A stretch of DNA of 64,000 nt from positions 129,022 through 193,021 of the forward strand of contig NZ_BAVQ01000036.1 in the NCBI RefSeq assembly GCF_000524475.1, written 5' to 3'. The notes under the pieces are model-generated. The model did no database searches. It worked only from the letters and a program-made list of their open reading frames with translations, and was not told the DNA's origin. The DNA is from Tomitella biformata AHU 1821. Lineage in GTDB: Bacteria; Actinomycetota; Actinomycetes; Mycobacteriales; Mycobacteriaceae. Positions within the stretch are counted from its first letter, which is position 1; each line of letters begins with the position of its first letter. Positions 1-64,000 of the stretch are shown piece after piece. The translations under genes were made by a program, and so were the position numbers.

Positions 1-202
1 TTCTTCTGATTTTCGGAGGTTGTCGCTATATCAGCGTGGAAGCCAGGGGCTACTATCGTTTCCGAGGACGTCTACCCGACTGAGAAGGCCGCTCCGGCGG
101 CCGTCGCACATCGAGTCAGTGCCACGGTTGCCGAGGGCGCTGGCATTTCGAAATTCGCCGCGCTGAGTCGGGTACAGGAACCGCCCCGGCAAGGGAGTCC
201 CA
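1..202. other. Left-edge non-coding stretch
   Basis: I see no convincing gene here. It is the upstream region of the secreted hydrolase that starts at 203, and its last bases hold that gene's Shine-Dalgarno sequence (AAGGGAG at 191-197). No promoter could be assigned with confidence. Confidence 0.5.
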
Positions 203-1168
203 GTGAACGCGCCACGAACGATAATTGTCATCGCGGTGCTCGCCGCGCTCGGGCTGACGGTGTCCAGCGCTGTGGTGATCACGAGCGAAGCAGCGAACGC
301 CTCGAATGCGACGTCGACGCAGGCCGCTGAATCGCAGAACCCGCGCTCGGGAACGTACGCGGGGCAGATCGCGATCGGCCACGGCCGCGAGCTCTATCTG
401 CAGTGCGCGGGCGAAGGCGGGCCGACAGTGCTGCTGGAGTCCGGCATCCACGATTCATCGGATACCTGGACCTCCAGCGACACGGAGGCGGCACCGGTTT
501 TCGCCGAGGTCTCCACGTACACGCACGTGTGCATGTACGACCGGCCCGGCACGGTGCGCTACACCGATCCGCCCGCGTTGACGACCCGGAGCACCCCGGT
601 TGCGATGCCGCGCACGCTGGTCAGCATGGTCTCCGACCTGCATGAGCTGTTGGCGGCGGCCCAAATTCCCGGTCCGTATCTGCTGGTCGGGCACTCGTAC
701 GGCGGCATGATCGTGCGCTCGTTCGCCCAGACGTGCCCCTCGTCCACGGCCGGGCTCGTGTTCGTGGATGCATTCGGCCCGAACATCAAGCAACTGTTCG
801 ACGCCCAGTGGCCCGACTACGCCGAGACGCTCAACAAGCCGGGGACCGCGCTCGACAATCAGCCTGACTGGGAAACGGTTGACGCGGACGAGGCGATCAG
901 CGCCATCCAGAACGGCGGCCCGCTGCCGGAGGTTCCTGCCGCCGTGATCAGCAAGACCGAACCGTTTGGTGTCTCACCCACGGTTCCGGCCACATTGACC
1001 CAGACCCTGGAACAAGCGTGGCCGCGGGTGCAGGATGCTCTGGTCACGCTTGAGCCGAACACGCCCCACGTGTTCGCAACAGGCAGTGACCACTATGTGC
1101 AGGTCCGCGACCCTGACCTCACCAGCGGCATGATCCGGTTGATCCTTGAGCGCGTTGCACGGCGTTGA
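203..1168 (+). CDS. Secreted alpha/beta-hydrolase
   Basis: A 321-aa alpha/beta-hydrolase-fold esterase or lipase-like enzyme, substrate unknown. The first ~32 residues are a hydrophobic signal peptide ending near SEAANA, followed by a Ser/Thr/Asn-rich linker, so the protein is probably exported. The nucleophile elbow GHSYGG puts the catalytic serine near residue 165; an acidic residue in DAFGPN and a histidine in GSDHY near residue 295 could complete the triad. The GTG start at 203 is chosen because AAGGGAG lies 5 nt upstream and because the signal peptide begins there. The gene stands alone, convergent with the MarR-type gene that ends 17 nt downstream. A secreted peptidase-like role cannot be excluded. 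Confidence 0.8.
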   Translation: MNAPRTIIVIAVLAALGLTVSSAVVITSEAANASNATSTQAAESQNPRSGTYAGQIAIGHGRELYLQCAGEGGPTVLLESGIHDSSDTWTSSDTEAAPVFAEVSTYTHVCMYDRPGTVRYTDPPALTTRSTPVAMPRTLVSMVSDLHELLAAAQIPGPYLLVGHSYGGMIVRSFAQTCPSSTAGLVFVDAFGPNIKQLFDAQWPDYAETLNKPGTALDNQPDWETVDADEAISAIQNGGPLPEVPAAVISKTEPFGVSPTVPATLTQTLEQAWPRVQDALVTLEPNTPHVFATGSDHYVQVRDPDLTSGMIRLILERVARR

Positions 1169-1185
1169 CGAGCGGGCCGCGTTGG

Positions 1186-1704
1186 TCAACGGGGGCTTGC
1201 CGCGAAGGCTGGCATCTCGAGCGCGACGGGCTGTGTCTTGCTGTGCGCGGCGTCGAGCCGAGCAAAGAAGCGCGCCAGCGCCTCGGCCTCGTCGGGCCGG
1301 ATCAGCTCCGTGAAGTAGCGGCGGATGCCGTCCGCGTGCACGTCGGAGGCGACGCGCAGGGTGGCCGCGCCGCTCTCGGTAAGCCTCACCCGCACGCCTC
1401 GTCGGTCGCTCGCCACCCGCAGTCGGGTGACCAGCCCGCCCTGCTCCAGCCGATCGACGACGCGGGTGAGTCCGCTCGTGGTCACCAGTACGCCCTTCGC
1501 GATCTCACCGATTCGCAGCGTGTTCTCGGGGGCCTCGTGCAGGCGCAGGAGCACGTCGTACTGCGCGAGAGTCAGCCCAGTGGCCTCCTGCAGGTCGTCG
1601 CCCATCTTGCCGAGGATGGCGCTGTGCGAGAACATCAGGTCCCGCCACGTCCGCATGCTCGCGGGGTCGGGGGCGGCCATCGTGCAGCCCGATTCCTCGG
1701 CCAT
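1186..1704 (-). CDS. MarR-family transcriptional regulator
   Basis: A 172-aa winged-helix regulator of the MarR family. The central part (about residues 45-125) has the expected pattern: a helix with LTLAQYDVLLRL, a recognition region GVLVTTSGLTRVVDRLE, and a wing RLRVASDRRGVRVRLTE. MarR proteins bind DNA as dimers and usually repress nearby genes until a small phenolic or lipophilic ligand binds. AGGAGG precedes the ATG at good spacing. It sits just upstream of, and in the opposite orientation to, the secreted hydrolase, and is followed upstream by the 2-oxoglutarate oxygenase on the same strand; which of these it controls is not evident. Confidence 0.87.
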   Translation of the reverse strand: MAEESGCTMAAPDPASMRTWRDLMFSHSAILGKMGDDLQEATGLTLAQYDVLLRLHEAPENTLRIGEIAKGVLVTTSGLTRVVDRLEQGGLVTRLRVASDRRGVRVRLTESGAATLRVASDVHADGIRRYFTELIRPDEAEALARFFARLDAAHSKTQPVALEMPAFAASPR

Positions 1705-1801
1705 TGAGGTCCTCCTGAAGGTCCAATGTGAATAATTTGCGCTCGCAAGTAATTACGCGTCGGACGCCCTCAGTATTCCCCCGGGTCCCTCGGCGCTCAC
1801 G

Positions 1802-2818
1802 TCACAGCGTCGACAGGTCCACGCCCATGAGGTCCTGGTGGTGCGCGGCCGTCACGTCCGGGTGCGCGCGCAGTCGGGCCTTGAGCTCGTTGAGCCCATA
1901 GGTCGCGTGCAGCGGGTTGTCCGGATTCTCGGTGACTCCGCACGCCTCGGCAGCCAGCTCAGGCGGCAGCTCCAGTGTGGGGAACGACGCGGCGCGGGAC
2001 GGGTTGAAGAAGAAGGGCATCGAGTAGCGCTCGGTGCCGGGCGCGGGCGGCAACACCCGGTGCATCGTCGCCTTGAGGTAGCCGTTGGTCGCGATCTCGA
2101 GCATCTCGCCGATGTTGACGATGAGGTGTCCGGGAATGGGGCTCACGTCGATCCAGCCGCCGTCGCGCTCGACCTGCAGGCCGTCACCGCCCTGCTCCAC
2201 GTGCAGCAGGGTCAGCACGCCCGGGTCGTTGTGACTGCCCACGCCCTGGGCGGTGACGGACTGATCGTGGCCCGGGTAGCGGACGACCTTGAGCAGGGTC
2301 GACGGGCGGTCGAAGAAGGACGGGTCGAAAACGCCCTCGTCCTGGCCCAGTGAGCGGGCCCAGGCGCGCATCAGCGTGAATCCGACCTCGATGGCCCGCT
2401 CCTGGTACTCCAGGACCAGCCCGCGCAGCTCCGGGACGGCCGTCGGCCACTGGTTCGGCCCGACGAGCACGTCCCAGGGCCCCTTCCAGGACTCGCGGGG
2501 CCGAAGCTCGCGCTCGTCGCCGAAGTCCATCTGCTCCCGCCAGTCGATCTTGCCCTCGGTCCGCTCGTTGCCCACCGGCGTGTAGCCGCGGTATTGGGCG
2601 CTGCGGACGATATCGATCCTCTTCTTCTCGGCCTCGTCCAGGGCGAAGAACTTCCGCGACGCGGCGATGATGTCCGTCGTCAGCTGCGGGTCGATGCCGT
2701 GTCCGGTGAGGTAGAAGAAGCCGACTTCGTGGGTGGCGTCGCGCAGGGCGGCGACCATCTCCGGGTTGTCGATGTCTGACAGGTCGATGATCGGCAGTGC
2801 TGATCCTGAGCTAGCCAT
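1802..2818 (-). CDS. 2-oxoglutarate/Fe(II)-dependent oxygenase, isopenicillin N synthase family
   Basis: A 338-aa cytosolic non-haem iron oxygenase. The N-terminal part (LPIIDLSD, then VGFFYLTGHGI) is the DIOX_N signature and the C-terminal jelly roll carries the iron triad H196-x-D198 (in GVGSHNDPG) and H253 (in TMHRV), with R264-x-S266 for binding the 2-oxoglutarate carboxylate. Length and motifs match the IPNS-like family that hydroxylates or desaturates small molecules using 2-oxoglutarate and O2. It diverges from the SARP-type regulator with about 100 bp between them, which makes it a plausible target. The substrate cannot be told from sequence. Confidence 0.87.
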   Translation of the reverse strand: MASSGSALPIIDLSDIDNPEMVAALRDATHEVGFFYLTGHGIDPQLTTDIIAASRKFFALDEAEKKRIDIVRSAQYRGYTPVGNERTEGKIDWREQMDFGDERELRPRESWKGPWDVLVGPNQWPTAVPELRGLVLEYQERAIEVGFTLMRAWARSLGQDEGVFDPSFFDRPSTLLKVVRYPGHDQSVTAQGVGSHNDPGVLTLLHVEQGGDGLQVERDGGWIDVSPIPGHLIVNIGEMLEIATNGYLKATMHRVLPPAPGTERYSMPFFFNPSRAASFPTLELPPELAAEACGVTENPDNPLHATYGLNELKARLRAHPDVTAAHHQDLMGVDLSTL

Positions 2819-2919
2819 GATTCCTCCGAAGCTTGAAAACCAACATCAAATCTAGCAGTGCTCAGACGGTAAATGCCCAGCGTGGGCGGGTAGCCGAATA
2901 CGATGGCAGGATCGTGGTG

Positions 2920-5900
2920 ATGCAATTGGGAGAGTCGACGCAGGTGGGGTTGCTCGGTGCGGTCTCTGTGCGGCGGGATGGGGTGCTGACGCCGGTTCCA
3001 GGCGGCCGGGCGCGGACGGTCCTCGCCGCGCTCGCGCTGGACCCTGGCCGGTTCCGAAGTGCGGCGGGGCTGATCGAGGACATCTGGGGCGAGACTGCGC
3101 CGCGGGATCCGATGAATGCACTACACACGCAGATATCCCGCCTGCGGGCTGTGCTGCCCGAGGGTGCGATCGAGGCCGGTCCCGCGGGCTACCGGCTGGC
3201 CCTCGGACGCGCCGCTGTCGACCTCGCCACCGCGCAAGACCAGGTCGTCCAGGCCGAGGCCGCGCACCGCGCGGGTAAGCATGAGGCGGCGTTGGATCTG
3301 TTGGAGGACTCCGCCCGGCTATGGCGCGGCGAGGCCGGCGCAGATCTGGCGGACGCCGAGTTGGCGGCGCAGCTCCGCGCCGTCGTGGCGGGCTTACGGC
3401 AGCGGCTCGACGGCCTCCTCGTCGAGGCGCGGCTCTCGGCCGGCCGATACGCGGAGGCGCTGCCGAGCCTGGCGGAGCGGTGCGAGCTGGACCCCGTCGA
3501 CGAGCACGCGCACGGCCAGCTGATGCGCTGCCTGTGTGCGCTGGGGCGGAGCAATGAGGCGATCGCGCTGTTCGCCACCCTGCGGGAGCGGCTGGCGGAG
3601 CGGCTGGGCGTGGACCCCTCGGACGAGCTGGCGCGGCTGCACCTGCAGATCCTGCGGGGCGAGCTCGCACCCCGGCCCGCGGGGCTGCGCTCGGGGCCGA
3701 ACCCGTTGCTGGGCCGCGAGGCGGATATCGCCCGGCTGGGGGACCTGCTCGACAGCTCTCGGGTGGTGACGATCCTCGGGCCGGGCGGGATGGGCAAGAC
3801 GCGCATCGCGAACGAGCTGGGCCTGGCGGCCGCCGCGGGCCGGGCGGTCACGCTCGTCGAGCTGGTCGGCGTGCGCAGCGGTGCGGATGTGCCGGGCGCT
3901 GTCACCGCCGCGCTGGGCCTGAGCGAGGTCGAGATCGCGCCGGACAGCATCCTGCGCGGGCGCGGGCGGGATGCGCGGGCGGTGTTGCGTTCGGCATTGG
4001 CGGTGCGGCCGACGCTGCTGATCCTGGACAACTGCGAGCACGTCGTGGAGGACTGCGCGGACCTAGCCGCCGAGCTCATAGCGTGGTGCCCGGAGCTCAC
4101 GGTGCTGACGACCAGCCGTACCCCGCTGCAGATCGCGGGGGAGGCGGCCTACCCGCTTCCGCCGCTGCTGATCAAGGAAAGTGGCTCTCCCGCAACCGAT
4201 CTCTTCATCGCGCGGGCCACGGCGGTGCGGCCCTCGGTGCGGCTGGACCCCGCGGCGGTGGCGCAGTTGTGCCACACCCTCGACGGCCTGCCCCTGGCCA
4301 TCGAGTTGGCGGCGGCGCGCGTGCGCACGATGAGCGTGGAGCAGATCAACGAACGGCTGACGGACCGCTTCACCCTGCTGCGGGGCACCGACCGGACCTC
4401 CCCTGACCGGCATCGCACGCTGCACGCGGTGATCGACTGGAGTTGGGACCTGCTGGCGGAGCCGGAGCGCGCCGCGCTGCGCAGGCTGTCCGGATTCCCG
4501 GGCGGCTTTACTCGGTCCGCGGCGGCAGCGGTGGTGGGCGGGGCCGGCGCGCTGGACGTCGATGCGGCGCTGGAGGGCCTGGTCAACCAGTCGCTGCTCG
4601 AGGTGACGGAAAGCCCAGCGCCAGTGGGGATCAGGTATCACATGCTGGAGACCGTGCGGGAGTACGGACAAGAGCGGCTGGCCGCGTCGCCAGCTGAGGC
4701 CGCGGAGGTCGCACGGCTGCGCGCCCAGTGGGCGGCGGGGCATGCCGCGGAGTTATTCGAGGCGCTGACCTGCGGCGACCAGGTCTCGGCGATGGCCCGG
4801 ACGGAGAGCGAGCACGAAAACCTGCTGGACATGCTGCGCTGGACCGTGGAGGGCGGGCAGACCGCGTTGGCGCTGCCGCTGTACTCGGTGCTGGGGCTGT
4901 ACTGGTCGGTCCGCGGCGCGCACTCCGAGGCAGGTTCCTGGGCGCATCGCGTTCTCGAGATCAGTGGGCGGCCAACAGCTTTCGCCGATGCGGAGCCGGC
5001 GTTCGTGCTCGCCAGCCAAATCATCGTCGCGGGCTATCTGTATGTCTCCGAGGATCTGCGGGGCGCGATGCGGGCGCGGGGCGTGGTGCGCCGGGTGCTG
5101 AGGGCCGACGCCGCTGCCGCGACTTCGACGATCAGCCCGTCGATGCGGCTGCTGGGCGAGGTCTTGTTGTCCGGCAACGGATCCGGCGGTGTCGTGTTGG
5201 GGCGTCTACTCGCCCGCGGCGTCCGCTCGCCCGATCTTGCCGAGCGGTGCCTGGCGCATGTGCTGCGCGCGAACTCGCAGGAGAACGCGGGCAACCGGCG
5301 GGCCGCCCGCCGGGACACGGAGCGTGCATTGGATCTCGCCCGCCAGCGCGGCGACAGGTGGGCGGAGGGGATGGCCTCGCAGATGCTCGGCCAGCTCAGC
5401 AGCCAGGTCGGGCACTACGAGGAGTCCGTCGGGCACTACCGATCGGCGGGGGCGATCCTCTGGGAGCTGCGGGCCTATGAGGAGAGCGCGCAGGTCCGCG
5501 GGGTGACCGCAGCCGCTCTGGTCGGCGCCGGACGGCCGAGAGAGGGGCGGGCGGAAGCGCTTGCGGCGCTGGAGGTCTCCGCGGTGCTGCCCTCCGGCAC
5601 CGCAGCCGGCGAGCGGCGCGGCTCCGAGTACGAGGCGGCGGTGACCGGCGCGCTGGCCGAGGCCGATCTGGCGGAGGGACTCGTTGACAGCGGGCTCGAG
5701 CGCTACCGCCGGGCCGTCGGGCTGTGCCGGGACGAGGACGGCGGCAACTTCGTCGGGCCGTATGCCGTGTTGATCACCTCGGCCGCAGTCTGCGCGCATG
5801 TCGACGCGGGCCGACTCAGCGAGGCCAGAGACATGCTGGGGGAGATGCTGGGCTCGGAACACGGTGCCACCGAGGCCCAGCGCCAATATGTCGACGTGCC

Positions 5901-6174
5901 GATCATGGGCGCCATGCTGATGGCGACGGCCGCTGTGGAGATCGCCTCTGGCGCCGCCCGGGCGGCCCGAGCCCTCGGACTGGCCGTCGCGTTGGGCTCC
6001 CGGCAGGACTACCCGGCGCTGCGGCACGAGCGGTGGATGGCGGCGGCCCGCCTGGCGCTCGGCGACGAAGTGGTCGACGCCGAGCTCAGGCGGGCCGCCG
6101 GACTGCCCCGCAGGGTGGCTCTGGCCGAGGTGGGCCGGGAGCTGGACCGGTGCCGTCAGGCCTTGCGCATGTAG
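2920..6174 (+). CDS. SARP/AfsR-type regulator with NB-ARC-like ATPase and TPR region
   Basis: A 1084-aa regulator. Residues 1-90 form an OmpR-like winged helix, about 95-245 a bacterial transcriptional activation domain (BTAD), about 260-560 an STAND/NB-ARC-type ATPase (P-loop GPGGMGKT near 290, Walker B LLILDNCEH, sensor TTSRTPL, then GLPLAIELAAARV), and the rest an alpha-helical TPR-like region. No C-terminal LuxR helix-turn-helix is visible. The family activates secondary-metabolism or stress genes. The ATG at 2920 is preferred: GGCAGG lies 9 nt upstream and the wHTH begins there; GTG at 2914 or 2917 is an alternative. Its 3' end overlaps the convergent permease gene by 19 bp. The divergent oxygenase and the exporter are candidate targets. 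Confidence 0.85.
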   Translation: MQLGESTQVGLLGAVSVRRDGVLTPVPGGRARTVLAALALDPGRFRSAAGLIEDIWGETAPRDPMNALHTQISRLRAVLPEGAIEAGPAGYRLALGRAAVDLATAQDQVVQAEAAHRAGKHEAALDLLEDSARLWRGEAGADLADAELAAQLRAVVAGLRQRLDGLLVEARLSAGRYAEALPSLAERCELDPVDEHAHGQLMRCLCALGRSNEAIALFATLRERLAERLGVDPSDELARLHLQILRGELAPRPAGLRSGPNPLLGREADIARLGDLLDSSRVVTILGPGGMGKTRIANELGLAAAAGRAVTLVELVGVRSGADVPGAVTAALGLSEVEIAPDSILRGRGRDARAVLRSALAVRPTLLILDNCEHVVEDCADLAAELIAWCPELTVLTTSRTPLQIAGEAAYPLPPLLIKESGSPATDLFIARATAVRPSVRLDPAAVAQLCHTLDGLPLAIELAAARVRTMSVEQINERLTDRFTLLRGTDRTSPDRHRTLHAVIDWSWDLLAEPERAALRRLSGFPGGFTRSAAAAVVGGAGALDVDAALEGLVNQSLLEVTESPAPVGIRYHMLETVREYGQERLAASPAEAAEVARLRAQWAAGHAAELFEALTCGDQVSAMARTESEHENLLDMLRWTVEGGQTALALPLYSVLGLYWSVRGAHSEAGSWAHRVLEISGRPTAFADAEPAFVLASQIIVAGYLYVSEDLRGAMRARGVVRRVLRADAAAATSTISPSMRLLGEVLLSGNGSGGVVLGRLLARGVRSPDLAERCLAHVLRANSQENAGNRRAARRDTERALDLARQRGDRWAEGMASQMLGQLSSQVGHYEESVGHYRSAGAILWELRAYEESAQVRGVTAAALVGAGRPREGRAEALAALEVSAVLPSGTAAGERRGSEYEAAVTGALAEADLAEGLVDSGLERYRRAVGLCRDEDGGNFVGPYAVLITSAAVCAHVDAGRLSEARDMLGEMLGSEHGATEAQRQYVDVPIMGAMLMATAAVEIASGAARAARALGLAVALGSRQDYPALRHERWMAAARLALGDEVVDAELRRAAGLPRRVALAEVGRELDRCRQALRM

Positions 6175-6986
6175 GTCCGCACGGTGATCGGTGCCACCAC
6201 CGCCACCACGACGGCGGCGCCCACGAGCGCCCACACCACGTCCATCCCGAAGTGCCCGTTGTTGGCAAGCTCGCGGACGGCACTGACCAGGTGTGAGACG
6301 GGGTTGACGTTGACGAAGCCCTGCAGCCAGCCCGGCATGGTCTCCACCGGGACGAACGCGTTGGACATGAAGGTCAGCGGGAACAGGATCAGCATCGACG
6401 TGCCCTGCACCGCGGAGGCCTTGTTCATCATCACGCCCATGAACGCGAAGATCCAGCTGATCGCCCAGGCGCACGCGATCACGAGCAGTCCTGCGGCGAT
6501 GACGCCGACCACGCCGCCGCCGCCGGGGCGGTAGCCCATGGACAGGCCCACGATCACCGTGATGACGGTCGCGATGCCGTAGCGGACGACGTCGGCCAGC
6601 AGCGCGCCCGACAGCGGGGATATGCGCGAGATGGGCAGCGACTTGAAGCGGTCGAACACGCCCTTGTCCATGTCCTCGCGCAGCTGGGTGCCGGTGACCA
6701 TGGAGGTGGTGATGACGGTCTGCACGAGGATGCCGGGGATGATGACGGGCAGGTAGCTGGCGATGTCGCCGGAGATCGCGCCGCCGAAGATATAGGTGAA
6801 CATCAGCGTGAAGATGATTGGCTGGATCACCACGTCGACGAGCTGCTCGGGATTGTGCTTGATCTTGAGCAGCCCGCGATAGGCCATGGTGCGGGTGTGC
6901 GCGAGGGTCTGCGCCAGCGTGACCCGCTTCGCGGCGGGGGATTCGGTGGGGGATTTGGTGGGCCGGGTCAAGACAGTGGTGGTCAT
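6156..6986 (-). CDS. ABC-2 type transporter permease, DrrB-like
   Basis: A 276-aa integral membrane protein with about six hydrophobic segments and the ABC-2 permease pattern: VIQPIIFTLMFTYIFGG in the first helix, an extracellular loop with GILVQTVITTSM, and LFPLTFMSNAFVP followed by NPVSHLVSAVREL. The DrrB family pairs with DrrA ATPases to export drugs or lipids. The ATG overlaps the stop of the ATPase gene (ATGA), so the two are translationally coupled. The 3' end runs 19 bp into the convergent SARP-type gene. Confidence 0.88.
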   Translation of the reverse strand: MTTTVLTRPTKSPTESPAAKRVTLAQTLAHTRTMAYRGLLKIKHNPEQLVDVVIQPIIFTLMFTYIFGGAISGDIASYLPVIIPGILVQTVITTSMVTGTQLREDMDKGVFDRFKSLPISRISPLSGALLADVVRYGIATVITVIVGLSMGYRPGGGGVVGVIAAGLLVIACAWAISWIFAFMGVMMNKASAVQGTSMLILFPLTFMSNAFVPVETMPGWLQGFVNVNPVSHLVSAVRELANNGHFGMDVVWALVGAAVVVAVVAPITVRTYMRKA

Positions 6987-7942
6987 GCCGCGCTCCTGTC
7001 ATTCTGGGTTCCGGTGATGGCGAGAAAAACCTCGTCGAGGCTGGGCTTCTGCAGGGCGAGCTCGCTGACCTCGATGCCGTGCTCGCGCAAGTGGATCAGC
7101 AGCTCGGGGGCCTTGGAGGGGTCCGTCATCGGCGCGGTGAGCTTGCCGGACTCGGCCGCGGCGCCGATCTCGGTCTGCAACGCGGAGCCAAGGAGCGCGC
7201 GCGCCAGGTTGGACTGCGACGGATCGGCCAGGACCAGCCGCAGGGAGGAAAGCCCGACGGACGCCTTGAGCTCGTCGGCGGTGCCGTCCGCGACGAGCTT
7301 GCCGTTGTCGATGACGCCGATGCGGTCCGCAAGCTGGTCCGCCTCGTCGAGGTACTGGGTAGTCAGCAGGACAGTGGAGCCGTCGTCGACGAGCCGTCGG
7401 ATGGTCTCCCACATTTGAGCGCGAGCATGGGGGTCCAGGCCCGTGGTCGGCTCGTCCAAATACAACAGCGGCGGGGCCGAGATCAAGCTCGCCGCGAGGT
7501 CCAGGCGCCGGCGCATGCCGCCGGAGAAATTCTTCAGCGGCCGGGTGGCGTCCTCGGTGAGCGAGAACTCGTCAAGCAACTCGGCGGCCTTGCGCTTCGC
7601 GTCGCGCCGGCTCAGGCCCAGCAGACGGGAGAAGATGATGAGGTTCTCGGTGGCGCTGAGGTCCTCGTCGACCGACGCGTACTGCCCGGTGACGCCGATC
7701 AGCGAGCGGACCTGGGTGGGCTCGCGGACCACGTCGTGGCCGAAGATGCGGGCAGAGCCCGAGTCCGGGCGCAGCAGCGTCGCGAGCATGCGGATGGTGG
7801 TGGTCTTGCCAGCGCCGTTGGGGCCGAGGACCCCGTAAACGGAGCCGGCGGGCACGGTCAGGCTGATGCCGTCGACGGCGCGGAAGTCGCCGAAGGTCTT
7901 GACCAGATTCTCCGCCTCGATGGCGGGTGTGGTGTTGTTCAT
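6983..7942 (-). CDS. ABC transporter ATP-binding protein, DrrA-like
   Basis: A 319-aa ATPase of the daunorubicin-resistance (DrrA) type. It shows Walker A GPNGAGKTT, the Q-loop, the signature FSGGMRRRLDLAASL, Walker B LLYLDEPTTGLDP and the switch histidine in TTQYLDEAD, then the DrrA C-terminal region. It drives export together with the coupled permease. The ATG at 7942 fits the family N-terminus (ENLVKTFG close behind); an in-frame GTG nine bases further upstream is possible. Its upstream region has three CTTGCA copies that may be an operator. The substrate is unknown; a drug or a lipid is plausible. Confidence 0.88.
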   Translation of the reverse strand: MNNTTPAIEAENLVKTFGDFRAVDGISLTVPAGSVYGVLGPNGAGKTTTIRMLATLLRPDSGSARIFGHDVVREPTQVRSLIGVTGQYASVDEDLSATENLIIFSRLLGLSRRDAKRKAAELLDEFSLTEDATRPLKNFSGGMRRRLDLAASLISAPPLLYLDEPTTGLDPHARAQMWETIRRLVDDGSTVLLTTQYLDEADQLADRIGVIDNGKLVADGTADELKASVGLSSLRLVLADPSQSNLARALLGSALQTEIGAAAESGKLTAPMTDPSKAPELLIHLREHGIEVSELALQKPSLDEVFLAITGTQNDRSAA

Positions 7943-7964
7943 GACGGCCACTGTGCCCAGAGCC

Positions 7965-8004
7965 GCTTGCAGACTGCTTGCACCGGGACGGCTGCTCTTG
8001 CAAG
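7965..8004. promoter_or_regulatory. CTTGCA repeats upstream of the DrrAB-like exporter
   Basis: Two direct copies of GCTTGCA (7965-7971 and 7976-7982, period 11, one helical turn) and a perfect palindrome CTTGCAAG (7997-8004) lie within 60 bp upstream of the exporter ATPase start. Spacing and symmetry suit a dimeric repressor such as a TetR or MarR protein. This is seen in sequence only; the regulator is unknown. Confidence 0.35.
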
Positions 8005-8053
8005 GCGGGTGCATGCGCGCGAACGGACCCTTCGCGCACGGCCCCAGAGACGA

Positions 8054-8092
8054 CTTGCGCGTGCCGGCCCTCGTGGGGACGACACGCGCAAG
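8054..8092 (-). terminator. Hairpin terminator behind the flotillin gene
   Basis: A perfect 10-bp inverted repeat (CTTGCGCGTG / CACGCGCAAG) with a 19-nt loop that contains a further CCC/GGG pairing, 21 nt past the flotillin stop on the minus strand. No U-tract follows, which is usual for high-GC actinobacteria. It would separate the flotillin unit from the exporter genes. Confidence 0.55.
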
Positions 8093-8112
8093 TGGAGGTG
8101 GAGCGGGTGGAG

Positions 8113-9678
8113 TTACCTGCCGGCGGGAGCCTGGCCGTCATGGACGTGGCCGTCGAGCGGTGCCGGTGCGGCCGCGGCGCGGGTGCCGAGGCCGTTGAGC
8201 AGCCCGGTGACGTCGACGCCCGAGGACTCCAGGGTCTCGATCACGCCGGCGATGACCTGGGGGCTGATCCCCAGGATGGAACCGATCGAGCCCTTGGCAC
8301 CGTCCGCGCCGCCGATGATGGAGATCCTGTCGATGTCCCCGATCGGCTTGGCCGCCGCCGAGGTGGCCTCGACCAGCGCGGCGAGCACGGCCGGCAGGTT
8401 CTGCAGCTGCGCGGCCTGTGGGGTGAACGCGTTGAACGCCTCGGCTATCTGCATCTTGCCGTCGGCCTCCGCCTCGAGCTCCGCGCGCAGCGCGTCGGCG
8501 GCGGCTTTGCGGGCGTCCGCCTCGGCGGCGCCGACCTCGCGCTTGCCCACGGCCTCGGCCTGGAGCTTGGCGCGCAGGCCGTCGGCTTCTGCCTCGAGCT
8601 CCGCGCGGCGTGCGTCGGCGGCGTCCTTGCGGGCGTCGGCCTCGGCGAGACCAGCCTGTTGCTTACCGGCGGCGTCGGCCTCAGCGTGCAGGATCGCGGA
8701 CTGGCGGGCGCCCTCGGCGCGGGCGATGGCGGCCTGGCGCTCGGCCTCGGCGGGCGCGATCACATCGGCCTGCAGAGCCGCTTGGGACTGCTCGGCGCGC
8801 TTGCGCTCGACCTCGGTTCGGGCCTCCACGCGGGCGGCCTCGGCCTGCTCGCGGGCGATGCCGACGGCCTTTTCCGCGGTGGCCTCGGCCAGCGGGCCGG
8901 CCTGGTCGGCCTCGGCGTTCTCAGCCTCGGTCTGCGCGCGCATCCGGGCCAGCTCGACGTCGCGCTTCTGGTTGGCGGACGCGATCTCGGTGTCGGCGCG
9001 GGCCTGGGCGATCGAGCCCTCCTGGCGGGCCAGGGCGGAGCGGATCTGCGAGTCGCGCTCGGCCTCGGCGGTGCCAATCTCGGCGTCGCGCTTGACCTCG
9101 GCGATGCGGCGCTGGCCAAGTGACTCGAGGTAGCCGTTCTTGTCGGAGATGCCCGCGATCTTGAGGACATCGACTTCCATGCCGATGCGGGCGAGGTCGC
9201 TACCGGCCTCGTCGATCACGTTGCGCGCCAGGGTGTCTCGGTTGGAGTTGAGGTCCTCCACAGTCATGGTGGCGGTGATCCCACGCAGCGAGCCGGAGAG
9301 GATCTCGTTGATCTGCACGCGCAGCTGGTCCAGGTCGGAGGTCAGGAAGCGCTGGACCGCCGTCTGCACGGCCTCCTCTGCGGAGCCGATGCGGACCAGG
9401 CCCACGGCCTCGACATCGACCGGGACGCCGTCGTTGGACAGCGCGTTGAGCAGGTTGATGTTCACGTTGAACGGCTCGAGGGACATGAAGTCCACTCGCT
9501 CGAGGCCGGGGATCTTGAGCCGCGCCCCGCCGCGGACCACCTTGGTCTTGCCGCGGCCAGTGAACACGGCCACTAGGTTCGGCGGCACCTTGACGTAGTT
9601 TGCGACATAGATCGCCGGTAGGGCGACGAGAACTACGATCAACGCCGCGATCACAATCAGAATCGTGGTGGTGGACAA
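8113..9678 (-). CDS. Flotillin-like SPFH/band 7 protein
   Basis: A 521-aa flotillin homologue that would scaffold membrane microdomains. Residues 5-28 form an N-terminal membrane anchor (ILIVIAALIVVLVALPAIY), followed by an SPFH domain (about 30-200) and a long Ala/Glu/Arg-rich coiled coil (about 200-440) with many EAE/ARA repeats that promote oligomers; the tail is Gly/Ala-rich. The length fits bacterial YqiK/FloT proteins. It lies 39 nt downstream of an NfeD-like gene, the usual flotillin partner, and probably shares its transcript. Confidence 0.9.
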   Translation of the reverse strand: MSTTTILIVIAALIVVLVALPAIYVANYVKVPPNLVAVFTGRGKTKVVRGGARLKIPGLERVDFMSLEPFNVNINLLNALSNDGVPVDVEAVGLVRIGSAEEAVQTAVQRFLTSDLDQLRVQINEILSGSLRGITATMTVEDLNSNRDTLARNVIDEAGSDLARIGMEVDVLKIAGISDKNGYLESLGQRRIAEVKRDAEIGTAEAERDSQIRSALARQEGSIAQARADTEIASANQKRDVELARMRAQTEAENAEADQAGPLAEATAEKAVGIAREQAEAARVEARTEVERKRAEQSQAALQADVIAPAEAERQAAIARAEGARQSAILHAEADAAGKQQAGLAEADARKDAADARRAELEAEADGLRAKLQAEAVGKREVGAAEADARKAAADALRAELEAEADGKMQIAEAFNAFTPQAAQLQNLPAVLAALVEATSAAAKPIGDIDRISIIGGADGAKGSIGSILGISPQVIAGVIETLESSGVDVTGLLNGLGTRAAAAPAPLDGHVHDGQAPAGR

Positions 9679-9717
9679 GGTGATCCCTTCGTAAGTCGGT
9701 TCGGGAAGTTTGGGAAG

Positions 9718-10239
9718 TTACAGGGGCGTGATAGCGACGACGTGCACCACGTCGGCATCGACGTCGGCGATGTAGACCTCTTGGCCGATCGTGATGCCCG
9801 CAGGCTCGGCGGTGACGGCCTTGGCGGCGGTAAGCGCGCCGTCCTCGTCGAGGAAGGTGACCTCGCCCCAGCCATCGGCGGGGATCGCGACCCGGACCTG
9901 GCCGGTGCGCCCGATATAGGCCGTCCGGCTGGCGTGAGAGTTGCTCTGCTGGCGCGCCATCCAGGGCAGGAGTAGCCCTCGAAACACGAAGAGCAGGCTG
10001 GCGGCGGGCGCGATGGCCAGCAGCGCGACGATAGGATGCGGCAGGTCGCTGGCCGCGGCGAGCACCAGGCCCGACGCGCCCCAGCCGAAGAGCAGGGTGG
10101 ACGCGGACGTGACGCTGAGCAGCCCGCCGAGAGGCCCGTCCGCGTCGCTGATCTCCAACTCGCCGAAGACCGCGGTGCCGATGAGCACCGCTAGGCCCAC
10201 CACGAACGTGATCAGAAATAGCGCAGCGAAAATGCCCAT
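9718..10239 (-). CDS. NfeD-like membrane protein, flotillin partner
   Basis: A 173-aa protein with about three hydrophobic segments in the first ~110 residues, including LFLITFVVGLAVLIGTAVFG and a segment around PIVALLAIAPAASLLFVF, followed by a short soluble beta-rich domain (about 115-173: YIGRTGQVRVAIPADGWGEV, then GITIGQEVYIADVD). The C-terminal domain matches the OB-fold seen in NfeD proteins, which associate with flotillins. It directly precedes the flotillin gene on the same strand. Confidence 0.75.
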   Translation of the reverse strand: MGIFAALFLITFVVGLAVLIGTAVFGELEISDADGPLGGLLSVTSASTLLFGWGASGLVLAAASDLPHPIVALLAIAPAASLLFVFRGLLLPWMARQQSNSHASRTAYIGRTGQVRVAIPADGWGEVTFLDEDGALTAAKAVTAEPAGITIGQEVYIADVDADVVHVVAITPL

Positions 10240-10335
10240 GTGGTGGCCCCCGGTCTTAGTTGCAGTGGGCCACCGTCCCCTAGGTGCCCGCGGCGGCAGC
10301 CTATCAACGACGGAGCGGCACCGCTTGCCGACCAG

Positions 10336-11493
10336 CTAGTGGCGGAACCGCGCGGCCAGCGCGCGCCGGTCCACCTTGCCGGGCCCGCGCAGCGGCAGCG
10401 CGTCCACGACGAACAACGCGCGCGGGGCGGCGGTGGCGGGCAGCGTTGCCGCGAGCCCCGCGCGCAGCCCCGCGAGGTCGAGCTCGGAGCCGGGGGAGAG
10501 CACGACGGCCGCGACGACGCGCTGGCCGAGCTTGGCGTCGGGCAGCGCGAACACTGCGCACTCCCGAACCTCGGGCAGCCGCGACATCGCTGTCTCGACA
10601 ACCTGTGGCACCACCGTCAGCCCGCCGGTGGTGATGGCCTCGTCGAGCCGGCCGACGACCGTGAGGACCCCGCCGTCGAGGATCCCGGCATCATCGGTGC
10701 GGAGCCAGCCGGGCTCCGCGAAGGCGGGGTGTCCCGGGGCGTTCCGATAGCCCTTGGCCAGGACTGCGCCGCCGAGGAGAATGCGTCCGTCCGCGGGGTC
10801 CAGTCGCAGGTCGACGCCGTCGAGTGGGACGCCGTCGTACACGCAGCCCCCACATGTCTCGCTCATCCCGTAGGTACGGATCAGGCGCAGGCCAGCGGCG
10901 GTGGCGCGATCGAACAGCGGCACGGGGGTGGCGGCGCCGCCGAGCAAGATGGCGTCGAACTCCCGCAACGCGGCCACGGCGTCAGGTGCGTCGAGTGCCT
11001 TCACGAGCTGGGTCGGCACCAGTGAGGTGTAGCGGCGCTGGGCGCCGGACATGCGGTCCACGGCGGCCGGTAGCAGCAGCGGGTCGAATCCGGCGGACAC
11101 GTCGAGAATCACGGGCTCCGTGCCGGCGACGATGGAGCGCACCAGCACCTGCATGCCGGCGATGTGGTGGGCTGCGAGGGGCAGCAACCAGGAGCCGGGG
11201 CCACCGAGGCGGTGATGGGTGGCATGCGCGCCGGCGAGCAGGGCCGCGCCAGTGAGCTGCGCGCCCTTTGGGGTGCCCGTCGTGCCGGAGGTCGCGACGA
11301 CCAGGGCGATATCGGGGTCGATGGGGGAGTCCGGACCTAACGCGTCGCGCAGCCGGGCGGTCTCCAGCGGATCATCCGCGGGGACGGGGAGCCACGCGGG
11401 GCCGTTCCCGGCGAGGCCGTCGGCGAGCCGCGGCAGGAGTCCCGCGATGGCGTCCCCGGAGGGCACCGGCAGCAGGCGGAGTTGGCGGTCCAA
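10336..11493 (-). CDS. menE: o-Succinylbenzoate-CoA ligase MenE
   Basis: A 385-aa member of the ANL acyl-CoA ligase family, short like mycobacterial MenE. It carries the AMP-binding P-loop TSGTTGTPKG (about residue 68), the adenine-binding IRTYGMSETCGG, the LRTDDAG motif and a C-terminal GPGKVDR lysine region. MenE activates o-succinylbenzoate to its CoA ester, the substrate of MenB, in menaquinone synthesis. The assignment rests on the neighbourhood (menB and menC within 6 kb, pit and DUF3349 genes between), which matches other Mycobacteriales. The start at 11493 lies immediately next to the stop of the DUF3349 gene. Confidence 0.88.
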   Translation of the reverse strand: MDRQLRLLPVPSGDAIAGLLPRLADGLAGNGPAWLPVPADDPLETARLRDALGPDSPIDPDIALVVATSGTTGTPKGAQLTGAALLAGAHATHHRLGGPGSWLLPLAAHHIAGMQVLVRSIVAGTEPVILDVSAGFDPLLLPAAVDRMSGAQRRYTSLVPTQLVKALDAPDAVAALREFDAILLGGAATPVPLFDRATAAGLRLIRTYGMSETCGGCVYDGVPLDGVDLRLDPADGRILLGGAVLAKGYRNAPGHPAFAEPGWLRTDDAGILDGGVLTVVGRLDEAITTGGLTVVPQVVETAMSRLPEVRECAVFALPDAKLGQRVVAAVVLSPGSELDLAGLRAGLAATLPATAAPRALFVVDALPLRGPGKVDRRALAARFRH

Positions 11494-11817
11494 CTATCCG
11501 CGCTGGTTGCGGGTGTCCTGCTGGACCTCCGCGATGGGCCAGCCGCCCTCGACCAGGTGCGCGCGGACGCGATTGATGTCTCGCTCGGCGGGCATCTCGT
11601 TAGTGACCTTGGTGATCAGCACGGCGATGTCGGCCTTGGCGATCGGCAGGTCGCCGTCGCTGATCAACCGGTCGGTGATCTGCTCCACCTCGTCGTGGCT
11701 GAGTCGGCGCTCTAGCAGCGCCAGCAGCGGCTGGTAGTCCTGCTCCGGCACGCCCTCTGGGTAGCCGGTGCGCAGCCAGTCGACGATGGAGCTAATGAAT
11801 GTGGGGGGAAAACTCAC
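11494..11817 (-). CDS. DUF3349 protein, copy 2
   Basis: A 107-aa protein of the DUF3349 family (mycobacterial Rv0543c type), function unknown. It is wholly soluble and helical: IVDWLRTGYPEGVP, then YQPLLALLERRLSHDEV, then the VTNEMPAERDINRVRAHLVEGGWP tail. The GTG start at 11817 is chosen because it overlaps the stop of the upstream paralogue (GTGA) and because the family N-terminus begins here; longer readings extend into unrelated frame. It is a tandem duplicate of the preceding gene. Confidence 0.8.
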   Translation of the reverse strand: MSFPPTFISSIVDWLRTGYPEGVPEQDYQPLLALLERRLSHDEVEQITDRLISDGDLPIAKADIAVLITKVTNEMPAERDINRVRAHLVEGGWPIAEVQQDTRNQRG

Positions 11818-12116
11818 TGCTCTGCCCTCGTCGGCTCGGCTAGCGGCCAGCCCCCCGCGGCGAGTCGTACGGTGACGCGCTTGACATCGTCGTCGAGCGG
11901 CATCTCGCGGGTGAGCAGGATGATGGTGTCCTCGATCTCGGCGACCTCGATCGGGGTGTCGACGTCCTCGATGAGCGCGTCGACGACCTCGCGGATCTCC
12001 TGGTCCGTCAGCTTGCGCTGGAGGACGGCGAGGAGCGGGAAGTAGTCCTTTGGCGGGACGCCCTCGGGATAGCCGCTGTGCAGCCAACCGATGACCGTGC
12101 TGATGAGTGGGTGCAT
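11814..12116 (-). CDS. DUF3349 protein, copy 1
   Basis: A 100-aa DUF3349 family protein, paralogous to the gene directly downstream. Shared landmarks are GYPEGVPPKDYFPLLAVLQRK, an acidic middle helix ending in LLTREMP, and VTVRLAAGGWPLAE. The function is unknown; the family is conserved between menE and pit in Mycobacteriales. It is translationally coupled to copy 2 by a GTGA overlap and lies 6 nt downstream of the small membrane-protein gene. Confidence 0.82.
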   Translation of the reverse strand: MHPLISTVIGWLHSGYPEGVPPKDYFPLLAVLQRKLTDQEIREVVDALIEDVDTPIEVAEIEDTIILLTREMPLDDDVKRVTVRLAAGGWPLAEPTRAEQ

Positions 12117-12122
12117 GGGTGG

Positions 12123-12383
12123 TTAGTGGCCACCGTTGACGACGATCAGGACGATGCCTGCGGCGACGACACCGACGACCACGGCGAAGCACGAGTAGGC
12201 GACTGCCATGCGGGCGACGGTGGGCCTGGCCGTGGTGGTCTCGCCATACTCGTCCACGCCGAGCGCGCCGCCGTACATCGAGCGCAGGCCGATCGCGAAC
12301 AGGGCGGGCAGTCCGGCGCCGAGCAGCAGCCCGACGGCGATGACCTGCCACAGCGAATTGGCGGTACTGCCGATGAGGTTCAT
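12123..12383 (-). CDS. Small two-helix membrane protein next to pit
   Basis: An 86-aa protein with two predicted membrane helices (LWQVIAVGLLLGAGLPALFAI and the segment around VVVGVVAAGIVLIVV) and a short charged loop (EYGETTTARP) between. It matches the small membrane protein found beside the phosphate permease in Mycobacteriales (Rv0544c type). The ATG overlaps the stop of the permease gene, so co-translation and a helper role in phosphate transport are plausible, but unproven. Confidence 0.72.
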   Translation of the reverse strand: MNLIGSTANSLWQVIAVGLLLGAGLPALFAIGLRSMYGGALGVDEYGETTTARPTVARMAVAYSCFAVVVGVVAAGIVLIVVNGGH

Positions 12384-13624
12384 CGACCGGCTCCTTCAGT
12401 GCTCGGGGCGGTGGGGGTCTCGAGCATGGCCGGCTCGGCGGATGCGGGGATCGAGGGGGCTGCGGCGGCCCTGGGCTTGTTCTTGCCCTTGCTCTCGGCC
12501 GCGGTCCACTCCTCGGTCACGTTGTCGGCGGTGACAGCCTGCTTGCGGGAATGCGTCCACATCCAGCCAGCGGCGGCGACAAGGATTGCGAACACCACGA
12601 CGATGCCCTGCCAGTCGCCGATCGAGTGGGCCAGGGCCCAGCAGAGCGCGCCCATGAGGCCGGCGGCGGGGAGGGTGACGACCCAGGCGATGGCCATGCG
12701 GCCCGCAACGGACCAGCGGACCTCGGCGCCCTTGCGGCCGAGGCCGGTGCCCATGATCGAGCCGGTCGCGACGTGCGTGGTGGACAGCGGCAGACCCAGG
12801 TGGCTGGAAGTGAGGATGATCGCGGCGGACGCGGAGTCCGCGGCGAAGCCCTGTGGGGAGTCGATCTCGACGAGGCCCTTGCCCATCGTGCGGATGATGC
12901 GCCAGCCGCCGAAGTAGGTGCCAGCGGCGATCGCGATGGCGCAGGCGGCCTTGACCCAGAATGGCATCTTGTCGTCTTGGTCGATCTCGTTCGTCGCGAC
13001 GAGCGCCAGGAAGATCACGCCCATCGTCTTCTGCGCGTCGTTGGTGCCGTGCGCCAGGGAGATCAGGGAGGCGGTGCCGATCTGGCCCCAGCGGAAGCCG
13101 CGGGCGCGCTTCTCCGTGGGGACGGAGCTCGTCAACTTGTAAATCAGGCGGGTGCCGACAGTCGATACCAGGCCGGCGATCACGGGCGCCATCAGGGCGG
13201 GGAGCACGACGCGCCACAGCACGCCGCTCCACTCGACGCCGGACATGCCCATATACGCCAGGGCCGCGCCGATCAGACCGCCGAAGAGGGCATGCGAGGA
13301 GCTGGACGGCAGGCCGAACAGCCAGGTCAACAGGTTCCAGAGGATGCCGCCGACGAGACCGGCGAACACCACATACAGGAGGTCCGTGCCATTGACCGCG
13401 CCGAGGTTGACGATGCCCTTTGCCACAGTCGCGGCAACGGCCACCGACAGGAAGGCTCCGACCAAGTTGAGCACCGCCGACAACGCGACGGCGGTCTTCG
13501 GCTTCAAGGCGCCGGTCGCGATGGACGGGGCCATCGCATTTCCGGTGTCATGGAACCCATTGGTGAAGTCAAAGGCTAAAGCAGTGACGATCACGATTCC
13601 GAGAACGAGCAACTCTGCATCCAC
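12380..13624 (-). CDS. pitA: Low-affinity inorganic phosphate transporter PitA
   Basis: A 414-aa PiT-family (PHO4) permease that imports metal-phosphate using the proton gradient. Both family signatures are present: FDFTNGFHDTGNAMA near the N-terminus and SLAHGTNDAQKTMGV in the second half, with about ten hydrophobic segments. The GTG at 13624 is preferred because the family normally begins a few residues before this first helix; the reading from 13702 adds a Cys/Arg-rich stretch unlike any Pit. A PHO-box-like repeat lies 84 bp upstream. It heads a coupled run with the small membrane protein, both DUF3349 genes and menE. Confidence 0.9.
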   Translation of the reverse strand: MDAELLVLGIVIVTALAFDFTNGFHDTGNAMAPSIATGALKPKTAVALSAVLNLVGAFLSVAVAATVAKGIVNLGAVNGTDLLYVVFAGLVGGILWNLLTWLFGLPSSSSHALFGGLIGAALAYMGMSGVEWSGVLWRVVLPALMAPVIAGLVSTVGTRLIYKLTSSVPTEKRARGFRWGQIGTASLISLAHGTNDAQKTMGVIFLALVATNEIDQDDKMPFWVKAACAIAIAAGTYFGGWRIIRTMGKGLVEIDSPQGFAADSASAAIILTSSHLGLPLSTTHVATGSIMGTGLGRKGAEVRWSVAGRMAIAWVVTLPAAGLMGALCWALAHSIGDWQGIVVVFAILVAAAGWMWTHSRKQAVTADNVTEEWTAAESKGKNKPRAAAAPSIPASAEPAMLETPTAPSTEGAGR

Positions 13625-13707
13625 AGTGGAGAGTCTGGGATGCGCGCAGCGAAATGTCGAACATGGAATGGCGGTTGACCTGCATGTTCTGCAATGGGTC
13701 AAGCAAA

Positions 13708-13729
13708 GTTCATCTGCCGTTCACCTTGC
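13708..13729 (+). promoter_or_regulatory. PHO-box-like direct repeat upstream of pitA
   Basis: Two adjacent 11-bp units, GTTCATCTGCC and GTTCACCTTGC, match the direct-repeat architecture (GTTCAYY-N4 twice) bound by PhoP/RegX3-type phosphate-response regulators in actinobacteria. The site lies 84-105 bp upstream of the chosen pitA start, so phosphate control of the pitA-menE run is a reasonable inference. Confidence 0.55.
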
Positions 13730-13814
13730 GGGTGCCTGCTAGTCGGTTTTGCGAGAGTAAAGGAGACCTACACCACCCCGGTGAATGGCTGGAGGCGCGC
13801 CGGTGAAGCGGCGG

Positions 13815-14687
13815 TTAAAGGATGCGGACGGCTGCGCGAACAAGAGTCAACAGCTCGGTGACCGGCACGGTGGAGATCCGGCCCTCGGCCTGTTCGCTCA
13901 GCCCCCGCAGCCGCAGCTGGCCGCCGTCGGTCTCTAAGCCCACTAGGCGCATTTTCCACGGCAGGGGTGGCACTTCGATCACTTGTCGCTTGAACCACCG
14001 GCGCAGCCCCACCGTGAGCGAGGCGATGTGGAGCGAGGAGGGGGTCAGCGCGATGTTGCCGTCCTCGTCGACCTCAGCCTCCACGACCACATGGCCGAGG
14101 CGCTGCAGCCGGCTCCACGAGGCCCGCAGCACGCCGTCGGGCCCGATGTCCACGGTGAGGTCGGGCTGCTGCTCGAGGATCAGCGCGCGCAGCTCGCGGG
14201 CGGACACGGTCACACCCACGTCGATCGTGCCGAACACCAGGGCCGGCGTGAGGGAGGTGCGCAGGCGGATGTCGTGGCAGTCGACGGAGAGGTGGTCGAC
14301 ATTGATCGTGCGGCTGCCGGACTGCCACACCAGGTCCGCCGCCGTCATCTTGATGCTGGCGAACTGGCCGCGGGCCAGGCCCAGCGAGTTCACATCGGTT
14401 ACCAGGGTCTTGGGCGTCATGGAGACCGTGGCGGTGTCGTTGGTGACGGCCATGCTGATCCGCTTGTCCAGGAATTGCTCCGCGATGGAACTCATCACCG
14501 ATTGCAGCACCTGGGCCGGGGTCAGCGGGACGGAGCTCGCCAGCGCGAGAGGCCTGGTCAGCGAGGTGCCGACCTCGCTGTAGAGCAGGGCCTTGCCGAT
14601 GCCCCAGCCGAGCCCCACGCCTGTGTCGACGATGCGCTCGAGTCCCCGGATGTGGCGCTGCCAGCCGATATCAAACGGATCAAGCAC
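13815..14687 (-). CDS. LmeA-like DUF2993 phospholipid-binding protein
   Basis: A 290-aa DUF2993 protein. Members such as mycobacterial LmeA bind phospholipids and support lipoglycan assembly in the cell envelope. Typical features are the beta-rich repeats around AVTNDTATVSMTPKTL, INVDHLSVDCHDIRLR and the late PPLPWKMRLVGLETDGGQLRLRG. No clear signal peptide is visible, so export is uncertain. The GTG at 14687 is chosen because GGAG lies 9 nt upstream; upstream codons read as Arg/Pro-rich noise. It is separated from pitA by the 190-bp regulatory gap. Confidence 0.75.
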   Translation of the reverse strand: MLDPFDIGWQRHIRGLERIVDTGVGLGWGIGKALLYSEVGTSLTRPLALASSVPLTPAQVLQSVMSSIAEQFLDKRISMAVTNDTATVSMTPKTLVTDVNSLGLARGQFASIKMTAADLVWQSGSRTINVDHLSVDCHDIRLRTSLTPALVFGTIDVGVTVSARELRALILEQQPDLTVDIGPDGVLRASWSRLQRLGHVVVEAEVDEDGNIALTPSSLHIASLTVGLRRWFKRQVIEVPPLPWKMRLVGLETDGGQLRLRGLSEQAEGRISTVPVTELLTLVRAAVRIL

Positions 14688-14916
14688 GTCGCATCGCTCC
14701 GGAGGGGTTGGTGGGCCCGTGGTCCCGGGCGTTGGTCGACTCGAGCCAAGCCTACGGCGCGGGGCGCGGATCGTGGCGCGTGCGTGTGCGACGGGGCGTC
14801 GTGGCCTGTTTGCGCCGGTCAATCATTAGTGGGCGGGGCTAGGATGGGCTTCCGGCAGCAAGTCTGGACTCGCATCGTCGGCCGGGTTCGGTATTTCGGC
14901 ATGAGGAGTGGGTGGC

Positions 14917-15018
14917 ATGAATGTATTCGCGGAACTGGCCCTGGTAACCGTCGTGTACTGGATCGGCGGTTGGGATAACTTGACGCAGACGATTGGCGGC
15001 TTCATCGCGGGTGTCTAA
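14917..15018 (+). CDS. Possible 33-aa membrane-active microprotein
   Basis: A 33-codon reading frame with ATG at 14917, TAA at 15016-15018, and GAGGAG (14903-14908) 8 nt upstream of the start. The peptide is hydrophobic and amphipathic, with aromatic residues in VVYWIGGWDN and a GGFIAGV tail, and no Cys. It lies in a 510-bp stretch without other genes, between the LmeA-like gene and a lipoprotein gene. In size and composition it recalls the short porin peptides (PorA/PorH) of corynebacteria, but I do not recognise it and the resemblance is only general. Chance occurrence cannot be excluded. Confidence 0.35.
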   Translation: MNVFAELALVTVVYWIGGWDNLTQTIGGFIAGV

Positions 15019-15200
15019 CCCAAGGAAATAGAACGGTTGTCCAGCTATGTTGACCTGGCTGGGCGGCGTATTTCTGGCCCGATTGGCGCGGTGTCGAACT
15101 ACCGAGTGATTTATTGAGCGTCCTATTGAGCGACCAGTAGGTCTAGCCCGGAGACTGTTACCGTTCACCCTCGAGTTGTCTACTATCCTGGGAGTTCGGC

Positions 15201-15692
15201 ATGAAAAAGTTGGCATATTTGCTGGTTATCGGCTCGGCGCTGCTGGTCGCGGGCTGTGGGGGCAAGGCTGAGGTAGCCCCGGCGACCCAGACGCCGAGCG
15301 CGACCGAGACCACCTCGGCCGCCGGGACGACCGAGGCCGCCGAGACCACAGCGTCGGACGCCGACACCGGGATGCCCCGGGAGACCGACATCAACCTGGA
15401 CGAGGGTCTCGATCCCGCGCAGGTGGCCGCCATGACGGATGCGGAGCGGGAGTCGAACTTCCTGGCCGTGCTCGACCAGCAGGCGATCTACGTCGGCCAC
15501 GACGACACCCAGCTGGAGGTCGCTCGGCAGACGTGCGCCCAGCTGGACACCATGGCTGTGGGCGACGACATCGTCCCCTACGGCCTGCAGCTGGTGGATA
15601 AGAACGGGCTCACCGAATATGACGCCGGCAAGTTCATCGGGCTCTCCACTGTGTTCTTCTGCCCGGAGAACATGGAGATCTTGGGCTACTGA
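15201..15692 (+). CDS. DUF732 lipoprotein
   Basis: A 163-aa predicted lipoprotein. The signal peptide KKLAYLLVIGSALLVAGC ends in a lipobox (LVAGC, Cys20), followed by a Thr/Ala/Glu-rich linker (about 25-60) and a small globular DUF732 domain containing FLAVLDQQAIY, then TCAQLD and a later FFCPE, whose two cysteines probably form a disulfide. DUF732 proteins are abundant in mycobacteria and have no known function. It is convergent with menB and followed by a strong hairpin. Confidence 0.82.
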   Translation: MKKLAYLLVIGSALLVAGCGGKAEVAPATQTPSATETTSAAGTTEAAETTASDADTGMPRETDINLDEGLDPAQVAAMTDAERESNFLAVLDQQAIYVGHDDTQLEVARQTCAQLDTMAVGDDIVPYGLQLVDKNGLTEYDAGKFIGLSTVFFCPENMEILGY

Positions 15693-15713
15693 CCCGGCCG
15701 CAGAACTGACGGC

Positions 15714-15755
15714 GATGCCCGCCCGGCGGTCCACATGGACCAGCGGGCGGGCATC
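15714..15755. terminator. Bidirectional terminator between lipoprotein gene and menB
   Basis: A 12-bp stem (GATGCCCGCCCG / CGGGCGGGCATC) enclosing, after a 2x2 internal loop, a 5-bp stem (GGTCC / GGACC) and an ACAT tetraloop. The near-perfect symmetry allows it to serve both convergent genes. Confidence 0.75.
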
Positions 15756-15768
15756 TCCGTCTCCAGCT

Positions 15769-16668
15769 CTAGAAGTACCAGGGGTAGGGCGTCCAGTCGG
15801 GATCGCGCTTCTCCAGGAACGAGTCGCGGCCCTCGACGGCCTCGTCGGTCAGGTACGCCAGGCGGGTGGCCTCGCCGGCGAACAGCTGCTGTCCCACCAG
15901 GCCGTCGTCCATCAGGTTGAACGCGTACTTGAGCATGCGCTGCGCCTGCGGCGACTTGCCGAGGATGTCCGCGGCCCACTCGAGGGCAACGTCCTCGAGC
16001 TTGTCGTGGTCGACGACCTCGTTCACCGCGCCCATGCGATGCATGTCCTCGGCCGTATAGGTGCTGCCGCGGAAGAAGATCTCGCGGGCGAATTTCTGGC
16101 CGACCTGCTTGGCCAGGTACGCGCTGCCGTAGCCGCCGTCGAAGCTGCCGACGTCGGCATCGGTCTGCTTGAAGCGGGCGTGCTCGCGGCTGGCGAGAGT
16201 CAGGTCGCACACCACGTGCAGGCTGTGGCCGCCGCCAGCCGCCCAGCCGTTGACCAGCGCGATCACCGGCTTCGGCATGAAGCGGATGAGGCGCTGGACC
16301 TCGAGGATGTGCAGGCGCCCGGAGCGCGCGGGGTCCACGGACGCTGCCGTGTCGCCGTCCGCGTACTGGTAGCCGCTGCGGCCACGGATGCGCTGGTCGC
16401 CGCCGGAGCAGAACGCCCAGCCGCCGTCCTTCTCACTCGGCCCATTGCCGGTGATGAGCACGACGCCCACGTCGGAGCTCATGCGGGCGTGGTCCAGCGC
16501 GGAGTACAGCTCGTCGACAGTGTGCGGACGGAAGGCGTTGCGCACCTCGGGTCGGTTGAATGCGACGCGGACCGTGCCCTGGGTGCGGTGGCGGTGATAG
16601 GTGATATCCGTCAGCGACTCGAAGCCGGGGACGGTTTGCCAGAGTTCTGCGTTGAAGGTCACAGACAT
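15769..16668 (-). CDS. menB: 1,4-Dihydroxy-2-naphthoyl-CoA synthase MenB
   Basis: A 299-aa crotonase-fold enzyme that cyclises o-succinylbenzoyl-CoA to DHNA-CoA in menaquinone synthesis. MenB-specific features are the GGDQRIRG loop, the oxyanion-hole segment NGWAAGGGHSLHVVCDLT, the SFDGGYGSAYLAKQVGQK signature that separates MenB from other enoyl-CoA hydratases, and the C-terminal TPYPWYF. The ATG at 16668 gives the usual length and family N-terminus (SVTFNAELW). No strong Shine-Dalgarno is seen. It diverges from the thioesterase and menC. Confidence 0.93.
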   Translation of the reverse strand: MSVTFNAELWQTVPGFESLTDITYHRHRTQGTVRVAFNRPEVRNAFRPHTVDELYSALDHARMSSDVGVVLITGNGPSEKDGGWAFCSGGDQRIRGRSGYQYADGDTAASVDPARSGRLHILEVQRLIRFMPKPVIALVNGWAAGGGHSLHVVCDLTLASREHARFKQTDADVGSFDGGYGSAYLAKQVGQKFAREIFFRGSTYTAEDMHRMGAVNEVVDHDKLEDVALEWAADILGKSPQAQRMLKYAFNLMDDGLVGQQLFAGEATRLAYLTDEAVEGRDSFLEKRDPDWTPYPWYF

Positions 16669-16722
16669 CAGGATAGGACGAATGGGTACCGGGGTCTGCC
16701 AGGCACACCGGCGCCGGTTAGC

Positions 16723-17370
16723 GTGCAGGGTGTGGACGATGCGCAAGAGGTAGTAGAGGCACAGGAGAAGCGCCACGGCGGCTTCCGGAAGTTCAGCGCG
16801 GCCCTGGCGGACGGCGGCCCACACTACGGCCGGTTCATCGAGGCCATGCGGGACTTGCAGGACCTCGCGGTCTCCGCGGCGCCGGAGCCTGAGCTCTTCG
16901 AGGAAGCCGCGATCAAGGCCGAGGAGCTCGTCGCCCTGCTCAAGCCGTACGAGTCGGATGAGGGCAAGTCCCCGTCCAACCGCTCCATCGGGCTGCCGGG
17001 GCGCGGCAGCCTGCTGATGCTGCCGTGGACAGTCACCGGCTACGAGTCCGGCCGACTCACCGCGAAGGGCGTGTTCCGCCGCTTCCACCTGGGCGGCAAC
17101 GGCGCGGCTCACGGCGGCACGCTGCCGCTGCTGTTCGACGACCTCTTCGGCATGATCACGCACATGGAGGGCCAGACCGTCTCGCGCACCGGCTACTTGA
17201 AGGTGGACTACCGGGCGATCACCCCGCTGAACACCGAGCTGACCGCCGAGGCCACCGTCGACAAGAAGGACGGGCGCAAGACCTATGTCTCCGCCCGGCT
17301 ATTCCACGGGGAGACGCTCCTCGCGGAGTCCGACGCCCTCATGATCGAGCTGCTGCCCTGGCAGCCATGA
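16723..17370 (+). CDS. PaaI-type hotdog-fold thioesterase
   Basis: A protein of about 215 aa with a C-terminal 4HBT/PaaI hotdog domain (about 85-215): FHLGGNGAAHGGTLPLLFDDLFG carries the HGG-containing helix typical of the family and YLKVDYRAITPLNTEL the following strands. The first ~80 residues are a helical extension. Such enzymes hydrolyse acyl-CoA thioesters. Its place between menB (divergent) and menC (ATGA overlap) suggests it could hydrolyse DHNA-CoA, the step after MenB; this is inference. The start is GTG at 16723 or 16732; neither has an ideal ribosome site. Confidence 0.8.
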   Translation: MQGVDDAQEVVEAQEKRHGGFRKFSAALADGGPHYGRFIEAMRDLQDLAVSAAPEPELFEEAAIKAEELVALLKPYESDEGKSPSNRSIGLPGRGSLLMLPWTVTGYESGRLTAKGVFRRFHLGGNGAAHGGTLPLLFDDLFGMITHMEGQTVSRTGYLKVDYRAITPLNTELTAEATVDKKDGRKTYVSARLFHGETLLAESDALMIELLPWQP

Positions 17371-18350
17371 CCTCGATGGCGATCCCGCCCTTTGCGGAGC
17401 TGCGCGCCGCCGCGACGGTGGTATCGCTGCCGATGCGGGTGCGCTTTCGCGGCATCACCGCCCGCGAGGTGCTGCTGCTGCGTGGCCCGGCGGGCTGGGG
17501 CGAGTTCTCGCCGTTCCCGGAGTACGACGACGCGGAGTCGGCGCATTGGCTGGCCTCCGCGATCGAGGCCGCCTGGCTGCCGGCGCCCCCGCCGCTGCGC
17601 GCGACGGTCCCGGTGAACGCGACGGTCCCGGCGGTGCCCGCCGCCCAGGTGCCCGAGATCCTCGCCCGGTTCCCCGGCGCGCGCACCGCCAAGGTGAAGG
17701 TGGCCGAGAGGGGGCAGACCCTGGCCGACGACATCGCCCGGGTCGACGCCGTCCGCGCGCTGGTCCCCGCCGTGCGGGTGGATGCCAACGGCGGCTGGAC
17801 GGTGGCCGAGGCCGAGGTCGCGCTGCGCCGGCTCACCGCCGACGGGCCCCTGGAATACGCCGAGCAGCCGTGCGCCTCGGTCCCGGAATTGGTGGAGCTG
17901 CGTAGAAGGATGCGTGGATCGGTGCTTATCGCCGCGGATGAGAGCATTCGGCGCGCTGAAGACCCGCTCACAGTGGTGCGGGCAGGCGGCGCGGACATCG
18001 CGGTGGTCAAGGTCGCCCCGCTCGGCGGCCCGCGCAGGCTGCTTAGCGTGGCCCAGCAGTTGGGCGTGCCGGTCGTGGTCTCCAGTGCCCTGGACTCCAC
18101 CGTCGGCATCGGCACCGGTTTGGCGACGGCGGCCGCGCTGCCGGGACTGGCCCACGCGTGCGGGCTGGGCACCGGCGGCTTCTTCCTCGAAGACGTGGCC
18201 GAGCCGCGGCGGATGGTCGACGGGGAGCTGTCCATCGAGGCACAGGCGCCGGAGCCGGATCGGGTCGCGGGGCTGGCCGCGCAGGCTGAGCGCCAGGCCT
18301 GGTGGCTGGAGCGGCTGGCCCGCTGCCACGCGGAGCTCAGCCGAAGCTAG
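17367..18350 (+). CDS. menC: o-Succinylbenzoate synthase MenC
   Basis: A 327-aa enolase-superfamily enzyme that dehydrates SHCHC to o-succinylbenzoate. The catalytic K-x-K is visible in TAKVKVAE, metal ligands in VDANGGW, EYAEQP and IAADES, and the second catalytic lysine in VVKVAPLGG. Length fits actinobacterial MenC. The ATG overlaps the thioesterase stop (ATGA), so the two are coupled. menD, which lies nearby in many Mycobacteriales, is not present here; a catabolic SDR gene follows directly on the other strand. Confidence 0.92.
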   Translation: MTSMAIPPFAELRAAATVVSLPMRVRFRGITAREVLLLRGPAGWGEFSPFPEYDDAESAHWLASAIEAAWLPAPPPLRATVPVNATVPAVPAAQVPEILARFPGARTAKVKVAERGQTLADDIARVDAVRALVPAVRVDANGGWTVAEAEVALRRLTADGPLEYAEQPCASVPELVELRRRMRGSVLIAADESIRRAEDPLTVVRAGGADIAVVKVAPLGGPRRLLSVAQQLGVPVVVSSALDSTVGIGTGLATAAALPGLAHACGLGTGGFFLEDVAEPRRMVDGELSIEAQAPEPDRVAGLAAQAERQAWWLERLARCHAELSRS

Positions 18351-18373
18351 CCGCGCGTCTGCCCAGGCAGTTC

Positions 18374-19180
18374 CTACGGAATGCCGCCGTCTGACCGGAC
18401 GATAGTGCCCGACGTGTAACTCGAGGCATCGCTGGCGAGGAACAGCGCCGCGCCCACAATCTCGGGCGGGTTGCCGACGCGCTTGAGGTGAAGCCGCTCG
18501 GCCATCTTGTTGGTGTGCTCCATATCCCAGGACGCCGCGATGTCGGTGAGGTACTGGCCCGGCATCAAGGTGTTGACGCGGACCTCGGGACCCAGCAGGT
18601 CCGCGTAGCCCTCGGTCATGGCGTTGAGGCCGTTCTTGGCTGCGGCGTAGGGGATGATCGAGCCCATCGGGCGGAGCGAGCCGGTGCTGCTGACGTTGAT
18701 GACGCTGCCCGAGCCCCGCTCTTTCATGCGGCTCCCAACGAGCGCCGTGAGTCGGAACGGGCCTTTGAGGTTGAGGTTCAGCACGCTGTCGTACATCTTT
18801 TCGGTCACGTCGGTCACCTTGTCGTACAACGGAGACATGCCGGCGTTGTTGACGAGCACGTCGATGTGCCCGAAGCGCGCATACGCCGCGTCGACGAGGC
18901 CCCCGATCTCGTCCCATCGACCCATGTGACAGCCGTAGGCCAAGGCCTCGCGACCGGTGGTCTCGGTGATCTCGCGAGCCACGGCCTCGCAGTTCTCGAG
19001 GTTGCGGCTGGCCACCACGACGTTCGCGCCGGCCCGCGCGAAGGCTAGGCACATCTCCTTGCCCATGCCGCGACTGCCGCCGGTGACGAGAGCCACCTTG
19101 CCCTCGAGGCTGAACAGATCGAATGGCGAGGGCGCGCCTGTTCGCGCTGGGGAGGTTGCTGCGTCCATACTGGCAGTCAT
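18374..19180 (-). CDS. SDR-family oxidoreductase
   Basis: A 268-aa classical short-chain dehydrogenase/reductase. It has the cofactor motif TGGSRGMG (about residues 33-40), NNAG (about 112), the catalytic Ser in NVSSTGS and the Tyr/Lys pair in YAAAK, and the C-terminal SDGGIP. The first ~25 residues are a low-complexity extension. An arginine after the first beta strand (VVASRN) suggests NADP preference. AGGAGA precedes the ATG. It diverges from a TetR-type gene across only 30 bp, so the regulator probably controls it. Substrate unknown. Confidence 0.87.
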   Translation of the reverse strand: MTASMDAATSPARTGAPSPFDLFSLEGKVALVTGGSRGMGKEMCLAFARAGANVVVASRNLENCEAVAREITETTGREALAYGCHMGRWDEIGGLVDAAYARFGHIDVLVNNAGMSPLYDKVTDVTEKMYDSVLNLNLKGPFRLTALVGSRMKERGSGSVINVSSTGSLRPMGSIIPYAAAKNGLNAMTEGYADLLGPEVRVNTLMPGQYLTDIAASWDMEHTNKMAERLHLKRVGNPPEIVGAALFLASDASSYTSGTIVRSDGGIP

Positions 19181-19210
19181 AATTCTCCTAGAATCAGAAT
19201 GAGGTTACTC

Positions 19211-19888
19211 ATGATACGAAACGATACATCAGATTTTGGGTACTCGGGAGTCTCGTCGCGAGCGGCGCAGGCGGCCGAGCGTAGGACGGCGCGTCAGCGC
19301 AAGGTTGCGGAGGACGAGATTGATCGACTACTTGGGATTACCCTGGAGTTGATCGAGTCGTCAGCTCCCGCAATGCCCTCAGTGTCTGAGATCGTTGCCG
19401 CCGCGGGGATCTCAAACCAGACTTTGTACCGGTCGTTTCCCAGCAAGGACGACCTGATGCTGGCGGTGCTCGAGCAGGGCGTGTTTCGGGTCGCCGAGGC
19501 CGTCGCGGAGCGGATGGCGCGCACGACGGATCCCCAGCAGCAAGTGGTCGAATGGGTGCGGGGTGTCCTGCGGCAAGTCAGCCATGGCGACGCGGCGAAG
19601 ACGAGCCGGTCGGTGTTGGGGCATCTGGGCCGGGCGGGTGTCTCGAACGGGAAGGGCGGCCAGGCAGAGTTGCTGGCGCCTATCGCGGACCTGCTCCTCG
19701 GCCCACTCGCGGAATTGGGCGAAGGGCGTACTGAGAGCGTGGACTGTATTTCCGACTTGGTGTTCGGAGCCATGCGGCGGTATCTCTGGAGCGGGGTGGG
19801 GCCCGAACGTCTTGAGGTCGACCGGGTTAGCGGATTTGTCCTCGGCGGATTGGGGTTGACGGCGTCGGAGGGTGGCGCGCACGCCTGA
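19211..19888 (+). CDS. TetR-family transcriptional regulator
   Basis: A 225-aa TetR-type repressor. The N-terminal DNA-binding domain (about residues 25-75) contains PSVSEIVAAAGISNQTLYRSFPSKDDL, with the recognition helix ISNQTLYRSF; the rest is a helical ligand-binding and dimerisation region. The ATG at 19211 is preferred since GAGG lies 7 nt upstream; an in-frame ATG at 19199 is possible. It diverges from the SDR gene, whose promoter must overlap its own, so autoregulation and control of the SDR are likely. Confidence 0.85.
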   Translation: MIRNDTSDFGYSGVSSRAAQAAERRTARQRKVAEDEIDRLLGITLELIESSAPAMPSVSEIVAAAGISNQTLYRSFPSKDDLMLAVLEQGVFRVAEAVAERMARTTDPQQQVVEWVRGVLRQVSHGDAAKTSRSVLGHLGRAGVSNGKGGQAELLAPIADLLLGPLAELGEGRTESVDCISDLVFGAMRRYLWSGVGPERLEVDRVSGFVLGGLGLTASEGGAHA

Positions 19889-19991
19889 TTCCCCATCGGA
19901 CCTGGGCGGTGCTGGCCTCAATGCCCACCGGGCGCCTCGCCAGGCTTAGGACCACAGGCCAGTGCATGCCGGGCCGGGAGGTTGCTGATGC

Positions 19992-21017
19992 TCACTGCCC
20001 ATCCGGCTGGGACAGTATCGGCTGCCAGCTCTCGAGGCTGCTCATTGTCTGCGCGGCAACACTGATGCGATCGGACAGCGGTCCCCATCGACGCCTGAGT
20101 TCTAGCGCCGCGTCTGCCATCGAACCGACGACGGCGAATTCGGCGAGAATATCGTCGCCAATCAGCGCGGCCATGGTGTCCCATCGCCCCGATTTGGATA
20201 GTTCGTTCAGCTCCTCGTGCAAGCCGACCCACCCGTGTAACTCGAACACTCCGCGGTAGGCGGGCGTGGACCCGTAGAACGCAATCTGACCTCTCACATG
20301 CTGGATTGCGGCGGCGATCTCGTCCTCCGACGTACCGGTCGCGAGCATCGGGGTGACGCCAATCATCAGATCTTCGCGAGATCGACCCGACGCTGCGAGG
20401 CCCTCTTCGACGCTCGGCAAGATGACGTCTGTCAGGTACTTCTCGGTCACGAACGAATGCACTTGGAACCCGTCAGCCACCTCGCCTGCGACTCTCGACA
20501 TACCGGCGCCCACGCCGGCGATCATGACCGGAGGTCGTCCGAACGGATTGGGTCCAGGATCGAACATCGGTGTCATTAGCGTGTGTGAATAGAATTCGCC
20601 CTCGAATTTCAGCTGCGAGCCATTCTCCCACGCATCCCAAATCGCGTGTAGAGCCTGCACATATTCGCGCATCCTGGCCGCGGGTCGAGACCACGGCATG
20701 CCGAATCGTCGAGTGACGTGAGCCTTGACTTGACTGCCCAATCCGAGTTGGAGCCGTCCGCCGGCAAGCGCCTGCACATCGTTGGCTGCTGTGGCGGTCA
20801 CCATCGGACTACGCGCGAACGCCACAAGAATGCTGGTCGCCAGTCGAATTTCGGTGGTGCTTTGTGTCGCGGCGGCGAGAAGCACTAGCGGGTCATGGTT
20901 GGTCTCGCCCAAGCACAATGCGTCGAAACCTACCGCTTCGGCGCGTCCTGCAATGGTGGCCACCTTCCCCATGCCGGGGTCGACGAGAACATCGAACGAG
21001 GAGCTCTTCGCAACCAC
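19992..21017 (-). CDS. LLM-class F420-dependent oxidoreductase
   Basis: A 341-aa luciferase-like monooxygenase-fold protein of the F420-dependent type (TIGR03617-like). Family landmarks are EAVGFDALCLGETNHDP, the TSILVAFARSP strand, LGLGSQVKAHVTRRFGMPW, PVMIAGVGAGMSRVAGEVADGF and IGVTPML. These enzymes use cofactor F420 to reduce or oxidise organic substrates in Mycobacteriales. It is convergent with the TetR gene. Codon use is less GC-biased than in the men block. Its upstream region holds two inverted repeats and a possible promoter. Confidence 0.85.
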   Translation of the reverse strand: MVAKSSSFDVLVDPGMGKVATIAGRAEAVGFDALCLGETNHDPLVLLAAATQSTTEIRLATSILVAFARSPMVTATAANDVQALAGGRLQLGLGSQVKAHVTRRFGMPWSRPAARMREYVQALHAIWDAWENGSQLKFEGEFYSHTLMTPMFDPGPNPFGRPPVMIAGVGAGMSRVAGEVADGFQVHSFVTEKYLTDVILPSVEEGLAASGRSREDLMIGVTPMLATGTSEDEIAAAIQHVRGQIAFYGSTPAYRGVFELHGWVGLHEELNELSKSGRWDTMAALIGDDILAEFAVVGSMADAALELRRRWGPLSDRISVAAQTMSSLESWQPILSQPDGQ

Positions 21018-21048
21018 AGGCCTTTACCCCAATTCTGACAAAATGATA

Positions 21049-21061
21049 ATCGCTATGCGAT
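21049..21061. promoter_or_regulatory. Palindrome overlapping a putative LLM promoter
   Basis: ATCGC-TAT-GCGAT is a 5+5 bp inverted repeat 32 bp upstream of the LLM oxidoreductase start. On the minus strand a TCGACA / N16 / TATCAT promoter can be read across it, and TTGTCAGAAT follows the putative -10, resembling the downstream part of the module seen at three other promoters. Possible operator. Confidence 0.35.
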
Positions 21062-21088
21062 AAGTGTCGAGCTACTTCCTTGAAATCA

Positions 21089-21117
21089 GTAGACCAGATA
21101 CAGTTCGATCTGTCTAC
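21089..21117. promoter_or_regulatory. Inverted repeat upstream of the LLM gene
   Basis: GTAGACCAGAT and ATCTGTCTAC form a 10-bp inverted repeat with one bulged C and an 8-nt centre. The spacing is typical of a TetR-type operator, and a TetR gene lies 1.2 kb away. The target is inferred only from position. Confidence 0.4.
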
Positions 21118-21553
21118 ATGATCCGCAAGCTGAGAGCACCCATGCCGAATGGTGGGCAATCCTGTTCGGCGCGCCTCCAAGTTTGCACCACGGTCCGATT
21201 ACTGGATTGCGTCAGCAGCCTGGGCCGCGGGCGGAGTCCTCGATTCCGGCACCGGAACTGATGGAAGGAGTCTATGTCTGACAGTCGCTGATCCACGAGG
21301 ATTTGGAGGCGATCTTAATGTGTTCGAATAAATGCTTAAAGTATCGGCAATGGTATGGCCGGGTTCGCGCAGGCGCACGCTGGATTGGACAGGGCTCCGA
21401 CGGATGTACATGCACAACCCCGGGTTGGTTTGACTCGTTGCGTTCGGCGACAGCTGAGCCTCTACGCGCACGCCAAGTGGGCGGCCCCAGCCGTGGTTCG
21501 ACGCAGGTCTCCTACTGGACAAATTTCCCCGCTATGAAAGTAGACACATCGTC

Positions 21554-22336
21554 ATGAATGACTCGAAAGACGCACTGGTGATCGTCGAGCAACGAGGCCA
21601 GGCAAGACTACTGACTCTCAATCGGCCACATGTCCGTAATGCGCTCAGCAAGGCGCTGAGCGATGCGCTGATCGACGAACTGCATTCGGCGGATCGTGAT
21701 ATTGGCACTCGGGTCATCCTGCTGGCTGGAGCAGGCGGCGCCTTCTGCTCGGGAGTCGATCTGAGGGATCTTGCCGAGCACGGATTCGACGGTGGAGATT
21801 CCGGCGGCGAAAATTGCATCACGCACCTTGCTGCGGTGAAAACGCCGGTCATCGGGCTTGTGTCCGGGCCGGCCGTGACCGGCGGGTTTGAACTGGCACT
21901 GGCGTGCGATTTCCTACTTGCGGCCCCCGACGCGCGATTCGCGGACACCCACAGCCGAGTGGGAATCGTCCCTGGTGGCGGCATGACAGCGCGGCTGAGC
22001 GAAGCTGTTGGGGTCCGGCGCGCGCGCCAGATGAGCTCCACCGGTTCATATCTGGATGCAGCTACCGCACTGGCATGGGGTCTGGTCAACGAGATCGTGC
22101 CGGCTTCGGAGTTGCATGAGCGTGGTTGGGCGATCGCGGAATCCATCATGGTGGCCGACGCGCGAACCCTGGCCGCAGTCTGGAGCCTCTATGACGCGAT
22201 ATCTGCCGAGGGCACAACCGCGGGGGTCGACCGCGAATCGGTGATCAACCGGGGATGGAGTATCGCGGCGAACGAGGTGGCGACCCGCGCGAAGAGCGTG
22301 GTCGAACACGGACACAGAGAGTCTGGGGACTATTAG
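21554..22336 (+). CDS. Enoyl-CoA hydratase/isomerase family protein
   Basis: A 260-aa crotonase-fold protein. It shows LTLNRPHVRNALS, the oxyanion-hole segment FCSGVDLRDL, and GGFELALACDF with the first catalytic Glu conserved; at the second Glu position (ADTHSRVGIVPGGG) the acid is replaced, so it may be an isomerase or a specialised hydratase. It acts on CoA esters, presumably in the same pathway as the convergent acyl-CoA dehydrogenase pair. No good Shine-Dalgarno is visible before the ATG. Confidence 0.83.
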   Translation: MNDSKDALVIVEQRGQARLLTLNRPHVRNALSKALSDALIDELHSADRDIGTRVILLAGAGGAFCSGVDLRDLAEHGFDGGDSGGENCITHLAAVKTPVIGLVSGPAVTGGFELALACDFLLAAPDARFADTHSRVGIVPGGGMTARLSEAVGVRRARQMSSTGSYLDAATALAWGLVNEIVPASELHERGWAIAESIMVADARTLAAVWSLYDAISAEGTTAGVDRESVINRGWSIAANEVATRAKSVVEHGHRESGDY

Positions 22337-22379
22337 AATGTGGGGTGAGGGCAACTTCTAGAGATGCGAATGTGGTCGT

Positions 22380-22460
22380 GAGAATCACGGATGGATCCTT
22401 CGGCGGCAAGGCTGGTGTGCCCAGCATATTCGCCGCGGGGAGGATTCGACCGTGATTCTC
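22380..22460. other. 81-nt highly structured inverted-repeat element
   Basis: A perfect 11-bp outer repeat (GAGAATCACGG / CCGTGATTCTC) continues, after one A-A mismatch, into an 8-bp stem (22392-22399 with 22441-22448, two G-U pairs), a CGGCG/CGCCG stem and a terminal GCTGG/CCAGC hairpin with a 5-nt loop. About 29 base pairs form in all. It lies in the 279-bp gap between convergent genes, so a bidirectional terminator is the simplest reading; a structured RNA, an attC-like site or a miniature mobile-element remnant are alternatives. Confidence 0.6.
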
Positions 22461-22615
22461 TATGATGCCACGACGGCTGTCGAGTAGATTCGCTGGACCA
22501 CCGATAATATCCAGGTTTAACAACGTGGCGCTGGAAAATATGATGGGCGTTGAAGTGAGCAGATCCACCCACCGCAAATGAATCTTCGGTTGAATATATT
22601 CCATTTCTTGTGAAG

Positions 22616-23776
22616 CTATGGGGCGGGCAGGCCCACTAGATCGCCTAGAGCATTGTAGTGCTCTTCCTCGCTGCCAAGAATTACGGTAGATGTGAATGCC
22701 CGTTTGAGGTAGAAGTGCACCGGGTGTTCCCACGTGAACCCAATCCCCCCATGCATCTGAAGGCACTCCTCGACGCCAATTAAAGCCGCGTTTGCGCAGT
22801 AGGATTTTGCCAAGGAGGCTGCGACACGGCTGTCACCAGAATCGGCGGCAAGCATCGCCGCGGCATACTGTGCGGCTGCCCGCGCCTGTTGATTATCGAT
22901 CCATAGTTGGGCTGCTCGGTGTCGTAACGATTGATAGGAGCCTATCGGCCTGCCGAACTGATGGCGAATTGTCAAATACCTTTGCGCAGTCCCGAGTGCC
23001 CAATCCCCGACGCCGACCTGCTCGGACGCCACCATGGCAGTGCCGATTCTCAGGGCGTCTTCGACTGCGTGGACGGCGCTTGGCCCGATGATCAAAACAT
23101 CGGACGGCGTGCTGTCAAAGTGGATATCGAACACTGGACGCGTGATGTCCATGCTTACCGGCGCGGTCACCGAGATGCCCGGGCTACTGCGTTCGACGAG
23201 CGTGACCACATGGGTTCCGTCCACAATTGCCGGGACTACCAGCATTGCCGCGCAGTCGGCCGCGAGCACACTTGTCACCGTGCCGGTCAGGGCAATACGC
23301 TGATCATTGTTTGCACGCCGGCCGGGAAGCGCCGCGGGGTGGGACCGTGGGCCGCTGGTCGCCGGCACGACCAAAGTGGCTATCTCCCCGTCGGACAGTC
23401 GACGCAGCGCGGCACCGCCTGGTCCTGACGTCGCAAGCTGGCCTGTTTCAAGTCCACTCGTCAGGGCAGCGGTGGCAAGCACTGCGCTCGCGAGATAGGG
23501 AATCGGCGCGAGTGCCCGACCTAGTTCGTCCATCACGACGGCGACCTCGCGGACCGAGGCGCCCGCGCCGCCGAACTGGCCAGGGATGAGAAGCCCTGCA
23601 AGTCCCATGTCGCGGGCCACGGTCATCCACAGGGCGCTGTCGTATCCCGTGCCCTCATGCGCCAGTGCCAGCAGATGCGCAGTCGTCGAATGTGAGTCCA
23701 GCATCCGGCGTAGGGCTGACCGAAGTTCGTCTTGGGTGGCGTCGTAGAGGAGGGAAGGGACCGTGGAAGTGCTCAT
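22616..23776 (-). CDS. Acyl-CoA dehydrogenase, subunit of a two-gene pair
   Basis: A 386-aa acyl-CoA dehydrogenase-fold protein that would oxidise an acyl-CoA to the 2-enoyl-CoA with FAD. Recognisable parts are LLIPGQFGGAGASVREVAVVMDELG, the FAD region around RHQFGRPIGSYQSLRH, and the C-terminal LQMHGGIGFTWEHPVHFYLKRA with the usual glutamate. It is coupled (ATGA overlap) to a second dehydrogenase gene, the arrangement of actinobacterial heterotetrameric alpha2-beta2 enzymes for steroid side chains and other bulky substrates. Confidence 0.86.
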   Translation of the reverse strand: MSTSTVPSLLYDATQDELRSALRRMLDSHSTTAHLLALAHEGTGYDSALWMTVARDMGLAGLLIPGQFGGAGASVREVAVVMDELGRALAPIPYLASAVLATAALTSGLETGQLATSGPGGAALRRLSDGEIATLVVPATSGPRSHPAALPGRRANNDQRIALTGTVTSVLAADCAAMLVVPAIVDGTHVVTLVERSSPGISVTAPVSMDITRPVFDIHFDSTPSDVLIIGPSAVHAVEDALRIGTAMVASEQVGVGDWALGTAQRYLTIRHQFGRPIGSYQSLRHRAAQLWIDNQQARAAAQYAAAMLAADSGDSRVAASLAKSYCANAALIGVEECLQMHGGIGFTWEHPVHFYLKRAFTSTVILGSEEEHYNALGDLVGLPAP

Positions 23777-24972
23777 TTGGGAATGTCCTGCCAGGCGAGT
23801 GCTAGGTCGATTTTCGGTTCACGTGGAAGATTCAGCACCCGATCGGCGATCTGGCCGAGAAGGATCTCTGTGGTACCCCCCTCGATGGAGTTCGGACGAG
23901 CCCGCAAATAGTGGAATGTCTCCGGGCGGTCTCGCGGATGTTCAGGGGCACTTCCCATCGACCACGCGTCGTACCTCAGAGCGTCCTGCGGGCTCAAGCG
24001 CGCGAGCAACTTTGTGACTTGCTGGTTGTTCCGTGCCATGGTCACTTTGGCTCCCGAGCCTTCGAGTCCGGGCTCGCGCATGGCGGCGAGCTGTCGGCTT
24101 CGTTCGTTCGTTAGCCGCGCAACTTCGACCTCGACCCAGATTCGCATCAACTCGATGTGGGAACCGGGCGTGCGCACGTCCGGGCGTGAGCGCCACAAAC
24201 TGGTGAGCCGACCGACATGGCCTTCCTCCCGAGGCGCTGGCTTACCGCCAATGGCAGTTCGTTCGTTCATGAGAGTTGTGCGGGCCACGGCCCAGCCGTC
24301 ACCGACTGCGCTGATGCGCATGGCGTCCGGTATGCGCACGTCGGTGAGGAACACCTCATTGAAATCGGCCTCGCCGGTGGCCTGTCGTAGGGGTTTCACC
24401 TCGACACCGGGGGTGTGCATGTCGAGGATGAAATACGTCAGCCCTTGGTGTTTCGGCTGGGCAGGGTCCGTACGTGCCAGCAACATCGCCCATCGAGAGA
24501 GGTGTGCGAGCGATGTCCACACCTTCTGGCCGTTCACAATCCAGTCGTCGCCATCGCGCACAGCCTTGGTGGACACGTTTGCGAGATCTGAGCCCGCACC
24601 GGGCTCGCTGAACAACTGGCACCAGATTTCCTCAGCCGTCCACAACGGGCGTAGAACGCGGCGTCTCAAATCTTCTGGTGCGTGGTGCACGACGGTTGGT
24701 GCTCCCATCCCAAGTCCGACAGGATTGCGCATGTTGTCCGCAGGCTCCGCGCCAGCACCGGAGAGCATCGATTCGACTAGGCCCTGCAGAGAGCGTGGTG
24801 CGCCTAGGCCGCCTGAGCCGATCGGAAAATGTATCCAGGCGAGGCCAGCATCGAACCGGCGGCCGAGAAACTCGCGCTCGGACAGCCCTCTCGGCGCGTT
24901 GGTCTTCAGGAAATTCTCTACCACTGTGAGCACGTCCGACTCAGTGGTCGGGGGACCTGCGGCCGACGTCAT
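23773..24972 (-). CDS. Acyl-CoA dehydrogenase, partner subunit
   Basis: A 399-aa acyl-CoA dehydrogenase-fold protein. FAD-binding and substrate landmarks are WCQLFSEPGAGSDLANVSTKAVRDG, VNGQKVWTSLAHLSRW and FNEVFLTDVRIPDAM, and the end has SIEGGTTEILLGQIADRVLNLPRE. It probably forms a heteromer with the coupled downstream subunit. AGGAG precedes the ATG by 7 nt. The start codon overlaps the stop of a possible 81-aa reading frame upstream. Confidence 0.87.
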   Translation of the reverse strand: MTSAAGPPTTESDVLTVVENFLKTNAPRGLSEREFLGRRFDAGLAWIHFPIGSGGLGAPRSLQGLVESMLSGAGAEPADNMRNPVGLGMGAPTVVHHAPEDLRRRVLRPLWTAEEIWCQLFSEPGAGSDLANVSTKAVRDGDDWIVNGQKVWTSLAHLSRWAMLLARTDPAQPKHQGLTYFILDMHTPGVEVKPLRQATGEADFNEVFLTDVRIPDAMRISAVGDGWAVARTTLMNERTAIGGKPAPREEGHVGRLTSLWRSRPDVRTPGSHIELMRIWVEVEVARLTNERSRQLAAMREPGLEGSGAKVTMARNNQQVTKLLARLSPQDALRYDAWSMGSAPEHPRDRPETFHYLRARPNSIEGGTTEILLGQIADRVLNLPREPKIDLALAWQDIPK

Positions 24973-25214
24973 ACAAGTGCTCCTAGGGTGGGTGCGGCGA
25001 CTTCCTGGTGGAAGGAGTTGCGACTGGAATCGGAGCCGACATCGTGTTCAGCCCCCGGCCCGTCCACGGCCCCTGCTGGGGTTGCGATGGGAGGCTCTTG
25101 GGTCTCCGGCGCGCCCACCCGCTTGCGGGGGCTCTCGTCCCAGATGCCAAGTCCCATGTTGTCGAGCCTCCGAGCCTGATGTGACAATACCGCCAGATTG
25201 GGTTCACTGTACAT
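24969..25214 (-). CDS. Possible 81-aa protein coupled to acyl-CoA dehydrogenase
   Basis: An 81-codon frame that ends in a 4-nt ATGA overlap with the acyl-CoA dehydrogenase gene and begins at ATG 25214, with a GGAG about 11 nt upstream. The product is polar and Pro/Glu/Ser-rich without recognisable domains. The stop-start overlap is the main argument for a real gene; composition and lack of similarity argue against. Treat as a candidate leader or coupling peptide. Confidence 0.25.
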   Translation of the reverse strand: MYSEPNLAVLSHQARRLDNMGLGIWDESPRKRVGAPETQEPPIATPAGAVDGPGAEHDVGSDSSRNSFHQEVAAPTLGALV

Positions 25215-25747
25215 ACTTTTGCTGGCTCCGCGGCTCGAATGATCGTTAAGATCTAGTCGTATCGGCGATTCCGGAGAAGATCGGCCACCTTATTTCCGCC
25301 CAGCCGGATGGGCGAATGGGGCCTCATGCGATCGTCAACTCCGCCTGGCCTGTAGTTCGGTGCCGGTGGCCGCCGGGTCGAGGTCCGCCGGCGTGCAGAT
25401 CCAGAGGGCTCCTCGGGTGATCGGCCTGGTCTCCCGCATGTGGGGACGGCTATGGGGGCCCATTTTCGCTGGCCGAGCGCTGGGCGGCTTTCGGGTTGGG
25501 CGTGCGGGTTTGGGCGTGGGGGGCAAACTGAGAACGATCTGTCGACGCGGCCCGGCCTCGGTGGACGGGTGTGGCGCAACCGTGGCCTTGGCGGCAGGTC
25601 TGTTGACGGTCGGGGGGAGGTTGAACCTACTCTGCCTGGCCGGCCCCTTGACGTTTGTGATTGCCATCACTAGCGTACAGAGTGTCAGAACACATCTGAG
25701 TGGGTGCGAATACCGAGTGCCCTGTCTAGCCGTCAGTAGGAGTTGCC
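25215..25747. other. Intergenic region before the amidohydrolase gene
   Basis: More than 500 bp without a supported gene between divergent transcription units. It is GC-rich with G-runs around 25,440-25,620. The end next to the amidohydrolase carries the shared promoter/operator module (25648-25691). A Pro/Arg-rich minus-strand frame exists but lacks a ribosome site. Confidence 0.5.
25648..25691 (+). promoter_or_regulatory. Shared promoter/operator module, copy 1 (amidohydrolase)
   Basis: TTGAC (25648-25652), 4 nt, GTGA (25657-25660), 6 nt, TCAC (25667-25670), 12 nt, TGTCAGAAC (25683-25691). The GTGA-N6-TCAC core is extended by T on the left (TGTGA), close to the CRP/GlxR consensus TGTGA-N6-TCACA. 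The -10 (AGCGTA, 25672-25677, 18-bp spacer) is poor, so activation or another factor may be needed. The same arrangement occurs at two other promoters. Confidence 0.6.
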
Positions 25748-26968
25748 GTGCCGCTTCAGGACCATATGCATTTGATCTCCGTGGATGACCACTTGATCGA
25801 GCCGCCAAACGTGTGGACCGATCGATTGCCGAGGAAGTTCCAAGAACAGGGCCCTCGCATCGTCGAGATGGACATGAGCCAGAACTCGGGCGACGAAGGC
25901 CTGTCGGCGCTGCTGCTCGAGACGGCGCGTCAAGGCAAGGCCGCGCCCGCCGCGCCGAAGCTGGCGGAGGTGTGGACCTACGAGGGTCGGATCTACCCCA
26001 ACATTGGGCTCAACGCGGTGGCCGGCAAGAAGCCCCAGGAATACGGGATGGACCCCACGCGCTACTCCGACATGCTGCCGGGCTGTTACGACCCGGTCGC
26101 CCGCCTTGCCGACATGGACCTCGACGGGGTCGAGGCGACGATGTCTTTCCCCTCGTTCCCTAGGTTTGCCGGAACTGTGTTCCTGGAGGGCAAGGACAAG
26201 GAGCTCGCGCTGCTTTCGGTCAAGGCGTGGAACGACTTCCACCTGGACGAGTGGGCGGCGGCGGCGCCGGACCGCTTCATCCCGCAGATCATCCTGCCGC
26301 TGTGGGATCCACAGGAATCGGCGAAGGAAATCTACCGCTGCGCGGCCAAGGGCGCCCGGGCGATCTCCTTCCCGGAGAACACCGTGGGCCTGGGTCTGCC
26401 CTCGTTCTACACCGACCACTGGGATCCGGTCTTCCGCGCCGCGGAGGAGACGAAGATGCCGCTGAATATGCACTTCGGCTCGTCGGGCAAGGCCCCGATG
26501 ACCTCTCCCGAGGCGCCGATGGCTGTGATGATCGCGCTGTTCGGCACCAACTCCATGTACGCGACGACGGATCTGCTGTTCTCGCCGGTGTTCTACAAGT
26601 TCCCGGACCTCAAGGTGGCGATGTCCGAGGGCGGCATCGGCTGGATGCCGTACCTGCTCGAGCGGATCGACCTCACGTGGGAGAAGCATCGCTGGTACCA
26701 GAACGTGAACAAGGAGATCCGTCCCTCGGATATCTTCCGCAAGAATATTTTCGGGTGCTTCATCGACGACTTCGAGGGTGTGGCCCGGCGGCACCAGATC
26801 GGGATCGAGAACATCATGTGGGAGGGCGACTACCCGCACTCGGACTCCAACTGGCCGAATAGCCGCCAGTACACGGAGAAGCTGTTGCAGGAGGTTCCGG
26901 ATGCCGAGGCGCACCAGATCGTGGAGCTCAACGCCCGCAGGCTCTACAACTTCCCGCGCGCCAACTGA
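25748..26968 (+). CDS. Amidohydrolase-family (amidohydrolase 2) protein
   Basis: A 406-aa TIM-barrel metal-dependent hydrolase or decarboxylase of the amidohydrolase-2 (ACMSD-like) group. The N-terminal metal motif appears as SVDDHLIEPP, a central histidine in NMHFGSSG, and the late acidic/His segment as EGDYPHSDSNWP. Homologues often sit in aromatic and steroid catabolic clusters. The GTG at 25748 has AGGAG 7 nt upstream. It is the first gene behind the shared operator module and is followed by a 72-aa gene. Confidence 0.85.
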   Translation: MPLQDHMHLISVDDHLIEPPNVWTDRLPRKFQEQGPRIVEMDMSQNSGDEGLSALLLETARQGKAAPAAPKLAEVWTYEGRIYPNIGLNAVAGKKPQEYGMDPTRYSDMLPGCYDPVARLADMDLDGVEATMSFPSFPRFAGTVFLEGKDKELALLSVKAWNDFHLDEWAAAAPDRFIPQIILPLWDPQESAKEIYRCAAKGARAISFPENTVGLGLPSFYTDHWDPVFRAAEETKMPLNMHFGSSGKAPMTSPEAPMAVMIALFGTNSMYATTDLLFSPVFYKFPDLKVAMSEGGIGWMPYLLERIDLTWEKHRWYQNVNKEIRPSDIFRKNIFGCFIDDFEGVARRHQIGIENIMWEGDYPHSDSNWPNSRQYTEKLLQEVPDAEAHQIVELNARRLYNFPRAN

Positions 26969-27004
26969 GCCGACGACGAGCATAGAAGGGGCTTGGGGCG
27001 AATC

Positions 27005-27223
27005 ATGGCAGAAGAGCAGGATATCGCGGCCGCGGACTGGACCGATCAGGACCTGCTGACGCGCGAGTTGGCGGCGGAGCGGCTCGTAGAGGAGATGGCG
27101 AAGCTGCGGGTGCGTAAGAGCGAGCTCGAGGCCTTGCCCGGCGACGACCCCGGCACCGCATCGTCGTTGGCCTTGGTCAGCCGACGGCTTACCGCGATGG
27201 AGAACGTGCACAAGACGCTCTGA
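27005..27223 (+). CDS. Small acidic helical protein, unknown function
   Basis: A 72-aa protein not recognised. It is predicted almost wholly helical, with charged heptad-like stretches (LAAERLVEEMAKLRVRKSELEAL and LVSRRLTAMENVHKTL) that could form a short coiled coil. Codon use matches the neighbours. It lies 36 nt after the amidohydrolase gene and directly before a strong terminator, so it probably shares the amidohydrolase transcript and may be an accessory subunit. Confidence 0.6.
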   Translation: MAEEQDIAAADWTDQDLLTRELAAERLVEEMAKLRVRKSELEALPGDDPGTASSLALVSRRLTAMENVHKTL

Positions 27224-27226
27224 CAC

Positions 27227-27263
27227 CAGGGGTGTGTCCACCGATTCGGTGGCCACACCCCTG
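27227..27263 (+). terminator. Terminator behind the amidohydrolase unit
   Basis: A 16-bp stem with one mismatch (27227-27242 pairing with 27248-27263) and a GATTC loop, 3 nt past the stop of the 72-aa gene, followed by TGCTTTG. It marks the end of the two-gene amidohydrolase unit. Confidence 0.8.
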
Positions 27264-27316
27264 TGCTTTGTGGAAATGGTTGATGGCAACGAGTTTGACG
27301 ACGTTGAGGAGTCGAT

Positions 27317-28105
27317 ATGGGAACAAGGCTAGACGGCAAGGTTGTGCTGATCTCTGGATCCACCCGAGGCATCGGGCGGTCGATGGCCGAGCACTTCGCG
27401 TCGGAGGGCGCGAAGGTCGCGGTGACCGGGCGCACGGTCGACCGTGGCGAGAAGGTGGTCGCCCGCATTCGGGAGGTCGGCGGGGAGGCGGAGTTCTTCC
27501 CCCTGGACGTCACCTCGGAGGACAGCGTCAGGGACGTGGTCGCCGCGACCGTGGCCCGCTTCGGGGCGCTCACCACCCTGGTGAACAACGCCGCGCCGAC
27601 GGAGGCGGTGGCCACCACGATCAAGCCGATCCACGAATACTCCAATGCGGAGTGGCAGCGGATCATGACAGGCACGGTCACCGGCAACGTGTTCTGGGCC
27701 TCGAAGTACGCCTGGCCCCATCTGGTCGCGGCGGAGGGCGCATCAATACTGAATATCTCCTCGGGCCAGTCGCTTTCGGGCTTCAAGGGATTCGGCGCCT
27801 ATGGCGCCGCCAAGTCCGCCGTCAACAGCCTCACCCGGTCCCTGGCGGTAGAGGGCAGCGCCGACGGGATCCGCGCGAACTGCATCCTGGTGGGCCGGGT
27901 GGTTGCGGGCCGAGGCGACTCCGGCCACCACACAGGCGGGGGGCGGCTGACGCGCATCGGCAACCCCATGGACATCGCCCACGCGGCGACCTGGCTGGTC
28001 TCGGACGAGGCGGCCTTCGCCACCGGATCGATGGTCACTGTCGATGGCGGGTTCTCGATCAACGGCGACGCGGTGCAGGATGCGGAGGCATCGGCGCCTA
28101 GCTGA
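27317..28105 (+). CDS. SDR-family oxidoreductase
   Basis: A 262-aa classical SDR: SGSTRGIG (residues 14-21), a basic residue after the second strand (TGRTVDR, favouring NADP), NNAAP at the NNAG position, catalytic Ser in NISSGQS, and YGAAK. The C-terminal TVDGGF is typical. GAGGAG precedes the ATG. It is monocistronic between a terminator and a convergent isochorismatase-like gene. The substrate is unknown, presumably a hydroxyl or keto group on a pathway intermediate. Confidence 0.87.
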   Translation: MGTRLDGKVVLISGSTRGIGRSMAEHFASEGAKVAVTGRTVDRGEKVVARIREVGGEAEFFPLDVTSEDSVRDVVAATVARFGALTTLVNNAAPTEAVATTIKPIHEYSNAEWQRIMTGTVTGNVFWASKYAWPHLVAAEGASILNISSGQSLSGFKGFGAYGAAKSAVNSLTRSLAVEGSADGIRANCILVGRVVAGRGDSGHHTGGGRLTRIGNPMDIAHAATWLVSDEAAFATGSMVTVDGGFSINGDAVQDAEASAPS

Positions 28106-28128
28106 GCTAGCCCGCTGAGCGCGAGACG

Positions 28129-28770
28129 CTACGGCGTCGCGTACCCCGGCAGCCGGCCGACGACGTCGGCGGCCGGGGTCACCCGGGTGAGGATGCCCAA
28201 GAGGTTCGCGACCATGAACTCGTGCGCCTCGGCGGACGAGCCGGCGGTGCAGTCCTCGGCGAGTACGACGTCGTAGCCGCGGTTGACGGCGTCCAGCGCC
28301 AGTCCGGGCAGGGCCACGTTGGTGGACACCCCTGCCAGGACGACGGTCTGGACCCGCTGCAGGCGCAGGAGTGCGTCGAGGTCTGTGCCGTAGAACGCGG
28401 TGAGGCCGGTCGCGCGACGGCTGACCACATCGGAGGGCTCCGGTCCGAGCTCGGCGGGGATTTCCACATCGGTGGTGCCGACGGTCATCCGGTGATGACG
28501 CAGGGCCATGGTGCCCAGGTACGAGTTGGGGAGCATGCCCTTTTGGTCTTCCCGATGCTCGATGACGCAGTGGAATACGGGCAGGCCTCTGGCCCGGAAG
28601 GCGCGGGCCAGCTCGGCGGTGCGCGTCACGACGTCGCGGGCGGCGACCTGCTCGGCGAGCCCGGGGGAGACGGTCCGCTCTGCCTCGAGGATGCCCCGCT
28701 GGCACTCGCTGATGATCAGCGCAGGCGCCACGTAGTGGGAGTGGGAGCTGGCCGGTGCGGCTGTGGACAT
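28129..28770 (-). CDS. Isochorismatase-family hydrolase lacking the catalytic Cys
   Basis: A 213-aa cysteine-hydrolase (isochorismatase) fold protein. The fold is clear from PALIISECQRGIL at the start, GLPVFHCVIEHR, and LAGVSTNVALPGLALDAVNRGYDVVLAEDC. In family members of the type TGVxTNxCVxxTAxDA the nucleophilic cysteine would fall where this protein has Ala in STNVAL, and the usual first Asp is Glu in ISECQ. A nicotinamidase- or carbamoylase-type thiol mechanism is therefore unlikely; isochorismatases proper also lack the Cys. Function unknown. Confidence 0.82.
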   Translation of the reverse strand: MSTAAPASSHSHYVAPALIISECQRGILEAERTVSPGLAEQVAARDVVTRTAELARAFRARGLPVFHCVIEHREDQKGMLPNSYLGTMALRHHRMTVGTTDVEIPAELGPEPSDVVSRRATGLTAFYGTDLDALLRLQRVQTVVLAGVSTNVALPGLALDAVNRGYDVVLAEDCTAGSSAEAHEFMVANLLGILTRVTPAADVVGRLPGYATP

Positions 28771-29017
28771 GGTGTTTCCAATCTGCCGGTCCCACGCTCC
28801 TCAAAAGTGACGCTATGTCCGATTGGGAGAGTGAGCTTTGTGAAGTCTCTCGTAACCTAGCAGGTCAAGATGGTTGTAAAATAGTGACACGAATGCCAGA
28901 ATCGGTCTAACAAAGAATCTGGATTGCGTCGCGGTCAGCGAGTTCGGGCGGCATCGTGCCGCTGGCTGAGGTCGTGGGGTATGCGGAATCCACTTGAGTC
29001 GAAGCGAGGCAGTGCCA

Positions 29018-30283
29018 ATGACGAAAACCGACAGTGTGCAGAGATTGCCGTTGGTCGATCTGGACTGGTGGCAGAGCAACCCTGGCGAGCGAGACGCGTT
29101 GTTCGCGTCGTTGCGGGCGGACAACCCCCGCCCCTTCGTGCCGCTGGGCACGGGTCCGGACGGCGTGGTGAAGGGGTTTTGGGCCCTGACCCAGCACGAG
29201 GACGTCGTGGCCGTGAGCCGTCGGCCGGAGGATTTCGGCTCGGGCGACGGCACCCAGATCTTCGACCAGCCGCAGAAGCTCCGCGAGTACCGCGGCTCGA
29301 TCATCGACATGGACAACCCCGAGCACTCGCGGCTGCGACGGATCGTCTCGCGCGGGTTCACCAGCCGCAACCTCGGCGCGCTACGCGGCGAGGTCGAGAA
29401 CACGGTCTTGGAGATCCTCGACCAGATGCCCAAGTCTGGGGAATGCGACTTCGTCAGCGAATTCGCGGCGGTTCTGCCACTGCGGATCATTTGCGAGCTC
29501 CTGGGCATCCCGCGCGAGCATGAGGCGTTCCTGCTCGAGGCGACGAATGTCATCCTGGGCGCGTCGGATGCGGAGTACATCCCCGACCAGTCCGCGCATG
29601 GGATCGGCCTGGCGGTCACCTCCGCCAGCGAGGAGCTGATCCGGCTGCTCAGCGGACTGGCGGAGGCGCGGATCGAGAATCCTGAGGATGACCTGATCTC
29701 GCAGCTAGTCGCGGCCAAGGAGGACGAGAACCTCACGCCCGGCGAGATGGCGCGATTCTTCATCCTGCTGGTCGGGGCCGGCAATGAGACCACCCGCAAC
29801 GTCATCACCCACGGGCTGCTGACGCTGACGCTGTTCCCCGACCAACGCGACAAGTGGCTCTCGGACTACGAGGCCCACTCTCGCACCGCCATCGAGGAGT
29901 TGCTGCGCTGGGCCAGCCCCGTAGTGCACATGCGCCGCACCGTCACCAGGGACGGGGTGATGCTGGGCGATCAGGAATTCTCCAAGGGCGACAAGGTCGT
30001 CATGTGGTACGGATCGGCGAACCGGGACGAGTCTGTCTTCGAGGATCCCTTCACCTTCGATATTGAACGAGACCCGAACCCCCACTTGGCCTTCGGTGCC
30101 CCGGGGCCGCACTTCTGCTTGGGCGCGCACCTGGCGCGGCTCGAGTTGGACGTGGCGTTCCGCGAGCTGTTCAGGCGGTTCCCGGACATCAAGGCCGTCG
30201 GCGAGCCGGACCGGCTCCGATCGAACTTCCTCAACGGGATCAAGCACCTGCAGGCCACCTACACCCACACCGAAGCGAGCTGA
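29018..30283 (+). CDS. Cytochrome P450
   Basis: A 421-aa soluble bacterial P450. The I-helix oxygen-activation motif is GAGNETTRN (about residue 254), ExxR is in IEELLRW, and the haem-binding loop FGAPGPHFCLGAH gives the cysteine ligand near residue 367. The general look resembles actinobacterial CYP125/CYP142/CYP124-type steroid and isoprenoid oxidases, but the subfamily cannot be fixed by eye. The ATG at 29018 has GAGG 9 nt upstream and gives the usual length. No ferredoxin or reductase gene is adjacent. An enoyl-CoA hydratase gene follows 6 nt later. Confidence 0.92.
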   Translation: MTKTDSVQRLPLVDLDWWQSNPGERDALFASLRADNPRPFVPLGTGPDGVVKGFWALTQHEDVVAVSRRPEDFGSGDGTQIFDQPQKLREYRGSIIDMDNPEHSRLRRIVSRGFTSRNLGALRGEVENTVLEILDQMPKSGECDFVSEFAAVLPLRIICELLGIPREHEAFLLEATNVILGASDAEYIPDQSAHGIGLAVTSASEELIRLLSGLAEARIENPEDDLISQLVAAKEDENLTPGEMARFFILLVGAGNETTRNVITHGLLTLTLFPDQRDKWLSDYEAHSRTAIEELLRWASPVVHMRRTVTRDGVMLGDQEFSKGDKVVMWYGSANRDESVFEDPFTFDIERDPNPHLAFGAPGPHFCLGAHLARLELDVAFRELFRRFPDIKAVGEPDRLRSNFLNGIKHLQATYTHTEAS

Positions 30284-30289
30284 TCGACT

Positions 30290-31108
30290 GTGACGACCAC
30301 TGAGCCGAGCCTGGGCACGACGGTCCTCCGCGATGTCGCCGACGGCGTCATGACCATCACCCTCAACAGGCCCGATGCGGCCAACGCCATCCGGCCCGAC
30401 GCGCGCAACGCGCTGATCGAGCTGTTCAACGAGGCGAGTGGCGACCCCGAGATCCGGGTGGTGGTGCTCCGCTCGACAGGTCGACACTTCTGCGGCGGCG
30501 CGGACGTGGTCCGACTGGCCGACGGGCATAAGAAGAACGTCAAGCGGGTGACCGGCGCGATGCACGTGATCATGACGGGCGCGCAGCGATTGATCGCCTC
30601 GGTCCTGGATTGCGCGAAACCTGTTGTGGCGGTGGTACAAGGCGGTGCCGCGGGGCTGGGCGCACATCTCGCGTATGCGGCAGATCTGATCGTGGCTACC
30701 GACGACGCCTATTTCGCGGAGTCCTTTGTCAAGCGCGGCCTGGTGATCGACGGCGGCGGCGCGTACATGCTGCCCCGGCGGATCGGGATGCAGAAGGCCA
30801 AGGAAATGGCGTTCTTCGGCGAGAAGCTGCCGGCGCACGAGGCGCTGACTCTGGGATTGGTCAACAAGGTGGTGCCGGCGGCGGAGCTCGAGGCCGCGGT
30901 GGCCGACTACGTCGACCGGCTGGCTGTCGCTCCCACGAGCGCGATCGCGCTGGGCAAGAGGCTGTTCAACGACTCGCCAGACACTGATAGGGCCAGCGCG
31001 TTCGTGGCGGAGGCCATGGCGCAGGAGATCCAGTCCTTCTCGCACGACGCCAAAGAGGGCATCGCGGCGTTCGTCGAGAAGCGCGACACGAATTACTTGG
31101 GATGGTGA
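30290..31108 (+). CDS. Enoyl-CoA hydratase/isomerase family protein
   Basis: A 272-aa crotonase-fold protein: ITLNRPDAANAIR, the oxyanion-hole loop FCGGADVVRL, and GGAAGLGAHLAYAADL, where the first catalytic Glu of classical hydratases is His. The second acid lies in FAESFVKRGLVIDGG. It may be a hydratase with altered mechanism, an isomerase or a hydrolase acting on a CoA ester. It starts at GTG 6 nt after the P450 stop and is followed 7 nt later by the DUF35 gene, so it is part of one operon. Confidence 0.84.
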   Translation: MTTTEPSLGTTVLRDVADGVMTITLNRPDAANAIRPDARNALIELFNEASGDPEIRVVVLRSTGRHFCGGADVVRLADGHKKNVKRVTGAMHVIMTGAQRLIASVLDCAKPVVAVVQGGAAGLGAHLAYAADLIVATDDAYFAESFVKRGLVIDGGGAYMLPRRIGMQKAKEMAFFGEKLPAHEALTLGLVNKVVPAAELEAAVADYVDRLAVAPTSAIALGKRLFNDSPDTDRASAFVAEAMAQEIQSFSHDAKEGIAAFVEKRDTNYLGW

Positions 31109-31115
31109 ATCGCAG

Positions 31116-31532
31116 ATGAGTGACAACAAGCCCCGCGCGGACCTGCCGACGATCGAGGACGCGTCCAAGCCGTACTGGGACGCGGCGAAGGCGGGAAAGC
31201 TGCTGATCGCGAAGTGCCTGGCCTGCGAGAAGGTCCACCACTACCCGCGGCCGTTCTGCCCGTCGTGCTGGAGCGAGGAGATCGTCCAGGTGGAGGCCTC
31301 CGGCCGGGGCACCCTCTACACCTATTCCACGGTGTACATGAACGATCTGCATCCGTTCAAGGAGCGGCTCCCGTATATCGCGGCGATGGTCGAACTCGAG
31401 GAGGGGCCGCGCCTGATGACCAACATGGTGGACTGCGAGCCGGCCGATCTCGAAGTGGGCATGCCCGTGCAGGTCGCCTTCCGTCCCATCACCGATGAGA
31501 TCGACGCGACCGTCTTCCAGCCTGTCCCCTGA
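31116..31532 (+). CDS. DUF35 OB-fold protein with rubredoxin-like zinc ribbon
   Basis: A 138-aa protein with an N-terminal zinc ribbon (CLAC near residue 36 and CPSC about 15 residues on) and a C-terminal OB fold (GRGTLYTYSTVY to the end). DUF35 proteins bind acyl-CoA and form complexes with lipid-transfer thiolases/aldolases or acyl-CoA hydratases, for example in steroid side-chain breakdown. No thiolase is adjacent here; the two in the window lie at 47.6 and 54.2 kb. It may instead partner the adjacent hydratase-like protein. Confidence 0.86.
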   Translation: MSDNKPRADLPTIEDASKPYWDAAKAGKLLIAKCLACEKVHHYPRPFCPSCWSEEIVQVEASGRGTLYTYSTVYMNDLHPFKERLPYIAAMVELEEGPRLMTNMVDCEPADLEVGMPVQVAFRPITDEIDATVFQPVP

Positions 31533-31603
31533 CTGGCGGAATCCGGCCCAGAGCAGTACGTAATTGTCCATGAGTAGGCACTGAACAGGGAGATAGAGAC
31601 AAC

Positions 31604-32527
31604 ATGAGCGGATTGCTCGACGGCAAAGTTGCCGTAGTCACCGGGTCCGGCCACGGCATCGGCCGCGGGCACGCACTCGAATTGGCCAAGCACGGCGCCA
31701 CCGTCATCATCAACGACCTGGGCACGTCCATCGACGGCGAGGGCACCGGCAAGGTCGCCGACGAGGTCGTCCAGATCATCAAGGACCGTGGCGGCAAGGC
31801 GATCGCAGACTTCAGCGACGTCGGCGACGAAGCTCAGGTCGACCGGCTCGTCGAGCGGGCCTATGCCGAGCTGGGTCGCCTCGACATCGTGGTGAACAAC
31901 GCCGGCATCGTGCGGGACCGCGCGGTGTGGAACATGAGCGCCGACGACTTCGACCTCGTCATGCGGGTCCACGTGCGCGGCAGCTGGCTCACCAGCCGGG
32001 CGGTGGCACGCAAGTGGCGGGCGGAGTCGAAGGCCGCGGGCGCCCCGGTCTACGGCCGCATCATCAACACGACCTCCGGGGCTGGACTGCACGGACACTT
32101 CGGGCAGACCAACTATGGCGCCGCCAAGGCCGCTATCGTCGGGCTGACCCAGACCCTGAGCCTGGAACTGGCCTCCATCGGCGCGACGGTCAACGCGATC
32201 AGCCCCGGCGGGCGCACCCGTATGTCGGCGACGATGTCCGGTGGGCAGGCCGCCATCGAGCCCGACGAGCGCGGCGAGGACGAGTTCGACCCCAAGGACC
32301 CGTCGCTGGGCTCGCCAGTGGTGGCGTGGCTGGCAAGCCCCGAGGCCGCGCATGTGAGCGGACAGGTGATCCGGGCGATGGGCGAGGACATCCAGTGGCT
32401 GCGGGGCTGGACGCCCGCCGCAACCGTCTCCAATGGCGGCAAGCGCTGGGACGCGAACAAGTTGGGCGCAATCCTGGCGACTGACGTGTTCGGCACCCGC
32501 GCCCCGGGCCTGCGCTTCGGCGGCTAG
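31604..32527 (+). CDS. SDR, multifunctional-enzyme-type 3-hydroxyacyl-CoA dehydrogenase-like
   Basis: A 307-aa SDR related to the dehydrogenase domain of peroxisomal multifunctional enzyme 2 and actinobacterial (3R)-hydroxyacyl-CoA dehydrogenases. It shows TGSGHGIG, NDLGTSIDGEG after the second strand (Asp favours NAD), NNAGIVRDRA, NTTSGAGLHGHFGQTNYGAAK with catalytic Ser/Tyr/Lys, and NAISPGGRTRM. The C-terminal ~60-residue extension is normal for the subgroup. Likely role: oxidation of a 3-hydroxyacyl-CoA. GGGAG lies upstream of the ATG. Confidence 0.86.
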   Translation: MSGLLDGKVAVVTGSGHGIGRGHALELAKHGATVIINDLGTSIDGEGTGKVADEVVQIIKDRGGKAIADFSDVGDEAQVDRLVERAYAELGRLDIVVNNAGIVRDRAVWNMSADDFDLVMRVHVRGSWLTSRAVARKWRAESKAAGAPVYGRIINTTSGAGLHGHFGQTNYGAAKAAIVGLTQTLSLELASIGATVNAISPGGRTRMSATMSGGQAAIEPDERGEDEFDPKDPSLGSPVVAWLASPEAAHVSGQVIRAMGEDIQWLRGWTPAATVSNGGKRWDANKLGAILATDVFGTRAPGLRFGG

Positions 32528-32548
32528 CTGGAAGAAGACACGGGGCCA

Positions 32549-32587
32549 CTGCCGCTCCGAGCCCTGCAGTGGGGCTCGGAGCGGCAG
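32549..32587 (+). terminator. Perfect 16-bp hairpin between two SDR genes
   Basis: A 16-bp perfect stem (32549-32564 with 32572-32587) and a 7-nt loop TGCAGTG, 22 nt past one stop and 20 nt before the next start. It can act as a terminator; since the downstream gene has the same direction and no clear promoter, it may be a partial terminator that reduces expression of the SDR-BVMO-hydrolase part. Confidence 0.75.
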
Positions 32588-32606
32588 AACTGAGGAAGGG
32601 CAGCAA

Positions 32607-33368
32607 GTGGCGGGACAGCGATTCGATGGCAAAGTCGTCCTGGTGACGGGCGCGGCACAGGGGTTCGGCCTCGCCTTCTCGCGGGCCTTTCACGCCGCCG
32701 GCGCCGAGGTGGCGCTGATCGACGTGAACATCGACGAGGCCGAGCGCGAGGCCTCGGAGTTGACGGCCGCGGGGTCCGGCGCGCTGGCTGTGCGCTGCGA
32801 TGTGAGCGACGAGGCCGACGCACGGGCGGCGGTGGACGCCACGGTTGCGCGCTTCGGGCGGCTGGACGTGCTCATCAACAACGCGGGCCTGCATCTGACC
32901 AAGTACAACCAGCCGTTCGGCAGTCTCGGCGCGACCGAACTTCGGCGGCTGCTGGACGTCAACGTCGTCGGCGTGGTGAATTGCGCCCTCGCCGCCTCGC
33001 AGGCCATGGCCCCGACGGGCGGCGGCGTCATCGCCAATATCTCGTCGATCGGCGGTTACCTCAGCACCACCCCGTATGGCGTCTCAAAGTTGGCGGTGCG
33101 GGGCTTGACGGTGGCGCTAGCCAGTGAGCTCGCACCGATCGGCGTCCGCGTCAACGCGATCGCACCCGGTCTGATGGCCACTGAGAACGCGATTGCGGAC
33201 CTCCCGCCGGGCATGGTGGCGGACTTCGTCGAGAATCGTCAGCTGATACCTCGGCTTGGGGGAGTGGACGATGTCGTCTCGATGATGCTGTTTCTGTGCT
33301 CTGACTCGGCCTCCTTCGTCACCGGTGAGACGGTGCGGGTGTCCGGTGGCTATCCGCTCGGCATGTGA
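32607..33368 (+). CDS. SDR-family oxidoreductase
   Basis: A 253-aa classical SDR: TGAAQGFG (about residues 14-21), an Asp in LIDVNI after the second strand (NAD preference), NNAGLHL, NISSIGGYLSTTPYGVSK with the catalytic Ser and the YxxxK pair (YGVSK), and a C-terminal VSGGYPLG. The GTG at 32607 has GAGGAAGGG upstream. Placed just before the Baeyer-Villiger monooxygenase, it may oxidise an alcohol to the ketone that enzyme needs; this is inference. Confidence 0.88.
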   Translation: MAGQRFDGKVVLVTGAAQGFGLAFSRAFHAAGAEVALIDVNIDEAEREASELTAAGSGALAVRCDVSDEADARAAVDATVARFGRLDVLINNAGLHLTKYNQPFGSLGATELRRLLDVNVVGVVNCALAASQAMAPTGGGVIANISSIGGYLSTTPYGVSKLAVRGLTVALASELAPIGVRVNAIAPGLMATENAIADLPPGMVADFVENRQLIPRLGGVDDVVSMMLFLCSDSASFVTGETVRVSGGYPLGM

Positions 33369-33404
33369 CGCGCGAGGCAAACTACCCCTAGGAAAGTAGA
33401 GCCA

Positions 33405-35330
33405 ATGGATCTGCTGAGCGACTTCCCGCCGTTCGAGGACGAGGAGCTTCGGCTCGCGTTGGCCGATGCCGAGCTGCCGTCGCTGCTGCCCGCGATCGCC
33501 CATCTCACCGGTGATACTGCCGTGTTGGCCGATCTCCTGCGCCCGGCCGTCAACTCGACCCCGCTGGGCCTCGAGCCGCAGGGCGGGCTGTCCGCGGAGG
33601 CGCAGGACCTTGCCCGTAAGCACGCCTTCGAGGCATTGCGCAGCTGGAACTCCCAGGGACGGCCGGATCGGCGGGGGAACGGCGCCGTCGAACTGGAGCC
33701 GATACTCGAATTCATCACAGGACCGGCCGACGCCGACTCGGTGGCCCTGCACATGAGCCAGCTGGGGCTCGGGGGAGAGACGTCGTGGACCAAGGCCGCG
33801 GTGGCGCCGGATCGCGAGTTCAAGGTGGTGGTCATCGGCGCCGGTATGTCCGGGTTGGCCGCGGCCTACCGGCTGCGGCAGGCCGGGGTCGAGTTCGTGG
33901 TGCTGGAGCGCAACACGGATGTGGGCGGGGTGTGGCTGGAGAACAGCTACCCGGGTTGCCAACTCGACACGAGCAACTTCTCATACAGCTATTCCTTCGC
34001 CCAACAAGCGTCCTGGCAGTACCAATACTCGCGGCGCGACTCGATCCTGGCCTACTTCCAGCGTTTCGCCAGCGACCAGGCGCTGCGCGATCACATCCTC
34101 CTCGGCTGCGAGGTCTCGGCCGCCAGGTACGACGAGGCCACCGCCACCTGGCAGGTGACGTACACCGATCCCGACGGTTCGGTGCGGCGCATGACGGCGA
34201 ACGTCGTGGTCAGCGCCGTCGGCCAACTGAACAAGCCCAGCTATCCCAACGTCCCAGGGCGGGAGACTTTCGCGGGGGGATCCTGGCACACCGCGCGATG
34301 GGACCACCAGACTGATCTCCGGGACAAGCGGGTTGCGGTGATCGGCGCCGGCGCCAGCGCGTTCCAAGTGGTCCCCGAGGTGGCCGGGGAAGCCGAGCAC
34401 CTGACGGTGTTCCAACGGACCCCGCCCTGGATCATGCCGACCCCGACTTACCACTCTCTGCTGAAGCCGGGCCTGCGGTGGCTGTTCCAGCACATTCCGG
34501 ACTATCACCGCTGGTTCCGCTTTTACCAATTCTGGGTCAGTGTCGAGGGCCGCCGGAAATACGCTGTGGTCCAGCCGGGCTGGGCCAAGCGCGACTCGGT
34601 GTCCCCGGAGAACGAGGCACTGCGTGACGGCCTGGCAGGTTATCTGGAGCGGGAGTTCGCAGATCATCCCGACTTGCTGGCAAAGGTGGTCCCGGACTAC
34701 CCGCCCTATGCGAAGCGGATGCTCCGCGACGACGGACGCTGGGCGGAGACCCTCAAACGCGACGATGTGACGCTGGTGGACGACGCGATCTCGAAGATCA
34801 CCCCAGCGGGGGTGGTCACGGCGGACGGCTCGCTCCACGAGGCGGACGTCATCATCTACGGCACAGGGTTCGCGGCCTCGGAGTTCTTGGTCCCGATGGA
34901 GGTGTCCGGGCGAGGAGGGGTTCTCCTGCACGAGCACTGGGGCGGGGAGGCACGGGCAAACGTCGGTGTCACCGTTCCGCAGTTCCCGAACCTCTTCCTT
35001 CTTTACGGACCGAACACCAACCTGGTGGTCAATGGCAGTATCGTCCTCTTCTCCGAGGCCGAGGTCGACTATGTGATGGCCTGTCTCCAGGAGATCTTGG
35101 CGGCGTCGGCCGGCGCGATGGAGTGCCGAGCGGAGGCGCTGGAGAAGTTCTATGCCCGGGTGGACGAGGCCAGCGGGCGGATGGCCTTCGGCGTCGCGGG
35201 CGTCAACAGCTGGTACAAGAGCGCGTCGGGCCGAGTCTCGCAGAACTGGCCGCTGAGCACACTGGAGTTCTGGCAGCGGACCCGTCGCCCCGATCCCGAT
35301 GACTACATTTTGGAGGTTCGGCATGACTGA
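33405..35330 (+). CDS. Flavin Baeyer-Villiger monooxygenase, HAPMO-like
   Basis: A 641-aa type I Baeyer-Villiger monooxygenase that would insert oxygen next to a ketone to give an ester or lactone using FAD and NADPH. The FAD Rossmann motif GAGMSG is near residue 145, the BVMO fingerprint FAGGSWHTARWD near 289-300, and the NADPH Rossmann motif GAGASA near 313. The ~135-residue N-terminal extension and total length resemble 4-hydroxyacetophenone monooxygenase rather than cyclohexanone monooxygenase. It overlaps the next hydrolase gene by 8 nt, so product hydrolysis is probably coupled. Confidence 0.92.
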   Translation: MDLLSDFPPFEDEELRLALADAELPSLLPAIAHLTGDTAVLADLLRPAVNSTPLGLEPQGGLSAEAQDLARKHAFEALRSWNSQGRPDRRGNGAVELEPILEFITGPADADSVALHMSQLGLGGETSWTKAAVAPDREFKVVVIGAGMSGLAAAYRLRQAGVEFVVLERNTDVGGVWLENSYPGCQLDTSNFSYSYSFAQQASWQYQYSRRDSILAYFQRFASDQALRDHILLGCEVSAARYDEATATWQVTYTDPDGSVRRMTANVVVSAVGQLNKPSYPNVPGRETFAGGSWHTARWDHQTDLRDKRVAVIGAGASAFQVVPEVAGEAEHLTVFQRTPPWIMPTPTYHSLLKPGLRWLFQHIPDYHRWFRFYQFWVSVEGRRKYAVVQPGWAKRDSVSPENEALRDGLAGYLEREFADHPDLLAKVVPDYPPYAKRMLRDDGRWAETLKRDDVTLVDDAISKITPAGVVTADGSLHEADVIIYGTGFAASEFLVPMEVSGRGGVLLHEHWGGEARANVGVTVPQFPNLFLLYGPNTNLVVNGSIVLFSEAEVDYVMACLQEILAASAGAMECRAEALEKFYARVDEASGRMAFGVAGVNSWYKSASGRVSQNWPLSTLEFWQRTRRPDPDDYILEVRHD

Positions 35331-36162
35331 TGTGGCAGATGGCGTCGTCGGCTCGGCGCAGGTGGGCTCGGTGCAGGTGGAGGGCGCGGCCATCCACTAT
35401 CGGGTGCGCGGCCGCGGCGGCCGCGACCTGATCCTGGTGCATGGGCACCTCGCACACGATTGGTGGTGGCACGCGGTGGCGCCCATCCTCGAGCGTGACT
35501 GGCGGGTGGTCACGGTGGACCTCAGCGGACACGGGGACAGCGGGCATCGGGCGGAGTATTCCGTGGCGCAGTGGTCGCGGGAGGTCGCCAAGGTGCTCGA
35601 CGCGGTGGACTCGAGCGACGCGGTGCTGGTGGGGCACAGCCTGGGTGGCAGCGTCACGATCGCCGCGGCGGCCAATCACGCGGAGCGTGTGTGCGGGCTG
35701 GTCCTCATGGACACGTACATCGTGGGACAGGGCTCGGAGCTGCCGCAGATTCCCCGCGGACGCAGGCGAGTGTACGGGTCCCGGGCGGAGGCGCTGGCCC
35801 GCTTCCGGGTGCTGCCCCCGCAGCCGGCGCCGGCCGCGGAGTTCATGGCGCCGATCGCGGAGAACTCGCTGCGGCCGGTCGAGGGCGGGTGGACCTGGAA
35901 ATTCGACAACGTCTCGCCCTTGATCGTCGACTACGACTTTGTGTCGGACTGCATCGCGCGCTTGGCCGTCCCGACCCGCTACGTCTATGCCGAGCACAGC
36001 GCGGTGGTGACGGCGACAGTCCTGGCGAACGTGCGAGAGTCGTTTCCGGCCGCGACCGCGATGAGCATGGTGGTCGGCGCGCACCACCATCTGATCCTCG
36101 AGCGTCCCGCCGAATGCGCAGAGCTCATCAGCGCGGCGGCGCGGCAGATGGCCGTCGGCTAG
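35323..36162 (+). CDS. Alpha/beta hydrolase after the BVMO
   Basis: A 279-aa alpha/beta-hydrolase: LVHGHLAHDWWW near the oxyanion hole, DLSGHGDS, the nucleophile elbow GHSLGG and a late histidine in VVGAHHHLILE. The ATG at 35323 overlaps the BVMO stop and has GGAGG 6 nt upstream. Coupling to a Baeyer-Villiger enzyme suggests it hydrolyses the ester or lactone product. Family members also include epoxide hydrolases and C-C hydrolases, which cannot be ruled out. Confidence 0.85.
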   Translation: MTDVADGVVGSAQVGSVQVEGAAIHYRVRGRGGRDLILVHGHLAHDWWWHAVAPILERDWRVVTVDLSGHGDSGHRAEYSVAQWSREVAKVLDAVDSSDAVLVGHSLGGSVTIAAAANHAERVCGLVLMDTYIVGQGSELPQIPRGRRRVYGSRAEALARFRVLPPQPAPAAEFMAPIAENSLRPVEGGWTWKFDNVSPLIVDYDFVSDCIARLAVPTRYVYAEHSAVVTATVLANVRESFPAATAMSMVVGAHHHLILERPAECAELISAAARQMAVG

Positions 36163-36166
36163 CGTC

Positions 36167-37105
36167 GTGGCCTACCGTCTCGATCCGGAATTGCGCGCGG
36201 CGGCAGAGCGATTCCCGGCGCCCGACCTCCTCGATCCGGCGGCGGCGCGCGCGGCGAGCGCGGCCCGCCGGCGTATCGACCCCGGGGCCGCTATGGGCGA
36301 CGTGGGCGTGGACGCCGCCGACCACGTTGTGGCGCGGCCCCAAGGTTCGCCGCTGCGGGTCCGGGTATACCGCCCGCGCCGCGAGCAGGACCTCGTCCCC
36401 GGAATACTGCATCTGCACTCGGGCGGTTTTGTCATGGGCTCCGTCGATGCGGCGGATGTGCGGAATATGGCGTTGAGCAGCGCTGTCGGGGCCGTGATCG
36501 TGGCGGTGGAGTACCGCTTGGCGCCCGAGCATGTGTACCCGGCAGCGCTCGACGACGCGGCGCTGGCGCTGGCGTGGATGGTCACGCAGGCCGGCAAGCT
36601 CGGCGTCGACGTCGAACGGATCGCGCTGCACGGCCGAAGCGCGGGCGGGGGTCTCGCGGCGGCGCTGGCACTGCGAACCCGCGACGAGTCCGGCCCACGA
36701 GTTTGTTTTCAGTATCTCAGCGCGCCCCAGCTCGACGACCGGTGCGACACAGCCAGCATGCGCCGGTTCGTGGACACTCCGATGTGGACCCGGCGCAGCG
36801 CGCAGCAGAGCTGGGGGCACTACCTCGGGCCGGGAGCCGCGCCCACCGAATATGCGGCCCCAGCCCGGGCCGTCGACCTCTCGGGTCTGCCGGCGGCCTA
36901 TATCGGGGTGATGGAGTTCGACCCCATGCGGGATGAGGCGTTGGGCTACGCGGGCGCGCTCGCGGCGGCGGGGGTGCCGGTGGAGGCCCACCTGTTTCCC
37001 GGCACGTTCCACTGCTCCGCGGTGTTGACCGACTCCGCGATCTCGCGCCGAGAGAGTGCGGAGGAAGTCGCGGTGTTGCGTGCGGCACTGCGGCGGGCCG
37101 ACTGA
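36167..37105 (+). CDS. HSL-family (type IV) esterase
   Basis: A 312-aa alpha/beta-hydrolase of the hormone-sensitive-lipase group. It carries the oxyanion-hole motif HSGGF (HGG type, about residue 85), VEYRLAPEHVYPAALDD with the family's YRLAPE, the nucleophile motif GRSAGG, and the catalytic acid/His region GVMEFDPMRDEAL and FPGTFH. It starts at GTG 4 nt after the previous stop. With the preceding hydrolase it forms a BVMO-hydrolase-esterase trio. The 3' end is 1 nt from the convergent flavoprotein gene. Confidence 0.88.
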   Translation: MAYRLDPELRAAAERFPAPDLLDPAAARAASAARRRIDPGAAMGDVGVDAADHVVARPQGSPLRVRVYRPRREQDLVPGILHLHSGGFVMGSVDAADVRNMALSSAVGAVIVAVEYRLAPEHVYPAALDDAALALAWMVTQAGKLGVDVERIALHGRSAGGGLAAALALRTRDESGPRVCFQYLSAPQLDDRCDTASMRRFVDTPMWTRRSAQQSWGHYLGPGAAPTEYAAPARAVDLSGLPAAYIGVMEFDPMRDEALGYAGALAAAGVPVEAHLFPGTFHCSAVLTDSAISRRESAEEVAVLRAALRRAD

Positions 37106-37106
37106 C

Positions 37107-38717
37107 TCAGCCGAGCGCGAGATCGCGGCCGGCTAGATACCCCATGGTCATCGCGGGTCCGAGAGTGCCGCCGGCCCCTGGGTAACCCGCACCGGTCGGG
37201 TGCGCGGACGCGTTCCCGACCGTGTACAGGCCCGGAATCGGTGCGCCGGCGAGGTCGAGCGCCCGCGCCCGGCCGTCGGTCCGCACTCCGCCGCTGGTGC
37301 CGAAGGCGCCGGGCACAAGTTCGACGCCGTAGTACGGCGGCGCGTCGAGCGGCGCCAGCGCGGGGTTCGGGTGGGGGTTCGCGGCGTCCCCATAGAATTC
37401 GTCGAACACGTTGGCGCCCCGGTGGAAATCAGGGTCCACGCCGCGGATCGCCCCGGAGTTGAACCGCGCGACGGTGGACTCGAGGGCGGCGCCGTCGACG
37501 TCAAGCCCCGCGGCCAACTCCGAGAGCGTGGGCGCAGAGGCGATCCACTCGGGGACGTCACTGCCGGCGCGATGGCTGAGGAAGCCGTAACGCTCCAGGA
37601 ACGACTGGTCGAATACCACGAACGCCGGCAGATCCGGGGTGGCGCCGGTGCTATCCCGTTGGATCATCGATCGGGTGAGGTCGTTGTAGTTCTGCGACTC
37701 GTTGGCAAAACGCTTGCCGGCGCGGTTGACCATGATGCTGCCCGGGCCCTGCCGTTCGGCGCGGACCATCGTGCCCACCGGCCGACCGTCGGTCTGCTCG
37801 CCGGGGACCACCACCATCGGCACCCACCATGCTTGGTCGAGGTTGGCCAGTGCGGCGCCCCGCTCCGCGGCCATCCGGAGCCCGTCGCCCGTGTTGTGCG
37901 GCGGGCTGCACGTCGTCTGGAGCGGTCCCGTGAGGTGCTCGCCGACGAGCTGCGGATTCCACTCGAAACCGCCGCAGGCCAGGACAACGCCTCGCTGGGC
38001 GTGCAGTGCCAGGCCGTCTGCCTCGACCCCGGACACGCGGCCCGAGTCGCGCAGCAGCGACTCCACCCGGACTCCGGTGGCCAACGCCACCCCCAGTGAT
38101 CGGCACGCCTGGAGCAGTGCGGCGATCAGGGCATTGCCTTTCGCGACTATGCCGGCCGCGGCGCGCTCTTGCAGCTCGGCCCAGGGGAAGTTCAGCCAGG
38201 GTCCCCATTCCCTGAACTCGCTCATGGAGAACGGGAGCTGCTTGTGCGGGCGCAGGGCCTGCCGCAACGGCCCCAGAAGGGCGCCATCGTAATTGCGCAC
38301 CTGCAACGCCCGGCCGGTCCCGAAGCCATCGAAATCGGGACGGTAGTCGGGGAAGTCGGTGGCTGCGTCGAAGTGCAGGTCGCATTCCGAGCGGACGAAC
38401 TCGATCATCTCGGGGCCGGCGGCGACTACCGCGTCGAGCACCTCGCCAGGGGTGCGGCCGCGGCACACCGATTCAAGGTAGCCGCGAGCGGCCGCAGGGG
38501 AGTCGGGCACGCCTGCCTCCCGCTGGTAGGGATTGCATGGCACCCACAGGGTGCCGGCGGAGATCGCCGAGGTGCCGCCGAAATAGTCCGATCGCTCGAG
38601 GACCGCCACGGAGAGGCCACGGCTGGCGGCCGCGGCCGCCGCGACCAGCCCCGCCGCGCCGGAGCCGACGACGACCACGTCAAAGGTCTTGAGGTCCAGG
38701 GTGGTCCACGCCCTCAC
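37107..38717 (-). CDS. 3-Ketosteroid-Delta1-dehydrogenase-like flavoprotein
   Basis: A 536-aa FAD_binding_2 flavoprotein. The dinucleotide motif VVVGSGAAGLVAA is at residues ~13-25, GGTSAISAGTLWVP follows, and the C-terminus has NASAHPTGAGYPGAGGTLGPAMTMGYLAGR, the arrangement of KstD-type dehydrogenases. These remove hydrogens next to a ring ketone; fumarate-reductase relatives share the fold, so the steroid substrate is not proven. The GTG at 38717 overlaps the MBL stop (GTGA); the longer reading from 38750 adds a basic tail. It is the last gene of the MBL-MBL-flavoprotein operon. Confidence 0.85.
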   Translation of the reverse strand: MRAWTTLDLKTFDVVVVGSGAAGLVAAAAAASRGLSVAVLERSDYFGGTSAISAGTLWVPCNPYQREAGVPDSPAAARGYLESVCRGRTPGEVLDAVVAAGPEMIEFVRSECDLHFDAATDFPDYRPDFDGFGTGRALQVRNYDGALLGPLRQALRPHKQLPFSMSEFREWGPWLNFPWAELQERAAAGIVAKGNALIAALLQACRSLGVALATGVRVESLLRDSGRVSGVEADGLALHAQRGVVLACGGFEWNPQLVGEHLTGPLQTTCSPPHNTGDGLRMAAERGAALANLDQAWWVPMVVVPGEQTDGRPVGTMVRAERQGPGSIMVNRAGKRFANESQNYNDLTRSMIQRDSTGATPDLPAFVVFDQSFLERYGFLSHRAGSDVPEWIASAPTLSELAAGLDVDGAALESTVARFNSGAIRGVDPDFHRGANVFDEFYGDAANPHPNPALAPLDAPPYYGVELVPGAFGTSGGVRTDGRARALDLAGAPIPGLYTVGNASAHPTGAGYPGAGGTLGPAMTMGYLAGRDLALG

Positions 38718-39568
38718 GAAGCGTCCTCGGTGGGCGCGGTGGGCGCCCACCGCGCCTCGACGAGATGGGTGCGCTTACGGCTCTCCGCCATTCCCGCCTG
38801 CAGCAGCGGGATCATGGCGTCCAAGGTGTTGATGACGCTGCCATGCGCAGGAGCCACCAGCGCGGGCGGGTAACGGTCGAACAGCTCCGCCATGTCGGGC
38901 TCGCTGTGCGTGGCGTCGACATGGCGGGTCCAGAACAGGGCCCGCTCGTTGAGGAACACTGTCTGCTCAAGATCGGGCTCCGCAGGCAGCTCGCCGGAGT
39001 ACAGCGCGCACTCGCCGGCGAGGTGATGGTGCGAATAGGAGAACCCGTCGGCCACAAACATGATTCGAGCGCCGGTGTCATAGGCCCACATCGTGTTGGG
39101 CAGATCGCGCCAGACTGCGGGCAGCGTGATGACGGAACGGCCGCCGAGGTCGACTTCGTCGCCCACCGCCGAGGGCTGGAGGTGGGCTTCGAGCTGCGGG
39201 TAGTACAGGTGGTAGTCGCGGGTGTCGCCGACGATGGTCAATTGCGGATACCGCCGGGCCAGGTGCGGCAAATTGCCCGCGTGCGGCATCTCGGGATGGG
39301 TCGGCAGCACGTAGTCGAGTGGCCGGTCCCCGAGGATCTGGTCTAGCGCAGCCTCGACCACGTCCCAGTGCGAGGGGTGGCCGGTGTCGATCAGCAGGGT
39401 TTTGTCCTCGCCGACGATCAGGTAGGTGGAGACGTGGCCATGCCAGGTCGCCTCGCCATAGAGGAACTTGAGGCAATCGCCCAGCCAGTGCACGCCCGGC
39501 GCAATCTCCCTTGGCAGGTCGCGTAGTTCGGTGGATTTTGACACGTTGCCCTCTGCTCTCGTAGTCAC
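38714..39568 (-). CDS. Flavodiiron-type MBL-fold protein 1
   Basis: A 284-aa metallo-beta-lactamase-fold protein resembling the oxygen-reduction domain of flavodiiron proteins but without a flavodoxin domain. The metal loop reads THPEMPHAG (H-x-E-x-P-H; the family D is Pro), with VADGF for the bridging acid and APAHGS for the last His; the middle His is not obvious (LPAVWRDLPNTM). It may bind metal in an altered way. The ATG overlaps the stop of the second MBL gene, and its own stop overlaps the flavoprotein start. Confidence 0.8.
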   Translation of the reverse strand: MTTRAEGNVSKSTELRDLPREIAPGVHWLGDCLKFLYGEATWHGHVSTYLIVGEDKTLLIDTGHPSHWDVVEAALDQILGDRPLDYVLPTHPEMPHAGNLPHLARRYPQLTIVGDTRDYHLYYPQLEAHLQPSAVGDEVDLGGRSVITLPAVWRDLPNTMWAYDTGARIMFVADGFSYSHHHLAGECALYSGELPAEPDLEQTVFLNERALFWTRHVDATHSEPDMAELFDRYPPALVAPAHGSVINTLDAMIPLLQAGMAESRKRTHLVEARWAPTAPTEDAS

Positions 39569-40386
39569 GACTGGACACAGGTCTCGAGCAGTGACTGTGT
39601 CGCGGCGTAATAGAACTCGACCGTCTCGGGGCCGCGCATGACACGGCCGTGCCCGGGCGCGATGATGCGGATGTCGCGCGTGGCGAACAACCGTTCCAGC
39701 TCTGCGGCAAACGGTCTGGTGTCGGCCCTCAACAGCCAGTCGAACTTGGTGAACAGCCGCGGCGCCAGATCGGCCAGCTCGAGCGTCTCGGGAGGGGCAT
39801 CGCGCACGAGGCCCTCGAGCCCGGCGTTGTGCAGACCCTCGAAGCCGAGGCCGTCTGAGGTGAACAAGGCGCCGGTGGCCTCGTCGAACAACCAGAATGT
39901 GGTGAGCACTCGCAGCGAGGTCGCCACCAGCTCGACGTCTCGGCCGGGACCCAGGCTCAGCTTGTCGCCCGCCCGCTTGCGCAGGATCTCAATGGCGTGG
40001 TCCGTTCTGATCTGCTCTTGCGGGCTCACGTCGTCGAAGAAGTCGAATGGGTTGCTGACGCCGCCGCCGAAGATGCTTACCACGTTGAATTGTTGGATCA
40101 GCGGTCCCAGGTTCGTGAGGCAATCACCCTCAAACCTGGTGCAGAACACAGACAACTCGACCTCCGGGCCGATCAGGCCGGAAAGTTGGCCGAGGACGGT
40201 CTGCTCGTGGGCCGCGACGCCAGTGTCCACCAGCAGCGCTGTGTCTGTCTCCAGCAGGAGATACGCGGCGATCGGCTCATGCGGGTAGGCGTCCGGGGCT
40301 GCCCAGGAGATTCGGCCATCATTCGGCACCGTGTCGCCGAGGGCATACAGCTTGCCGGGCACGATTTCCACAGGATCGGGGCTCAT
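39565..40386 (-). CDS. Flavodiiron-type MBL-fold protein 2, degenerate metal site
   Basis: A 273-aa paralogue-like MBL-fold protein. LLVDTGVAAHEQT and the final APGHGRV are conserved, as is SDGLG, but the loop corresponding to H-x-E-x-D-H reads CTRFEGDCLTN, so both histidines are replaced (Arg and Cys). It may therefore be a non-catalytic partner of MBL protein 1. It is the first gene of the operon, about 180 nt downstream of the shared promoter/operator module. Coupling to the next gene is by ATGA. Confidence 0.78.
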   Translation of the reverse strand: MSPDPVEIVPGKLYALGDTVPNDGRISWAAPDAYPHEPIAAYLLLETDTALLVDTGVAAHEQTVLGQLSGLIGPEVELSVFCTRFEGDCLTNLGPLIQQFNVVSIFGGGVSNPFDFFDDVSPQEQIRTDHAIEILRKRAGDKLSLGPGRDVELVATSLRVLTTFWLFDEATGALFTSDGLGFEGLHNAGLEGLVRDAPPETLELADLAPRLFTKFDWLLRADTRPFAAELERLFATRDIRIIAPGHGRVMRGPETVEFYYAATQSLLETCVQS

Positions 40387-40745
40387 CGGGTACTCCGTCT
40401 CGCAGAACGATGGTCACAATCTGACGATCCATTCACTATGGGTTTGGGGATTGAAGCGGGAATCCGCCCCATTCTCTGGGTTGAAGACGCCTATTATCAG
40501 CATATTCACCGTATTTGGCGACCGAGCTGGTCCACGCGCTGTATCCGCAGCAATCACATTCTGACAGTATTGAACATAAGTGATGTGGCTCACCTGTGTC
40601 AATCATCGGGCGCGGCCCTGTGCTCTCCGGGGTCGGGGCTGAGCGCGCCGCTGCTATCCCCGCCGACGCCGTCCGAATCTAGATATCGGTGTTAGATTCG
40701 GGGGTGCCGAAGCGCAGATCTGCTGGCAGACAAGGAGAACGACGA
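40387..40745. other. Divergent intergenic region, MBL operon / DUF2889 gene
   Basis: 359 bp, less GC-rich than the flanking genes. It contains the shared module (40558-40603) serving the MBL operon with a long leader of about 180 nt, and an AAGGAG ribosome site for the DUF2889 gene. No small gene is supported. Confidence 0.55.
40558..40603 (-). promoter_or_regulatory. Shared promoter/operator module, copy 2 (MBL/flavoprotein operon)
   Basis: On the minus strand: -35 TTGACA (40602-40597), 18-bp spacer, -10 TATGTT (40578-40573), a good sigma-70-type promoter. Inside the spacer lies GTGA-N6-TCAC (40593-40580), and TGTCAGAAT (40566-40558) follows 13 nt later. TTGACA and TGTCA also form an outer inverted repeat. 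A protein bound between -35 and -10 would repress. Confidence 0.7.
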
Positions 40746-41819
40746 ATGGCCGAGAACCTGCTAGCGCCAACCCCCGGGATCCAGGAGCCGGCTCCAGACA
40801 CGCCGAATCGGCGGCCGCGCTCGATTCGGCGCACCACCTCGGTCGACATTCTTCGGCCGGCGGGCCCGACGGGGGTCCTCGAGCTGGTCGGCTCTGGTCG
40901 GGACCTGTCCACATCTGCCGACGGCGTCACTGAGGCGGTGGCTGAGGCCCGGATGGCGGTCGACATCGACTTCGCGCCGGGCCAGATCGTCAGGAGGGTC
41001 GATTGCACGCCGATGGTGACGGGGCTGGGCGCGCTTGTGGGGGCCAGAGCCTCCTCGGGTTTCCGTAAGGCGCTCAGCGGCGCGCTCGGTCTCGACGGCT
41101 CACCGGCGCAGGGGAGCCGGGCGGGCTCGAATGCGATAAGCGTCCTGCATCGACTGCTGGACGATGTGCCTGTGGCCACCGTGATCTCCGGTTTCGCGTT
41201 GACCCATGAGTTGCCGGCCGAGGATTTAGCGAGGATCAGCCGTGGTGGCGAGCGGCAGCGGCGCTCCGGATCGCCGGCGGACTACTGCGCGGGATTCGTG
41301 TCGGGCGGCACCATGATGAGGGGCGTTGAGCGGGCCGGGGTTTCACCGCTCATCATCGGGCCTCCTGCGCCAGACGTCGTGAACGGGGCCGATCCTGAAG
41401 CGTGGCATTCGATGTCGCGGATGCCCGTGAAGTCGATGCGGCGGCTGCGGCGCATGGATGTCTGGATGGATGGTCCGGCTCCAGCCGGCCGGGTGCGGGT
41501 AGACGCGATGTTCCGGGATAGCTACGTCGACGCAGGCGGGGACGAGATGGTGGTCCACGAATACCAGGTCGATCTCGAGCTGCGGGCGGATTCGAAGGTG
41601 CTAGACAGGTTGGTCGTCACACCGCGGGTGCTGCCCTGGCCGGAGTGCCCGGGCGCGGTCGCCGGCGCCCAGCGGCTCGTTGGCCACACGGTCGCCGCCG
41701 CCGGCGAACTCGTGGGCCAGGAATTCCGAGGAGTGTCTAGCTGCACCCACCTGAATGACCTGCTGCGCTCGCTCGGGGACGTGACTATCCTGTCAGAATT
41801 CCTGCTCCGCGGCCGCTAG
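40746..41819 (+). CDS. DUF2889 domain protein
   Basis: A 357-aa cytosolic protein matching DUF2889: RRTTSVDILRP near the start, LVGSGRDL, and a C-terminal CTHLNDLLRSLGDVTIL segment. The family is widespread in actinobacterial and proteobacterial catabolic clusters; no activity is established to my knowledge. AAGGAG lies 9 nt upstream of the ATG at 40746. It is transcribed away from the MBL operon and ends at a strong bidirectional terminator. Confidence 0.75.
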   Translation: MAENLLAPTPGIQEPAPDTPNRRPRSIRRTTSVDILRPAGPTGVLELVGSGRDLSTSADGVTEAVAEARMAVDIDFAPGQIVRRVDCTPMVTGLGALVGARASSGFRKALSGALGLDGSPAQGSRAGSNAISVLHRLLDDVPVATVISGFALTHELPAEDLARISRGGERQRRSGSPADYCAGFVSGGTMMRGVERAGVSPLIIGPPAPDVVNGADPEAWHSMSRMPVKSMRRLRRMDVWMDGPAPAGRVRVDAMFRDSYVDAGGDEMVVHEYQVDLELRADSKVLDRLVVTPRVLPWPECPGAVAGAQRLVGHTVAAAGELVGQEFRGVSSCTHLNDLLRSLGDVTILSEFLLRGR

Positions 41820-41829
41820 GCGTGGAAAC

Positions 41830-41861
41830 GGGCCGGCCTCCGGGGTCGCGGAGGCCGGCCC
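41830..41861. terminator. Bidirectional terminator, DUF2889 gene / solute-binding protein
   Basis: A perfect 13-bp stem (GGGCCGGCCTCCG / CGGAGGCCGGCCC) with a 6-nt loop, 10 nt past the DUF2889 stop and 25 nt before the convergent gene's stop. Typical GC-rich bidirectional terminator. Confidence 0.85.
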
Positions 41862-41886
41862 GCAGCCGGTGCCAGACTCGTGGCGG

Positions 41887-43476
41887 CTACGAAGTCTTGC
41901 CCACGTACCTCATGTCCACGATGCCGACGAAGTCTCCCTGGCCGGCGGTGGTGATCCCAACGACATCGTCGGTGTAGGCCATCTGTGTCGGCACGCCGCA
42001 GAGGAACACGTCGAACGCGTCTTGCGCCGCGATTCCGGACGCCTGTGAATACAGGTCGGTCCGCTCGTCATCGCTGATGTTCGGGTCAAACGACGCTGTC
42101 ACCAGGTCCTGGAAGTTCTGCGGCGCGAGGGTGGGGAATCGCTGCGGCACCATGTAGTTCGTGCGCAGTGTCTGGGACGAGAAGGGGAATGGGAGACGGG
42201 GGTTGAGGAGCGAGTGCCCGCCCTCCGCAAACTTTAGCGCTGCGTCGTTGGACGCCATCGGCATGATATTGACCTTGACGCCGACCTCGCCCAGCTGCGC
42301 CTGCAGCGCCGTGGCCATCTCCTGCTGCGGTGAGAGCCCGGCGGTGTGGGTGAGGTTGATAGTCAGGTCGCTGGGCGCGTTCGCCGCGACAAGCAACTCG
42401 CGAGCCTTCGCCGGGTCGTAGTTGTAAAGGTCGTCGACCTTCTCGCTGTGCCCGTCCACGCCGGCCGGCAGCGGCTGTGTGACCGGCTCGCAGATTCCGT
42501 TGAGCAGGCCCTCGTTGATGCCCTCTCGGTCGACGGCGTAATTGAGCGCCTGTCGCACGCGGGCGTCTTCTAGCCCTGGCTGGCCGATGTCTAGCTGGAG
42601 CGCGTAGAACTGCCCCACAGGGAAGGTGTGCAGCTTGTATTTCGGCTGCGCGATCAGCGTCTTGACGTCGTCGGCCTGGCCGGCCTTCACGAGGATGGCG
42701 TCGACCTGGCCGCTGCGAAACGCGTTGAGCCGGGCATTGTCGTCGGTGATGCCCACGATCTCGAGGGTTGCCGGCTTCTGGGCCTCGGGGTCCCAATATC
42801 CGTCGTGACGCTTGTAGGTGATGCGGTCGCCGGGGCGGATGGTCTCAGGGATATACGGTCCGGAGCCGGCCGTGTCCACGGTGAGGTCCACGCCGCCGTC
42901 GAGTGCCAGCGGATTGATGATGGAGGCCTCGGTCGAGGTGAGGACGGCGGGCAGGTCTGCCGCGAGGCGATTGGTGCTGATCTTGACCGTTGCCGGATCG
43001 ACCGCGTCGACGGCGGAGATCATCGACAGGGAGCCGGCGACGCGGGCCTGTTTGGGGTCGCGGGCGCGGTCCAGGCTGCGGGCGACTGCCGTCGCGTCGA
43101 CGGGGGTGCCGTCGTGGAAGGTGGCGTCGTCGCGCAGGTGAAAGGTGACGGACATCCCGTCGTCCGCGAAATCCCAGGACTCCGCGAGCATTGGCGTGAC
43201 CTCGGGGCCGGTCACGGCCTGGGTCAGGCGGTCGTAGACGGGGGACAGGTAGTTGAAGTCGACCGAGTAGTTCGTGGATTGGTGGGGGTCGAGGTTGGTG
43301 GGACCGAGGGTCCAGGCCATGGAGAACTTGGCGTTTCTGTCAATCTCCCCCGTCGACTCGGCTGCGGAATCTCCCGCGCTGCTGCCGCACGCGGTGGCGG
43401 CAATGGCGATTATCGCGAGGAGCGCGCTAGACCTTAGTTTGAATGCGGGGGGCCATCCTGGGGATTTTCCGGGCAT
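41887..43476 (-). CDS. Family 5 ABC-type solute-binding lipoprotein
   Basis: A 529-aa extracellular solute-binding protein of the peptide/nickel/opine (SBP_bac_5) family. The signal peptide ends in a lipobox (ATAC, Cys30) and is followed by a Ser/Ala linker; mature landmarks are TLDPHQS-like TNLDPHQSTN, MLAESWDFADDGMSVTFHLRDDATFHDGTPVDA, and VRQALNYAVDREGIN. The ATG at 43476 gives a proper signal peptide; the longer frame does not. No permease or ATPase genes are adjacent, so it is an orphan. It is preceded by the shared operator module, which suggests it captures the pathway's substrate. Confidence 0.9.
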   Translation of the reverse strand: MPGKSPGWPPAFKLRSSALLAIIAIAATACGSSAGDSAAESTGEIDRNAKFSMAWTLGPTNLDPHQSTNYSVDFNYLSPVYDRLTQAVTGPEVTPMLAESWDFADDGMSVTFHLRDDATFHDGTPVDATAVARSLDRARDPKQARVAGSLSMISAVDAVDPATVKISTNRLAADLPAVLTSTEASIINPLALDGGVDLTVDTAGSGPYIPETIRPGDRITYKRHDGYWDPEAQKPATLEIVGITDDNARLNAFRSGQVDAILVKAGQADDVKTLIAQPKYKLHTFPVGQFYALQLDIGQPGLEDARVRQALNYAVDREGINEGLLNGICEPVTQPLPAGVDGHSEKVDDLYNYDPAKARELLVAANAPSDLTINLTHTAGLSPQQEMATALQAQLGEVGVKVNIMPMASNDAALKFAEGGHSLLNPRLPFPFSSQTLRTNYMVPQRFPTLAPQNFQDLVTASFDPNISDDERTDLYSQASGIAAQDAFDVFLCGVPTQMAYTDDVVGITTAGQGDFVGIVDMRYVGKTS

Positions 43477-43634
43477 AGCCGGCCACCTTTCTCGGGTGAT
43501 GCACTGTGGGAACTTGCTCGGAAACCGTCGCTGGAAACCTGGGCCGACGGCACGATCATCAGACTCGGATTCGGGAGCCCTCGGGGAGAGGGCTCGATCC
43601 GCGGATGGTTGGGCCAGATGTTGACTCGAATGGT

Positions 43635-43679
43635 ATTCTGACAGCCTGAACATAGGTGACCTGAATCACTCATGTCAAT
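43635..43679 (-). promoter_or_regulatory. Shared promoter/operator module, copy 3 (solute-binding protein)
   Basis: Minus strand: -35 TTGACA (43678-43673), 18-bp spacer with GTGA-N6-TCAC (43669-43656), -10 TATGTT (43654-43649), and TGTCAGAAT (43643-43635) 12 nt after TCAC. The layout equals copy 2 to within 1 nt, while the surrounding sequence differs. Confidence 0.7.
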
Positions 43680-43811
43680 GGGGCCCGCTGCTTCCGTCGA
43701 GGGTGGTCACCTCCGGCGCTGTTCGGGGGTGCCTGCTACCTGACAGTTTCGTGCGTGTGGCTGGCGCTGGTTGCTCCGAAGGGCTTTTGCGCGAGCGTTA
43801 ATGGGGTAAAT

Positions 43812-43840
43812 CTGACATACATGTTAGGTGTATCTATCTT
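43812..43840 (+). promoter_or_regulatory. Putative promoter of the dehydrogenase gene
   Basis: CTGACA (43812-43817), 17-bp spacer, TATCTT (43835-43840), 50 bp before the ATG at 43891. It lacks the GTGA/TCAC core of the shared module. Confidence 0.5.
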
Positions 43841-43890
43841 GGCGCCATCGACTCCTCCGGAGGTGGAGGAGTCTCATCCGGGGAGGTCGT

Positions 43891-44733
43891 ATGACGTTGC
43901 AGGTGGGATTTATCGGTGCTGGCCAGATGGGGGAGCCAATGGTTGTTCGGCTCTTGGAGTCAGGTCATCGCACGCAGGTATATGTCCGCAACGCAGATAC
44001 CGCCGCACGGTTGCAGAAGCGGGGCGCGGTGGTTGCGGACACTTTGGCCGAATTGGCCAGCACCGCCGATATCGTGATCTGTTGCCTGTTCTCGGATGCG
44101 CAACTCTTTGAGGTGACGCTCGGCGAAAATGGTGTGGCCCGACATATGAGGCCGGGGTCCATCCTCATCTCGCATACAACGGGGAGCGTCGACGCCGTTC
44201 TCCGGATTCAGGAGGAGGCGGGGAGCAGGGTCGAAGTGCTGGACGCGCCAGTCAGCGGCACCGCGGAGGAAATCTCGCAGGGGGGACTCACCGTGCTGAT
44301 TGGTGGCGCTCAGGGCTCGGTGGACCTGGTCAAGCCAATATTGTCTGCGTACGCAGACTCGATCCTCTGGAGCGGAGGGCTTGGTTCCGCGCTCAACGTG
44401 AAGCTGATAAACAACCTGCTCTTCGCTGCCAACGTCCAACTGGTGGCGGACGCGGTCCGAATAGCCCGCGGACTGGACGTTGACCAGGACGCATTGCTGG
44501 CCGCTCTAGCCGTGTGCAGTGGCTCCAGCGGGGCGTCTGAGCGTGCTCTGCAGACAGGAGGTGTCGAGCGTTTCGCAGAGATCGCAGGCCCTTTCTTACA
44601 GAAGGATTTCGAGGCCTGCGTGGAGGCCGCAGAGAAGGGGAAGACCGATATCGGTCTCCTGGGAGCGGTGGTTCGTGAGGGCCTGTTCGACTTCGATCCG
44701 TCGGATACCGACGACCCTCGCCGTGCGCCATAA
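43891..44733 (+). CDS. 3-Hydroxyisobutyrate dehydrogenase-family oxidoreductase
   Basis: A 280-aa beta-hydroxyacid dehydrogenase. The N-terminal Rossmann domain has GFIGAGQMGEPM and VYVRNADTAARL (Arg suggests NADP); the substrate motif is LDAPVSGTAEE, and the catalytic lysine lies in LNVKLINNLL of the helical C-terminal domain. It reduces or oxidises a small hydroxy acid or imine. GGGAGG lies just before the ATG. An NTF2-like gene follows 79 nt downstream. Confidence 0.86.
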   Translation: MTLQVGFIGAGQMGEPMVVRLLESGHRTQVYVRNADTAARLQKRGAVVADTLAELASTADIVICCLFSDAQLFEVTLGENGVARHMRPGSILISHTTGSVDAVLRIQEEAGSRVEVLDAPVSGTAEEISQGGLTVLIGGAQGSVDLVKPILSAYADSILWSGGLGSALNVKLINNLLFAANVQLVADAVRIARGLDVDQDALLAALAVCSGSSGASERALQTGGVERFAEIAGPFLQKDFEACVEAAEKGKTDIGLLGAVVREGLFDFDPSDTDDPRRAP

Positions 44734-44812
44734 GGATCTGGATCAGCTTGGCGCCTGGGAAGCGGCGTAGCTGTGCAGTTGATTTGTCAAACCAATGTGA
44801 TGGAGGAATAGC

Positions 44813-45166
44813 GTGGTCGAACAATGGATTTTGGACTACTTTGCCGCATGGAGCGCAGAGGACCCTGAGAAGGTTGCCAGCTATGTCACCGAGGACTGCG
44901 TCTACGAGGACGTGAGCGCTGGGCACATTTCTCGAGGCCGCCGTCAGGTGGCGAACTTCGTCCGGCTCTCCAACAAGGCCGTGCCCGATGTGAGTTACGA
45001 GGTCGTGAGCGGGCACAGCACGGCGACCGCATATGCGGCCGAGTGGATCATGCAGCCCCAGGGCCTGCGCGGTTCCTCCGTCGGCACCCTGGTCGACGGC
45101 AAGATTTCGTCGAACCGAGATTACTGGGACGGTGCGAAGTTTCAGCCGGGTAGAGCTGACGCCTGA
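44813..45166 (+). CDS. SnoaL/NTF2-like protein
   Basis: A 117-aa protein of the nuclear-transport-factor-2 fold (SnoaL-like). The pattern WILDYFAAWSAEDPEKVASYVTEDCVYEDV and RQVANFVR is typical of polyketide cyclase/ketosteroid-isomerase-like proteins, which form a small cone-shaped pocket. The acidic residues could support isomerase or hydrolase chemistry, but no specific activity can be assigned. GGAGG precedes the GTG start. It ends before a perfect terminator. Confidence 0.8.
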   Translation: MVEQWILDYFAAWSAEDPEKVASYVTEDCVYEDVSAGHISRGRRQVANFVRLSNKAVPDVSYEVVSGHSTATAYAAEWIMQPQGLRGSSVGTLVDGKISSNRDYWDGAKFQPGRADA

Positions 45167-45231
45167 TACCTGCCGAGATCCAGGCGTTGTGATCTGTCAA
45201 TGACGAGCTCAACGATCGTAGAAATATCGAG

Positions 45232-45265
45232 GAAGGCCTCGCCCAATATGCTGGGCGAGGCCTTC
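45232..45265. terminator. Bidirectional terminator, NTF2-like gene / phosphatase gene
   Basis: A perfect 14-bp stem (GAAGGCCTCGCCCA / TGGGCGAGGCCTTC) with an ATATGC loop, between convergent genes. Confidence 0.88.
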
Positions 45266-45306
45266 TCCTGCTGGCGATGGGTGACTCTGCTCGGTTGTGT
45301 GGGATG

Positions 45307-46029
45307 TCAGGCGCGCTGTGGGCCTCGCAGGCGGTCCCGCCACCGCTGGAGATCGGAAGCGCTGGCGCCATGGTCGAGCAACCATCCAGACGGCCCAGTC
45401 GGCCAGCCGAGCAGGCGGTCGACGACGCTGGTGATTGCCTCCTCGGGAGCAAGCAGCCAACTGTCGGGAATCGGCCGGCTCCCCTTATGCCCCTTGGCCT
45501 TCCATCGGCTCTGCAGTGGGGACATGTTCGGGCCGGTGCGGAGGTAGTCGGTGATGACTGCGGAGGGTTCCACTTCGACGGCCAGGAGCAGCGCGGCGAC
45601 GACCACCCCGGTGCGGTCCTTGCCCGCCGAGCAGTGCACGAACACGGGACCGTCGGCGTGGGCGACGATGGGCAGTAGGCCAGCGATCCGCTCGGCGGCG
45701 GTGTCCACGATGTTGTCGTAGAGGGTCGTCAGGTCGGGCGGCAGCTCGGCCGTCGGGGCGGCGGCGTCGTGCAGCGGTCGATGGTGGGCGGCGGTGCGGC
45801 CGGGCCAGTCGAACGGCGCCCGCTCGCGCTCGCCGACGGAGCGCAGATCCAGCACGGCCGCCGGGGGCCAGGTGGGAACCTCTGTGGGCAGCGTGTCCCC
45901 GGGGTAGGGCGCGTCGCCGCGGTAGAGGATCCCCGGCAGCGTCCGGGCACCATCGGCGAAGGGCAGCCCGGCGGTGTCGCGGAGATTGGCGAGCCGGTCG
46001 GTGCGGGCTGATAAAGGCTCTGCTGTCAC
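45307..46029 (-). CDS. PtpB-like tyrosine/lipid phosphatase
   Basis: A 240-aa phosphatase with the P-loop VHCSAGKDRTG (Cys133, Arg139). The AGKDRTG form is that of the mycobacterial PtpB family, whose members act on phosphotyrosine and phosphoinositides. N-terminal NLRDTAGLP and YRGDAP are also PtpB-like. No secretion signal is visible. The GTG at 46029 overlaps the stop of the CoA-ligase gene (GTGA); the longer reading from 46209 adds a Pro/Arg-rich stretch. It is the last gene of a catabolic operon, an unusual place for a phosphatase. Confidence 0.86.
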   Translation of the reverse strand: MTAEPLSARTDRLANLRDTAGLPFADGARTLPGILYRGDAPYPGDTLPTEVPTWPPAAVLDLRSVGERERAPFDWPGRTAAHHRPLHDAAAPTAELPPDLTTLYDNIVDTAAERIAGLLPIVAHADGPVFVHCSAGKDRTGVVVAALLLAVEVEPSAVITDYLRTGPNMSPLQSRWKAKGHKGSRPIPDSWLLAPEEAITSVVDRLLGWPTGPSGWLLDHGASASDLQRWRDRLRGPQRA

Positions 46030-47585
46030 GTCGAGTCCTCTGCTGTGGCGGGGGCAGTTCGCCGCTGGGCGCGCGGGGCCGGCGGATTCTCCCGGGCTAG
46101 CTCGCGCAGGCGATTGCGGTCGGTTTTGGACATGGCGGTGAGCGGGAGAGCATCGAGCAGGATCAGATGGTCGGGAGACTTGTAGTCGGCCAGCCGGTCC
46201 CGGGACCACGCGCGCAGGTCTCGCAGTTCGGGTGGTGCGGCTGGGTTTTCGGGAACCACGAACGCCACGCCGATCTCGCCGATGACGGGGGCGGGGTATC
46301 CGACCACCGCGGCGGACCGCACCGCGGGATGCTCCGCGAGGACCTGTTCGACCTCCACTGGGTGGATATTGAAGCCGCCGCGGATGTAGAGGTCTCCGGA
46401 ACGGCCGGACAACGCGAGATTGCCGTCCTCGGTGAGCATGCCGAGGTCTCCGCTAACGAGATATCCGTCGGCGTCGAACGCGGCCCGGGTGGACTCCGGG
46501 TCACCCCAATAGCCGCGCATGACGCAGCCGCCCCGCACGCGCACGGTGCCGATTTGGCCGGGGGGCGCGTCGTGGCCGTCGTCGTCGGTGATGCGGATGG
46601 ACATGCCCGCTTGGGGACGTCCGACGGTCCGGAACGCCACGTCGGCGGGGTCCCCGGGCTCGGTGCCGCAGATCGTCGGGGACTCCGTCATCGCATATCG
46701 CACGACTAGGGGCACCCCGATCAGCTCGGCGGTGCGGGAGACGAGGTCGGGTGAGGCGGGCGCGCTGGCGACCACTCCCACTCGGAGGTGGGGCAGTGAG
46801 TCGCGACTGACGCCGGGTTCCTCGAGCAGCTTCGCCCACTGGGTGGGGACCCCGCCGCCGACGGTGATCCGCTCCGTCTGCAGCACCTCGAACATGCGGG
46901 ACGCCGACCAGGGCGCGGGGGAGATCACCACCGTGGTGCCCCAGATCAGCTGGTCCCAGAGCTTGGACATGTAGCCGGCATGGGGGAATGGGGTGGCGGA
47001 CAGGCGGCGGTCATAGGGTGCGCTCATGGCTCCGGACGCGGCCGCCGACGCGGCGAGATTGTCGGCGTCGAACCACGCGCCCTTCGGCATTCCGGTGGTG
47101 CCGCTGGTGAAGATGATCGCAACCGGATCTTGCCGGGTGAGCTGGGGCGGCGGAACGGGCGCCGTCGAGCACGCGGTTTCGAGGTCCGAGCGGGCCAGCA
47201 CGGGGACGCCTGCGGGCGCGGCGGGCAGGCCGGCGTCCGCATCGCGGATGATCAGACTCGGCCTCGCGGCGGCAAGCACCGCCGAGGTCTCACGAGGTCC
47301 GAGGCGCGGGTTCACGCCGGCGGTGACCGCCCCGGCCATGGCGATAGCCGCGTAACAGACCGCGTAGTCGATGCCGGACGGCAGCATCAGCGCGACGACG
47401 TCGCCTGTGGCCACACCTCGTCCAGCGAGGTGCGCGGCCAGGCCGCGGGCGCGGGATACCCAGTCCGCGAAGCTGATCCGCGTGCCGTCCGCCTCCACAT
47501 AGGCGTCTCTAGCGCCGTGCTCGTGCCCCGCGGCGTCGAGTGCCGCGGGGACGTTGGCGAACCATCCGCTGAGCACCGGGGTCAT
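46026..47585 (-). CDS. Acyl-CoA ligase (ANL family), FadD-like
   Basis: A 519-aa AMP-forming acid-CoA ligase. The P-loop IFTSGTTGMPKGA is near residue 165, the adenine-binding segment RYAMTESPTI, the hinge/Asp region VSGDLGMLTEDG, LSGRSGDLYIRGGFNIHPVEVE, and a C-terminal lysine in MSKTDR. It activates a carboxylic acid as CoA ester for the acyl-CoA dehydrogenase and thiolase encoded upstream in the same operon. Its start overlaps the thiolase stop (ATGA). Confidence 0.9.
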   Translation of the reverse strand: MTPVLSGWFANVPAALDAAGHEHGARDAYVEADGTRISFADWVSRARGLAAHLAGRGVATGDVVALMLPSGIDYAVCYAAIAMAGAVTAGVNPRLGPRETSAVLAAARPSLIIRDADAGLPAAPAGVPVLARSDLETACSTAPVPPPQLTRQDPVAIIFTSGTTGMPKGAWFDADNLAASAAASGAMSAPYDRRLSATPFPHAGYMSKLWDQLIWGTTVVISPAPWSASRMFEVLQTERITVGGGVPTQWAKLLEEPGVSRDSLPHLRVGVVASAPASPDLVSRTAELIGVPLVVRYAMTESPTICGTEPGDPADVAFRTVGRPQAGMSIRITDDDGHDAPPGQIGTVRVRGGCVMRGYWGDPESTRAAFDADGYLVSGDLGMLTEDGNLALSGRSGDLYIRGGFNIHPVEVEQVLAEHPAVRSAAVVGYPAPVIGEIGVAFVVPENPAAPPELRDLRAWSRDRLADYKSPDHLILLDALPLTAMSKTDRNRLRELARENPPAPRAQRRTAPATAEDST

Positions 47586-48733
47586 GGCTGCTCAGCGCCG
47601 AGCAGCACCGTTCCGCTGGAGCAGAACCATCCGCCGGTGCCGCTGACAAGGGCGATCTTGGCGTCCTCGACCTGCCGCAGGCCGGACTGGCCCCGCAACT
47701 GACGGGCTGCCTCGACGATGAGGAACAACCCGCGCTGACCCGGGTGGCAGGCGGAGAGCCCGCCGCCGTCGGTGTTGGTCGGCAATGAGCCGCCGAGCCG
47801 GAGGGCGCCAGACTCGACGAAGGCCCCGCCCTCGCCCTTGGCGCAGAATCCGAGGTCCTCCATGGTGAGCAGCAGCATGTAGGTGAAGGCGTCGTATACC
47901 TGGGCCACGTCCACGTCGGCTGGGGTGAGGCCGGCCCGCGCGAACGCCATGGGGCCGGTGACCGACGCCGGTCCCACCGTCATGTCGTCCCACTGGCTGG
48001 TGAGCATGTGCGAGGTGGCCTCGCCGGAGCCGAGGACCCACACGGGGTCGGACTTGAGGTCCTTGACGCGATCCTCCGCGACCAGCACGACGGCGGCGCC
48101 GCCATCCGACCGGATGCAGCAGTGCAGCTTGGTGAACGGGTCCGCGATCATGGGCCCCGACAGCACGTCGTCGATGGTGATGGGGTCCCGGAACATGGCC
48201 TCGGGGTTGTCGGCGGCGTTGAAGCGCGCGGACACGGCGACCTCGGCCAACTGCTCGATGGTGGTGCCGTACTGGTGCATATGGCGCCGGGCGGCCATCG
48301 CGTACTTGGAGATCAGGGTGTGCCCGTAGGGGGAGTCCCACTGCAGCGGCCCGCGCGAGCCCCAGTTGATGTTGGCCCCGCGCAGGCCCTTGCGGATGTC
48401 GGCCCGGGCGGTGGAGCCGTATGTCAGCAGCACGACATTCGCGTGGCCCGCGGCGATCGCGTCCGTCGCGTGCGCCAGCATGACCTCCCACGACGCGCCG
48501 CCCACGGAGGTGGAGTCGATCCACCGCGGTTTGAGCCCCAGGTATTCGCCGACATCGGTCGGCGGCAGGGTGCCTTGTCCTGTGGAGGCCAGTCCGTCGA
48601 CGTCCTGGGGTGTCAGGCCGGCCTCGGCCAGCGCGCGCCGGCTCGCCTGGGCCATGAGCTCGTAGGCGTTCTTGTTGTCTACGCGGCCGACATCGGAGAG
48701 GGCGACTCCGGCGATAGCGACTCTTCTGTTCAC
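47582..48733 (-). CDS. Lipid-transfer-type thiolase/aldolase without catalytic Cys
   Basis: A 383-aa thiolase-fold protein of the SCPx/Ltp type. At the site where degradative thiolases have the acyl-accepting Cys (about residue 77) this protein reads STSVGGASWEV. Conserved later parts are VAQVYDAFTYMLLLTMEDLG and LPTNTDGGGLSACHPGQRG. Proteins of this kind include the Ltp2-type retro-aldolases of steroid side-chain degradation, which work with a DUF35 partner. The GTG at 48733 overlaps the preceding stop (GTGA); longer readings add non-homologous sequence. No DUF35 gene is adjacent. Confidence 0.85.
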   Translation of the reverse strand: MNRRVAIAGVALSDVGRVDNKNAYELMAQASRRALAEAGLTPQDVDGLASTGQGTLPPTDVGEYLGLKPRWIDSTSVGGASWEVMLAHATDAIAAGHANVVLLTYGSTARADIRKGLRGANINWGSRGPLQWDSPYGHTLISKYAMAARRHMHQYGTTIEQLAEVAVSARFNAADNPEAMFRDPITIDDVLSGPMIADPFTKLHCCIRSDGGAAVVLVAEDRVKDLKSDPVWVLGSGEATSHMLTSQWDDMTVGPASVTGPMAFARAGLTPADVDVAQVYDAFTYMLLLTMEDLGFCAKGEGGAFVESGALRLGGSLPTNTDGGGLSACHPGQRGLFLIVEAARQLRGQSGLRQVEDAKIALVSGTGGWFCSSGTVLLGAEQP

Positions 48734-49758
48734 TGAGCGGGCTCCTGTGCGAGGAGGTCGGCGAGCACAGCATTGGGCTCCCCGAACAATTGGTTGAGGA
48801 CATGTGCGCGCTTGAGATACAGGTGCGCGTCGTGCTCGTACGTGTATCCCATGCCGCCGTGGATGTGGATGTTCGCCTCGGCGTTGGCGATTGCCGCGCG
48901 CGAGGCCACGGATTTCGCGGCCAAGAGCTGGAAGCGCGCGTCGGGGCGGCCGGACTGCAGGCACACCGCGGCGAACAGGGTCTGGGATATCGCGGCGTCG
49001 GCGCCCACGGCCATGTCGGCGCAGGCGTGTTTGATGGCCTGGTTGACGCCGATCGGGCGGCCGAACTGGACCCGGGTCTTGGCATGGAGGGTGGAGGTGG
49101 CGGTCGTGGCCTCGGCCAGCCCGGCCAGGCCGGCGGTGGTGAGGAGGACGGCCCGGTCCCAGATGGACTCGACGTCGGCGGGGAGCCAGTGCAACACCGT
49201 TCCCGCAACCACGGTGGCGGCGCCCAGCCTGGTGCCGGGGTCGACCGATTCCACCGTGGTGATGTCGCCAAACTCGGACAACTCGAGCAGTGCGGCGCCG
49301 TGCTCGGAGACGGCGAGGGCGTGGGTCGCCCCAGCGCAGTCCAGGAGGTCGAAGGCGCCCTTGAACCCGTCGGGGCCGATCGCCGCGTCCCCGCGCGGCT
49401 CGGCGAGCCCGACCATCGCGTCGCCGGCGCCGATTAGCTTCGACAGTCGCGCGTCGCCGCAGTGCGCGGCAACTCGAGCCGCGAGAGTGGACGCGAGGAA
49501 CGGGCCCGTCGCGAGGTTGCGGGCGAGCGCGGCGAACATCAGCACCTCGTCATCTAGCTTGAGGCCGGCGCCGCCGGAGGCCTCGTCGAGGCCCAGGGTT
49601 AGCAGGCCGAGCTCCGCGCCCTCCCGCCACACGTCCGCGTCGATGGCCGACGCCTCGGTGCGGCGAAGCCTGATGTCTGTGGAGGGCATCCGCGAGGAGA
49701 CGAAGTCCTCGGCCGCCGCGACAATTTCTAGCTGCTCTTCAGAGGGGAGAAGATCCAT
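48730..49758 (-). CDS. Acyl-CoA dehydrogenase, short subunit
   Basis: A 342-aa acyl-CoA dehydrogenase-fold protein, shorter than the usual ~380, lacking part of the middle beta domain. It has LDEASGGAGLKLDDEVLMFAALAR, RVQFGRPIGVNQAIKHACADM and IHIHGGMGYTYEHDAHLYLKRAHVLN. It lies 15 nt downstream of a full-length dehydrogenase gene, so an alpha2-beta2 enzyme is likely, with this as the subunit that keeps the C-terminal glutamate region. Confidence 0.87.
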   Translation of the reverse strand: MDLLPSEEQLEIVAAAEDFVSSRMPSTDIRLRRTEASAIDADVWREGAELGLLTLGLDEASGGAGLKLDDEVLMFAALARNLATGPFLASTLAARVAAHCGDARLSKLIGAGDAMVGLAEPRGDAAIGPDGFKGAFDLLDCAGATHALAVSEHGAALLELSEFGDITTVESVDPGTRLGAATVVAGTVLHWLPADVESIWDRAVLLTTAGLAGLAEATTATSTLHAKTRVQFGRPIGVNQAIKHACADMAVGADAAISQTLFAAVCLQSGRPDARFQLLAAKSVASRAAIANAEANIHIHGGMGYTYEHDAHLYLKRAHVLNQLFGEPNAVLADLLAQEPAQ

Positions 49759-49773
49759 GATCCCTGCTTCCTG

Positions 49774-50946
49774 TCACCGAGGGAGACCGAGGATGCGATC
49801 CCCGATGATGTTGCGCTGGATTTCCGACGTGCCGCCGCCGATGGACTGGGAGAACGAGTAGAAGTAGTTGCCGACCCAGCCGCCGCTGTCCCAGCGGGAC
49901 GAGTCCCGCAGCGCGTCCGGGCCGACGATTTCCATCGCCAGCGCGGCCACCTCCTTGCACAGGTCGCCGTAGTGCAGCTTGAGCATGGAACCGCGTGGTC
50001 CGGGGGTGTCCGTCTTCAAGTTCTGGCAGATGCCGACATAGGTCATCGCGCGCAGCGACGCCACCGAGGCGCGGGCCCGGGCGAGCCGTCGCGAGATCTC
50101 GTCGTCGGCGATGGCGGGCCTGCGGCCGTCGGGGCCGACATGCTCCTTGGCGAACGAGATGAGGTCTTCGACGACCTTCGCGAGGCGGACCTGATTCGCG
50201 GTGAACGCGGTGCCGCGCTCGAACGAGAGGGTGGACATCGCGACGCTCCACCCGGCGTCGACCTCGCCGACGACATTGGCCAGCGGGATGCGGACCTCGT
50301 CGTAGAAGACCTCGCAGAACTCCTCGCTGCCCTCGATCGTCTGGATCGGGCGCACCTCGATGCCGGGGCTGTGCATGTCGCAGATGACCCACGTGATGCC
50401 CTGGTGCTTCGAGCCGGAGTTGTCGGTGCGGACGAGCAGCTCCTGGTAATCGGCGCCCGTGGCGAAGCTGGTCCAGATCTTCTGCCCCGTCACCACCAGG
50501 TCCTCGCCGTCGATCACCGCCTTGGTCCGGAGCGAGGCGAGGTCGGAGCCGGCGTCCGGCTCCGAGAAGCCCTGGCACCACACGGACTCGCCCTGGAGGA
50601 TCCGCGGCAGGTGGAACGACTTCTGCTCCTCGGTGGCCCGGGTGATCAGGGTGGGGCCGGCGTGGCTCAGCCCCACGAAGTTCGCGTCGATCCCGGGGAA
50701 GCCCTGCGCGGCATACTCCTCGTACCAGATGAGCTGCTGCAGCAGGGTGAGCCCGCCGCCTCCGTACTCCTTGGGCCAGGCGATACCGGCCCAGCCGCCT
50801 TCCCACTGGGTGCGCTGCCATGCGGTGTCGTATTCGCGGATGCCCGCGCTGTCCCGAGGCCGAGGTTCGCGCGGCTTGTGCTCTGCCAGCCATGTGCGCA
50901 CCTGGTCGCGGAACTCCACCTGCTCTCTCGTGAAGTCCAAATCCAT
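49774..50946 (-). CDS. Acyl-CoA dehydrogenase, long subunit
   Basis: A 390-aa acyl-CoA dehydrogenase: MDLDFTREQVEFRDQVRTWL at the start, WCQGFSEPDAGSDLASLRTKAV and VTGQKIWTSFATGADYQELL in the FAD/substrate domain, FCEVFYDEVRIPLANVVGEVDAGW, and SIGGGTSEIQRNIIGDRILGLPR at the end. Together with the next gene it would oxidise the CoA ester of a bulky acid. It begins 102 bp past the HpaI-like gene; an internal promoter is possible. Confidence 0.9.
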   Translation of the reverse strand: MDLDFTREQVEFRDQVRTWLAEHKPREPRPRDSAGIREYDTAWQRTQWEGGWAGIAWPKEYGGGGLTLLQQLIWYEEYAAQGFPGIDANFVGLSHAGPTLITRATEEQKSFHLPRILQGESVWCQGFSEPDAGSDLASLRTKAVIDGEDLVVTGQKIWTSFATGADYQELLVRTDNSGSKHQGITWVICDMHSPGIEVRPIQTIEGSEEFCEVFYDEVRIPLANVVGEVDAGWSVAMSTLSFERGTAFTANQVRLAKVVEDLISFAKEHVGPDGRRPAIADDEISRRLARARASVASLRAMTYVGICQNLKTDTPGPRGSMLKLHYGDLCKEVAALAMEIVGPDALRDSSRWDSGGWVGNYFYSFSQSIGGGTSEIQRNIIGDRILGLPR

Positions 50947-51048
50947 GGGAGACCTTCCGTAGTGCCGGGTTGTAGTGGGCGTTGCGGAACGCCGTCCCTC
51001 CCATCCTAAGTGACGGGAGCGTCAGATGGAAGTCTTGTCAGTGAATCC

Positions 51049-51816
51049 TTACGGTGTTTCCGCGTAGCGGGAGGCCAGGGCCTCGCTGCCTCGCGCGAGG
51101 ATCGCGATATCCGCGCCGACGAGCACGAACCGGGCGCCGGCCGCCATGTACCGGCGTGCCGTCTGCTCGTTGAAGGCGTTCACCCCAGCGAACTTTCCGC
51201 TGGCGACGATGGTGGATATCGCCTGTTCAATCACGCTAACAACCTCTGGCGCCTCCGGCTGGCCCAGGTAGCCCATCGACGCGGCGAGGTCGGCCGGGCC
51301 GATGAAGACCGCGTCGACCCCGTCGACCGCGACGATCTGCTCGAGCTCGGCGAGCCCGGCGACGGACTCGACCTGGACGGTGAGGGTGATCCCGTCGTCT
51401 GCGGTGATGAGATAGTCAGATGTTCGATTCCATCTGGAGGCGCGGGCCAGGGCGCTGCCCACGCCCCGGATGCCGACCGGGGGATACCGGGTCGCTGCGA
51501 CCAGGGCCCGGGCCTGCTCCGCCGAGTCGACCATCGGCACGATCAGGTTGGTGGCGCCGATATCGAGGAGCTGCTTGATCGCCACCGGGTCGCCGGAGGC
51601 GGGGCGGATCAGGACCTCGACGGGGTAGGCGGCCACCGCCTGCAGCTGGGACAGCGTCGACCGGATGTCGTTGGGGACGTGCTCCTGGTCGAGCATCAGC
51701 CAGTCCAGGCCGGCCCCGGCGCAGACCTCCGCGCTGTAGGCGTTGCCCAACGCGATCCACATGCCGAACTGCGTGTCGCCTGTGCGCAGCCGCTCAATCC
51801 AACTGTTGGCGGACAT
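51049..51816 (-). CDS. HpaI-like class II 2-keto acid aldolase
   Basis: A 255-aa HpcH/HpaI aldolase with a TIM barrel. DWLMLDQEHVPND holds a metal/base region, VLIRPASGDPVAIKQLLDIGATNLIVPMVDSAEQA the substrate arginine, TVQVESVAGL the metal Glu, and VFIGPADLAASMGYLGQPEAPEV the metal Asp. Homologues split 4-hydroxy-2-oxoheptanedioate (HpaI) or shorter 4-hydroxy-2-oxo acids to pyruvate and an aldehyde. It follows an HpaH-like hydratase (1-nt overlap), giving the classical hydratase-aldolase pair of meta-cleavage pathways. The product aldehyde may go to the ALDH at 61.7 kb. Confidence 0.88.
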   Translation of the reverse strand: MSANSWIERLRTGDTQFGMWIALGNAYSAEVCAGAGLDWLMLDQEHVPNDIRSTLSQLQAVAAYPVEVLIRPASGDPVAIKQLLDIGATNLIVPMVDSAEQARALVAATRYPPVGIRGVGSALARASRWNRTSDYLITADDGITLTVQVESVAGLAELEQIVAVDGVDAVFIGPADLAASMGYLGQPEAPEVVSVIEQAISTIVASGKFAGVNAFNEQTARRYMAAGARFVLVGADIAILARGSEALASRYAETP

Positions 51817-52658
51817 CAGTCCTCCTCTTTCGCGAATGTGCAGGACACGGTGCCCAGGGGCCCGTAGTCGGCAACGAAGGTGTCGCCGGGCTCGGCGAAG
51901 ATGGGGGTGGTGAACGAGCCCGCGAGGATCACCTCGCCGGCCTTGAGGCTGACGCCGTGGGGCGCGAGGCGGTTGGCCAGCCAGGCCACGCCGTGCGCGG
52001 GATGGCCCAGCACCGCGGCGGCCACCCCCGACTCCTCGATGGCCGCGTTGCGCAGCAGCAGCGCGGACACCCAGCGCAGGTCGATGTCGAGGGGGCGGAC
52101 CACGCGGCCGCCGAGCACGATGCCCGCGTCCGCGGCGTTGTCCGCGATCGTGTCGACGATGGTCCGGCGGTGCCCGGTGGCGGGGTCGGTCATCTGCACC
52201 CGCGAATCGAGGATCTCGAGCGCGGGGGTGACGTACTCGCTGGCGCGCAGCACGTCGTACAGAGTGACGCCGGGGCCGCTGAGGTCCTCGCCGAGGATGA
52301 ACGCGAGCTCCACCTCGATGCGGGGCTGGATGAACCGGCGCGCGGCGACGACCCCGCCGTCGTCGACGAACATGTCGTCGAAGAGCACGCCGTAATCGGG
52401 CTCCGTGATGCCGGCGTTGCGCTGCATCACCTTCGAGGTCAGGCCGATCTTGCGGCCGCGGACGGTGCGGCCGTCCGCCACCTTCAGGTCGGTCAGCGCG
52501 CGCTGCACCGCATACGCGTCCTCGATCGTCATCGCCGGATACTGCAGCGACAGCTGGGGGATCGGGGTCCGCGTCTTCTCGGCCTCGTATAGGCGCCGGG
52601 CGGTCTCGCGGAGCACCGCGTCGTCAATCCCGCTCGTCGGCAAGTTTTTCTCTGGCAT
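51816..52658 (-). CDS. 2-Oxo-alkenoate hydratase, HpaH/MhpD family
   Basis: A 280-aa fumarylacetoacetate-hydrolase-fold hydratase. GRKIGLTSKVMQRNAGI, DYGVLFDDMFVDDG, PRIEVELAFILGEDL with the metal Glu pair, and VTPALEILDSR are family-typical. It adds water to a 2-hydroxy-alkadienoate, yielding a 4-hydroxy-2-oxo acid for the HpaI-like aldolase. The ATG at 52658 has AGGAG 9 nt upstream and the normal length; the longer frame reads into the hydrolase gene. Confidence 0.88.
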   Translation of the reverse strand: MPEKNLPTSGIDDAVLRETARRLYEAEKTRTPIPQLSLQYPAMTIEDAYAVQRALTDLKVADGRTVRGRKIGLTSKVMQRNAGITEPDYGVLFDDMFVDDGGVVAARRFIQPRIEVELAFILGEDLSGPGVTLYDVLRASEYVTPALEILDSRVQMTDPATGHRRTIVDTIADNAADAGIVLGGRVVRPLDIDLRWVSALLLRNAAIEESGVAAAVLGHPAHGVAWLANRLAPHGVSLKAGEVILAGSFTTPIFAEPGDTFVADYGPLGTVSCTFAKEED

Positions 52659-52669
52659 GTCGTCCACTC

Positions 52670-53566
52670 CTACTTCGCGAGAAAGGCGAGCGCCGCGGGA
52701 TTGAAGGCCTCGGGGTCTTCGAAGTGGGGCCAGTGCCGGACCTCCGCCATCTCGAAGATCTCCGAGTTGGGGATCACGCGGGCGACCGTGCGCGCGGTGT
52801 TCTGGTACTCGCCGTGGTCCTTGCCGGAGGCGACGACCATGACGGGGGCGGTGATCGTCGCCCACTTCTCCTCGGGGATGAGGTTCCGGTCTCTGGCCCC
52901 GGCCTCCTGCAAGATCAGTAGGTGATCGATCGTACTGCGGGTGTCCTCACGCTGGTAGATCGCCTGGCGCAGTGCGATGAGGTCGGGCAGGCGGTTGCTC
53001 TCGTCGGCCAGGAGGTGCTCGAAGATCTTGTGGATCGACTCCCAGGTGGGGTTGTTGACTGCGGCCGTGCGCTCGGCCCGGATGCGGGCCATGTTCGACG
53101 CGGTGGCGATCAGCCCCGCCGGGGACATGAGGATGACCTTGTCCACTCGGCCGGGGTGCTGGACGGCGAGCGCCGCGCTGACCCACGCGCCGAGCGACAT
53201 CCCGATGAGGTGTGCCTTGTCCATCCCGAACTGGTCCATGACCGCGAGGACCTGGCGCACGTAGACGTCGATCTCGTAGTCGTAGTCGGGCTTGTCTGAG
53301 AAGCCGTTGCCGACCATGTCGATGGCCACACAGTGGTACTGCTCGCTGAGCGCGGCCAGGTTCGGGGCGAAGGTCTCCCAGTGCCCGCCGGTGCCGTGCA
53401 GGAGGATCGCGTGCGGCTTGTCGGGGGAGCCGGCCTCCGCGAATCGGGTGCGCACGCCCTCCACCTCGATGAATCCTTGGCGGAACTCGAGTTCCCGGAG
53501 GTATCCCCAGATGCTGCGGTGTCCCTCCGCTGCGCTGGCGGGTGCGAAATCAGGTGTCTCGGTCAT
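52670..53566 (-). CDS. Meta-cleavage-product hydrolase-like alpha/beta hydrolase
   Basis: A 298-aa alpha/beta-hydrolase of the MhpC/BphD/HsaD-like group: ILLHGTGGHWETFAPNL at the oxyanion hole, VAIDMVGNGFSDKP, nucleophile elbow GMSLGA, VASGKDHGEY for the acid and VRHWPHFEDPEAFN for the histidine. These enzymes cleave C-C bonds in 2-hydroxy-6-oxo-dienoates from extradiol ring cleavage; the hydratase and aldolase genes downstream fit that. No extradiol dioxygenase is in the window. It is the first gene of the minus-strand operon, divergent from the thiolase-Rieske operon. Confidence 0.86.
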   Translation of the reverse strand: MTETPDFAPASAAEGHRSIWGYLRELEFRQGFIEVEGVRTRFAEAGSPDKPHAILLHGTGGHWETFAPNLAALSEQYHCVAIDMVGNGFSDKPDYDYEIDVYVRQVLAVMDQFGMDKAHLIGMSLGAWVSAALAVQHPGRVDKVILMSPAGLIATASNMARIRAERTAAVNNPTWESIHKIFEHLLADESNRLPDLIALRQAIYQREDTRSTIDHLLILQEAGARDRNLIPEEKWATITAPVMVVASGKDHGEYQNTARTVARVIPNSEIFEMAEVRHWPHFEDPEAFNPAALAFLAK

Positions 53567-53725
53567 GGGGTGCCTTCCGGTGGTCTCGAGTTCGATGTCG
53601 AAGTGGACGCAGACGCGGTCGTGATCGCGTCGCGGGGTGGTGGATTCTCCGTCCGGTCACCGCGCATCTGCCCACAGTGTGCATCTTGGTCTAAACGTAA
53701 TCTAGTGTCTTGAACTGCGCTATCG

Positions 53726-53746
53726 CTAGTCATTGAGGTGGACTAG
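53726..53746. promoter_or_regulatory. CTAGTC-N9-GACTAG inverted repeat
   Basis: A perfect 6+6 bp inverted repeat with a 9-nt centre in the middle of the divergent control region, a likely operator for a dimeric regulator acting on one or both operons. Confidence 0.45.
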
Positions 53747-53767
53747 TTAATTCCGTGGCTCTTGTTT

Positions 53768-53796
53768 CTGACACTCGTATACGATAAGACTATGAG
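53768..53796 (+). promoter_or_regulatory. Putative promoter with a 10-bp palindrome
   Basis: CTGACA (53768-53773), 17-bp spacer, TATGAG (53791-53796). The spacer contains the perfect palindrome TCGTATACGA (53775-53784), well placed for repression. About 100 bp separate it from the first gene of the plus-strand operon. Confidence 0.45.
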
Positions 53797-53892
53797 GGAC
53801 GTTAGGGCGAAGGGCAAGCCGTCGGAGGAGTGGTCTGGCATGCCGGCGGCAGCGAGAGGCCCCTGGGCCGGTCATGGGAAGAGCTGAGGGTG

Positions 53893-54183
53893 ATGGCTGA
53901 AAACGATGGAACCCGTCCAGGCAAGCGGAAGCTGCTGGCGGAGTTGGCGAATGAGTTCGCCGCGGTGCGGGTCTCGCTGGATGTGAGCGGCAACGGCCCG
54001 CGCCTGCTGGTGGAGGACGCGGAGGGCGAGGGCGAGATCTTCCTGTCGCCGCTGGAGTTGGCGAGCCTGTGCCTGGCGAGCCCGGAGGACCGCGAGCAGT
54101 GGATCCGGGTGGGCGCGTACCGGGGCTCACGCGATCCCTCGATGGGCAGGCTCCGGACGGTGCCGGGCGGAGCGGAATCGTGA
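53893..54183 (+). CDS. Small protein of unknown function heading the thiolase-Rieske operon
   Basis: A 96-aa hypothetical protein, not recognised. It has a basic N-terminus (GTRPGKRK), a beta-rich centre (VRVSLDVSGNGPRLLVEDAEGEGEIFLSPLELASL, shown here as the core) and a C-terminal helix region (REQWIRVGAYR). The start is ATG 53893 (GTG 53890 possible) behind GAGCTGAGGG. Its stop overlaps the GTG of the thiolase gene (GTGA), so it is made together with the thiolase and may be an accessory subunit. Confidence 0.6.
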   Translation: MAENDGTRPGKRKLLAELANEFAAVRVSLDVSGNGPRLLVEDAEGEGEIFLSPLELASLCLASPEDREQWIRVGAYRGSRDPSMGRLRTVPGGAES

Positions 54184-55328
54184 CGACCGCGCTCGTCGGC
54201 CTCGGGATGACGGCGATGTCGCTGACGCCCGGGGCCACCCCGCTGGGGCTCGCCTGCGACGCGGCCGCGGCGGCCCTCGCCGATGCCGGCATCGCGCACG
54301 CGGATGTCGACGGGCTGCTGGTCGGATCCTCTCAGGGCGTGCGGCCGGACCGGCTCGGCGTGGCATTCGCGGCGCAGGGCGGGTTCTCCGATCTGCGCCT
54401 GCTCGAGCACGTTGAGATCAAGGGCGCGACGACGATCGCGATGATTCAGCGCGCCGTGCTCGCGATCGAGTCCGGCGCCGCGCGCACCGTCATGTGCGTG
54501 TTCGCCGACGCCCCGTTGGTGGCGGGCAAGGGCGCGGGCTCGACCTACGCGCTCAGCGGCGGCCAGTCTGGCGCGCGGGGGCTGGAGCGGGCCTCCGGCG
54601 TGCTGGGCTCCGTCCCCACCTATGCCCTGCTGGCCCACCGGTGGATGCACGTGTCCGGTGGCCGCCCAGATGATTTGCGAGCGGTGGCGACCACCACGAG
54701 GTCGTGGGCGCTGGGCAACCCCGACGCGGTGGTGCGCACGCCTCTCGACGACGAGGGCTACCTCGCGAGCCCCATGATCTCCGACCCGCTGCGCAGGCTC
54801 GACTGCGCGCGCCCCGTCAACGGGGCCGTCGCGGTGATCGTCAGCGATGATCCGCAGGTGGGCGCCCAGCCCCGGCTGGTCGTGCGCGGCACCGGTCGAT
54901 GCCATCCCGTCCGCCATCGACGCGCCGGGGCCGAGTCCTGGTTCGGCGGCGGACGGCGAGCCGTGGACGACGCGTGCGGGCAGGCCGGGATGTCCCGGGC
55001 GGACCTCGACGTGGCGCAGTTGTACGACCCCTTCTCGGTGGTGACGCTGATGTTGCTCGAGGAGTACGGGCTCACCGACGGGGCTCGGGCCGGCGACTTC
55101 GTTCGCGCGGGGGAGACCGGGCCGGGCGGGAAGTTGCCCACGAACACCGGTGGGGGCCAGTTGTCCGGCTTCTATCTGCAGGGGATGACCCCGCTGGCGG
55201 AGGCGATGCTGCAGCTCCGCGGGCAGGGTGGGGCCAGGCAGGTCCCCGACGCGGCGACCGCTTTGGTCGGCGGCATCGGCGGCCGGGCCGACCACCACGC
55301 GGCGATGATCCTCGAGCGTGCGGCATGA
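54180..55328 (+). CDS. Lipid-transfer-type thiolase/aldolase without catalytic Cys
   Basis: A 382-aa thiolase-fold protein of the Ltp group. Around residues 78-86, where the acyl-accepting Cys is expected, it has EIKGATTIA. Conserved features are DVAQLYDPFSVVTLMLLEEYG, with a tyrosine as in Ltp2-type aldolases, and LPTNTGGGQLSGFYLQG. The DUF35 gene follows with an ATGA overlap, the pairing known from steroid retro-aldol complexes. Likely role: C-C cleavage of a 3-hydroxyacyl-CoA without thiolysis. Starts at GTG overlapping the stop of the small gene. Confidence 0.87.
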   Translation: MTTALVGLGMTAMSLTPGATPLGLACDAAAAALADAGIAHADVDGLLVGSSQGVRPDRLGVAFAAQGGFSDLRLLEHVEIKGATTIAMIQRAVLAIESGAARTVMCVFADAPLVAGKGAGSTYALSGGQSGARGLERASGVLGSVPTYALLAHRWMHVSGGRPDDLRAVATTTRSWALGNPDAVVRTPLDDEGYLASPMISDPLRRLDCARPVNGAVAVIVSDDPQVGAQPRLVVRGTGRCHPVRHRRAGAESWFGGGRRAVDDACGQAGMSRADLDVAQLYDPFSVVTLMLLEEYGLTDGARAGDFVRAGETGPGGKLPTNTGGGQLSGFYLQGMTPLAEAMLQLRGQGGARQVPDAATALVGGIGGRADHHAAMILERAA

Positions 55329-55795
55329 GCGCGGGCGCGCAGGCTGCGGACTGGCTGCTGGAGCCGGCGCTCGCCCCCGTGGTCGACGGCGACCTGCTGG
55401 CTCCGCTGTATGCGGGCGCGGCGCGCGGCGAGCTGGTGCTGCCGGCGTGCGGCGGCTGCGGGCTGCCACTGGATCTGGAGCAGCTCGTCTGCGACGGGTG
55501 TGGGCAGCGGGAGATCGTGTGGCGGGCCGTGGCGCTCGCCGGCGTGGTCCACTCCGCCACCACCATGCACCGATTCGAGCCCGGATTGGTGCGCGCCAGC
55601 GAGCCCTACCCGATCGTCGATGTCGAACTGCGCAGCGGTCACCGGCTGATCATGACGACGCTCGAGCACCAGCGCGTGCCCCCGGACATCGGGGAGCCCG
55701 TAGCCATCGCATTCCGATACCTCGGCGGTATTGCTGTCCCCGCCGCCCAGTCCAACCCCTCAATTGATACGGAGGCCCACCATGACAAGCATTGA
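55325..55795 (+). CDS. DUF35 OB-fold/zinc-ribbon partner of the thiolase
   Basis: A 156-aa protein with a zinc ribbon (CGGC near residue 44 and CDGC about 15 residues on) and an OB fold (VVHSATTMHRFEPG to FRYLGG). It should form a complex with the preceding Ltp-type thiolase, with which it overlaps by 4 nt, supplying part of the acyl-CoA channel. Its last 14 nt overlap the Rieske alpha gene, and its final residues (DTEAHHDKH) are thus constrained by the next gene's ribosome site and start. Confidence 0.87.
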   Translation: MSAGAQAADWLLEPALAPVVDGDLLAPLYAGAARGELVLPACGGCGLPLDLEQLVCDGCGQREIVWRAVALAGVVHSATTMHRFEPGLVRASEPYPIVDVELRSGHRLIMTTLEHQRVPPDIGEPVAIAFRYLGGIAVPAAQSNPSIDTEAHHDKH

Positions 55796-57077
55796 ATCGG
55801 CGCCGACACCGGCCGCGGACGAGTTCGACGTTACGGACTTCGTGCAGGAGGCCCGCGTTGATGGCGCCGTCTACACCTCGCCGGCGATCTACCAGCGCGA
55901 GCTGGACACCATCTACAGCAAGGGCTGGGTGTACGTCGCCCACGAGAGCGAGGTCACCGAGCGCGGCGACTACCTGACCCGCAAGATCGGCACGAACCCG
56001 GTGATCGTCGCGCACGGCAAGGACGGTGAGGTCCGCGTCCTGCTGAACCGGTGCACCCACCGTGCCAACAAGCTGTGCAACGCGGAGAAGGGCAACGCCA
56101 CGAACTTCCGCTGCCCCTACCACGGCTGGAACTTCAGCAACGACGGCTCGCTCACCGCGGTCCCGATGCGCGAGGGCTACGGCGACGCCTTCCAGGCGGT
56201 GCGGGACGAGCTGGCGCTCGCGGAGGCGCCGCGCGTGGACAGCTATGGCGGCTTCATTTTCGCGTCGATGGCGCCGGAGGGCATCACGCTGCTCGAGCAC
56301 CTCGGCCGCTCCACCAAGGCGATCGACCGACTGCTGGCCTTGTCCCCGACCGGGGAGATCGACCTGCGCGCGAACTGGATGAAGCACCGCCACCTGGCCA
56401 ACTGGAAGATGGTGGTGGAGAACAACGTCGACGGCTACCACGCGCTGTTCACCCACAAGTCGGTCTACGACGCGATCCGCCCGGCCAAGGTCTCGCACAT
56501 TCCCTCGAAGGTGAAGGTCGTGGTTCGCGACCTAGGCGAGGGCCACTCGGAGATCGACTACGCCGAGGAGTACCGCAAGCTGGATGAGGAGTTCATCTGG
56601 TACGGCCGCACCACGCGGGAGAGGCTCCCCGAGTACGCCGCGGCCATGGAGGCGAGCAAGTCGCCGGAGGAGCTGCACGACGCGCTTGTGGTCGGGCCCC
56701 CGCACACGCTGATCTGGCCGAACCTGTTCCTTGCCGAGATGAACGTGATGTACGTCGAGCCGATCGGGCCGGAGATGACCATCGCGTACACCACGCCGGT
56801 GCTGATCCCGGGCCAGGACAAGCTGAACCAGCGCACCATCCGCCGTGCGGAGGGCGCGATGGGCCCGGCCGGCTTCCTCATCGCCGACGACGGCGAGATC
56901 GGCATGCGCAACCAGGCGGGGCTCGCGGCGACGAACCCGAAATGGCTGGTGCTCGCGCGCGGGCTGGAGACCGATTTTGAGGATGAGACCGGAATCGTGA
57001 ACAACGACAAGAGCGCGGAGACCCCGCAGCGAGGCTTCTACCGCCAGTGGGCGGCCGTCGTCGGACAGGAGATCTGA
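55782..57077 (+). CDS. Rieske aromatic-ring-hydroxylating dioxygenase, alpha subunit
   Basis: A 431-aa oxygenase large subunit. The Rieske [2Fe-2S] ligands are C91-x-H93 (RCTHRAN) and C111-x2-H114 (CPYHGW); the mononuclear iron site is in VVENNVDGYHALFTH (H220, H225, with a nearby acid bridging to the Rieske centre). Length and layout fit benzoate-, anthranilate- or toluate-type two-subunit dioxygenases, though the substrate cannot be told. It cis-dihydroxylates an aromatic ring or hydroxylates a related compound with electrons from a reductase not found here. GGAGG precedes the ATG at 55782. Confidence 0.92.
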   Translation: MTSIESAPTPAADEFDVTDFVQEARVDGAVYTSPAIYQRELDTIYSKGWVYVAHESEVTERGDYLTRKIGTNPVIVAHGKDGEVRVLLNRCTHRANKLCNAEKGNATNFRCPYHGWNFSNDGSLTAVPMREGYGDAFQAVRDELALAEAPRVDSYGGFIFASMAPEGITLLEHLGRSTKAIDRLLALSPTGEIDLRANWMKHRHLANWKMVVENNVDGYHALFTHKSVYDAIRPAKVSHIPSKVKVVVRDLGEGHSEIDYAEEYRKLDEEFIWYGRTTRERLPEYAAAMEASKSPEELHDALVVGPPHTLIWPNLFLAEMNVMYVEPIGPEMTIAYTTPVLIPGQDKLNQRTIRRAEGAMGPAGFLIADDGEIGMRNQAGLAATNPKWLVLARGLETDFEDETGIVNNDKSAETPQRGFYRQWAAVVGQEI

Positions 57078-57079
57078 AC

Positions 57080-57592
57080 ATGACCACCATGGATTACGAC
57101 GTCGAGAACGACGCGCCCAGGGTCCTGCCCGCCCCCGACGCGGACGTCGCCGCCTTCCTGAACCTGGAGGCGCGGCTCGCCGACGAGGCCCGCTACTCCG
57201 ATTGGGAGGAGCTGTGGGCCGAGGACGCCCTGTACTGGGTGCCGATGCGCCCGGAGGACGACCCCGCGGTCAACCTCTCGTACATCTACGACAACCGGCA
57301 CCGGATCAAGAGCCGCGTCGCCCAGCTCAACACGGGCAACAGGCACTCCCAGACGCCGCCGTCGGTGATGCGCCGGATGCTCTCCAACCAGGAGGTCCTG
57401 GCGGCCGACGCGGACACGGTGACGGTCGCGTCGAACTTCGCGCTGTTCGAGTTCCGCTACAACCAGCGGGTCTGGGCGGGCCGGGTGGTCCACAAGGTGC
57501 GGCGCACGGACGACGGGTTCCTGCTGGTGAGCAAGACCGTCCACCTGATCAACGCTGCGGGCGCCGTCGACACCCTGGCGTTCCTGATCTGA
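57080..57592 (+). CDS. Rieske dioxygenase, beta subunit
   Basis: A 170-aa small subunit with the NTF2-like fold. AAFLNLEARLADEARYSDWEELWAEDALYWVPM (start of domain; SDWxxLWxxDALYWVP is typical) and RVVHKVRRTDDGFLLVSKTVHLIN match the ring-hydroxylating beta family. It packs under the alpha trimer in an alpha3-beta3 enzyme. The ATG is 2 nt after the alpha stop, with GGAG upstream. Confidence 0.92.
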   Translation: MTTMDYDVENDAPRVLPAPDADVAAFLNLEARLADEARYSDWEELWAEDALYWVPMRPEDDPAVNLSYIYDNRHRIKSRVAQLNTGNRHSQTPPSVMRRMLSNQEVLAADADTVTVASNFALFEFRYNQRVWAGRVVHKVRRTDDGFLLVSKTVHLINAAGAVDTLAFLI

Positions 57593-57636
57593 GAAACCGA
57601 AGGTTGCGACCTTCCTGCAGAAGGATATGAGGAATC

Positions 57637-59193
57637 GTGCTCATAGGAGACATCCCGCGCAACAACGCGCGGCGGTACCCGCTCAAGCCGGCCATCGTGG
57701 AGGGGGACCGCACCTTCACCTGGCCGATGGTGGACGAGCGGGCCCGGCGGCTGGCGAACCACCTGACCACCAGCGGACTGGTCAAGGGCGACCGCGTCCT
57801 GGTGATCGCCAGGAACTGCGCCGAGTGGCCCGAGATCGCGTTCGGCCTGGCGAAGGCCGGGATCATCGCGGTGCCGGTCAACATCCGGCTCGCGCCGCAT
57901 GAGCTCGCGCACGTCCGGGACGACGCCGACGTCGCGGGCGCGATCGTGCACAGCGAGCAGTTGGAGAGGTTCGCGGACGAGCTGGCCGGGCTGCGCGCGG
58001 TGGTGCGGATCGGCGATGGGGCCATCGGAGTCGACTACGAGGAGTCGCTGGCGGCAGCGTCGACCGCGGATCCGACGCCGGCGGACCTGACGCCGGACGA
58101 TGTCTCGTTCATCCTCTACACCTCCGGCACCACGGGGCGCTCGAAGGGCGTCGTGAACACCCATCGGACCAACCTGGCGCAGGCGGTCGACACGAACCTG
58201 GTCACAGAGGGCAACCGGTCGGACGTCTTCCTGGCGACCACGCCGTTCTTCACGGCCGGCGGGATGGTGCGCACGGTGTCGTGGACGTACCTCGGCCAGA
58301 CGATGGTGATCCACAAGCGCTTCGACCCCCAGGCGGTGATCGACGAGATCGAGCGCAGCGGCGTCACCTTCACCACGTTCATCCCGACGATGCTGCAGCG
58401 GACCCTCCGGATCCTCGAGGAGGGCCCGGCGCGGGACATGTCGAGCCTGCGCCGGATCAGCTACGGGTCCTCGCCGGTGCCGCCCGGCCTGGCGCGCCAG
58501 GCGATGGACCTGCTCGGCTGCGACCTGCAGCAGCGCTACGGGCTGACCGAGTGCGGCGGCCAGGCGACGATTCTCACCCCGCAGGATCATCGGGACATGG
58601 TCGCGGGCAAGACCTCGATCATGACCTCATGCGGCCAGGAGACCCCGATGTGCGAAATCCGCATCGTCGACGCGGACGGCCACGACCTGCCCGCGGGCGA
58701 GGTGGGGGAGATCGTCATCGAGAGCCCCGCCAACGCCGTCCGGTACTGGAACAACCCGTCGCAGACCGCCGAGGCGTTCCGGCCGACCGGGCTGTGGTCC
58801 GGCGACCTCGGATACCTGGACGAGGAACGGTACCTGCACATCACCGGGCGCAAGACCGACATGATCATCTCGGGCGGCTTCAACGTGTACCCGGCCGAGA
58901 TCGAGCGCGTCATCGGGCAGCACCCCGGGGTGTACATGGTGGCCGTGGTCGGCAAGCCAGACGCCAAGTGGGGCGAGACCCCGGTGGCGGTCGTGGTGCC
59001 GCGCGAGGCCGGCGTCGACGAGGCCGCGCTGGCCGAGGAGTTGCGGTCGCTGTGCCGCGACGAGCTCGCCGGCTATAAGCAGCCCAGCGACTTCCTCTTC
59101 CGTGGGGAGCTCCCGCTGGGCCCGGCGGGCAAGATCCTCAAGCGCGCGATCGTCGAGGATCTGCTCCTCGCCGTGGGATCCGCGGCGCGGTGA
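57637..59193 (+). CDS. Acyl/aryl-CoA ligase (ANL family) 1
   Basis: A 518-aa AMP-forming CoA ligase: P-loop LYTSGTTGRSKGVV near residue 167, RYGLTECGGQ, WSGDLGYLDEERYLHITGRKTDMIISGGFNVYPAEIE and the C-terminal lysine in GPAGKILKR. The likely substrate is an aromatic or alicyclic acid handled by the Rieske enzyme or one of its products. GTG start with GAGG upstream. The 44 nt before it contain a weak GAAGGT/ACCTTC hairpin. Its stop overlaps the start of a second ligase. Confidence 0.9.
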   Translation: MLIGDIPRNNARRYPLKPAIVEGDRTFTWPMVDERARRLANHLTTSGLVKGDRVLVIARNCAEWPEIAFGLAKAGIIAVPVNIRLAPHELAHVRDDADVAGAIVHSEQLERFADELAGLRAVVRIGDGAIGVDYEESLAAASTADPTPADLTPDDVSFILYTSGTTGRSKGVVNTHRTNLAQAVDTNLVTEGNRSDVFLATTPFFTAGGMVRTVSWTYLGQTMVIHKRFDPQAVIDEIERSGVTFTTFIPTMLQRTLRILEEGPARDMSSLRRISYGSSPVPPGLARQAMDLLGCDLQQRYGLTECGGQATILTPQDHRDMVAGKTSIMTSCGQETPMCEIRIVDADGHDLPAGEVGEIVIESPANAVRYWNNPSQTAEAFRPTGLWSGDLGYLDEERYLHITGRKTDMIISGGFNVYPAEIERVIGQHPGVYMVAVVGKPDAKWGETPVAVVVPREAGVDEAALAEELRSLCRDELAGYKQPSDFLFRGELPLGPAGKILKRAIVEDLLLAVGSAAR

Positions 59194-60809
59194 TGGCCGA
59201 CTCCGGGGCCGCCGAGGCGACGATCCTCGGCCCGCCCGCCGACCCCCGGTTCGCCGGACTGCGTGCGGAGACGCTGTGGGAGCTGGCGAGCGCCCGCGCC
59301 GAAGCGACGCCGGACCTCGAGTTCGCGGTCGATGAACAGGGCCGGCGCTTCACGTTCGCGCAGTTCCGCGACCTGGTCGAGGCCACCGCCGCGACGCTGC
59401 GCCGGCGCGGTGTGCGCCCCGGCGACGTCGTGTCATGGCAGCTGCCCAACACCGTGGACGTGATGGCGTTGGCCGTCGCGCTCTCGCGGCTGGGCGCCGT
59501 GCAGAACCCGATCATCCCCATGCTGCGGGACTCCGAGGTCGAGTTCATCGTGGTTCAGGTGCGGGCGAATCTGTTGATCGTGCCGAGCACGTTCCGCGGG
59601 TACTCGCACGGCGAGATGGCCCATCGGGTGGCCGCGAACGTGCCCGGCCTGGACGTGATGGTGCTTTCGGACCTCTCGGACCTCGCGCCCGACGCCCGCC
59701 GCGGCGACGCGGCGGGGCCGGGCGAGCCGGTGCGCCGGCCCGCGGACGAGGCGGGCTGGGTCTTCTACACCTCCGGCACCACCGCCGCGCCCAAGGGCGT
59801 CAAGCACAACGACCTCGGATTGATCGCCGCCGCGCGGACCTTCAACACGAATCTGGAGGTCGGGCCACAGGATCGCTGCGCCGCATATGTGCCGATCGCG
59901 CACGTCGGTGGCATCGCCCACATGCTGCACGCGCTGCTCGTGGGGCACGTGCTGATCGTCAGCGCGGTGTTCAACCCCGAGGACAACGCGAACCAGCTCA
60001 TCGAGGAGCGGGCCACATTGATCGGCTCGGGCCTCCCCTTCACCAACGAGTATCTGCGGATCGCCGCCGAGCGGGGCGTCTCACCGCTGTTCCCACACTC
60101 GAGGGGCACCCTCGGGGGCGGCTCGGGCAGGCCCGCGTCGCTGAGCGCCGCGACGCGTGAGCGGCTCGGCGGGGTCGGCGTCATCTCCGGGTACGGCATG
60201 ACCGAGTGCCCGTACGTCACCTGGGGGACGCCGCACGACACCGACGCGCAGCACGCGGAATGCGAGGGCGTCCCGGGGGAGGGCGCGGAGGTGCGGATCG
60301 TCGGGCCGGACGAGCGGGTGCTCGCCGTGGGCGAGATCGGCGAGATCCGCGTGCGGGGCCCGCAGCTGTTCCTCGGCTATGTGGACGAGGCGCTGAACAA
60401 CGACGCGCTCGACGAGGAGGGGTTCTTCCGCAGCGGCGACCTTGGCTTCCTCGACGCAGACGGACGCCTCGGGGTGACCGGGCGCATCAAGGACACGATC
60501 GTCCGCAAAATGGAGAACATCTCCGCCCGGGAGGTGGAGGAGGCCCTGGTCGGGGACCCGGCAATCGGGGACCTGACCGTGATCGGGCTCCCCGATCCCG
60601 TGAGCGGGGAGCGGGTCTGCGCCGTCCTGGTGCCGGCGGATCCCGCGGCGCCTCCGACCCTGGACTCGGTGCGGGCATACCTGCGGACCACCACGTTGAA
60701 CCAGCGCAAGTATCCGGAGCAAGTCGAGATCGTCGACACGATTCCGCGCAACTCGCTGGGCAAGATCTCCAAGCCAGCACTGCGGAGGCGATATGCCGGT
60801 ACAAGCTGA
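59193..60809 (+). CDS. Acyl/aryl-CoA ligase (ANL family) 2
   Basis: A 538-aa AMP-forming CoA ligase, distinct from its neighbour: P-loop FYTSGTTAAPKGVK, GYGMTECPYVTWG, RSGDLGFLDADGRLGVTGRIKDTIVRKMENISAREVEE and the C-terminal lysine in NSLGKISK. The motif around KMENISAREVE replaces the common GGxNVYPxEIE and is seen in the cyclohexanecarboxylate/steroid-acid ligase-like group. ATG 59193 or GTG 59190; both overlap the stop of ligase 1. Two ligases in tandem suggest two acid intermediates. Confidence 0.89.
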   Translation: MADSGAAEATILGPPADPRFAGLRAETLWELASARAEATPDLEFAVDEQGRRFTFAQFRDLVEATAATLRRRGVRPGDVVSWQLPNTVDVMALAVALSRLGAVQNPIIPMLRDSEVEFIVVQVRANLLIVPSTFRGYSHGEMAHRVAANVPGLDVMVLSDLSDLAPDARRGDAAGPGEPVRRPADEAGWVFYTSGTTAAPKGVKHNDLGLIAAARTFNTNLEVGPQDRCAAYVPIAHVGGIAHMLHALLVGHVLIVSAVFNPEDNANQLIEERATLIGSGLPFTNEYLRIAAERGVSPLFPHSRGTLGGGSGRPASLSAATRERLGGVGVISGYGMTECPYVTWGTPHDTDAQHAECEGVPGEGAEVRIVGPDERVLAVGEIGEIRVRGPQLFLGYVDEALNNDALDEEGFFRSGDLGFLDADGRLGVTGRIKDTIVRKMENISAREVEEALVGDPAIGDLTVIGLPDPVSGERVCAVLVPADPAAPPTLDSVRAYLRTTTLNQRKYPEQVEIVDTIPRNSLGKISKPALRRRYAGTS

Positions 60810-60852
60810 ACACCAACTAGCAGTGACCGACAACGAAGGAGGCGTGCGAGAA

Positions 60853-61638
60853 ATGGCCGCAGAGGATTGCTTCACCACCATTGAATTCGAGGTGGCGGAC
60901 CACATCGCGACGATCACGCTCAACCGCCCAGACCGCTTGAACTGCTTCAACGAGGCGATGGCGGACGAGATCGCGGCCGTGTGGGCCCGGGTCCGCGATG
61001 ACGACGACATTCACGTCGCCGTGCTCCGGGCGAACGGCGACCGGGCGTTCTGCACCGGCGTGGATCTCAGCGCCGGCGCCTGGTGGTCGCACCTGAACAC
61101 GTGGAATCAGGAGGATCCGGGCATCCAACTGGGCCCCAAACAGCATCGGGTGTGGAAGCCGGTGGTGTGCGCGGTCCAGGGCATGGCCGCCGGCGGCGCG
61201 ATGTACTTCATCAACGAGTCCGACATCGTCATCTGCTCCTCGGACGCCACCTTCTTCGACCCGCACGCCAACGGCGGCATCGTCTCGGCGCTGGAGCCGA
61301 TCGGCATGCTCAACCGGGGCATTCCCCTCGGCGAAGTGTTGCGTTGGGCGCTGCTGGGCAGTGATGAGCGGATGACCGCGCAATCGGCGCTCCGGGCCGG
61401 GATCGTCACCGAGGTGACGGAGCCGGGCGAGCTGCGAGCTCGCGCGCACCAGTTGGCGACGGAGATCGCGGCGCGTCGGCCGGAGGCCATCCAAGGCACG
61501 GTCCGGGCGATCTGGGAGTCGCTGGACATGACGCCGACGACGGCGATGCGCAATGGGCTGTCCTACACCCAGATCGGCAACCAAGGCGAAGGCCGGACGG
61601 ACTCGCGCAAGAACAAGCGCGAACCGCGTTTCCGCTGA
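60853..61638 (+). CDS. Enoyl-CoA hydratase-like protein, atypical active site
   Basis: A 261-aa crotonase-fold protein: ITLNRPDRLNCFNEAM, FCTGVDLSAGAWW at the oxyanion hole, and AAGGAMYFINESDIVI, where the first hydratase Glu is missing. The second site reads FFDPHANGGIVSALEP. Residues such as H and D could support hydrolase or ring-opening C-C cleavage chemistry, but this is not assignable by eye. GGAGG lies 11 nt before the ATG; GTG 60844 is an alternative. It follows the ligases and precedes an aldehyde dehydrogenase. Confidence 0.83.
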   Translation: MAAEDCFTTIEFEVADHIATITLNRPDRLNCFNEAMADEIAAVWARVRDDDDIHVAVLRANGDRAFCTGVDLSAGAWWSHLNTWNQEDPGIQLGPKQHRVWKPVVCAVQGMAAGGAMYFINESDIVICSSDATFFDPHANGGIVSALEPIGMLNRGIPLGEVLRWALLGSDERMTAQSALRAGIVTEVTEPGELRARAHQLATEIAARRPEAIQGTVRAIWESLDMTPTTAMRNGLSYTQIGNQGEGRTDSRKNKREPRFR

Positions 61639-61666
61639 CCGCCTTCCATCGAGCAAGGAGCAAGCT

Positions 61667-63190
61667 GTGAATCTGATTGTGGACAACAGCGAAGTGGACA
61701 ATAGCGGCGCGGCGACCGAGGCAATTCGCACGTTTCCGCTGCTGATCGGCGGCGTCGCGGTGCCCGCCGCATCCGGTGCCACCTACGAGAGCGTGGACCC
61801 GTTCACCGGGCAGGCGTGGGTGCAGGTGCCGGACGGCGGTGCCGTGGACATCGACCGCGCTGTGCGCGCGGCGCGAGCCGCGCTGAACGGTCCGTGGGGG
61901 CAACTGACCGCCACCGCGCGCGGAAAGCTGCTGTGGCGGTTGAGCGAGATCATCGGCCGCGAGGCCGAGAACCTCGCGGATCTCGAGGTCCGCGACGGCG
62001 GGAAGCTGCTGCGGGAGATGTCCGGCCAGATGGCCAGCCTGCCGGACTACTACCGCTATTTCGCCGGCATGGCGGACAAGCTCGAGGGCAGCGTCATCCC
62101 CTCGGACAAGCCGAACTTCTTGATCTACACCAAGCATGAGCCAGTCGGCGTCGTCGGCGCGATCACGCCGTGGAACTCGCCGCTGCTGCTGCTGACGTGG
62201 AAGTTGGCGGCCGGCCTCGCCGCGGGCTGCACGTTCGTGATCAAGCCCAGCGACCACACGCCCGCGTCGACGTTGGCCTTCGCGCGGCTTTTCGAGGAGG
62301 CCGGGTTCCCGCCGGGCGTCGTCAACGTGGTGACCGGCTGGGGGCCCGAGACCGGCGCCGCGCTGGCCGCGCACCCCGGCGTGGACAAGATCGCGTTCAC
62401 AGGCTCGACGGAGACCGGCATCAAGGTCGGACAGGCGGCGCTGGCCAGCATGACGAGGCTGACGCTGGAGCTGGGCGGCAAGTCTGCGCAAGTGGTGTTC
62501 CCCGACGCGGACCTCGACGCGGCCGCCAACGGCGTGATCGCCGGCGTGTTCGCGGCCACCGGCCAGACCTGCCTGGCCGGCTCCCGGCTGCTGGTGCATG
62601 AGAGCGTCGCGGAGGAGCTGGTCGCCAAGATCGTCGCCCGGGCGTCGACGATCGTGGTGGGGGACCCCCACGATCCGGCGACCGAGATGGGGCCGGTGTC
62701 CAACGAGCAGCAGTACCAGAAGGTCCTCTCGCACTTCGCGTCCGCCCGGGCGGACGGCGCGACCATCGCGTACGGCGCAGAGCCGGTGGCCGAGCTCGGC
62801 GGCTTCTTCGTCAAGCCCACCATCCTCACCGACGTCACCCCCGAGATGCGGGCCGTCGCCGAGGAGGTCTTCGGCCCGGTGCTGGTGGTGCTGACGTTCG
62901 CCGACGAGGACGAGGCCGTCGCGATGGCCAACGGCACCGAGTTCGGGCTCGCGGGCTCGGTCTGGACTAAGGACGTGCACCGTGCGCACCGGGTCGCCGG
63001 CAATCTGCGGGCGGGCACGATCTGGATCAACTCGTACCGCGCGGTCTCTCCGAGCGTGCCGTTCGGCGGCATGGGATCCAGCGGCATCGGCCGTGAGAAC
63101 GGCATCGACGCGGTCAAGGATTTCACGGAGACCAAGGCCATCTGGGTGGAGCTCACCGGCGACACCCGGGACCCGTTCACCCTCGGCTGA
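61667..63190 (+). CDS. NAD(P)-dependent aldehyde dehydrogenase
   Basis: A 507-aa aldehyde dehydrogenase. TPWNSPLLLLTWKLAAGLA, FTGSTETG (cofactor), the general base Glu268 in LELGGK and the nucleophile Cys302 in GQTCLAG are all in place, as is the C-terminal PFGGMGSSGIGRENG. It oxidises an aldehyde to the acid; candidates are the aldehyde released by the HpaI-like aldolase or a retro-aldol product of the Ltp-type thiolase. GTG start with AAGGAG 6 nt upstream. Confidence 0.93.
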   Translation: MNLIVDNSEVDNSGAATEAIRTFPLLIGGVAVPAASGATYESVDPFTGQAWVQVPDGGAVDIDRAVRAARAALNGPWGQLTATARGKLLWRLSEIIGREAENLADLEVRDGGKLLREMSGQMASLPDYYRYFAGMADKLEGSVIPSDKPNFLIYTKHEPVGVVGAITPWNSPLLLLTWKLAAGLAAGCTFVIKPSDHTPASTLAFARLFEEAGFPPGVVNVVTGWGPETGAALAAHPGVDKIAFTGSTETGIKVGQAALASMTRLTLELGGKSAQVVFPDADLDAAANGVIAGVFAATGQTCLAGSRLLVHESVAEELVAKIVARASTIVVGDPHDPATEMGPVSNEQQYQKVLSHFASARADGATIAYGAEPVAELGGFFVKPTILTDVTPEMRAVAEEVFGPVLVVLTFADEDEAVAMANGTEFGLAGSVWTKDVHRAHRVAGNLRAGTIWINSYRAVSPSVPFGGMGSSGIGRENGIDAVKDFTETKAIWVELTGDTRDPFTLG

Positions 63191-63245
63191 CCAGGCCAGA
63201 TCCCGCATTGCCCCAGCAATACCACTAGCGAAGAAGGAATCCACA

Positions 63246-64000
63246 GTGAGCACAGCAGCACCAAGCACAGGCAAGATCGAGGCCGTCATCGTCGCTGGGG
63301 CCAGGACCGCGATCGGCTCCGCCTTCAAGGGCGCCCTGCGAGACACCACGGCGATGGAGCTCGCCGAGGTCGTCGTCAAGGAGGCGCAGCGGCGCTCCGG
63401 TCTGGACGTGTCCCAGATTGACGACATCATCCTGGCCGAGTCGAACTACGGCGGCGGCGACATCGCCCGGCACGCCGCGGTGACCGCGGGCATGACGCAG
63501 GTCCCAGGCCAGGCCGTGAACCGGCATTGCGCGGGCAGCCTCACCGCCATCGGCAACGCGGCCGCATCCGTCATCGCCGGCGCGGACCGGGCGGTCATCG
63601 CGGGCGGGACGCAGTCCACCTCGACCGGCCCGCTGCAGAAGTTCCGCACGCCCGGCACCGTGGACGAGTTCACCGACCGCTGGATGCCGCCGACGCACCC
63701 CAACACCCCCGACGCGCCCAACATGGACATGTCCATCACGGTGGGCTGGAACACCGCGGTCGAGGCGGACATCACCCGCGAGGAGATGGACGCGTGGTCG
63801 GCGCGCTCGCAGGAGCGTGCCATCGCCGCCATCGACTCGGGGGTCTTCGACGAGGAGATCGTGCCGGTGCAGGCCCTGCAGGCGGACGGCTCCCGGGTCG
63901 AGTTCGCGGTGGACGAGCACCCCCGACGCGGCTCCACGCTGGAGAAGCTGGCGGGTCTGAAGACGCTGCACCCCGAGATCGAGGGCTTCTCCATCACGGC
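63246..64000 (+). CDS. Acetyl-CoA acetyltransferase-like thiolase (3' end outside window)
   Basis: At least 251 residues of a canonical thiolase, cut by the window end. VIVAGARTAIGSAFKGAL opens the domain and the acyl-accepting Cys95 is in VNRHCAGSLTAIGNAA; MDMSITVGWNTAVEADITREEMDAWSARSQE follows. The C-terminal His and Cys motifs are not covered. It would cleave a 3-ketoacyl-CoA to acetyl- or propionyl-CoA. It starts at GTG with AAGGA upstream, 55 nt after the aldehyde dehydrogenase. Confidence 0.92.
   Translation, partial: MSTAAPSTGKIEAVIVAGARTAIGSAFKGALRDTTAMELAEVVVKEAQRRSGLDVSQIDDIILAESNYGGGDIARHAAVTAGMTQVPGQAVNRHCAGSLTAIGNAAASVIAGADRAVIAGGTQSTSTGPLQKFRTPGTVDEFTDRWMPPTHPNTPDAPNMDMSITVGWNTAVEADITREEMDAWSARSQERAIAAIDSGVFDEEIVPVQALQADGSRVEFAVDEHPRRGSTLEKLAGLKTLHPEIEGFSIT

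Follow-up and report, generated by a model that had tools for sequence, protein, structure and literature searches.

Three promoters within a 64,000-nt stretch of the Tomitella biformata AHU 1821 genome (the whole of which is here called the window) share one arrangement of short motifs, which raises the question of whether the genes behind them belong to one regulon and what would read the shared elements. In the window sequence, TTGAC-N4-GTGA-N6-TCAC-N12/13-TGTCAGAA was found at modules S1, S2 and S3, which a preliminary description had placed to within 1 base (Table 1). The gap between TCAC and TGTCAGAA was 12 bases at S1 and S3 and 13 at S2. A sigma-A promoter, defined as TTGAC(A) and TAnnnT 17 to 18 bp apart, was present in each module, and a scan of 16 to 18 bp after the hexamer found no further such promoter in the window. 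The form TTGACA-N18-TATGTT, reported earlier for S2 and S3, held for both; the promoter at S1, TTGACG-N17-TAGCGT, had been overlooked. The GTGA-N6-TCAC palindrome was seated between −35 and −10, often as GTGA-Y-N-G-C-N-R-TCAC, and the (T/C)GTCAGA box lay 5 to 9 bases past the −10, at the predicted transcription start. The outer TTGAC and TGTCA halves had also been described as inverted, but their distances from the core are unequal (4 bases versus 12 or 13) and TTGAC is the −35 hexamer; therefore, the outer repeat forms no dyad and was ruled out. TGAC-N5/6-GTCA was likewise dropped as a true operator palindrome because its spacing ranged from 5 to 7.

Table 1. Positions of promoter elements and genes in the window
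Feature	Positions	Strand	Remarks
S1 module	25648–25690	+	−35 TTGACG 25648–25653; −10 TAGCGT 25671–25676
S1 palindrome GTGATTGCCATCAC	25657–25670	+	
S1 box TGTCAGAA	25683–25690	+	
S2 module	40559–40602	−	−35 TTGACA 40597–40602; −10 TATGTT 40573–40578
S2 palindrome GTGAGCCACATCAC	40580–40593	−	
S2 box TGTCAGAA	40559–40566	−	
S3 module	43636–43678	−	−35 TTGACA 43673–43678; −10 TATGTT 43649–43654
S3 palindrome GTGATTCAGGTCAC	43656–43669	−	
S3 box TGTCAGAA	43636–43643	−	
S3 upstream box TGTCAGG	43739–43745	−	102 bp from S3 start box
S3 upstream box TGTCAGA	43811–43817	−	174 bp from S3 start box
Box TGTCAGAA without palindrome	53766–53773	−	After −10 TATCGT 53781–53786
Promoter with that box; conserved block CATAGTCnTATCGTATnnnnnTGTCAGAAACAA	53766–53786	−	
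Box TGTCAGAA	21033–21040	−	Directly upstream of luciferase-like monooxygenase gene 19992–21017
TetR-family regulator	19199–19888	+	Candidate reader; 5.8 kb from S1
S1 gene, Amidohydro_2 protein	25748–26968	+	Nearest solved relative DitZ (8uyr)
Genes past S1 gene, mostly conserved with it	26993–32527	+	76-aa protein, SDR, (isochorismatase, − strand), P450 (CYP125/CYP124-like), enoyl-CoA hydratase, OB-fold protein, SDR
Genes under S2	37107–40386	−	
S2 first gene, 273-aa protein	39565–40386	−	Metallo-beta-lactamase type in the preliminary description
S2 second gene, metallo-beta-lactamase fold protein	38714–39568	−	
S2 third gene, FAD_binding_2 protein	37107–38750	−	
S3 gene, SBP_bac_5 solute-binding protein	41887–43476	−	
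Genes downstream of the 53766–53786 promoter	46026–53566	−	Alpha/beta hydrolase, FAA hydrolase, HpcH/HpaI aldolase, two acyl-CoA dehydrogenases, thiolase, AMP-ligase

The enzymes encoded behind these promoters suggest that the pathway probably serves a terpenoid- or steroid-like carbon source. Judged by its metal-ligand spacing, the S1 gene product is more likely a dinuclear oxygenase related to the amidohydrolases than a hydrolase. The 76-aa protein that follows it was rejected as a ferredoxin, its translation having no cysteines. Neither Pfam nor NCBIfam returned a match for the 273-aa S2 protein, and the best NCBIfam match of the FAD_binding_2 protein, 4-oxocyclohexanecarboxylate 2-dehydrogenase, was under the cut-off. 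As listed, the open reading frame of the S3 gene extends to 43653, but translation more likely begins at the ATG at 43476, which precedes a lipoprotein-like signal.

The full pattern was rare at unrelated sites. With up to 1 mismatch, TTGACN4GTGAN6TCAC matched the window 3 times against 0.03 expected, a number reached in 0 of 100 shuffles; exact matches in the 4.7-Mb draft genome numbered 3, all inside the window, with 0 for the reversed-pattern control. Among 301 genomes of the family, 10 places in 8 genomes carried it (reversed control, 0), and the 7 outside the window genome were all upstream of an S1-gene orthologue, 6 of them before aligned orthologues of 85 to 88% identity and the seventh in genome G061. 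A looser search of 401 genomes with GTGAN6TCACN11-14TGTCAGA turned up 26 places, spread over 22 of them, whereas the control had 2 matches; 17 of the places were at cluster genes and 9 were without a visible cluster gene. The same module thus preceded different genes of one cluster, including a permease gene (L130) and an SDR (L151), as well as orthologues in other genera. For the S1 gene, 18 amidohydrolase orthologues with identities of 77% or more were compared: the module lay upstream of 16, from Rhodococcus, Williamsia, Gordonia, Nocardia and Nocardioides, and was absent in the remaining two, both from Streptomyces.

At S2 and S3 the two elements came apart. The first S2 gene had a single orthologue among 300 other genomes (G145), where the −10 TAATGT and CGTCAGA were kept and the palindrome was absent. 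In G194, two solute-binding-protein promoters (locus L044, 6310 and 15821) carried the palindrome, one with an altered half-site, and lacked the box; one of the proteins is a 64% homologue of the S3 product and the other belongs to a second gene of this type. Some further cluster promoters carried one element and not both, and palindrome promoters without the box also occurred at unrelated genes. When 397 genomes of the order were searched for TTGACN4GTGAN6TCACTANNNT, 7 had it, against 1 for the reversed control. Beyond the window genome it occurred at 6 places, none with GTCAG within 60 bases; 5 of them lay upstream of one conserved protein of ∼400 aa with a regulator-like N terminus, probably of the ROK family. 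Because the box occurs without the palindrome in G145, and the palindrome without the box in G194 and at unrelated genes, the module, as judged from these comparisons, is composed of two separable elements. For the same reason, conservation of the whole module in the orthologues compared was limited to S1. The box as sole essential element was dropped on account of the two G194 promoters.

Of the two elements, the box was the more widespread within the cluster. A −10 followed by GTCAGA occurred 29 times in 17 cluster stretches (395 kb; orthologous promoters counted), against a mean of 1.6 and a maximum of 8 for 179 rearrangements of the motif's letters, and (T/C)GTCAGA numbered 148 across 18 loci against 62 for the reversed control. 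The −10/box pattern was found 28 times over nine genomes (control, 10), and the whole genome of the window showed no enrichment (3 versus 3 in the control). Within the window, TGTCAGAA matched 6 times against 0.63 expected, which 0 of 100 shuffles reached. One of these boxes, without a palindrome, sits in the block CATAGTCnTATCGTATnnnnnTGTCAGAAACAA, which recurred in G171, G145, G184, G194 and G061 and, up to the box, in G367. That at 21033–21040 is a weaker member, since it lies just 2 nt past TATCAT.

Sequence comparison thus establishes the arrangement and shows that it is conserved at the S1 gene and concentrated on the genes of one pathway cluster; S1 to S3 very probably belong to a real, conserved and cluster-specific catabolic regulon. 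The new regulon proposed in the preliminary description is therefore retained in its rarity and its conservation at S1 orthologues, with the qualifications that the module splits in two and that its outer repeat is no dyad. On balance, the arrangement is best read as a substrate-controlled catabolic regulon with two-input sigma-A promoters, the readers being left open. The palindrome and the box would be putative operators, placed so that protein binding there would obstruct RNA polymerase. A pathway-specific regulator would read the box and release it when a pathway intermediate binds, and a second regulator, perhaps of the CRP/GlxR type, would read the palindrome and bring about catabolite repression.

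The box reader would most likely be the TetR-family protein encoded at 19199–19888, and its relatives. The earlier statement that no candidate regulator is adjacent is literally correct, but this gene lies near S1, and relatives stood beside the cluster in most of the module-bearing genomes examined. Apart from the window's, 8 genomes from several genera had a relative of 56 to 62% identity next to the cluster, and 7 had one of 36 to 38%. In total, a TetR gene was linked to the cluster in 16 genomes including the window's, one of which, a Streptomyces (L060), has a 58% relative yet no module at the S1 gene. The 36 to 38% class is unspecific, because G025 has a 37% match and no module was seen there in pattern searches. 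At 1e-12, no match was found in three genomes of the same genus, which are without the full module, or in G367, though the module is present there. Matches in the Nocardia nova/elegans group were 35 to 37% identical with none within the fetched loci, and no linkage was shown in G405 or G372 (module contigs below 9 kb). Upstream of the TetR gene, cAGAATCGGATTACTC and ACATCAGA were conserved, and this region held no consensus box or clear palindrome. Given these exceptions, the protein is put forward only tentatively as the leading candidate.

The present case resembles TetR-family catabolic or lipid regulators such as KstR, FasR, EthR and Mce3R in having a TetR gene in a catabolic cluster and putative operators overlapping promoters. 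It differs in its box, which is one asymmetric heptamer, at times repeated in the same direction, with no clear palindrome, and in that the window protein falls far under the NCBIfam cut-offs of both KstR (20.8 bits versus 280) and FasR. Elsewhere in the window lie genes for a MarR protein (1186–1704) and a BTAD-type regulator (2833–6174).

Nearly as plausible as the TetR protein is an unlinked or other reader (a GntR/FCD-family protein, for instance), with which the absence of the TetR protein from G367 and the lack of linkage in the N. nova group would agree. GntR/FCD genes occur near the cluster in G194 (L206, 16069–16830) and Nocardia jiangxiensis (L120, 8138–8839), and relatives of the G194 protein at 66 to 68% lie 60 to 70 kb along the same contig in three Williamsia genomes; against this, the two GntR proteins share ∼30% identity, and no match to either was found in the other fetched module-bearing loci at E 1e-8. 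GntR genes were consequently rejected as the common reader, having no recurrence beside the module. Two other candidates were discarded: protein cluster 10, by sequence and Pfam a zinc-type dehydrogenase, and a 204-aa open reading frame in G367 with no Pfam match and an adjoining transposase-like frame.

The likeness of the palindrome to CRP/GlxR sites, noted earlier, allows a further reading in which the palindromes are ordinary CRP/GlxR spacer sites for catabolite repression and TGTCAGA is incidental, with no pathway-specific regulon. Both share GTGA and TCAC half-sites with a 6-bp spacer, and a full TGTGA-N6-TCACA was present at one cluster promoter (L044, before the box at 18555). PMC4218801 describes the CRP of Mycobacterium smegmatis as binding TGTGA-N6-TCACA, with mostly repression from start-adjacent sites. 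Over ten genomes, TGTGAN6TCACA exceeded its control (63 versus 9; G194 21/1, G372 10/1, G000 4/0, G061 4/3), and the spacer palindromes lacking the box, at unrelated genes and in G194, also fit this reading. However, the window had no exact TGTGAN6TCACA, the four in the genome all lying elsewhere, and none of its three sites carried both outer bases (S1 TGTGA..TCACT, S2 GGTGA..TCACT, S3 AGTGA..TCACC). Module palindromes further differ from CRP/GlxR sites in their place within the −35/−10 spacer, a 3' flank that is mostly T, and coupling to the TGTCAGA box. Inner bases of 19 of them were more constrained than those of 60 CRP-like sites (position 1 never A, position 3 58% G). With the box strongly enriched past cluster −10s and retained at promoters lacking the palindrome, the purely CRP-based reading is unlikely, while CRP itself may possibly read the palindrome of a two-input promoter.

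Less probable still is that TGTCAGA is a transcript 5' end or core-promoter element of the initially transcribed sequence and no operator. Its location where transcription should begin would suit such a role, but the gap from −10 to box differs by several bases, and a further box lay 102 to 133 bp upstream on the same strand, outside the predicted transcript, in 20 of 30 distinct promoters bearing both elements. The DNA between the start box and the upstream box was not alignable (13 promoters). S3 has two upstream boxes; S1 and S2 have none. Chance resemblance among strong promoters of a GC-rich genome, for which GTGAN6TCAC by itself gives a slight opening (3 window matches versus 0.9 expected, reached in 5 of 100 shuffles), is effectively disproved by the conservation seen in several genera, and the genome-wide uniqueness of the full pattern, the shuffles, the near-empty controls and the excess of −10/GTCAGA over reordered letters leave it hardly credible.

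Within the favored two-input regulon, the upstream boxes would allow a bolder and, as a whole, rather unlikely scheme. A pathway repressor on the start box and a phased upstream box would loop over the spacer palindrome, to which a global regulator would bind; several actinobacterial genera would have retained this composite and put it in front of additional genes to run terpenoid- or steroid-like breakdown. Repression loops with two operators operate at lac, gal and ara. A start box with a second, roughly phased copy ∼100 to 130 bp upstream is similar and might permit looping, although the spacing statistics are suggestive only: in our own grouping, a ladder of 9.5 to 10 bp fitted the box spacings better than 10.5.

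No title among the matches listed from open-licence PMC papers described the motif. With the module as a search pattern, scattered genes could be linked to one pathway, namely, the oxygenase, the solute-binding proteins, the hydrolase operon and an SDR-ligase pair on another contig, C77. Two boxes and one TetR protein are directly testable. The gene set of the pathway may therefore be drawn from its promoters, beyond what neighborhood alone would give.

The three promoter modules of the preliminary description were recovered within one base of the positions it gave, and the TTGACA-N18-TATGTT promoters that it placed at S2 (ahead of the MBL/FAD operon) and S3 (ahead of a solute-binding protein [SBP] gene) were borne out. 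S1, ahead of the gene for a PF04909 protein (the S1 gene), also has a sigma-A-like promoter, TTGACG-N17-TAGCGT, and no further such promoter was found in the window when 16 to 18 bases were allowed between hexamers. Each module combines such a promoter with a GTGA-N6-TCAC palindrome and a (T/C)GTCAGA box at the predicted transcription start. In a scan of the 4.71-Mb draft genome (112 contigs), TTGACN4GTGAN6TCAC matched three times, always within the window, versus zero matches for the reversed pattern, and none of 100 window shuffles reached three matches with one mismatch allowed. Within the window, the palindrome alone was only slightly more frequent than expected by chance, and TGTCAGAA was well above chance.

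Modules, selected genes, and promoters with a box but no palindrome; numbers are window positions unless a genome is named
Feature	Location	Remark
Module S1	25648-25690 (+)	
Module S2	40559-40602 (-)	
Module S3	43636-43678 (-)	
S1 gene, PF04909 (Amidohydro_2)	25748-26968 (+)	
Gene for 76-aa protein	26993-27223	no Pfam match
TetR	19199-19888	Pfam
MarR	1186-1704	Pfam; far from modules
BTAD-type protein	2833-6174	Pfam; far from modules
Box without palindrome, hydrolase operon promoter	53766-53786	block shared by five further genomes
Box without palindrome, S2 orthologue promoter	G145	
Box without palindrome, small-protein promoters	the two Streptomyces	
Box without palindrome, SDR-ligase pair	G000:C77:61412	different contig of the window's own genome

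Among 301 genomes of the family, the full spaced pattern occurred at 10 places in 8 genomes and its reversed control at none. All seven places outside the window genome were upstream of an S1-gene orthologue; six of these orthologues were aligned and were 85 to 88% identical, the seventh being that of G061. The full pattern was absent from the other four same-genus genomes. Among named genomes, 80 loci were retrieved, and the upstream DNA was read for 36 of them. TTGACN4GTGAN6TCACTA followed by (T/C)GTCAGA was present in 16 of the 18 homologues at least 77% identical, some genomes being counted twice, and lay 73 to 129 bases ahead of the start in Rhodococcus, Williamsia, Gordonia, Nocardia, and Nocardioides. 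The two close orthologues without the module were both from Streptomyces, and the exact module was found in none of the 18 more distant homologues read. A degenerate module with GTCAG further downstream was seen in a few Mycobacterium/Mycolicibacterium homologues of about 54 to 56% identity; the degenerate forms at L069, L079, and L097 scored 12 to 16, against up to 14 for the reversed control. R. globerulus (L048 and L062), G194 (L044 and L206), and N. jiangxiensis (L053 and L120) had the S1 gene twice, with a separate module for each copy.

The palindrome and the box were found both together and apart. Across 401 family genomes, GTGAN6TCACN11-14TGTCAGA occurred at 26 places in 22 genomes versus 2 control matches. 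Thirteen of these places, S1 included, were upstream of an S1-gene orthologue, and four more were at other genes of the cluster, i.e., the catabolic genes around the modules (S2, S3, L130, and L151); in the 3-kb loci of the remaining nine, one weak SDR match was the only sign of a cluster gene. In 17 cluster stretches (395 kb), TAnnnT followed within 4 to 9 bases by GTCAGA was counted 29 times, a figure that includes orthologous promoters and therefore overstates independence, versus a mean of 1.6 and a maximum of 8 for 179 other orders of the same letters. The -10/box pattern was not enriched throughout the window genome (3 versus 3 control matches) and gave 28 versus 10 over nine whole genomes, so the box is meaningful within the cluster rather than everywhere. 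The G194 relative of the SDR from the SDR-ligase pair had both box and palindrome (L151). An SBP gene of G194, 64% identical to the window SBP over the aligned part, had an exact palindrome, and a second had one with one half altered; both were at promoter-like positions, with no GTCAG in the next 160 bases. Order-wide, palindrome promoters occurred in 7 of 397 genomes (control, 1), and the six places outside the window genome had no box and were at unrelated genes.

Several related promoters were also observed. Five same-order genomes (L213 to L217) had a conserved regulator-like protein of ~400 aa preceded by a palindrome promoter without TGTCAGA; the promoter reads TTGACN4GTGAAnCAGGTCACTACCGT in four and is a variant in L213. 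The CATAGTCnTATCGTATnnnnnTGTCAGA block of the hydrolase-gene promoter recurred in six further genomes (L155, L163, L165, L174, L175, and L208), where it preceded an alpha/beta hydrolase gene (in G367, kept up to the box); AACAA trailed it in copies printed that far, and its conservation is longer than one -10 element and one box would explain. At another gene pair in three family genomes (L137, L139, and L140), TGTGATG-Y-C-W-GTCACC was followed by TGTCAGACAAGTA, and these promoters may belong to a separate regulon that uses boxes of a similar kind.

Twenty of 30 distinct palindrome-plus-box promoters had a further same-strand (T/C)GTCAG, at distances of 102, 111 to 113, 121 to 122, or 129 to 133 bp; the 10 without one in that range included S1 and S2. 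The DNA between the boxes could not be aligned across genera (13 promoters). Over nine lineages, as grouped by us, the phase concentration was matched by 27 of 20,000 random sets, with a better fit at 9.5 to 10 bp than at 10.5 bp, and the box spacing hints at DNA looping.

The nearest solved relatives of the predicted amidohydrolase encoded by the S1 gene are DitZ and PtmU3. Judging by these relatives and its metal-ligand spacing, the protein is probably a dinuclear oxygenase related to amidohydrolases, similar to DitZ, PtmU3, and AibH2 and belonging to the group that PMC10811679 describes. D13, H15, H242, E294, D361, and H364 would be the counterparts, by spacing rather than alignment, of the AibH2 metal ligands given in PMC7782822, and all six were invariant among the aligned orthologues. 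The cluster also encodes a P450 nearest CYP125/CYP124, an FAD enzyme akin to ketosteroid/oxocyclohexanecarboxylate dehydrogenases (match below the cut-off), a Rieske oxygenase, an FAA hydrolase, an HpcH aldolase, acyl-CoA enzymes, and SBPs. We infer a terpenoid- or steroid-like pathway substrate. Directly after the S1 gene lies a conserved 76-aa protein without cysteines; small proteins 47 to 58% identical to it occupied the same place in L136, L150, L142/L043, and L046.

The 57 window open reading frames picked by codon composition were all searched against Pfam, which showed three regulators, the TetR, MarR, and BTAD-type proteins. The TetR protein is a candidate reader of the box. Relatives of 56 to 62% identity were beside cluster genes in G145, G184, G194, G401, G402, G403, G404, and Streptomyces (L060), and relatives of 36 to 38% were on the same contig, <25 kb from a module, in G171, G061, G043, G092, G304, G355, and G395. 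Three same-genus genomes lacked both a TetR match at 1e-12 and the full module. Counting against this reader, G367 had the module and no TetR match (its cluster contains a transposase-like gene); the N. nova/elegans group had matches of only 35 to 37%, none within the fetched loci (the module contigs of G372 are <9 kb); G025, in which the module was not seen, had a 37% match; and L060 had TetR with an S1 gene lacking the module. cAGAATCGGATTACTC was conserved upstream of the window TetR gene, where ACATCAGA was also noted; we read the codons of the latter as rare in such genomes. One related TetR gene of N. nova (L198, G372:C42; about 35% identical) had several TCAGAAT/ATTCTGA inverted repeats upstream.

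The palindrome resembles the TGTGA-N6-TCACA site that, according to PMC4218801, mycobacterial CRP binds; the same paper has CRP activating ahpC from -81.5 and sites adjoining the start usually repressing. PMC3917453, on C. glutamicum promoters, describes GlxR as a global regulator. CRP-like sites numbered 63 versus 9 control matches in ten genomes, and the module palindrome was more constrained at its inner bases than CRP-like sites were.

No earlier description of the module was found in a nonexhaustive literature search. The modules probably act through two-input repression, for which the readers named are candidates. The promoter module is real, conserved, and linked to the pathway; hence, the three modules are very likely members of a regulon, one that is ordinary in kind.
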